Source: Ectocarpus siliculosus
Lineage: Eukaryota > Sar > Phaeophyceae > Ectocarpales > Ectocarpaceae
Length of the DNA: 30,719 bases
Assembly: GCA_000310025.1 (NCBI GenBank)
Contig: FN649729.1
Coordinates: 4,178,446 to 4,209,164, forward strand
Direction: 5' to 3'
In this document: one piece after another, positions 1 through 30,719 of the stretch
Layout of the letters: the number at the start of each line of letters is the position of its first letter
Numbering within the stretch: the stretch's first letter is position 1
Made by a program: the position numbers and the translations under genes
The notes under the pieces: generated by a model
Seen by the model: only the letters and a program-made list of their open reading frames with translations
What the model was told of the DNA's origin: nothing
Databases searched by the model: none

Positions 1-1321
1 CCCAAAAGGGGGAGGCCCCCCCCCCCCCCCCCCCTCCCCCCTGGTAACCCGTTTTTTTCATACAGTGGCGGGTGTCGGTGCTCGTTCTTGGTGTCGGAGA
101 TTATGTTTCGTCAAAAAGTTTGTGGAAAAATGTACTGTAGTATGCTTTGGTGTCGCGATGTTGAGAAGAAATAATTGAGGAGAATCCGGCAGGAGATGAT
201 TTTTTTTTTTTTTCTTTGGCAGTCAGAGGGCGGGGGCAGCGGGGAGTGCTGCTGATGCTCTGCTGCTGCCATGTCAGCCGAGTGAGTGGTGGGCCTCCCT
301 AGGTATTATGTAGTTGGTGTTTTGTCTCTTGCCTTCTTTTGTAGCTCGTGCTGGGTTAGTTTGAGACCAGGGAACTCATTTTCGTTAGCTTTTAAAGTTC
401 AAGAGACTACGGAAGAAGAGGACGAGGTACTGGATGCTGTAGAGGTCAGAACGAATTTTAATTGTGAAGACAAGAACAACGCGCGTACGCTTTTTGGGTG
501 GTAGCGACGTCGGCGCTCGTGGAAGCTAGTATGTTAGGGGGGCTACTTCCGTACACTGTCAAAGTGAAGGAATTCAACTAAGCGCGGGTAAACGGCTGGG
601 GGAGTAATTATGCTTGCAGTAAAGTAAGCCTTTTCCGCACCACCACCGCCCGACGTCTCAGAAGTACAGCAGTACCTTAGCCCTTACCTTTGAGCGGCCC
701 GAATTTGAAAACGAAATAAATGTTCCGTTCACCAACGTTCACCGACAGATAATAGATCTACTCTGTAATTTATCTATCCCACGCATGCATACGGTTCATT
801 GATGCTGTGTGCAAATATACCTTCTCTCAGCAGTGACTGATAGAGAGGCTTTGTTGTACAAAGAGCACGATGATCATCACTACACAAAAATAGTAGCCCG
901 TCTACATCAATCATGACTGTCGTGAGCACAGCATATCTGTTTTGAACGAAATTACGATAACAATGGATGAGGCTAGACGGGCCATTCCAGGCAGCGTGCA
1001 TGAGACTGCCAGTGCTACTGACTGCATACTGACTGGTGCTGCTGCTGCTGCTGCTGTTGCTGAGATGCGGTGCCCATCGGACCACGGCAAGGAATGGGTC
1101 CGACGCCAAAATCGGAACACATTATTTGAGTAATTCGTAATTTAGATCTTAGGTGGACAATGTGTGCGCTTTGGCCGAGAGGCTCGTTCTTCTTGTCTTC
1201 TCTGTGGGGGAACTCAACCCAACTGCTTCATGGTTTTAGTCTAGGGTTCTTAGGGCACAAGTATTAATAAATTCATCATTCACTACAACACAAACACAAC
1301 CGCCGTTGGTGGCACCGTGGT
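1..1321. other. No supported gene; low-information upstream region
   Basis: The stretch has only short open frames (for example 286-504 and 942-1133 on the plus strand) with no recognisable domain and no supporting splice pattern. A short GCTGCT run lies near 1037-1056. Upstream exons or the promoter of the array gene could lie here, but nothing in the sequence identifies them. Confidence 0.5.
16..41. repeat. Poly-C homopolymer tract
   Basis: A run of 19 C (16-34) is followed by T and six more C. Two further homopolymers nearby are a T run at about 200-213 and a run of 14 C at 1333-1346. Such tracts are polymorphic and prone to sequencing error. Confidence 0.9.
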
Positions 1322-1463
1322 ATGCATACATACCCCCCCCCCCCCCTGCGGCTCCCTTATGATCCATACTGCTACATCCAGCTTGTCCAGTGCCGCCGGC
1401 TGCAGCACGCGCTGGCTTCCCTATCATCTCATCAGGCTCCTCTGGCCGCTGGTAGTAGTACAT
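1322..1463 (+). CDS. Candidate first exon of the array gene
   Basis: Starts at an ATG just before a poly-C tract that encodes four prolines. It runs open for 47 codons plus one base to a strong donor, CAT|GTGAGT. The phase 1 end matches the phase of the next candidate exon (acceptor CTCTAG at 2265-2270). No domain is recognised, and the frame depends on the exact length of the 14-C run. This is the most speculative exon of the model. Confidence 0.25.
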
Positions 1464-3983
1464 GTGAGTAAACCTTTGAGTACGGAATTGTGAGACGGTT
1501 TGATAGTTTGATAGCCATTCGAGCTGCAAGGCATCACGGCTGCTGCGGATGGATTGAGTTTGTCACTCGTTTGTCGCCGAACTGGTCTTCTTGCGCCAAC
1601 AGAGAGCACCAAGTCGAATAACGAAGCTCGAGGACCTCGTCACCCTAGCACATGTTCTACGTTTTCGGTGTGTGAGACAGACTTGCCGTGCCGTTTGGCA
1701 CGTAGCAAACAATACATGACTGCAGGTTCAAAAATATATCATGCGTAGATTGCGTAGATCTCTACAGTACCACCATCCAAGATACGGCGTGCGTGCCCCT
1801 TATACTGCAGTTGAGAACACGGCGTGGTTGATGCCTTCGGGGATCCCGGCACTTGCACATGCTCTAGGTGGCATGGCGTGCAACCGAGTGAGTACGGAGG
1901 GGTATGGACGCTTGCAGACACAGGTGTTGCTCCCTAGGTTTGACTACTTTAACTGTACGGGGCAAACCAATCTCATGAGTCAATTCACGAGAGGCTAGAC
2001 CATGCCGCGGGAACCTCTCGGGTACTCTTAGAGCTTTACTTACCGGTAGAATATATATGCACACAAGCACTGAAATACTACCCCTTCGAGAAAATATCAT
2101 GGTTAGTTATTCTGGTCGACCTCTCGCAATAGGGGCGATCCCTAGGTCGCGCCTGGTACATACGAATTGCAGCAGCGTATTCTGTGTGTGGTGCGCGTGG
2201 TACAACTGCACCTCTCTCTTCCAATGTCTCCACGCCCTCTCTCCGTGCATTTCCATTGACGCTCCTCTAGGTTTCATCACCCACAACAAGGGTGACCTCT
2301 GTGGACTAGGAGAGTACCCGGTTGTTTTACCGCCAGGGCTGATTCCGTGGGACGACCAGAACAGAAACCACGGAGTGGTGCAGCAGAACTCGTCCGCCTT
2401 GGTTGAGGAGTCAGACGCGCTGACCATTTCCCGTAACATGGTGCCGGAACCCGGGGGTGAGGAGGCGGGGGCGGATGCAGCGGCCGGGGCGGAGGCAGCG
2501 ACGGGGGTGGAGGCGGCGGCCGGGGCGGCAGGGGGCGGGAAAGGCTCGGCATCCCCGGCAGCAAGCAGCGGTGGTATGCGTAGCGATGACCCTCCCGGAA
2601 GACACGGAAACAGCCATGATGAGGGAGCTCTCGGGGGATCCGCGGCCGGCAAGCGCAAGCGCCAGCACACCGGCCCTGAGGACAAACAGGCCCTACTCGC
2701 GGTGCGTTTGGAGTGATTTTTTTTAGAGATTATTCAGTCAAAGAACGACTACCCGTTCGATATTCGTTTGAAAATGTTTTTGTGGAGAATGTGGGCGTCG
2801 ATGTTGCTGCCTTGTAGAGTGGACCTGTACTGCTGCACGGACCGAGGGCGAGGTTACCAATACACCACGCAGAGTAATCCCTTTGTGCGACGAGCTGTGA
2901 GTTGTATCTGCCTTGCAAGTCGCTGCCTCGATGACCTACGATTGGCGTCCAATGTTTTATCGCTGATGGTTGGTTTGGACGGGCCGCAGTTTGTAGCGTG
3001 GCCACAGCGTACGCAGAAAGACGTGAACGCTGTGCACCCGTTTGTAGACCTCATGCGTCTTCAAGCCGAACGTTACACCCACGCGAGCGCTTACCACACA
3101 AGCACATCGCGCCATGAAGCTTGAACGAACCTATCCACTGTTTCCGCTCACGGCGCCTGAGCGAACCCAGCCCCCCCGGCGCCCGCCCCCTGCCCTCCAC
3201 CCCCCTTGCTCCACCCCTCGCGGACACGATGCGTGCTTTCGCGTGTGTCGCCGCCCACCAGGTGCCACTTAGGAAAGAGGATGGCGCCAGTTCTACGAAC
3301 ACGTACCCCCAACTGGTGGAAATTCCGAAACTGTCGCCGTCTATGGAGGATGCAGTGGAGCCAAGGCCCGCACACGAGGTGGTGAGCAATGGAGACGAGC
3401 AACAATCGGCGGCAAGCAAGTTCCACAACGCTGTAGCGGTGGCCGCTCCTCCTCTTCCTCCTCTTCCTCCGGCTCGTCCTCTTCGATCGTCTCAGCAAGC
3501 GCCGAGAGGTCCTGCAACGCCGCTGGGTGATGCGGCGGCAGGGGGCGGGGGTAAGCGTAGAAAGCCAAAGAGGGAAAAAAAGGAGGCGCGGCTAGCGGCT
3601 GCTGCTGACCACGCTTCCTTCTCTTCGTCCGCTGTCTCCGCTGCGGAAGGAAACCCCAGAGCTCACCTGCCGATGCCTGCGGCCACGGGGGCGTCTCGCC
3701 GTGCTTCTTCTTCGTTATCATTTGCCCTGCCCGCCGCGTCCACTTCCGGTGGAGAATCGATGTGCGCAGCAGCAGCAGCGGCAACAGAGGCACGAGGAGA
3801 TGGAGATGCAGCATTGGCGGCCGGAGGAGAGGGAGATGCAGCAGCAGCAGCAGCTCGAGGGCCTGGGCAGCAGCTCCCACGAGAAGGGACGGGAACGAAC
3901 TCGTCGAGTAGCCCGCCACCGACGGCAGCGGCTGTTGATGCGGCGGCGGAGGCAACACCGAAGGCGATCGAGCCGACGGCTGC

Positions 3984-4016
<33 letters not shown>

Positions 4017-7000
4017 TGCTGCTGCTCCTGCTGCTCCTGCTGCTCCTGCTGCTGCTGCTGCCGTTGGTGTGGCGCCCACCGCCGCGACGCCCGCCATCGG
4101 TGCCGCTGCCGCCGACGCCAACACCAAAACCAAGAAGCAGTGCGTCCGCGTTAGGTTCCAGTGGGAAGACCTGGTGAGTGCAGTAGGTCTTATACCCTGC
4201 CCTTCCATGGATTAGACACGACCTCCAACAGCAGTCTCGGCCGAGCGAAGCTCCAACAGGGTCGTATGAGTCATATGGGTGGGTTGATGCTTACACGGCA
4301 GGCACGTTACGAGCAACGGCGTAGCGCGTCCAAACGTGCTCGCAGTCCTGTAACTGGGGTTCGGTAGTGAAGGCTTCGACATGTAGTCTTACCAACTTGA
4401 AGCTGGCGTGTCGGGAGCTGCTACACCCATCAAACCATCCGCGGCAAGAAGGGTTGCACTATATAGTGAAGCACATTTTTCCCCGTCAGTATGGATCGCC
4501 GCTCTAGACTACTCTTTTCTTCCCCCGCCCAATACATTTGAAGACGGCGGTTGAACCCATCGTTCCAAGCCTTCCATCCTGCAGCAGAGTTTCACGAATT
4601 TCTTGGGGATGGGCCTACTCTGCTCGCAGGACAAGGTCTCTCGATTTGTGGAGTTCTTCCAGAACGTGTTCGGAGAAGTCGATATCGTCGTCGATGAGGC
4701 CGAGAGCGTCGTGAAGTGTTGGTGGGGGCACGGTGACCGCGCCATCAACACAACAGTGGATTACCTGGAGCATGGCATCCGAGTCTGCCGGGAAGGGCCG
4801 TGGCAGGTGGGATCGATCGACATTGTCGGGACAGGACTTTAGCAGACCTCACAGTTAATGAGAGCCAGGCGCATCGAGAGTGCAGCTATCATGGCTCCAA
4901 ACACATCGCTGTGAAGCTATTTCTCGAGCTGATGGGAGCTTCCGATAGCTGAACAAACGGCCTAGAACATGGAATCGTTAAAGAGCACTGTAATCATTTC
5001 GCCGGTAAGCAAGCCTCTTCGGAGCCCAGTAAGCAAGACCACTAACGCAACAGTAACAGGCCTCTCCGCTACACCTCTATTTCCCCCCTGCACTCACGTG
5101 CGCCAACTTGTCGTTGTGCCCGTTCAGCCGGCTAGCTTTTCGCTGATGCAAGTGAGGATCCCCACGCGCCCCGCAGAGAGCGGGACGTCGCGCCTGGTGC
5201 TCTCGGCCGGTGTGCCGCATCCATCGGACAAGCGGCTGAGGGAGCTGTCTGCCGTCTACGGCATCGTGGCTGCTAACGTCAAGGTGAATTGTCTCAAGGC
5301 CCAGCCACCGCCGCCACCGCCGCCATCATCAGGCGATGGTGCCGATATCGGCCTCAGCGGGGCGCGGCACCGACATGACGGCCTCCCTCAAAGCTTTGCT
5401 CCTCCTAGTGTGGAGGCGGCCAGTGACAGGGTTAAGGTGGCGCAGCTGTGGGGGCTCCACGACAATGTCCAGGCCGCCCTGGATCGCCTGGTTGTCGGGC
5501 CAGACAAGAATGCAGACCAGGAAAAGATATCTCTGCGGCTCGGACAACGTAACCTGGAACAGCTCGCGAGCACCGGATGGATCCGCACGCTAGAAAGGCG
5601 ACGGGCAAAGGTGAGCCGTACGAAAGTGCGCCGCAAACGGTGCCACTGCAGAGGTGGTTTTGTCGACGAATCCCTGCCCTGCTACGTCTTTTGTGGTGGT
5701 CATTTGGTTGCTGCGCTATGCAATGTCGTTTTATCTGGTGCACGCGGACGTGTCGGTACCATTTCCAACGCGAGGTATTTGTCGAGCTGGTATCCAACTA
5801 GGCGTGTCAAAACAGCCGCTACATTGTACAGTAGTGCATGGTCAGACAGACCAAGCCTCCGCTCTCCCGTGATAACGCTGTTACCGCTTCATCACATGTA
5901 CTTGTCAGTTTTTTTGGTGGTTTGGGCAAGCTGTTTGGAAGTCACACCGATCAGTTGCCGCTTGTGTTGCTCCCGTTTACATTATTCGGTGCTGAAAGGT
6001 GGAGCTATACCAGCAGAGAGGAACCATCCGTGTTACGCGCCTACACATCATCGCGGCCTCTCTAGTTGAGGCGCTCCCCCGATCCGTCCAGCTGGTGAGC
6101 CGTACTGTATCTGATCTGCGTAGGAAAGCGTAACCCCCGCAACGGCAAGCTTTCAGGGCTGGGTCATGTCCAGGATTGCTTGTACCGAACGGGACGGGAG
6201 GGCGTACTCATTTGTGGCTTGCCTTAGTCATTTGACCATTGACCACGCGTCCCTTTCGAGACGGAGCGCCGTTCCTACCCCTACTAGAGACACCACCAGC
6301 ATTTGGGAGCTCTTTACGTTTCTGCCACAAACTACATAAAAATTTCTTGCACATCTTATCCCCGTCCTCTAGGGCCTCTTGTGCCCACCATCTATCCCCA
6401 ATTATCGGGATCGTTTTTTCGCTGTTGTCTAATTTACCAAACTTGTCCATGTCACACCCTCTCTGTCTCATTTCCTCCTCGAGATCCTCTCTTTCCTTCC
6501 TGTACAACTCACACTCCCCAACTATGTGGGGTCTACTCTCCTCCGATTTGCCACATGGGGCATGTGTGTCCATCCTCCTCTTCCTCTCTCCTACGGCTGG
6601 TATACCTCTTCCTCCATTCTGGCAAGTCCAGATCGCCTACTCGAAATTGCAATTTCAGCTTTTTCGCGTAGTCCATGGGGCCGTCCAAGTTCGTCTTCAT
6701 CCCTATCCCTTCTTTCAACTTCCCGTATATCTCCAAGTGGTCTTCGCTTCGTACCTTCTTCCGAAGGGTTGCCTCCTCCCTACTGTCTAGCATCTCCTTG
6801 ACTTTCGTCTTGAACCCCCCGAACCCTTCCGTGTCCAATGTCTCCTCCTTGTCTCCTATCTCCTTCCAAACCTTCTCTACCACCTTGTCCCATCTGATTC
6901 CCTTCTTCCCTGGAGTCGCTTTTCCCCAAGCTGCCTTGTCAACCATGGCTGGTAGTCTATCGTCCGACATTCTACTTACCTTGTACTGCCAATTCAACTT

Positions 7001-10000
7001 CTGCATGTCTCTCTTTGTTTTAAGAGAGTACATTCCCAATTCTGCTCTCAATACAGTGTTGCTCGTTGTACTTGAACATCCTAGTATTTTCTTCGCCGCT
7101 GCCATCTGCACCGTTTCCAGCTGCTTGACGGCCTTTTCGTTACCTTCCCATACCTCTCCTGCATACTCTAACTTAGGTACAATCACATTCAAGAGAATAC
7201 ACCTCTTAATCCTAGTGTTTAGGTGTGGGTCCGTAAGGATCTCGTCCATCTTGCCTATCTGAGCTTTACCCTTCCCAATCAACTTTGCTATGTGTGCGTC
7301 CCATGAGCACTCCTTCGAAATCTCTACTCCAAGGTACGTATACTTGTCTACTACCGGTAGCTCTTCCTCCCCCCATTTCCATTTGAATTCTACGGGATTT
7401 TTCTTGTCTTCGTTACAGACCACTACTGCGCATTTTCCAACGTTCGCCGACAGTCTCCATTTTCGGGTGTATCCTACCGCCGCATCTATTTGTTCTTACA
7501 ACCCTTCTGGTGTTTCGGATACCCCCACGAAATCATCTGCAAACATCAGTCCGGACACACTCTTTCCCCCTACTTGGACTCCCTATCTTACTGCTTCAAC
7601 CGCCCTTATCAAATCGTTGATGTAAATGTTAAAACGAGTGGGTGACATCGTACAGCCCTGTGCGACTCCTTGGAGTATATCCACGTACTTCGAAATTTCC
7701 CCATCCAACATCACCGCACTTCTTGTGCATTCTGTCATCTTTTTCAACATCCTCCACATTTTCCCCCGGATCCCGATGTCCCACATCTTTTTCCACAATC
7801 CATTGCGCCACACGGTGTCGTAGGCTTTTTGTACATCTAGGAAGAAACAGTATGTCGTACGCCCGGCGTCTTTCCTACCTTGGATAATTTTACTCAACGT
7901 ATATACATGGTCTACACAACTACGGGACGGGGGGGGGGGGTATCATGCTGTAAAACGGCTGTTTCGGGAGCAGAACGGGCTATGCAACCAACTGTCGAGG
8001 ATTTGCGAGGGCATAGCGGGCCGGAGGACTATCAGAAGCGCGAGTAGCATGTGTTTGCTTTCTCCGCCGCACATAGCCACCGCATGTACAAACTACTGTC
8101 CGCCGGTATGTTTAGGCACATCGCAAGAAACCGGCCGTCCAAACGGAGTGGCACGAAACTCCCATCCACCCCCCACACACACTCACCGTTGCTGGGCACA
8201 ACCAAACACCGTCTGTCTCTCCGGCTGGCCTATCCTGTTGGCAGGTGGACATGGTCGACGCGGCTGTCATGCGCAACGTGGCAGCGCGTGCCAACCTTGA
8301 AGCTTTCGCTCGAGCGGGAGGGGGTGTCGCCGGGGATATCGAGGTCATTCCCGTGCGGGAATCGTGGCGCTTGCTAGTGGTAGCGCCCGGCGAAGAGAGG
8401 GTGGAGGGCACGGTGGGCAGGGTGGTGAATTGGCGGTAGTTCGGCGTCTGTGGTGCTGGCATCGCCTCGTATGTAGATGAACAACCACTTGCCGTAGTGT
8501 AGCATTGTACCGTAGAGGTCCCTGTTTAAGGCTGCTTACTTAAGGCCGGTTGCCCTGTCGAAGGGCGGTGAAAATAGCTTGGCATAGATGGAATATTCAA
8601 GCTTTCTAATACTCTGATTAGTGCCAGGCGCTCGATGCAAGGCCTGTGTTTTTTACCTTGGACGACAGCGGCCTTGAACAGGAACCTCTGTACGGTAGTC
8701 ATGTTTCCATGTGGGAGTTGGGGTCTTGCCTTGCCCAGCCGTTCGTTCCAAGAGTGTTTGTTGTTCAAGCGTCCTCGCTTTTCGTCTTTCTTTAGCCGCG
8801 TTTACCACGCCCACGCAACGGAACAACGACAGCTGCAAAAGTCATCGCTAGACTGCTTGTGTTTTGGCGAAGACTGGCGGTAGCTGCCGATAAGTTGTCG
8901 CTACAGCAGGCGGGCAGAGTGTTACGGCATGGTATGCCGGTAAGCAACCCAGGCTAGGCTTTGCCTCTCTACTTGCTGACTAGATCCTCCCCTCGCTGCT
9001 CGTTGTTTTCTCATGGAAGTGCAAGGCCATCGGTCAAGCGGCGCGGCGGTGGGCTGATGCTCACGTCAGCGTGCCCCTCAATCCGCAGATGTACGTGAAG
9101 CAGCTACACAAAAGTCGCTGGCAACGTGGAGTTGAGAAGGACTCCAAGCCACCGATCATTGCCGATCTGTCGCGGGCAGTCTCGAAGCATGGCGTCGATC
9201 TGTGGCTTGACGCCTTCTGCCTGAGGGGGCACGTCGGGGAGATCGCTGTCAAGAAGGCTGTCGAGGCAGTTCTCCGAACCAAGCTCAAGAAAAACGTAAG
9301 CAGCAAGGCTCGCGTGGCATCTTGCGAAGCAGACGCAGCTTGGAGCCCCTGCTTTGTGGTGCGCTGCTCGGATGCTGTGTGCGGCTGTACGGCAGACGAA
9401 CCGCCACAGAATGAAAGACCTAATAGTAGGGCATGCGGGTTGAGAGCGAATGATGTGTAAATCCTGCCGACTTTCTGTCCAGTACCTCGGCAGTAACAGA
9501 CCGGTGGTGAGTCGTTAGCTGACTGTCGGTTGGGGGTGAAACCCAAGACATTAATGCATCCAACGGTAGCCGTGAAACAACGTTAAGGTTGCGGAGTTGC
9601 GAGTGACTGACGCCGGTCCAGTCTTCTGCTCACCCGTGCCTTCTCTTTACCGTGCGTAAACTCTTGCGCCCACTTGAACTTTACTGATGAACGAATTTCC
9701 CGGGCGTATGTTGCTGTGGCAGTATCCTGGCCTTCTGGCCAAACGCCGCGTACCCGATGCGCCGAGCTCGACCGTCGACGGCGCCGGACCTCCTGATCTC
9801 GCCCCTCCCAAGAGTCGAGCAAACGCATGGGACTCGGGCAGCTTCAGTAGCTCCGGAACAGCAAGCTTTCCCTCTCGCAACACCACCGGAGCTCCGGCTG
9901 GGGCGGCAGCCGGATCGAAAACGTCGGGGCAGTCGTCGGCAGCGTCCCCGGCTAGAGCAAGGCAGGCGGCTGGTACTGCCGGACACGTGGGTGTTGGTGG

Positions 10001-10750
10001 CGGTAGCTGCGGCGACGGTGTTGGTGCTTTTCCGGCGTTCTCGTTCGGGACGACAGCCTCTGGGCCGCCGGCGAGGGCATGGGACATGGAGACCTTCGGC
10101 AACTTTGCAGTAGCTGCCGGCGCCTCTCCCGCCACTAGGGGCATTTTCGGAGCCCCGGTTCCGGCGGGAGCGGGACCGAAAATGTTGATGCCGACATCGG
10201 TGGAGCTACCGGCGGGGACAGGGGACGGGGCTGCCGGTGCTTCATCTGCTACCGCTCCCGCCTCCGCCGCTGCTGGTGCTGCTGGTGCTGCTACAGCTAC
10301 TGCCGGTCATGTGAGTGGTGGGAGAAGTGGTGGTGATGATGTTGGTGCTGGTGGTATTCCGTCATTCTCGTTTGGAACAACCGGTAGGCCGCCATCTAGG
10401 CCGTCATTCAGTGTTTGGGGCTCGGGCGAAATCAGCAGCTCTGGAACAGACGAAACAAACTCTCCCGCCACTGCGGGTGGAGAAGCGATATCCGCAGCAG
10501 CAGCGGTGGCGGCACCAGAGGCACGAGGAGAGGGAAATGTAGCATTGGCGGTAGGAGGAGAGGGAGATGCGGCAGCAGCAGCAGCAGCAGCAGCTCGAGG
10601 GCCTGGACAGCAGCTCCCGCGGGAAGGGACGGGAACGAACTCGTCGAGTAGCTCGCCACCGACGGCAGCGGCTGTTGATGCGGCGGCGGCGGCGACGGCG
10701 ACGGCGGCAACACCGAAGGCGATCGAGCCGACGGCTGCTGCTGCTGCTTC

Positions 10751-10792
<42 letters not shown>

Positions 10793-13700
10793 TGCTGCTC
10801 CTGCTGCTGCTGCTGCCGTTGGTGTGGCGCCCACCGCCGCGACGCCCGCCATCGCTGCCGCTGCCGCCGACGCCATCACCAAGACGCAATGCCTCCTCGT
10901 TCGGTTCCAGGGGGAAGACCTGGTGAGTGCGGTCAGTCTTGCACCCTGTCCTTGCATGGACACGACCTCCAACAGCAGTCTCGGCCGAGCGAAGCTCCAA
11001 CAGGGTAGTATGAGTCATATGGGTGGGTTGATGCTTACACGGCAGGCACGTTACGAGCAACGGCGTAGCGCGTCCAAACGTGCTCGCAGTCCTGTAACTG
11101 GGGTTCGGTAGTGAAGGCTTCGACATGTAGTCTTACCAACTTGAAGCTGGCGTGTCGGGAGCTGCTACACCCATCAAACCATCCGCGGCAAGGAGGGTTG
11201 CACTATATAGTGAAGCACATTTTTCCCCGTCAGTATGGATCGCCGCTCTAGACTACTCTTTTCTTCCCCCGCCCAATACATTTGAAGACGGCGGTTGAAC
11301 CCATCGTTCCAAGCCTTTCATCCTGCAGCAGAGTCTCACGAATTTCTTTGCGATGGGCCTACTCTGCTCGCAGGACAAGGTCTCTCGATTTGTGGAGTTC
11401 TTCCAGAACGTGTTCGGAGAAGTCGACATCGTCGTCGATGAGGCCGAGAGCGTCGTGAAGTGTTGGTGGGGGCGGCAGCGTTATCACGCCATTTACAGAA
11501 TAGCGAATTACCTGGAGCATGGCATCCGAGTCTGCCGGGAAGGGCCGTGGCAGGTGGGATCGATCGAAACTGTCGGGACAGGACTTTAGCAGACCTCACG
11601 GTTAATGAGAGCCAGGCGCATCGAGAGTGCAGCTATCATGGCTCCAAACACATCGCCGTGAAGCTATTTCTCGAGCTGATGGGAGCTTCCGATAGCTGAA
11701 CAAACGGCCTAGAACATGGAATCGTAAAAGAGCACTGTAATCATTTCGCCGGTAAGCAAGCCTCTTCGGAGCCCTGAAAGCAAGGCCAATGGTGCAACAG
11801 TAACAGGCCTCTCCGCTACACCTCTATTTCCCCCCTGCACTCACGTGCGCCAACTTGTCGTTGTGCCCGTTCAGCCGGCTAGCTTTTCGCTGATGCAAGC
11901 GAGGATCCCCACGCACCCCGCAGAGAGCGGAACGTCGCGCCTGGTGCTCTCGGCTGGTGTGCCGCATCCATCGGACAAGCGGCTGACGGAGCTGTCTGCC
12001 GTCTACGGCATCGTGGCTGCTACCGTCCAGGCGAATTGGCTGAAGGCCCAGCCACCGCCGCCACCGCCGCCATCATCAGGCGATGGTGCCGATATCGGCC
12101 TCAACGGAGTGCAGAACCAAGATGACGGCCTCCCTCAAAGCTTTGCTCCTCCTAGTGTGGAGGCGGCCAGTGACAGGGTTAAGGTGGCGCAGCTGTGGGG
12201 GCTCCACGACAGTGTCCAGGCCGCCCTGGATCGCCTGGTTGCCGGGCCAGAGGATCGTCTGGTTGTCGGGCCAGACAAGAATGCATACCGGGAACATATT
12301 TCTCTGCGGCTCGGACAACGTAACCTGGAACAGCTCGCGAGCACCGGATGGGTCCGCGAGGTGGAGCGGCGAGGGGCAAAGGTGAGCCGTACGAAAGTGC
12401 GCCGAAAACGGTGCTACAGCAGTACCTCGTGGTTTTGTCGACGATCCCCTGCCGCCCCCCGTCGTCGTCTTCTTCTACCGATACACCTCGCTGTCCTAGT
12501 ATTACTTGCCGAAGGCGACTAGCGGAATCGTTTGGGTACGTGACACGCGGGGCGTCGTTCTCTTTGGTTTCCGTGTCGTTGCACGCCGGCCCCAACTATG
12601 TTTTTTATGGTGGTCGTTTAGTTGCTGCGCTATGCAATGTCGTTTTTTCCGGTGCACGCGGACTTGTCTGCGCCATCACCATCGCGACGCGTGGTATTTG
12701 TTGAGTTGGTAGCCAACGAGGCGTGTCCCGCTCAATAGTGCATGGTTAGACACACCAAGCCTCCGCTCTTCCGTGACATCGCTGTTACCACTTCATCACA
12801 TGTACTTGTCAGTTTTGTTTTGGTCGTTTGGGGCGATCTATTTTGGCATGGCACCGATCAGTTGCTGCTTGCGTTGCTCCCGTTCACATTATTCGTTCCT
12901 GAAAGGTGGAGCTATACCTGCAGAGCGGAACCATCCGTGTTACGCGCCTGCACATCATCGCGGCCTCTCTAGTGGAGCGGCTTCCACGATCCGTCCAGCT
13001 GGTGAGCCGTACTGTATCTGATCTGCGTAGGGCAGCGCTAACCCCCGCAACGGCAAGCTTTCAGCGCTGGCTCATGTCCAGGGGGGCAAAGTGCTTGTAA
13101 CGAACGGGACGGGGGGGGGTCATCATGCTGTAAAATGGCTGTCTCAGGAGTGGAACAGGTCGTGCAACGAACTGTCGAGGATTTGCAAGGGTGTAGCGTG
13201 GCCGGGGGATGCTCAGAAGCGCGCGTAGCATGCGTTGAAACGCCACACATAGCTACCGCATGTACAAAAAACTGTCCGCCGGTATGTTTAGGCACAGCGC
13301 AAGAAACCGGCCGTCAAACGGAATGGCACGAACTCCCCCCCCCCACACACACACTCACCGTTGCTGTCTGTGGATGACTTTGTTGGGGTGTCTGGCACCC
13401 CTGAGGGACTGCAAAGGCAACTTGACGCGACGAAGGAGTTTGCTGATAAGTGGAGATTGTCTGCCAACGTTAAGAAGAGTGCGGTCATGGTATGCAACGA
13501 GGACAAGGAGGAACCAGTAGAACGTAAATGGAAGTGGGGGGTCGAGGAGCTTGCAGTAGTGGACCAGTAAACATACCTCTGGGTAGAGATCGCAAAAGAC
13601 TGAGTGAAGTGCACACATGTCCAAGGTAGCGGAAAAGTGCGAAGCACGAGCAGGGAAGCTGCACCCAATATTCGCAAACCGGTACCTCGATACACGCATC

Positions 13701-16700
13701 AAATTGACCGTTTTGAAAAGTGTTATCGTACCGCCGCTAGAGTACGCCGGAGAAGTATGGGAAGGAAATAAGAAGGTAGTCAAGAGCTCGAGGCGGCGCA
13801 GATGAAAGCAGCGAGAGTCATCCTAGGATGCTCCAAGTGCACACGAAATGCAGCCGTCAGGGCAGAACTGGGGATCCGACCCCTACGATCGGGAAGAGAC
13901 GCAAGGAAGCTGACATGGCAGTATCGCATGTGCGGTATGGGAAAGGAGAGGTTACCGGGAATAGCTTGGGAGGTGGAGTGGGTAAACAAGAAGAGGGGTA
14001 GACAACCCACGGAGTGGGTCAAGGTTGTAGGTGACGTATGGAAGGGGTTCGAACTTGACGAAGGCGATACACTGGATACGGAGGGTCTAAAAGGGTTCAA
14101 GGAGAATATATATGTTGCTTTGCGGAGAGAGAACAGAATCTAAGGGGGAAAACAAGGATAAAGAAGGCATAGAAGTGTACGGAATGTTGAAAGAAGGAAT
14201 AGGGTTCAAGGAGTACCTACATGGACCAATGGATGCAGGGACAAAGCTGAAGATCAAATTCAGGACCGGGGACATTGGCCTTCGAGAACGTAGCCAAGGA
14301 TATAGGAAGGTAGACCATGAAGACGCCAAGTTCAAATGTGATTGGGGCTCCGAGTGCGAAGACCGTGTTCCTGTAGTCGCGGAATGTCGACTGTAAAAGA
14401 AGGAGAGGGAAGTGTACATGACTGAGCTGGGAAAAGTAGAAGAAAAGCACAGGGAGATGTTCGAGGCATGGGATAGCCAGGAGAAGACGCTAGCTGTACT
14501 GGGGCATAGGGAGTGGGTTGAAAAGGCGGGAAGTGATATCGGTAGGATAGATAGACTAGGGACGACATTTTTGAGCCACCTTTGGCAAAGTAGGAAGGAA
14601 CGATTGGCCATCGGTCATCAGTCCTGTAGGAACAATGCTCCGTCCTCTCGAGGACGCGTGGTCAATGGTCTAACCGCTAAGGCATGCAAAACATAAGAGT
14701 ACGCCCCTCCCCCCCCCCCCCACTCACCGTTGCTGGGCACAACCAAACACCGTCTGTCTCTCCGGCTGGCCTATCCTGTTGGCAGGTGGACATGATCGAC
14801 GCGGCTGTCATGCGCAACTTGGCAACGCGTGCCAAACTTAAAGCTTTCGCTCGAGCGGGAGGAGGTGTCGCCGGGGATATCGAGGTCATTCCCGTGAGGG
14901 AATCGTGGTGCTTTCTAGTGGTAGCGCCCGGCGAAGGGGCGGCGGAGGGCACGGTGGGCAGGGTGGTGAGTTGGCGGTAGTTCGGCGTCTGTGGTGTTGG
15001 CATCGCCCACGTATGTAGATGAACAACCACTTGTATTGTATCAATGAACAGTAGAGGTCCCTGTTTAAGGCCGCTTGCTGAAGCCCGGTTGCCCTGTCGA
15101 AGGGCGGTGAAACTCGCGTGGAACAGATGGAATATTCAAGCTTTCTCATACTCTGATTAGTGCCAGGTGCCCGATGTACGGCCTGTGTTTTTTACCTTGG
15201 ACAACAGCAGCCTTGAACAGGAACCTCTGTACGGCAGTCGTGCTCCCATATGGGAGTTGGGGTCTTGCCTTGCCCAGCCGTTCGTTCCAAGAGTGTTTGT
15301 TGTTCAAGCGTCCTCGCGTTTCGCCTTTCTTTATCCGCCTTTGCCACGCCCACGCAACGGAACAACGATAGCTGCAAAAGTTGTCGCTAGACGGCTTGTG
15401 TTTTGGCCAAGACTGGCGGTAGCTGCCGATAAGTTGTCGCTACAGCAGGCGGGCAGAGTGTTACGGCATGGTATGCCGGTATGAAACCCAGACTATACTA
15501 GGCTTTGCCTTTCTAGTTGCTTACCAGACCCCCCCCTCGCTGCTCGTTGTTTTCTCATGGAAGTGCAAGGCCATCGGTCAAGCGGCGCGACGGTTGGCTG
15601 CGGTTCACATCAGCATGCCCCTCGAGTCGCCGACGTACGAACAGCAGCTGCTGATGTACGGCAAGCAGCTGAAAAAGGGTCGCGGGCAACGTGGAGTTGA
15701 GAAGGAGGCCAAGCCATCGATCATGGCCGATCTGTTGCGTGCAGTCTCGAAGCATGGCGTCGATCTGTGGCTCGACGCCTTCTGCCTGAGGGGGCACGTC
15801 GGGGAGATCGCTGTCAAGAAGGCTGTCGAGGCAGTGCTCGAAACCGAGCTCAAGAAAAAGGTAAGCAGCAAGGCTCGCGTGGCATCTTGCGAAGCAGACG
15901 CAGCTTGGAGCCCCTGCTTTGTGGTGCGCTGCTCGGATGCTGTGTGCGGCTGTACGGCAGACGAACCGCCACAGACTGAAAGACCTAATAGTAGGGCATG
16001 CGGGTTGAGAGCGAATGATGTGTAAATCCTGCCGACTTTCTGTCCAGTACCTCGGCAGTAACAGACCGGTGGTGAGCCGTTAGCTGACTGTCGGTTGGGG
16101 GTGAAGCCCAAGACATTGATTGATGCATCCAACGGTAGCCGTGAGACAACGTTAAGGTTGCGGAGTTGCGAGTGACTGACGCCGGCCCGGTCTTCTGCTC
16201 ACCCGTGCCTTCTCTTTACCGTGCGTAAACTCTTGCGCCCACTTGAACTTTACTGATGAACGAATTTTCCGGGCGAATGTTGCTGTGGCAGTATCCTGGC
16301 CTTCTGGCCAAACGCCGCATACCCGATGCGCCGAGCTCGACCGTCGACGGCGCCGGACCTCCTGATCTCGCCCCTCCCAAAAGTCGACCGAGCGAATGGG
16401 ACTCGGGCAGCTTCAGCAGCTCCGGAACAGCAAGCTTTCCCTCTCGCAACACCACCGGAGCTCCGGCTGGGGCGGCAGCCGGGTCGAAGACGTCGGCGCA
16501 GTCGTCGGCAGCGTCCCCGGCTAGAGCAAGGCAGACGGCTGGTACTACTGGACACGTGGGTGTTGGTGGCGGTAGCTGCGGCGACGGTGTTGGTGCTTTT
16601 CCGGCGTTCTCGTTCGGGACGACAGCCTCTGGGCCGCCGGCGAGGGCATGGGACATGGAGACCTTCGGCAACTTTGCAGTAGCTGCCGGCACTTCTCCCG

Positions 16701-17322
16701 CCACTAGGGGCATTTTCGGAGCCCCGGTTCCGGCGGGAGCGGGACCGAAAATGTTGACGCCGACATCGGTGGAGCTACCGGCGGGGACAGGGGACGGGGC
16801 TGCCGGTGCTTCATCTGCTACCGCTCCCGCCTCCGCCGCTGCTGGTGCTGCTGGTGCTGCTACAGCTACTGCCGGTCATGTGAGTGGTGGGAGAAGTGGT
16901 GGTGATGATGTTGGTGCTGGTGGTATTCCGTCATTCTCGTTTGGAACAACCGTTAGGCCGCCATCTAGGCCGTCATCCAGTGTTTGGGGCTCGGGCAAAA
17001 TCAGCAGCTCTGGAACAGACGAAACAAACTCTCCCGCCACTGCGGGTGGAGAAGCGATATCCGCAGCAGCAGCGGCGGCGGCACCAGAGGCACGAGGAGA
17101 GGGAAATGTAGCATTGGCGGTAGGAGGAGAGGGGGATGCGGCAGCAGCAGCAGCAGCAGCTCGAGGGCCTGGACAGCAGCTCCCGCGGGAAGGGACGGGA
17201 ACGAACTCGTCGAGTAGCCCGCCACCGACGGCAGCGGCTGTTGATGCGGCGGCGGCGGCGACGGCGACGGCGGCAACACCGAAGGCGATCGAGCCAACGG
17301 CTGCTGCTGCTGCTGCTGCTTC

Positions 17323-17366
<44 letters not shown>

Positions 17367-20300
17367 CTGCTGCTCCTGCTGCTCCTGCTGCTGCTGCTGC
17401 TGCTACTACTGCTGCTCCTGCTGCTGCTCCTGCTGCTGCTGCTCCCGCCGTTGGTGTGGCGCCCACCGCCGCGACGCCCGCCATCGGCGCCGCTGTCGCC
17501 GACGCCAACACCAAAACCAAGAAGCAATGCCTCCTCGTTCGGTTCCAGGCGGAAGACCTGGTGAGTGCGGTCAGTCTTGCACCCTGCCCTTCCATGGATT
17601 AGGCACGACCTCCAACAGCAGTCTCGGCCGAGCGAAGCTCCAACAGGGTCGTATGAGTCATATGGGTGGGTTGATGCTTACACGGCAGGCACGTTACGAG
17701 CAACGGCGTAGCGCGTCCAAACGTGCTCGCAGTCCTGTAACTGGGGTTCGGTAGTGAAGGCTTCGACATGTAGTCTTACCAACTTGAAGCTGGCGTGTCG
17801 GGAGCTGCTACACCCATCAAACCATCCGCGGCAAGAAGGGTTGCACTATATAGTGAAGCACATTTTTCCCCGTCAGTATGGATCGCCGCTCTAGACTACT
17901 CTTTTCTTCCCCCGCCCAATACCTTTGAAGACGGCGGTTGAACCCATCGTTCCAAGCCTTCCATCCTGCAGCAGAGTCTCACGAATTTCTTTGCGATGGG
18001 CCTACTCTGCTCGCAGGACAAGGTCTCTCGATTTGTGGAGTTCTTCCAGAACGTGTTCGGAGAAGTCGATATCGTCGTCGATGAGGCCGAGAGCGTCGTG
18101 AAGTGTTGGTGGGGGCACGGTGACCGCGCCATCAACACAACAGTGGATTACCTGGAGCATGGCATCCGAGTCTGCCGGGAAGGGCCGTGGCAGGTGGGAT
18201 CGATCGAAACTGTCGGGACAGGACTTTAGCAGACCTCACAGTTAATGAGAGCCAGGCAAATCGAGAGTGCAGCTATCATGGCTCCAAACACATCGCTGTG
18301 AAGCTATTTCTCGAGCTGATGGGAGCTTCCGATAGCTGAACAAACGGCCTAGAACATGGAATCGTAAAAGAGCACTGTAATCATTTCGCCGGTAAGCAAG
18401 CCTCTTCGGAGCCCTGAAAGCAAGACCACTAACGCAACAGTAACAGGCCTCTCCGCTACACCCCTGCACTCACGTGCGCCAACTTGTCGTTGTGCCCGTT
18501 CAGCCGGCTAGCTTTTCGCTGATGCAAGCGAGGATCCCCACGCACCCCGCAGAGAGCGGGACGTCGCGCCTGGTGCTCTCGGCCGGTGTGCCGCATCCAT
18601 CGGACAAGTGGCTGAGGGAGCTGTCTGCCGTCTACGGCATCGTGGCTGCTAACGTCAAGGTGAATTGTCTCAAGGCCCAGCCACCGCCGCCACCGCCGCC
18701 ATCATCAGGCGATGGTGCCGATATCGGCCTCAGCGGGGCGCGGCACCGACATGACGGCCTCCCTCAAAGCTTTGCTCCTCCTAGTGTGGAGGCGGCCAGT
18801 GACAGGGTTAAGGTGGCGCAGCTGTGGGGGCTCCACGACAATGTCCAGGCCGCCCTGGATCGCCTGGTTGTCGGGCCAGACAAGAATGCAGTCCAGGAAA
18901 AGATATCTCTGCGGCTCGGACAACGTAACCTGGAACAGCTCGCGAGCACCGGATGGATCCGCACGCTAGAAAGGCGACGGGCAAAGGTGAGCCGTACGAA
19001 AGTGCGCCGCAAACGGTGCCACTGCAGAGGTGGTTTTGTCGACGAATCCCTGCCCTGCTACGTCTTTTGTGGTGGTCATTTGGTTGCTGCGCTATGCAAT
19101 GTCGTTTTATCTGGTGCACGCGGACGTGTCGGTACCATCTCCAACGCGAGGTATTTGTCGAGCTGGTATCCAACTAGGCGTGTCAAAACAGCCGCTACAT
19201 CGTACAGTAGTGCATGGTCAGACAGACCAAGCCTCCGCTCTCCCGTGATAACGCTGTTACAACTTCATCACATGTACTCACCAGTTTTTTTGGTGGTTTA
19301 GGCAAACTGTTTCGAAGTCACACCGATCAGTTGCCGCTTGTGTTGCTCCCGTTTACATTATTCGGTGCTGAAAGGTGGAGCTATACCAGCAGAGAGGAAC
19401 CATCCGTGTTACGCGCCTACACATCATCGCGGCCTCTCTAGTTGAGGCGCTCCCGCGATCCGTCCAGCTGGTGAGCCGTACTGTATCTGATCTGCGTAGG
19501 AAAGCGTTAACCCCCGCAATGGCAAGCTTTCAGGGCTGGCTCATGTCCAGGAGTGCTTGTACCGAACGGGACGGCGGGGGGGGGTATCATGCTGTAGAAC
19601 GGCTGTTTCGGGAGCAGAACGGGCTGTGCAACTAACTGTCGAGGATTCGCGAGGGCCGGAGGATTATCAGAAGCGCGAGTGGCATGCGTTTGTCCCGCTT
19701 CCTCCGCCGCACATACCGTAAATGACACAAGATAACACACCTACATAAGACAGCACACCCCCCACAGAATACGACACCCCGGTGATATTTTTGGGCGTTT
19801 CTGACAAACCATCGATTATCACCGGGGATACACAAGATACACATCCCGGTGATATATTAAGGATACGTTGCATGTATTCACGGGACCCCTCCTTTTATCA
19901 CCGGGGTGACAGCATCTGCCCCTGGGCATCATACACAACACGCACCCTTTTTTGTGTGCGGGAAACGACCCGCATGGAGACCTCCAACCGGACGAACGTG
20001 CAGGAAGAAAAACAGACTGCCGCCGCAAGTGCCTCTGCTTCTTCCACAACTGCTTCGACTGTAGCAGCACAGGCGCAACAGACCACCTCGTTCTTTCACC
20101 CGAGCAAACTTCTTCTACGCAAGCGGCTCCTGCTACGGCTTCCTCCTGCTGCAGTTGATCTAACAACAGCAGCAGCTGGCACAGCAGCAGGCGCCAACAT
20201 GACAGCCACCACCTCGCCTCACCAGCAGCCAGTTGCTGACTCGCTCTCAGCAGTACGTACGAGTACCGTAGACGAGTCAACACGCACCACCAAAGCCTCT

Positions 20301-23300
20301 CATCTGGTGTTGGTGAATACCTCCTCATTATTACACCCCCAAACACACCCTGTGGGTGTTCGGACGTGCTGTCACACCCCATGGTCTATCACATCCCCTT
20401 AGGAGCCCCTGTGAGCTGCACTTTGTCACCCGGAGTACATAAGGTACCACACCCCCCACAGGATACCACACCCGGTGACAATATTTTTAAACCCAAAAAT
20501 GTTATCACCGGGGTGTGTTATCTTGTGTCATTTACGGTAGCCACCGCATGTACAAACTGTGCGCCGGTGTGTTTAGGCACATCGCAAGAAACCGGCCGTC
20601 CAAACGGAGTGGCACGAAACTCCCACCCCCCCACCCCCCCACTCACCGTTGCTGGGCACAACCAAACACCGTCTGTTTCTCCGGTTGGCCTATCCTGCTG
20701 GCAGGTAGACATGATCGACGCGGCTGTCATGCGCAACGTGGCAACGCCTGCCAACCTTGAAGCTTTCGCTCGAGCGGGAGGAGGTGTCGCCGGGGATATC
20801 GAGGTCATTCCCGTGCGGGAATCGTGGCGCTTGCTAGTGGTAGCGCCCGGCGAAGAGCCGGCCGAGGGCACAGTGGACAGGGTGGTAAGTCGACGGTAGT
20901 TCGGCGTCTGTGGTGCTGGCACCGCCCACGTATGTAGATGAACAACCACTTGTCGTAGTGTTGCATTGTACCGTAGAAGTCCCTGTGTAAGGCTGCTTAC
21001 TTAAGGCCGGTTGACCTGTCGAGGGCGGTGAAAATCGCTTGGCGCAGATGGAACATTCAAGCTTTCTCATACTCTGAATAGTGCCAGGTGCTCGATGTAA
21101 GGCCTGTGTTTTTCGCTTGGACGACAGCGGCCTTCGACAGGAACCTCTGTACGGTAGTCATGTTTCCATGTGGGAGTTGGGGTCTTGCCTTGCCCAGCCG
21201 TTCGTTCCGAGAGTTTTTGTTGTTCGAGCGTCCTCGCGTGTCGCCTTTCTTTAGCCGCCTTTGCCACCCCCACGCAAAGGAACAACGACAGCTTCAAAAG
21301 TTAGAGGGCTTGTGTTTTGGCGAAGACAACCCAGGCTAGGCTTTGCCTCTCTACTTGCTGACTAGATCCTCCCCTCGCTGCTCGTTGTTTGCTCATGGAA
21401 GTGCAAGGCCATCGGTCAAGCGGCGCGGCGGTGGGCTGATGCTCACGTCAGCGTGCCCCTCAATCCGCAGATGTACGTGAAGCAGCTACACAAGAATCGC
21501 TGGCAACGTGGAGTTGAGAAGGACTCCAAGCCACCGATCATTGCCGATCTGTCGCGGGCAGTTTCGAAGCATGGCGTCGATCTGTGGCTCGACGCCTTCT
21601 GCCTGAGGGGGCACGTCGGGGACATGACCGTGAAGAAAGCTGTCGAGGCAGTTCTCCGAACCAAGCTCAAGAAAAAGGTAAGCAGCAAGGCTCGCGTGGC
21701 ATCTTGCGGAGCAGACGCAGCTTGGAGCCCCTGCTTTGTGGTGCGCTGCTCGGATGCTGTGTGCGGCTGTACGGCAGACGAACCGCCACAGAACCGAAGA
21801 CCTAACAATAGGGCATGCGGGTTGAGAGCGAATGGTGTGTAAATCGTGTCGACTTTCTGTCCAGTACCTCGGCAGTAACAGACCGGTGGTGAGCCGTTAG
21901 CTGACTGTCGGTTGGGGGTGAAGCCCAAGACATTGATTGATGCATCCAACGGTAGCCGTGAGACGACGTTAAGGTTGCGGAGTTGCGAGTGACTGACGCC
22001 GGTTCAGTCTTCTACGCACCCGTGCCTTCTCTTTGCCGTAAAACTGCCGCGCCCACTTAAAAATTTACTGATGAACGAATTTCTCGGGCGTATGTTGCTG
22101 TGGCAGTATCCTGGCCTGTTGGCCAAACTCCGCGTACCCGATGCGCCGAGCTCGACCGTCGACGGCGCCGGACCTCCTGATCTCTCCCCGCCCAAGAGTC
22201 GAGCGAGCGCATGGGACTCGGGCAGCTTCAGCAACTTTGCAATAGCTGCCGGCGCCTCTCCCGCCGCTGGGGGCCTTTGTGGAGCTCCGGCGGGAGCCGG
22301 ACCGAAAATGTTGACGCTGACATCGGTGGAGCTACCGGCGGGGACAGGGGACGGGGCCGCCGGTGCTTCATCTGCTGCCGCTCCCTCCTCCGGTGCTGGT
22401 GCTGGTGCTACAGCTACTGCCGGGCATGTGAGTGGTGGGAGAAGTGGTGGCGATGGTGTTGGTGCTGGTGCTCTTCCGTCATTCTCGTTTGGAACAGCCG
22501 GTACGCCGCCATCTAGGCCGCCATCCAGTGTATGGGGCTCGGGCAAAATCAGCAGGTCCGGAAAAGCAACAACAAGCTCTCCCACCACTGCCGGTACTCC
22601 TGGATCTCCGGTGGAAGCGGCAGCAGGAGCGGTAGCGGCAGCGGAACGGAAGAAGTTGCCGTCGTCAGCGTCACAACTCCCGGCGGGGACAGGGGACGGG
22701 GCTGTCGCTACTGCCGCTTTTACTACGACCGCTACCACCGCCACTGCTGCTACTGTTGCTGATACAGCTACTGCCGGGCATGTGAGTGGTGGGAGTAGTG
22801 GTGGCAATGGTGTCGGTGCTGGAGTTGTTCCGTCGTTCTCGTTTGGAACAACCGGTACGCCGCCATCTAGACCTCCATCCAGTGTATGGGGCTCGGGCAA
22901 AATCAGCAGCTCCGGAACAGCAACAACAAGCTCTCCCACCACTGCCGGTGCTTCAGGAGCTCCGGCTCCGGCTCCGTCGGTAGCGGAATCGAAATTGTCG
23001 GCGCCGTCATCGTCAGAGCTCCCGGCGGGGAAAAGGGATGGGGCTGCCGCTGCTGCCGTTTTTACTACGACCGCTACCTCCGCCGCCGGTGCTGCTGCTG
23101 CTGCTGCTGCTGCAGCTGCTGCTGCTGCTGCTGCAGCTGCTGCCGGGTATGTGAGTGGTGGGAGTAGTGGTGGCGATGGTGTTGGTGCTGGAGTTGTTCC
23201 GTCGTTCTCGTTTGGAACAGCCGGTAGGCCGCCATCTAGGCCGCCATCCAGTGTATGGGGCTCCGGCAGAATCAGCAGCTCCGGAAAAGCAACAACAACC

Positions 23301-23461
23301 TCTCCCACTACTTCCGGTGCATTTGGAGCCCCGGCTCCGGCTCCGGCGGGAGCGGGACCGAAAATGTTGGCACCGTCATCGTCAGAGCTCCCGGCGGGGA
23401 AAAGGGATGGGGATGGGGCTGCCGCCACTGCCGCTTCTACTGAGACCGCTACCTCCGCCGC

Positions 23462-23509
<48 letters not shown>

Positions 23510-24296
23510 AGCTACTGCCGGGCATGTAAGTGGTGGGAGTAGTAATGGCGATGGCGACGAGGACGGGGCTGCCGCCTCTACGGCTTCTCTTTCCGTCGCC
23601 TCTGCTACTACCGCCTCTGTTGCTCCCGCTGCTGCCACTGCCGAACGCGTGGGTGTTGGTGGCGGTAGCTGCAGCGACGGTGTTGGTGCTTTTCCAACGT
23701 TCTCATTCGGGACGACAGCCTCTGGGCCGCCGGCGAGGGCTTGGGATATGGAGAGCTTCGGCAACTTTGCAATAGCTGCCTGTTCCTCTCCCGCCACCAG
23801 GGGTGTTTTCGTAGCTCCGGTTTCGGCGGGAGCGGGACCGACAATGTTGACGCCGACATCGGTGGAGCTACCGGCGGGGACAGGGGACGGGGCTGCCGGC
23901 GCTTCATCTGCTGCCGCTCCTGCTGGAAAGGTTGTGAGTGATTGTGACGATGCTGTGGTGGGTGAGCTAGGTACTCCTGCTCGGCACGCTTCGACTCCGC
24001 CGGCCCTAGCAGATGGTGAGCCTGTGGGGGTCGAGCAGGGTATGGACCATGCGGCTGGAACGAGCTTGCCATGTCAGGCGCCGCAGCAGGAGTCTGTCGG
24101 AGAGAGAGAGGGCGAGGAGGAAAAAGGGCCCAGGGGGACAAAGAGGAGAAGAGGGAAGGAGGAGGAGGACCAACAGCAGGAGGAGGAAGGAGGAGGAGAA
24201 CAAGGAGGAAGGAGGGAGAGGAGGACAAGGAGGGAACGGAAGGAGGAGGAGGAGGAGGAGGAGGGGGAGGAGGGGCAGGGAGAAGGAGGAGGTTGA
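1322..24296 (+). CDS. Putative giant multi-module gene, or tandem array of paralogous genes (family unknown)
   Basis: A gene-level model built by eye from splice-site consensus, frame and comparison of the tandem copies. Proposed exons: 1322-1463, 2271-2701, then U0, U1 and U2 (seven exon types a, c, d, e, f, g, h each) and the terminal exon 22107-24296. All introns from 2702 onward are phase 0, and the joined frame is open for about 3,370 residues. Paralogous exons differ in length by 0, 3, 21, 24 or 69 nt, while paralogous introns differ by 1, 2, 4, 5, 11 or 136 nt, as expected if the boundaries are right. No homologue is recognised and no function is assigned. The protein would be Ala/Gly/Ser-rich and largely disordered in the a exons, with basic clusters and a Glu/Arg/Gly-rich tail. 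The alternative is that each unit is its own gene, starting at the conserved ATG 36 nt before exon a and ending just after exon h. Confidence 0.38.
1464..2270 (+). other. Candidate intron; no gene seen
   Basis: Lies between the candidate exons 1322-1463 and 2271-2701. It contains another strong donor-like site (CGA|GTGAGTACGG at about 1885-1894), so an extra exon ending at 1887 is possible. That exon would not be phase-compatible with 2271 without a further exon. Confidence 0.25.
2271..2701 (+). CDS. Candidate second exon, acidic/Ala-rich with a KRKR cluster
   Basis: The acceptor is CTCTAG and the donor GCG|GTGCGT, phase 1 in and phase 0 out, giving 143 codons. The first half reads as ordinary protein with aromatic and hydrophobic residues (PPGLIPWDDQ). 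The second half is Ala/Gly/Glu-rich with imperfect repeats of AGAEAATGVEAA type, followed by a basic KRKRQ cluster that could act as a nuclear localisation signal. The intron 2702-3261 (560 bp) has a pyrimidine-rich 3' part. Function unknown. Confidence 0.4.
3262..4173 (+). CDS. U0 exon a: Pro/Ala-rich low-complexity exon ending in the conserved VRFQ..EDL block
   Basis: 304 codons, from acceptor CACCAG to donor CTG|GTGAGT, in phase 0. It holds a proline-rich stretch (PPLPPLPPARP), a strongly basic cluster near exon residue 98 (KRRKPKREKK), Ala/Ser-rich linkers and a polyalanine run encoded by GCT/CTG repeats. It ends in a short non-repetitive block, QCVRVRFQWEDL. Only the 3' part (from about 3735) is homologous to exon a of the later units; the 5' part is unique to this copy and lacks the FSFG motifs. 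The exon start is inferred from one plausible acceptor, while the open frame extends back to 3121. Confidence 0.45.
3979..4060 (+). repeat. GCT/CTG trinucleotide run (polyalanine), U0
   Basis: Near-perfect GCT repeats interrupted by CCT and TCT. In the model frame they encode alanines with occasional Pro and Ser. Equivalent runs of different length occur in the other units. Confidence 0.9.
4630..4806 (+). CDS. U0 exon c (59 codons)
   Basis: The acceptor is CTCGCAG|GACAAG and the donor TGGCAG|GTGGGA, phase 0 on both sides. It encodes a compact segment: an amphipathic helix (DKVSRFVEFFQNVFG), strand-like VDIVVDE and SVVKCWW, a second helix, then CREGPWQ. Joined to the end of exon a, the first helix continues from EDL without a break, which supports this splice. 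The intron to exon d is 321 bp. No family recognised. Confidence 0.55.
5128..5610 (+). CDS. U0 exon d (161 codons)
   Basis: The acceptor is CCCGTTCAG|CCGGCT and the donor GCAAAG|GTGAGC, phase 0. It starts PASFSLMQ and continues with a hydrophobic strand/helix segment (SRLVLSAGV, then KRLRELSAVYG), a polyproline linker of seven prolines, a helix-rich segment (VKVAQLWGLHDNVQAALDRL) and a basic end (RRRAK). The start at 5128 rather than further upstream is favoured because U2 carries an 11-bp deletion just before this acceptor, which would break the frame if that stretch were coding. An apparent internal donor (AAG|GTGAAT) is not conserved in U1, so the exon is probably continuous. Confidence 0.5.
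5999..6094 (+). CDS. U0 exon e (32 codons)
   Basis: The acceptor is GCTGAAAG|GTGGAG and the donor CAGCTG|GTGAGC, phase 0. It encodes VELYQQRGTIRV followed by a hydrophobic stretch, LHIIAASLVEALP. It is exactly 96 nt in all three units. The following intron (6095-8244) carries the minus-strand LINE. Confidence 0.45.
6189..6198. repeat. Target-site duplication, left copy, of the U0 LINE
   Basis: ACGGGACGGG at 6189-6198 is repeated at 7922-7931, bracketing the LINE. U1 and U2 carry this site once, uninterrupted. The right boundary is fuzzy because a G run follows. Confidence 0.75.
6199..7921 (-). mobile_element. 5'-truncated LINE (non-LTR retrotransposon), U0 e-f intron
   Basis: On the minus strand the element starts inside the reverse-transcriptase domain, at the fingers/palm around the first catalytic aspartate. 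It runs through the RT core and a long C-terminal region to a 3' end reading GAGTACGCCC. It has a 10-bp target-site duplication and no poly-A tail. It shares coding homology and the same 3' terminus with the plus-strand LINE in U1, so both belong to one family. The opposite strand of insertion and the different site make it an independent event. Confidence 0.92.
6208..7897 (-). pseudogene. LINE ORF2-like reverse transcriptase fragment, broken
   Basis: RT motif A (KAYDTVWR) lies near the start, followed by motif B (QGVAQGCTMSP, then FNIYINDL). The catalytic FADD box of motif C lies about 7533-7544. A long C-terminal domain follows, with a Cys/His cluster and the conserved LEYAGEVWEGN segment. 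The N-terminal endonuclease and the first RT motifs are missing. An in-frame TAG at 7583-7585 and a TAA near 7494 interrupt the main frame, and a frameshift near 6540-6573 moves the last 120 codons to another frame. The copy cannot encode an active protein. Confidence 0.92.
7922..7931. repeat. Target-site duplication, right copy, of the U0 LINE
   Basis: ACGGGACGGG, the second copy of the 10-bp duplication. It is followed by a G run and then by sequence that matches the uninterrupted U2 and U1 introns (TATCATGCTGTA). Confidence 0.75.
8245..8424 (+). CDS. U0 exon f (60 codons)
   Basis: The acceptor is GTTGGCAG|GTGGAC, preceded by a pyrimidine-rich tract. The donor is GTG|GTGAAT, weaker than the GTGAGT and GTAAGT of U1 and U2. 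It is phase 0 and exactly 180 nt in all copies. It encodes a helix (AAVMRNVAARANLEAFARAGG) followed by two strand-like segments, GDIEVIPVRE and WRLLVVAPGE, and ends EGTVGRV. No family recognised. Confidence 0.52.
8796..8939 (+). CDS. U0 exon g (48 codons), the only intact copy
   Basis: The acceptor is a strong pyrimidine tract ending CTTTCTTTAG and the donor CCG|GTAAGC, phase 0. It encodes a basic, helix-prone segment (PRLPRPRNG, then VIARLLVFWRRLAVAADKLSLQQ). The equivalents in U1 and U2 are damaged. The following intron (8940-9019) is only 80 bp. Confidence 0.45.
9020..9295 (+). CDS. U0 exon h (92 codons)
   Basis: The acceptor is CATGGAAG|TGCAAG, with an alternative AG six bases later that is also in frame. 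The donor is AAC|GTAAGC, phase 0. The exon is helix-rich and basic, with the best conserved segment of the module: KHGVDLWLDAFCLRGHVGE, followed by VKKAVEAVL. Without splicing the frame runs on to 9460 through a Cys-rich tail. In the copies that tail changes mostly at amino-acid-altering positions, so it looks like intron. Confidence 0.52.
9296..9722 (+). other. h-to-a junction, U0 to U1 (intron or gene boundary)
   Basis: 427 bp, with paralogues of 431 and 429 bp. It begins GTAAGC and ends TGTGGCAG, and has a branch-point-like TTACTGAT at 9681-9688, about 35-40 nt before the AG. It can be read as an intron joining units. An in-frame ATG at 9687, conserved in all three junctions, is the alternative start of a separate gene. 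Confidence 0.45.
9723..10922 (+). CDS. U1 exon a: Ala/Gly/Ser-rich exon with two FSFG motifs
   Basis: 400 codons from acceptor TGGCAG|TATCCT to donor CTG|GTGAGT, phase 0; the open frame starts at ATG 9687. It opens with a non-repetitive YPGLLAKRRVPDAPS block. Then come two Ala/Gly/Thr-rich repeats containing FSFG at 10038-10049 and 10365-10376, with FGNF and IFGAP nearby, then a polyalanine tract. It ends QCLLVRFQGEDL. Dispersed FxFG motifs in a disordered, charge-poor context recall FG nucleoporins, but the density is low, so this is only a resemblance. Confidence 0.5.
10733..10816 (+). repeat. GCT/CTG trinucleotide run (polyalanine), U1
   Basis: GCT repeats with TCT and CCT interruptions, encoding mostly alanine in exon a. 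Confidence 0.9.
11374..11553 (+). CDS. U1 exon c (60 codons)
   Basis: Same boundaries as the U0 copy, with one extra codon. The segment after the CWWG motif is replaced (RQRYHAIYRIANYLEH instead of HGDRAINTTVDYLEH). The flanking residues are unchanged, which points to a localised patch of change with the frame kept. Confidence 0.52.
11875..12381 (+). CDS. U1 exon d (169 codons)
   Basis: Homologous to the U0 copy but with eight extra codons. They arise from a 24-bp in-frame duplication around 12236-12270 that repeats the GP(E/D)..RLVVGPDKN segment. The internal GTGAAT seen in U0 is GCGAAT here, so that position is not a donor. Confidence 0.5.
12906..13001 (+). CDS. U1 exon e (32 codons)
   Basis: Same length and boundaries as the other copies, with substitutions only (VELYLQSGTIRV). 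The next intron (13002-14785) holds the plus-strand LINE. Confidence 0.43.
13352..13366. repeat. Target-site duplication, left copy, of the U1 LINE
   Basis: CACTCACCGTTGCTG, repeated at 14721-14735. U0 and U2 carry this sequence once, continuing into GGCACAACC. Confidence 0.9.
13367..14696 (+). pseudogene. LINE reverse-transcriptase C-terminal remnant, frameshifted
   Basis: Successive pieces in different frames align to the U0 LINE protein: KWRLSANV and VCNEDK (13361-13570), PLEYAGEVWEGN (13617-13805), ILGCSKC (13802-14143) and a C-terminal part (14112-14696). Stops lie after 13570 and at about 14394-14396, and at least two frameshifts separate the pieces. All catalytic RT motifs before the DD box are absent. 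Confidence 0.9.
13367..14720 (+). mobile_element. 5'-truncated LINE, U1 e-f intron
   Basis: Begins exactly at the RT catalytic box (VDDFVGVSGTPEGLQ) and runs through the same C-terminal region as the U0 element. It ends AAGAGTACGCCCCT before a C run that merges with the target site. A 15-bp target-site duplication flanks it. It belongs to the same family as the minus-strand copy but is clearly diverged from it, and has decayed more. Confidence 0.92.
14721..14735. repeat. Target-site duplication, right copy, of the U1 LINE
   Basis: CACTCACCGTTGCTG, after which the sequence continues as in the empty sites of U0 and U2. Confidence 0.9.
14786..14965 (+). CDS. U1 exon f (60 codons)
   Basis: Acceptor TTGGCAG|GTGGAC and donor GTG|GTGAGT, phase 0. 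Same length as the other copies, with scattered substitutions (ATRAKLKAF, SWCFLVVAPGEG). Confidence 0.5.
15335..15478 (+). pseudogene. U1 exon g copy with a lost acceptor
   Basis: The frame of 48 codons is intact, but the acceptor is changed from CTTTAG to CTTTAT and the donor from GTAAGC to GTATGA. The change also removes the stop seen in U0, so the frame is now open upstream to 15167. Use of another upstream AG (for example GTGCCAG near 15165-15171, in frame) is possible; skipping would also keep the frame. Confidence 0.4.
15564..15860 (+). CDS. U1 exon h (99 codons)
   Basis: Acceptor CATGGAAG|TGCAAG and donor AAG|GTAAGC. Seven codons longer than the other copies because of an in-frame difference near the QLLMYGKQLKKG segment. 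The DLWLDAFCLRGHVGE core is unchanged. Confidence 0.5.
15861..16291 (+). other. h-to-a junction, U1 to U2 (intron or gene boundary)
   Basis: 431 bp, begins GTAAGC and ends TGTGGCAG, with the same TTACTGAT branch-point-like site and conserved ATG (16256) as the other junctions. Confidence 0.45.
16292..17560 (+). CDS. U2 exon a (423 codons), two FSFG motifs
   Basis: Almost identical to U1 exon a apart from a longer, more interrupted polyalanine tract that includes ATTAAPAAAP-like residues. FSFG motifs lie at 16607-16618 and 16934-16945. It ends QCLLVRFQAEDL before donor CTG|GTGAGT. The length difference from U1 is 69 nt, a multiple of three. Confidence 0.5.
17300..17443 (+). repeat. GCT/CTG trinucleotide run (polyalanine), U2
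   Basis: The longest of the CTG-type tracts, with CTT, CCT and ACT interruptions. It accounts for most of the size difference between U1 and U2 exon a. Confidence 0.9.
18017..18193 (+). CDS. U2 exon c (59 codons)
   Basis: Encodes the same segment as the U0 copy (HGDRAINTTVDYLEH version), not the U1 version. Acceptor CTCGCAG and donor TGGCAG|GTGGGA are conserved. Confidence 0.54.
18504..18986 (+). CDS. U2 exon d (161 codons)
   Basis: Nearly identical to U0 exon d, differing by a few substitutions (for example DKWLREL for DKRLREL). Upstream of the acceptor an 11-bp deletion removes part of the pyrimidine tract relative to U0 and U1. Confidence 0.5.
19375..19470 (+). CDS. U2 exon e (32 codons)
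   Basis: Encodes the same protein segment as U0 exon e. Acceptor CTGAAAG|GTGGAG and donor CTG|GTGAGC. The intron that follows (19471-20704) carries the inverted-repeat element. Confidence 0.44.
19716..19741 (+). repeat. Left terminal inverted repeat
   Basis: 26 bp, perfect reverse complement of 20512-20537. Confidence 0.97.
20448..20518. repeat. Subterminal direct repeat and hairpin of the inverted-repeat element
   Basis: 20448-20488 repeats 19754-19792 in direct orientation with few differences (CACACCCCCCACAG start, ending in a T run). Positions 20466-20518 form an imperfect palindrome around AAACCC, with arms ACACCCGGTGACAATATTTTT-like. The arms carry the CACCGGGG motif found throughout the element. 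Confidence 0.8.
20512..20537 (-). repeat. Right terminal inverted repeat
   Basis: 26 bp, perfect reverse complement of 19716-19741, followed by the TA target duplicate at 20538-20539. Confidence 0.97.
20705..20884 (+). CDS. U2 exon f (60 codons)
   Basis: Acceptor CTGGCAG|GTAGAC and donor GTG|GTAAGT, the best donor of the three copies, phase 0. The sequence is closer to U0 than to U1 (NLEAFARAGG, WRLLVVAPGEE). Confidence 0.52.
21255..21326 (+). pseudogene. U2 exon g remnant, 3' end and donor deleted
   Basis: The CTTTAG acceptor is kept. A 6-bp in-frame deletion lies near 21300, and a 71-bp deletion at about 21325 removes the last third of the exon and its donor, compared with 8875-8945 in U0. 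Read through, the frame meets TAG within about 15 codons. Skipping the exon keeps the overall frame because both neighbours are phase 0. Confidence 0.55.
21402..21677 (+). CDS. U2 exon h (92 codons)
   Basis: Same length as U0 exon h. Acceptor CATGGAAG|TGCAAG and donor AAG|GTAAGC. A small cluster of changes converts GEIAVKKA to GDMTVKKA. Confidence 0.5.
21678..22106 (+). other. h-to-a junction, U2 to U3 (intron or gene boundary)
   Basis: 429 bp, begins GTAAGC and ends TGTGGCAG; ATG at 22071 is conserved with the other junctions. Confidence 0.45.
22107..24296 (+). CDS. U3 terminal exon: expanded FSFG/Ala repeats with Glu/Arg/Gly-rich tail
   Basis: 729 codons and a TGA stop; the open frame starts at ATG 22071. 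It begins like exon a of U1/U2 (YPGLLAKLRVPDAPS). It then has four repeats of about 115-125 residues, three of them opening GHVSGG/GYVSGG..GAGVVPSFSFG, with FSFG at 22482-22493, 22836-22847, 23205-23216 and 23700-23711. It lacks the RFQ.EDL block that ends the other a exons. After about 23930 it diverges into an acidic/basic low-complexity tail (KRRRGKEEE, ERKEEEEEEE) encoded by purine-rich DNA. No c-h exons follow, so this is the 3' end of the array. An alternative is a partial gene copy. Confidence 0.5.
23090..23143 (+). repeat. GCT/GCA trinucleotide run (polyalanine), U3
   Basis: About 18 alanine codons with GCA interruptions, in the second U3 repeat. Confidence 0.9.
23462..23516 (+). repeat. 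GCT trinucleotide run (polyalanine), U3
   Basis: An almost pure run of about 17 alanine codons, in the third U3 repeat. Confidence 0.9.
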
Positions 24297-24300
24297 GGGG
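24100..24300 (+). repeat. Polypurine low-complexity tract
   Basis: GGAGGA/AGGAGG-rich DNA with almost no pyrimidines on the plus strand. It encodes the Glu/Arg/Gly tail in the model frame. Confidence 0.85.
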
Positions 24301-26589
24301 GGGCGCGACTAGCTTACGGTGAGTCAAGACAGAAACACGACTGAGGACATTGGACACCAGACTCCGTTACCATATGCGAGAGTTGAAATCGGGGAGGGCT
24401 GAAGGGGGGGCATCGAAGAGATTGTCTTGTAGCCAGAGGGTTCGCCATCGGAGGAGGAGAAGGAGGAAGAATAAGTTGTATTCGTATTCGGATAGCCGTA
24501 GCGTTCATTGACCACCCGAACCTTGACCTTCTTCAGGGTGCGCGCGCGTGGTGGATGTACACATGTACCGCATCGACGCATGCGACTGTATGGGCAACTG
24601 GGTTCTGGCGCCCGAAAAGTTACTAGATACCGGCCGTCCGTGGACAAGAAAATGTGGTACCTCGCTCTGCGTGCACCTGCCGAGCCGAATACGCTCACTG
24701 ACATAGTTGTGCCTTTGCGCTTGGCTCTCTATTTCACGGATGGTGCGCCACGTCATAATGTTGCGGCCCCTCCCCCCCGCCTTACTGCTTTATTTCAAAT
24801 GCCAAGGTGAACGCATTTAGGGCAAGCATGTGCTGTGCTCCTTCTTGAAAAGGGAGGGACAGGTGGCCCACGCGATGGCCAGTGGCCACACTCATGCCTG
24901 AGGCAAGCAACGAATATTCTTTAGTCGCCACACCCTGCCTCATCCAACGCAGCAAGAACACGAATACATGTGTCGTACCCCACCCAATCCCACTTTTGCA
25001 TCTCCCCTCGGCCGCTCGTCGAACCGACATTCGTACCCGGAGAGCAGGAGTCTTCCACGGCAGTGGAGCGGTGCCCGCAGCTAGTGATCGCGGGATTCCA
25101 AGGGGCGTGCGTGGGAGGAGCGGTGGGCTTGGCTTGCGCCTGCGACGTTAGGCTCTGTTTGGCCTAGCGGCAGACGTCGGAGGTTGCAACGAGGCGCCCA
25201 AATGGGTCGCCTATTTTGGTGTTTGTTAGCTGAATTTTCTATGGTGGAAAGCCAAACAATGCCGGCCTTGTGGGGATCTCTCAGAAGAGGTCGGTTCACG
25301 GGTAGAGGAGGGACACCCTTTGTTGGTGAAAATGGTCGGGCCGTACATTTGTCGTCATCATCGATTGCAACGAGCAGCATCTGTACACAGCAAACTTGCG
25401 TTCCAAACTAGAATAGATACTTGCATGAAGACAAAAATGGAGTGTATACGCAGACCTGTGGGGTGTAGGTCTGACTCGCACGTCGAGTCCTCACACAACA
25501 CGCGGTTGAGAACACCGATAAATGTCCCATGATTCCACAAAACATCGTCTCCCCTCTGCTGCTGCACTCTCCCAGCAACGCGCATCTCAACCGTCTTCTG
25601 GACACGTATGTTTGTAACCCATCTTCATCAACAATCAAACGGGGGAACACTCTGAGAACCAAGAGGAATCGACGTTCAAGGGACTTGCACCGACCGACCA
25701 CGCCACCGCTGCCATGTAGAAAGACTACAATAGTACGCAAGTCAAAGCAGAGAAAACGAAGGGGAGAATTAGCCCACACGAGGGCCTCCAGACGTGTTCC
25801 CTCTCCCGGGTTCGGACATACAGCGTCATCAAAACACCTGAACCAGGTCGGGAAACACTCGCTCGGAGACTCAGCAAAGAAAAAAAAATACTCCCAGCGC
25901 AGAGGAAAGCCGTCCAACGAAGCAACAGTCATGCCGGACACCGCCCAGGGAGGGCGAAATTTTCAGCATGCCACTACTCGATGTTCATCCAATCGATATG
26001 CTACCATGTAAGGCTGCCCCAAACGAAAAGCAACGGCTTATGTTGTGTGCCATCTGAAGGCTGCCTCAACGGGACCGTGAATAGACAAGCAAGGAGTCTG
26101 TCCGTCCCGCGGTACACTACAGGAATCGGACGGACGCATGCGCAGGGGGCTCGTGACGACTACAGTTCTCAACCCCCCCCATCCCAATGCCCTCCAATCT
26201 ACGAAGCCCCCCCCCATCGTCAAACCAGTCAGCAAATGGGAAACCACGCAAGTTCACCCGAAACAGCACCAACTACGTACCAGCGCGGAGCGGATCCGCC
26301 AGCCGTCTCGCCGCGGGCAACAGGCCCGAGTTTATTCGCAACGGGTAACAGCGTCAGCTTCAGCACTTCACACCACCCATATGAGACTTGCGATATGACG
26401 TGGTCGTTCTGCTTTTCTCGGGCAAGCGAGCTGACCCGACGGAGAAATAGTTGCAACAGCATCCTCGGGGCTTCAGGGAGGCATACTAATAGATAGATAT
26501 CTCTTGGAAGACCTCTTCGGGCAAATGACCACGCCCAAGTAGAAACAAACTACTTGCAGGCACTGGCGGCGTGTTCGCGGTGTGTGGCA
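24297..26589. other. Intergenic region between convergent genes; no supported gene
   Basis: Several mid-length open frames exist on both strands (for example 25408-25941 minus and 25529-26011 plus). They overlap each other, carry no recognisable domain and show no splice pattern. The region should contain the 3' UTRs of both the array gene and BOP1. Confidence 0.55.
26331..26336 (-). terminator. Possible BOP1 polyadenylation signal
   Basis: AATAAA on the minus strand, about 255 nt after the BOP1 stop codon. It is a lone hexamer match, and use of this signal in the organism is unknown. Confidence 0.25.
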
Positions 26590-26694
26590 TCAGACGTCTT
26601 GGAAGAGGCGGACGGCGCCATCTGCGCCGGCGGTGAAGACCCAAGGTTGACGAGGGTGGAACACCAGAGCCATAACCCCGAGGCCGCCCGTTAC
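26590..26694 (-). CDS. BOP1: BOP1 last exon (34 codons plus TGA)
   Basis: The acceptor is GCATCCAG. Encodes [20 protein letters not shown] then [14 protein letters not shown] and stop. It closes the propeller at the usual family C-terminus. Confidence 0.95.
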   Translation of the reverse strand, partial: VTGGLGVMALVFHPRQPWVFTAGADGAVRLFQDV

Positions 26695-29600
26695 CTGGAT
26701 GCAAGCGGCGTTGGACAGCGGGGGGGTAGGGAGGGAGGGACAAACGACGCCCTACTCGTGAACCGTCATCGAATTGAAAAAAAAAACAGAACGGGGGAGC
26801 AGGGAGGACGGAGGAACTAACGACGGATTGATTGTGAATCGTCACCAAATTGTAAAAGAAAACGCACAACCGCGAGCACGCGTTGCATAAAGCTTGTGCC
26901 GACATACGTCTAGCTGGACTACTCTACTCAAGACGTAACCCAGTCCCTGCGATGACATGACAGCAGGTCCCTGTGCGTTGTGTGGTGTGGAGTCTCCTGA
27001 CATTCTACCGTGGACTACCGAAAGCCGCCAAGCTTTGAGAGAGAGGTACCGGAAAATTCAATAGATCGCCTGCATCCAGGCTCGCGGGTATAGACTATTC
27101 CTTCATGTTCATGCCCCTAGAGGGTAAGAGACAGGGTAGGGAGAAACTCTTGGCCCAGTACCGGTATGTTCGGTTTGTCTGGTCCCTTGAACGCCAGCCT
27201 TCGTGGCCTCGTCTACCCGCTGACATGGCGTTAACTCGCGCGATGAATCGCACAGCAGCAATACAGCATCGACTAAAGAAAACGAACTGCGTCGTGACAA
27301 ATCCCCTCATGCCACACGTGAAAATAGCGCATACCACGTTCATCTGTAAGAGTAGTAGTAGTAGTTGCTGTTGTTGTACGTCAAAAAACCGTTCCGGTCT
27401 CCGCTTGGTACCAACACTCCAGTAAATCGATTCGGCAACGCCCTCAACTCGCACCCAATGCGACACACACCCAGAACAGGTACAGCACTCTCGCATATTT
27501 ACCTAACGCCGTGCTCCCCTGATCCATCTCCCATTGAACCATCCATTGACAAAAGTTGCAAACATATGTAGTTTCACCTCGTGCCCCCTGAGAATCTTGA
27601 GCGGTACCACAAGGGGATTCCTGAGAAGGTCCGAGTAGACAGTGGCGTGGAAGACGTGGACGCTGCCGTCGTCGCTGGCCGAGGCCATTAGCGGGTAGTG
27701 CCGGTGGAACTGCGCTGCCCGTACCGCCTGTAGATTTTCGTTTCGCCACCGCATTTGGCAGTTTCAAGTGGACGCCGAGACGTCTCGAATAAGATGAGGT
27801 AGCTTAGTGGGAATGGGCGTAATGTTGTACTTTGTGCTCGTGTATAGTAGTGAGAGAAGCAAGCCTATCACGTTGGCAACACAAACGAGCGAATCGAACC
27901 AAACTACTCTCCATGCCTCCCTTGTCCAAGAATATACAGACCGGGCTGGCCGCGGGAACCTACGACGAACATGTGCTAAATAGGCATCTGGATCCCTCTC
28001 CAGTTTTCCTGTCCTGTACGTCCTCTCGAGAGGTTATTTCTTGTCGAGAGAGAAGCGCCAACGGGGTTACAGACTTCCAAGTGACTTGGGGGGGGGCCTG
28101 CAGTTGGCAGTGTTCCGTGGAGGAACTGGATTAATCTGTGGGATATGCTACCAAGTACAAACAAGCACCTTGGAACCGTAGAGACACAGGTAGGGCCTCC
28201 GGTAACGCTATTATTCATTTATCCTAAACAATATATCTTGGACGCTTTTCGATGGATGGACAAGGATCCGTTGTGTTATACTTGCATAGCAAAAAAAACA
28301 AACAAGCAAGACATTACCAGGACTGTTTTCCTCGCTGCTCCCCCGAGACCAAACACTCCGGCGTAGGCTTGCACCTATGCATGCATACCTTGGTGTGGTA
28401 CTTGAGAGTCTTGTAAGGAGTGCTGGCAAGGTCCAGGTCGAACCACGCCACCCTCCTGTCGTAGCTTCCCACGATCAGGTGGTCGCCGGAAGGGTGGACG
28501 TCGATGCAGCTTATCCACTTGCACCCGCTGATGAGCTTCTTCACCAGCATCTGATTTTGTCACAGCGACGGCCACACGAACAAAAAATGCCGAGGGTGTT
28601 GGTACAGCAATGCTCCCCTGTGTAAGGCCGCATGGTTGTGCCAAGGGACATGGCCGGCCTTAATACCGAGCACCCGACACTATTAAGGGCGTCCGACACC
28701 ATTGACATTGTATCTATCTATCTGTGTCACGCGATTTCACGGGCCGTAAAAAGGGCGACCGGCCTTACCATACGGCCTTGCATATGGGGCCATAATTTAC
28801 TACTCCGTGCTTGTTGACGATTGATGCTTTTATATCTCGCCAAGTTTGCATCAGCACCACCGACCTCGACTTTCAGACCTCCAAAATCTGTTGTTGCTCA
28901 TGAACATCCTTACCGGTACCTCTCACCTTACCCTAGCGAAGCAAAGCTATGGCTCGTGAGACAAAGTTGTGCAAATTTTCGGGTAATCATGTCCCGCTCG
29001 GTTTCTTATACACCCAACCTCTTTCTAGCGACAGCAACAACACCGCTGCTTCCAGGCATGCATGCAGTTCAACACGCACACGTCAGACGAGCTCGTGCCA
29101 CCACCGCAAGGCGGGTAGATGGTAGATGGGGCACACAGCCCGCACCACCGTCAAAGTATGGCATGGAGAAGACAGGGCAAAAACACCGAACGGAACGAAT
29201 TAAGGGCCAGAGGGGCAAAAAGAGCGGGAGGGAGAGAAAACGCGCACACAAGCAGGATTTACACAACCACCACCGAACGAAGAATACATTCAAAACATGC
29301 AAGTACTACGTACCTGTTTGATGAGGTGGTAGATCCTGACTTGCTGCTTGGTCGCCACGAAGAGGAAGGGCTTCGACACGTGGAACTTAACGCACTGCAC
29401 TTCTCCCTGTATGTAGGGTAAGGGTAGTGTAGCGATCGATTCAAGCGATCGTTCGGTGATTGGTCAAAAGATAACGGAGAACGTACGGACAAGCGGAGAG
29501 CACGAGGTAGAAAATGCGCGGCACAGAGAGAGGGGGGCAATAAAGCCAGGGATTGAGGGATGAAGACAAGATACACAAGAGGCACACAAGAGCTTCGCTA

Positions 29601-30719
29601 TGAAAGATCGGGGATGGGGATATCGCTTGTGGTGGGCCATGGCGTTCCTTCCAAGCACAAGCCGCATTGAACTTGCCTGCACAGGTATTTTTTCTTGCTT
29701 TCCCACCTCTCTGTCTCTGTCTTTCTCTCTCTCTCTCTGTGTATTACTCTCTCTCTGGTTTGCTCTCTCTCTCTCTCTCTCTCCCTCCCTCTTTCCCGCC
29801 AAATTATTTCCTCTCTTGGTACGTACCATCAGAGAGCCCCAAAAACGTCGCTTCTATAACCACAATTCCCCCGATTAAACAGGTACATGTTTGCCGTGCC
29901 ACATTTATTTTCCTCTCTCGTGCCCATCTTCCTCTCTTGCCCCACCCCCCCACCTACCTTGGTTTTTCTGAAGGGGCATTGCGTCGAGGCCTTGGAGACC
30001 TGGTGAATCATGACTGCTCGACGGTCCTCTCCCCTAGAAACGGAGGCGAGGTAGTCACCCTTTCCGTGCCAGGTTACACAGCAAACCTCTCGCTCGCATC
30101 TTCGCAAAAACGTGGGGCAGGGTGTGCGCGCGCGAGGGGGTGGGTCAAGGGAAAATACATAACGAAGGCAGGAAGAGAGAGAGCAAGTGGGAGGATTCCC
30201 AGCAGCGGGAGTGTGGCCAAAACGCATTTACAATACGTGTACTTTGCAAAGAGGCCATGTCGATAAATCGTGGTTTGTGGGTGAGGGGAGGTAAAGGGAA
30301 GCAAGCACGGCGACAGAGAGCCCGGGGACATTCTGGACAAAGCGCGTTTTGATGGCCGCACAAGGCTCGGAGAATACTGGAAAAACAAAACAGAACAACC
30401 TCGTCAAACGCTAGTCGAAAGTCGAGGGGGGGGGTTATGTAGAAACACCAACCCCACACCTCCAACACTTGCAACACTCATCCATCGCAATTTTTTCTGG
30501 ACACAGCCGTCGTCCCTTGACTTGACTTTTCCCACTTCTCGCTCGAACCAAGAAGCAAGACCGAATCCTTTCCCTTCCTCACCTCAAGACCACTCTCGGC
30601 CCGACCTCTCCGTCACTGCCCTCTGCCCCCGCCGCCCTCCTCCTCCCCTTGCCCTTCACCGTCGCCGACACCAACGCCTCCCACTTCACGGGAGCACCCT
30701 TGTTCCCCACCACCCCCTC
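26590..30719 (-). CDS. BOP1: BOP1/ERB1 ribosome biogenesis protein, C-terminal WD40 part (partial)
   Basis: Six exons on the minus strand join without a break into 262 residues that continue past the right edge of the window. BOP1 (Erb1 in yeast) is a nucleolar protein of the PeBoW complex with PES1 and WDR12, needed for 27S/32S pre-rRNA processing and 60S subunit assembly. The C-terminal beta-propeller is recognisable from segments shared with yeast and human: [81 protein letters not shown] and [12 protein letters not shown]. The N-terminal BOP1NT domain must lie outside the window. Introns are 483, 551, 763, 661 and 883 bp; the first is phase 2 and the rest phase 0. No stop or frameshift is seen, so the gene appears functional. 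Confidence 0.95.
27578..27727 (-). CDS. BOP1: BOP1 exon (50 codons)
   Basis: Acceptor ATCTACAG and donor GAG|GTGAAA. Encodes [20 protein letters not shown] through [10 protein letters not shown], the best conserved part of the propeller. Confidence 0.95.
28389..28550 (-). CDS. BOP1: BOP1 exon (54 codons)
   Basis: Acceptor AAATCAG and donor AAG|GTATGC. Encodes [20 protein letters not shown] through [18 protein letters not shown]. The leading ATG is an internal methionine, not the gene start. Confidence 0.95.
29314..29406 (-). CDS. BOP1: BOP1 exon (31 codons)
   Basis: Acceptor ACATACAG and donor CAG|GTACGT. Encodes [20 protein letters not shown] and ends VRIYHLIKQ, one WD blade typical of the family. 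Too short to appear as a long open frame. Confidence 0.93.
29709..29785. repeat. CT/GA microsatellite in a BOP1 intron
   Basis: Interrupted (CT)n tract on the plus strand, which is GA-rich in the BOP1 transcript. It lies in the 551-bp intron 29407-29957. Confidence 0.9.
29958..30099 (-). CDS. BOP1: BOP1 exon, first recognisable propeller blade
   Basis: Acceptor TTTTTGCGAAG and donor AAG|GTAGGT. One base completes the split codon, then 47 codons including [11 protein letters not shown] and [17 protein letters not shown]. The next intron carries a CT microsatellite. Confidence 0.93.
30583..30719 (-). CDS. BOP1: BOP1 exon (window-edge, partial)
   Basis: The frame from the window edge is open for 45 codons plus two bases, then donor TTGAG|GTGAGG. 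It encodes a basic linker leading into the propeller ([17 protein letters not shown], then GPRVVL). The split AGA codon with the next exon fits exactly. Confidence 0.85.

Follow-up and report, generated by a model that had tools for sequence, protein, structure and literature searches.

Organization of the tandem array

The window analysed here is a stretch of 30,719 nt (C4:4178446-4209164 of a 189 Mb genome), and coordinates are positions in this window unless another locus is named. It contains three tandem copies of a module consisting of exons c, d, e, f, and h, which occupy positions 4630-21677. Direct repeats with periods of ~6.75 and ~6.64 kb cover roughly 4.2-22 kb of the window. Many 300-nt segments are 91-99% identical between copies, and some only 60-77%; judged from the sequence, this identity is far beyond chance. 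The exon table was built on sequence anchors (Table 1).

Table 1. Positions of the modelled exons, joints, intron inserts, and selected relatives of the array.
Feature	Position	Strand	Remarks
Candidate N-terminal exon n	2273..2702	+	Basic KRKR stretch; 5' end uncertain; peptide match to C1
Exon b	3262..4173	+	AG/GT, phase 0; DNA match to C1
Founding-joint microhomology, exon b side	3740..3751	+	Where the a3-like and b-like blastn matches of exon a1 overlap
Copy 1 exon c	4630..4806	+	AG/GT, phase 0
Copy 1 exon d	5128..5610	+	AG/GT, phase 0
Copy 1 exon e	5999..6094	+	AG/GT, phase 0
Retrotransposon-like insert, module 1 e-f intron	about 6240-7935	minus	Reverse-transcriptase match
Copy 1 exon f	8245..8424	+	AG/GT, phase 0
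Doubtful exon g, copy 1	8907..8939	+	33-nt candidate
Copy 1 exon h	9020..9295	+	AG/GT, phase 0; predicted KH-like element order
Doubtful exon y, copy 1	9483..9506	+	24-nt candidate in the h-a interval
Copy 1 chimeric low-complexity exon a (a1)	9723..10922	+	5' part a3-like, 3' part b-like
Putative founding-duplication joint inside exon a1	10468..10479	+	a1 nt 746-757, common to a3-like and b-like matches
Copy 2 exon c	11374..11553	+	AG/GT, phase 0
Copy 2 exon d	11875..12381	+	AG/GT, phase 0; 24-nt tandem duplication inside
Copy 2 exon e	12906..13001	+	AG/GT, phase 0
Retrotransposon-like insert, module 2 e-f intron	about 13360-14690	plus	Similar peptides by eye
Copy 2 exon f	14786..14965	+	AG/GT, phase 0
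Copy 2 exon h	15564..15860	+	AG/GT, phase 0; +21 nt
Copy 2 chimeric exon a (a2)	16292..17560	+	92% identical to a1 over its length
Copy 3 exon c	18017..18193	+	AG/GT, phase 0; same sequence as copy 1 exon c
Copy 3 exon d	18504..18986	+	AG/GT, phase 0
Copy 3 exon e	19375..19470	+	AG/GT, phase 0
826-bp element, 28-bp inverted ends	19714-20539		Module 3 e-f intron only; TA at each end counted
Copy 3 exon f	20705..20884	+	AG/GT, phase 0
Copy 3 exon h	21402..21677	+	AG/GT, phase 0
Terminal exon a3	22107..24296	+	Stop TGA at 24294-24296
Single-module C17 relative	C17:4629201-4629617	minus
Single-module C17 relative	C17:4860425-4860841	plus
C10 relative	L010 about 6137-6562 and 7215-7313	minus

All 15 core exons of the three copies have AG/GT borders, are in phase 0, and contain no stop. 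Their lengths in copies 1/2/3 are 177/180/177 nt (c), 483/507/483 nt (d), 96/96/96 nt (e), 180/180/180 nt (f), and 276/297/276 nt (h), so that every length given in the first-pass annotation of the three-copy array was reproduced exactly, as were its intron length differences and the phase 0 of all core-exon introns. The three indels within exons c-h (3, 24, and 21 nt) are all multiples of three. The introns measure 456/451/456 nt (U-c), 321/321/310 nt (c-d), 388/524/388 nt (d-e), 482/480 nt (f-g), and 216/220/218 nt (y-a), and the gaps in their alignments between copies include 1, 4, 5, and 11 nt.

The proposed module order a-c-d-e-f-g-h holds for all exons but g, which had been listed without a length. 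The only candidate found, of 33 nt, occurs in the first two copies and is absent from copy 3. In blastn, the f-h intron of copy 1 was compared with C1, a relative elsewhere in the genome that comprises one module and in which n, b, and a parts can be recognised, and the intron matched only outside the g candidate. Exon g was not accepted as a firm exon because of its absence from copy 3 and the lack of a C1 match at its position. The second small candidate, y, is 24 nt long in all three array copies but 23 nt in C1, and was rejected as a firm exon on this ground. On this sequence comparison both g and y are doubtful exons.

Flanking exons, linker exons, and the joint

The peptide of exon n matches the C1 relative at 41% over 58 aa (E 4e-7). 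The similarity seems to extend further upstream, and the 5' border of the exon is therefore not fixed. The first ~475 nt of exon b are also conserved in C1 (66% DNA identity, 473 columns, E 4e-32). The 3' segment of exon b, at 3740-4173, shares homology with the 3' part of exon a1, and it accounts for the partial upstream copy described previously. Clusters of basic residues occur in n, b, and the end of a3.

Exon a1 is composed of two parts. In blastn, stretches of it as far as nt 756-757 correspond to terminal exon a3, and from nt 746 onward the exon matches exon b (86.6% over 461 columns). The a3-like and b-like matches overlap by 11-12 nt. The joint in a1 differs from the corresponding segment of exon b by 2 mismatches in 12 positions, and the exon b segment differs from a3 by 1 in 12 at 22939 and 23308 and by 2 at 22585. 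In exons a1, b, and a3 these positions are in the same frame. Judging from the matches, the founding duplication was most likely joined within coding sequence. In C1, an acceptor equivalent to that of exon a has weak support (26 nt, E 0.21).

The terminal exon a3 contains nested repeats, poly-Ala, six FG dipeptides, and a charged tail. The repeats, located at 22409-23490, are 369 nt long, are present in 3.0 copies of ~123 aa each, and carry SFSFG and VWGSG motifs, with the poly-Ala tracts inside the same exon.

Inserts in the e-f intron

The e-f intron is 2,150, 1,784, and 1,234 nt long in copies 1, 2, and 3, respectively. In copy 1, it contains a reverse-transcriptase ORF on the minus strand (RVT_1, E 1e-14). 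In copy 2, broken plus-strand ORFs were found, the peptides of which are similar by eye to those of the copy 1 insert, and copy 3 carries an 826-bp element with inverted ends. Outside the inserts the intron is alignable between copies (blastn); the length differences are mostly due to the inserts, which are copy-specific.

Relatives elsewhere in the genome

Besides C1, related modules were found on three further contigs. The C8 relative has two modules in tandem. On C17, two near-identical single modules with opposite orientations are separated by 231 kb of the same contig; this pair is either a recent inverted duplication or an assembly artefact. At the C10 locus, exon d contains one TAG and exon e is placed before d, and from its sequence this relative is apparently a rearranged, broken copy. 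With C1, C8, and C10 in the same genome, the stages can be compared.

In the five modules on C1, C8, and C17, 21 of the 25 expected core exons were modelled. All 21 have AG/GT borders, phase 0, and a length divisible by three, with the borders picked to fit homology and two C8 e exons taken from a scan that demanded phase 0. These exons agree with the earlier proposal of an open spliced frame and a large modular protein of a family that was not named. Exons c, d, e, f, and h of C1 are 49-62% identical to those of copy 1. The two C8 modules are far more diverged from each other than the array copies (dN 0.53 and dS 0.93 for exons c, e, f, and h, calculated by NG86 only).

Intron phase

The first-pass annotation held that phase 0 allows copies to be gained or lost without breaking the frame. 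As a control, we used a BOP1/ERB1-like ribosome biogenesis gene on the minus strand, of which five C-terminal exons lie within 26590-30088. Its spliced product aligns with human BOP1 without gaps over 209 residues (E 8e-84). All four modelled introns of this gene are in phase 0, with the reservation that the 5' border of the first modelled exon is not fixed and that one gene is a small control. The neighbouring stretch L012 is all N, and inspection by eye of the ORFs in L011, which contains 2,795 N, revealed no gene usable as a phase control. Phase 0 was rejected as a special feature of the array, since the BOP1/ERB1-like neighbour shares it; it is at least common locally and may be ordinary here. 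Homologous unequal exchange preserves the frame whatever the intron phase, and with the founding joint inside an exon, the phase would be irrelevant to the founding step. The feature itself is real and its earlier outline correct; the role of phase 0 as an enabler of modularity is not supported. The array gives no evidence that phase 0 was selected for.

Family searches and the predicted fold of exon h

Pfam was searched with a single spliced module of 468 aa and with an n/b segment of 208 aa, at E up to 10. No family was found, including LRR, TPR, NB-ARC, and ROC/COR; the genome has one COR match, far from the window. NCBIfam gave no match. Among PDB sequences there was no relative, the best E values being 0.34 for exon h and 0.037 for a four-module profile. 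A PDB match of exon d to a hemagglutinin stretch (E 0.023) was taken as chance. No internal repeat emerged when the profiles of h and d were each compared with that of c.

Exon h was the sole exon with a usable structural model (mean pLDDT 78). The predicted order of elements is beta-alpha-alpha-beta-beta-alpha behind a leading helix. Its structural neighbours include several KH domains, but folds unrelated to KH score equally well or higher. The hallmark of KH domains is a GxxG loop between the first two helices. In exon h this loop contains GxxG in two of seven sequences (GQRG in copy 2 and GSAG in C17b) and lacks it in five. The Pfam searches gave no KH match, the 36 KH_1 matches listed for the genome include neither the window nor the relatives, and hhalign of five exon profiles against KH gave a probability of at most 4.2%. 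Exon h was rejected as a member of the KH family (type I, Pfam KH_1), because GxxG is not conserved and there is no KH profile match.

Coding constraint and nature of the locus

Taken together, we regard the locus as most likely a real protein-coding gene, with tandemly multiplied modules, from a small family that evolves fast and is not named by the libraries searched (probability roughly 0.72). The modules are arranged head-to-tail and joined in frame, as is characteristic of intragenic tandem duplication. The modelled exons without g and y sum to 3,228 aa, giving a predicted protein of ~3,200 aa.

Comparison of the array with C1 revealed no stops among 316-322 differences, where neutral simulation gave a mean of 6.2-6.4 (P 0.0005-0.001). 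The omega values against C1 were 0.64, 0.70, and 0.63 for copies 1, 2, and 3, with neutral P of 0.013, 0.073, and 0.003, respectively; with C1 common to all three, these comparisons are not independent of one another. Judged from the sequences, coding constraint is visible only against C1, and the signal within the array is weak. Selection for an open frame, as postulated earlier, therefore stands against C1 and cannot be read from the array alone, because copies 1 and 2 gave an omega of 0.93 (dN 0.086, dS 0.092; neutral simulation P = 0.57) and the absence of stops between them has a P of only 0.07. Their differences are distributed over the codon positions as 33/31/36. Equal dN and dS, named in the first-pass annotation as evidence against its reading, was found for this pair and not against C1.

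Such values would fit a tandem segmental duplication with one live gene and decaying extra modules that never contributed, or have ceased to contribute, to a useful protein. We consider this unlikely. Copies 2 and 3 also fall within the neutral simulation (omega 0.81, no-stop P 0.095), all three copies have inserts in the e-f intron, and the C10 relative contains a stop. However, frame and splice sites are kept in all three modules, the c-h indels preserve the frame, copies 1 and 3 gave an omega of 0.45 (P 0.053), and the strong divergence of the two C8 modules suggests that multi-module forms persist.

It is very unlikely that the array represents three separate tandem genes, one per module, instead of one protein. 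The single module of C1, with its own n, b, and a parts, is compatible with such genes, but in the array the C1-like 5' half of exon b precedes copy 1 only, the long a3 with the stop follows copy 3 only, and the modules are separated by a chimeric a/b exon that is open and has a GT donor.

Divergence between the copies is patchy, both in 40-nt windows and from segment to segment (0.5-23% between copies 1 and 2). By intron, these copies differ by 0.5% (h-y), 2.9% (U-c), 8% (f-g), and 23% (d-e). Exon c is identical in copies 1 and 3; in its codons 33-43 copy 2 differs from both in 10 of 11 codons, and elsewhere in the exon in one codon. The introns on either side diverge by only 2.9% and 3.7% between the first two copies. 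Such a cluster could be produced by diversifying selection acting on the surfaces of the modules, as in brown algal candidate immune receptors with shuffled exons, but this is an improbable explanation, as overall omega does not exceed 1, clustered differences are just as obtainable by gene conversion, and no LRR, TPR, NB-ARC, or ROC was matched in Pfam. Gene conversion plus relaxed constraint would explain both the exon c cluster and the patchy divergence.

Proposed origin of the array

For the tandemly multiplied coding gene, the following course of events can be proposed. The ancestral gene probably had a single module, like the C1 relative. In the sequence, low-complexity DNA from the 5' part of terminal exon a is joined, in frame and within coding sequence, to the low-complexity 3' part of exon b at the 11-12 nt imperfect microhomology, and we infer that recombination at this site founded the array. 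This duplication would have copied the block of c, d, e, f, and h with its introns, leaving the chimeric a/b exon between modules. Unequal exchange presumably took the number of modules to three, and copies 1 and 3 may have been homogenised by patchy gene conversion, which would have left older sequence in the middle of copy 2. The transposons would have entered the e-f intron of each copy separately, after the duplication.

The putative product consists of three ~400-aa modules with Ala/Gly/Ser/Pro-rich linkers between them, and it is possibly nuclear. According to the structural model, a KH-like alpha/beta fold may be present in the h exons of all modules, and we therefore propose, with low confidence, multivalent binding of RNA, DNA, or protein as the likeliest role. 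A more far-reaching version, which we consider distinctly doubtful, is that of a lineage-specific family whose building block is a new ~400-aa module made up of several KH-like units, which multiplies via low-complexity coding linkers and not introns, and in which short surface stretches (e.g., exon c codons 33-43) diverge while the flanking introns homogenise. If true, this would be a multivalent binding array able to change valence and specificity between individuals.

Comparison with known repeat genes

Nebulin and apolipoprotein(a) are large vertebrate repeat genes grown by multi-exon intragenic duplication. The array resembles them in that a multi-exon unit is duplicated in tandem and homogenised by exchange; it differs in its unrelated domains and in its putative founding joint, located in low-complexity coding sequence with microhomology. 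Vigilin is a multi-KH protein, and the predicted KH type I order of elements in exon h resembles proteins of this type. Unlike in multi-KH proteins, the GxxG loop is poorly kept, and neither a Pfam KH_1 match nor profile similarity was found.

A further related setting, presumably in the same lineage, is that of the brown algal ROCO genes, in which, according to PMC11378527, one-exon LRR units of 72 bp in phase 2 undergo shuffling and alternative splicing; Zambounis 2012 and Teng 2023 are cited there on brown algal LRR-ROCO/NB-ARC-TPR genes. These genes and the array have in common the intragenic tandem duplication of one-phase exons, which gives rise to expandable repeat proteins (PMC11378527). 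In the LRR-ROCO genes, however, the repeat is one 72-bp phase-2 exon coding for one LRR (PMC11378527), whereas the unit described here comprises at least five exons in phase 0 and ~6.6 kb, has its joint inside an exon, and matched no family among those searched. A short repeat exon of fixed length (72 bp, phase 2) was rejected for the array, the core exons of which are 96-507 nt long and in phase 0. Screening of the open-licence PMC literature by title or the opening of the abstract revealed no paper that treats this family.

Growth of modules through an in-frame joint in a low-complexity coding exon would be a route that does not need symmetric introns. The array also outlines a protein module that is not covered by the Pfam, NCBIfam, and PDB sequence searches performed here.

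In segment 4100-10000 of the window, no Rfam match was obtained with E up to 1. Stretches within the h-a and f-h introns (9402-9569 and 8744-8837) are 73-74% identical to C1 (L009 8647-8820 and 7950-8042), and on this similarity they are possibly a conserved noncoding element or a missed exon.
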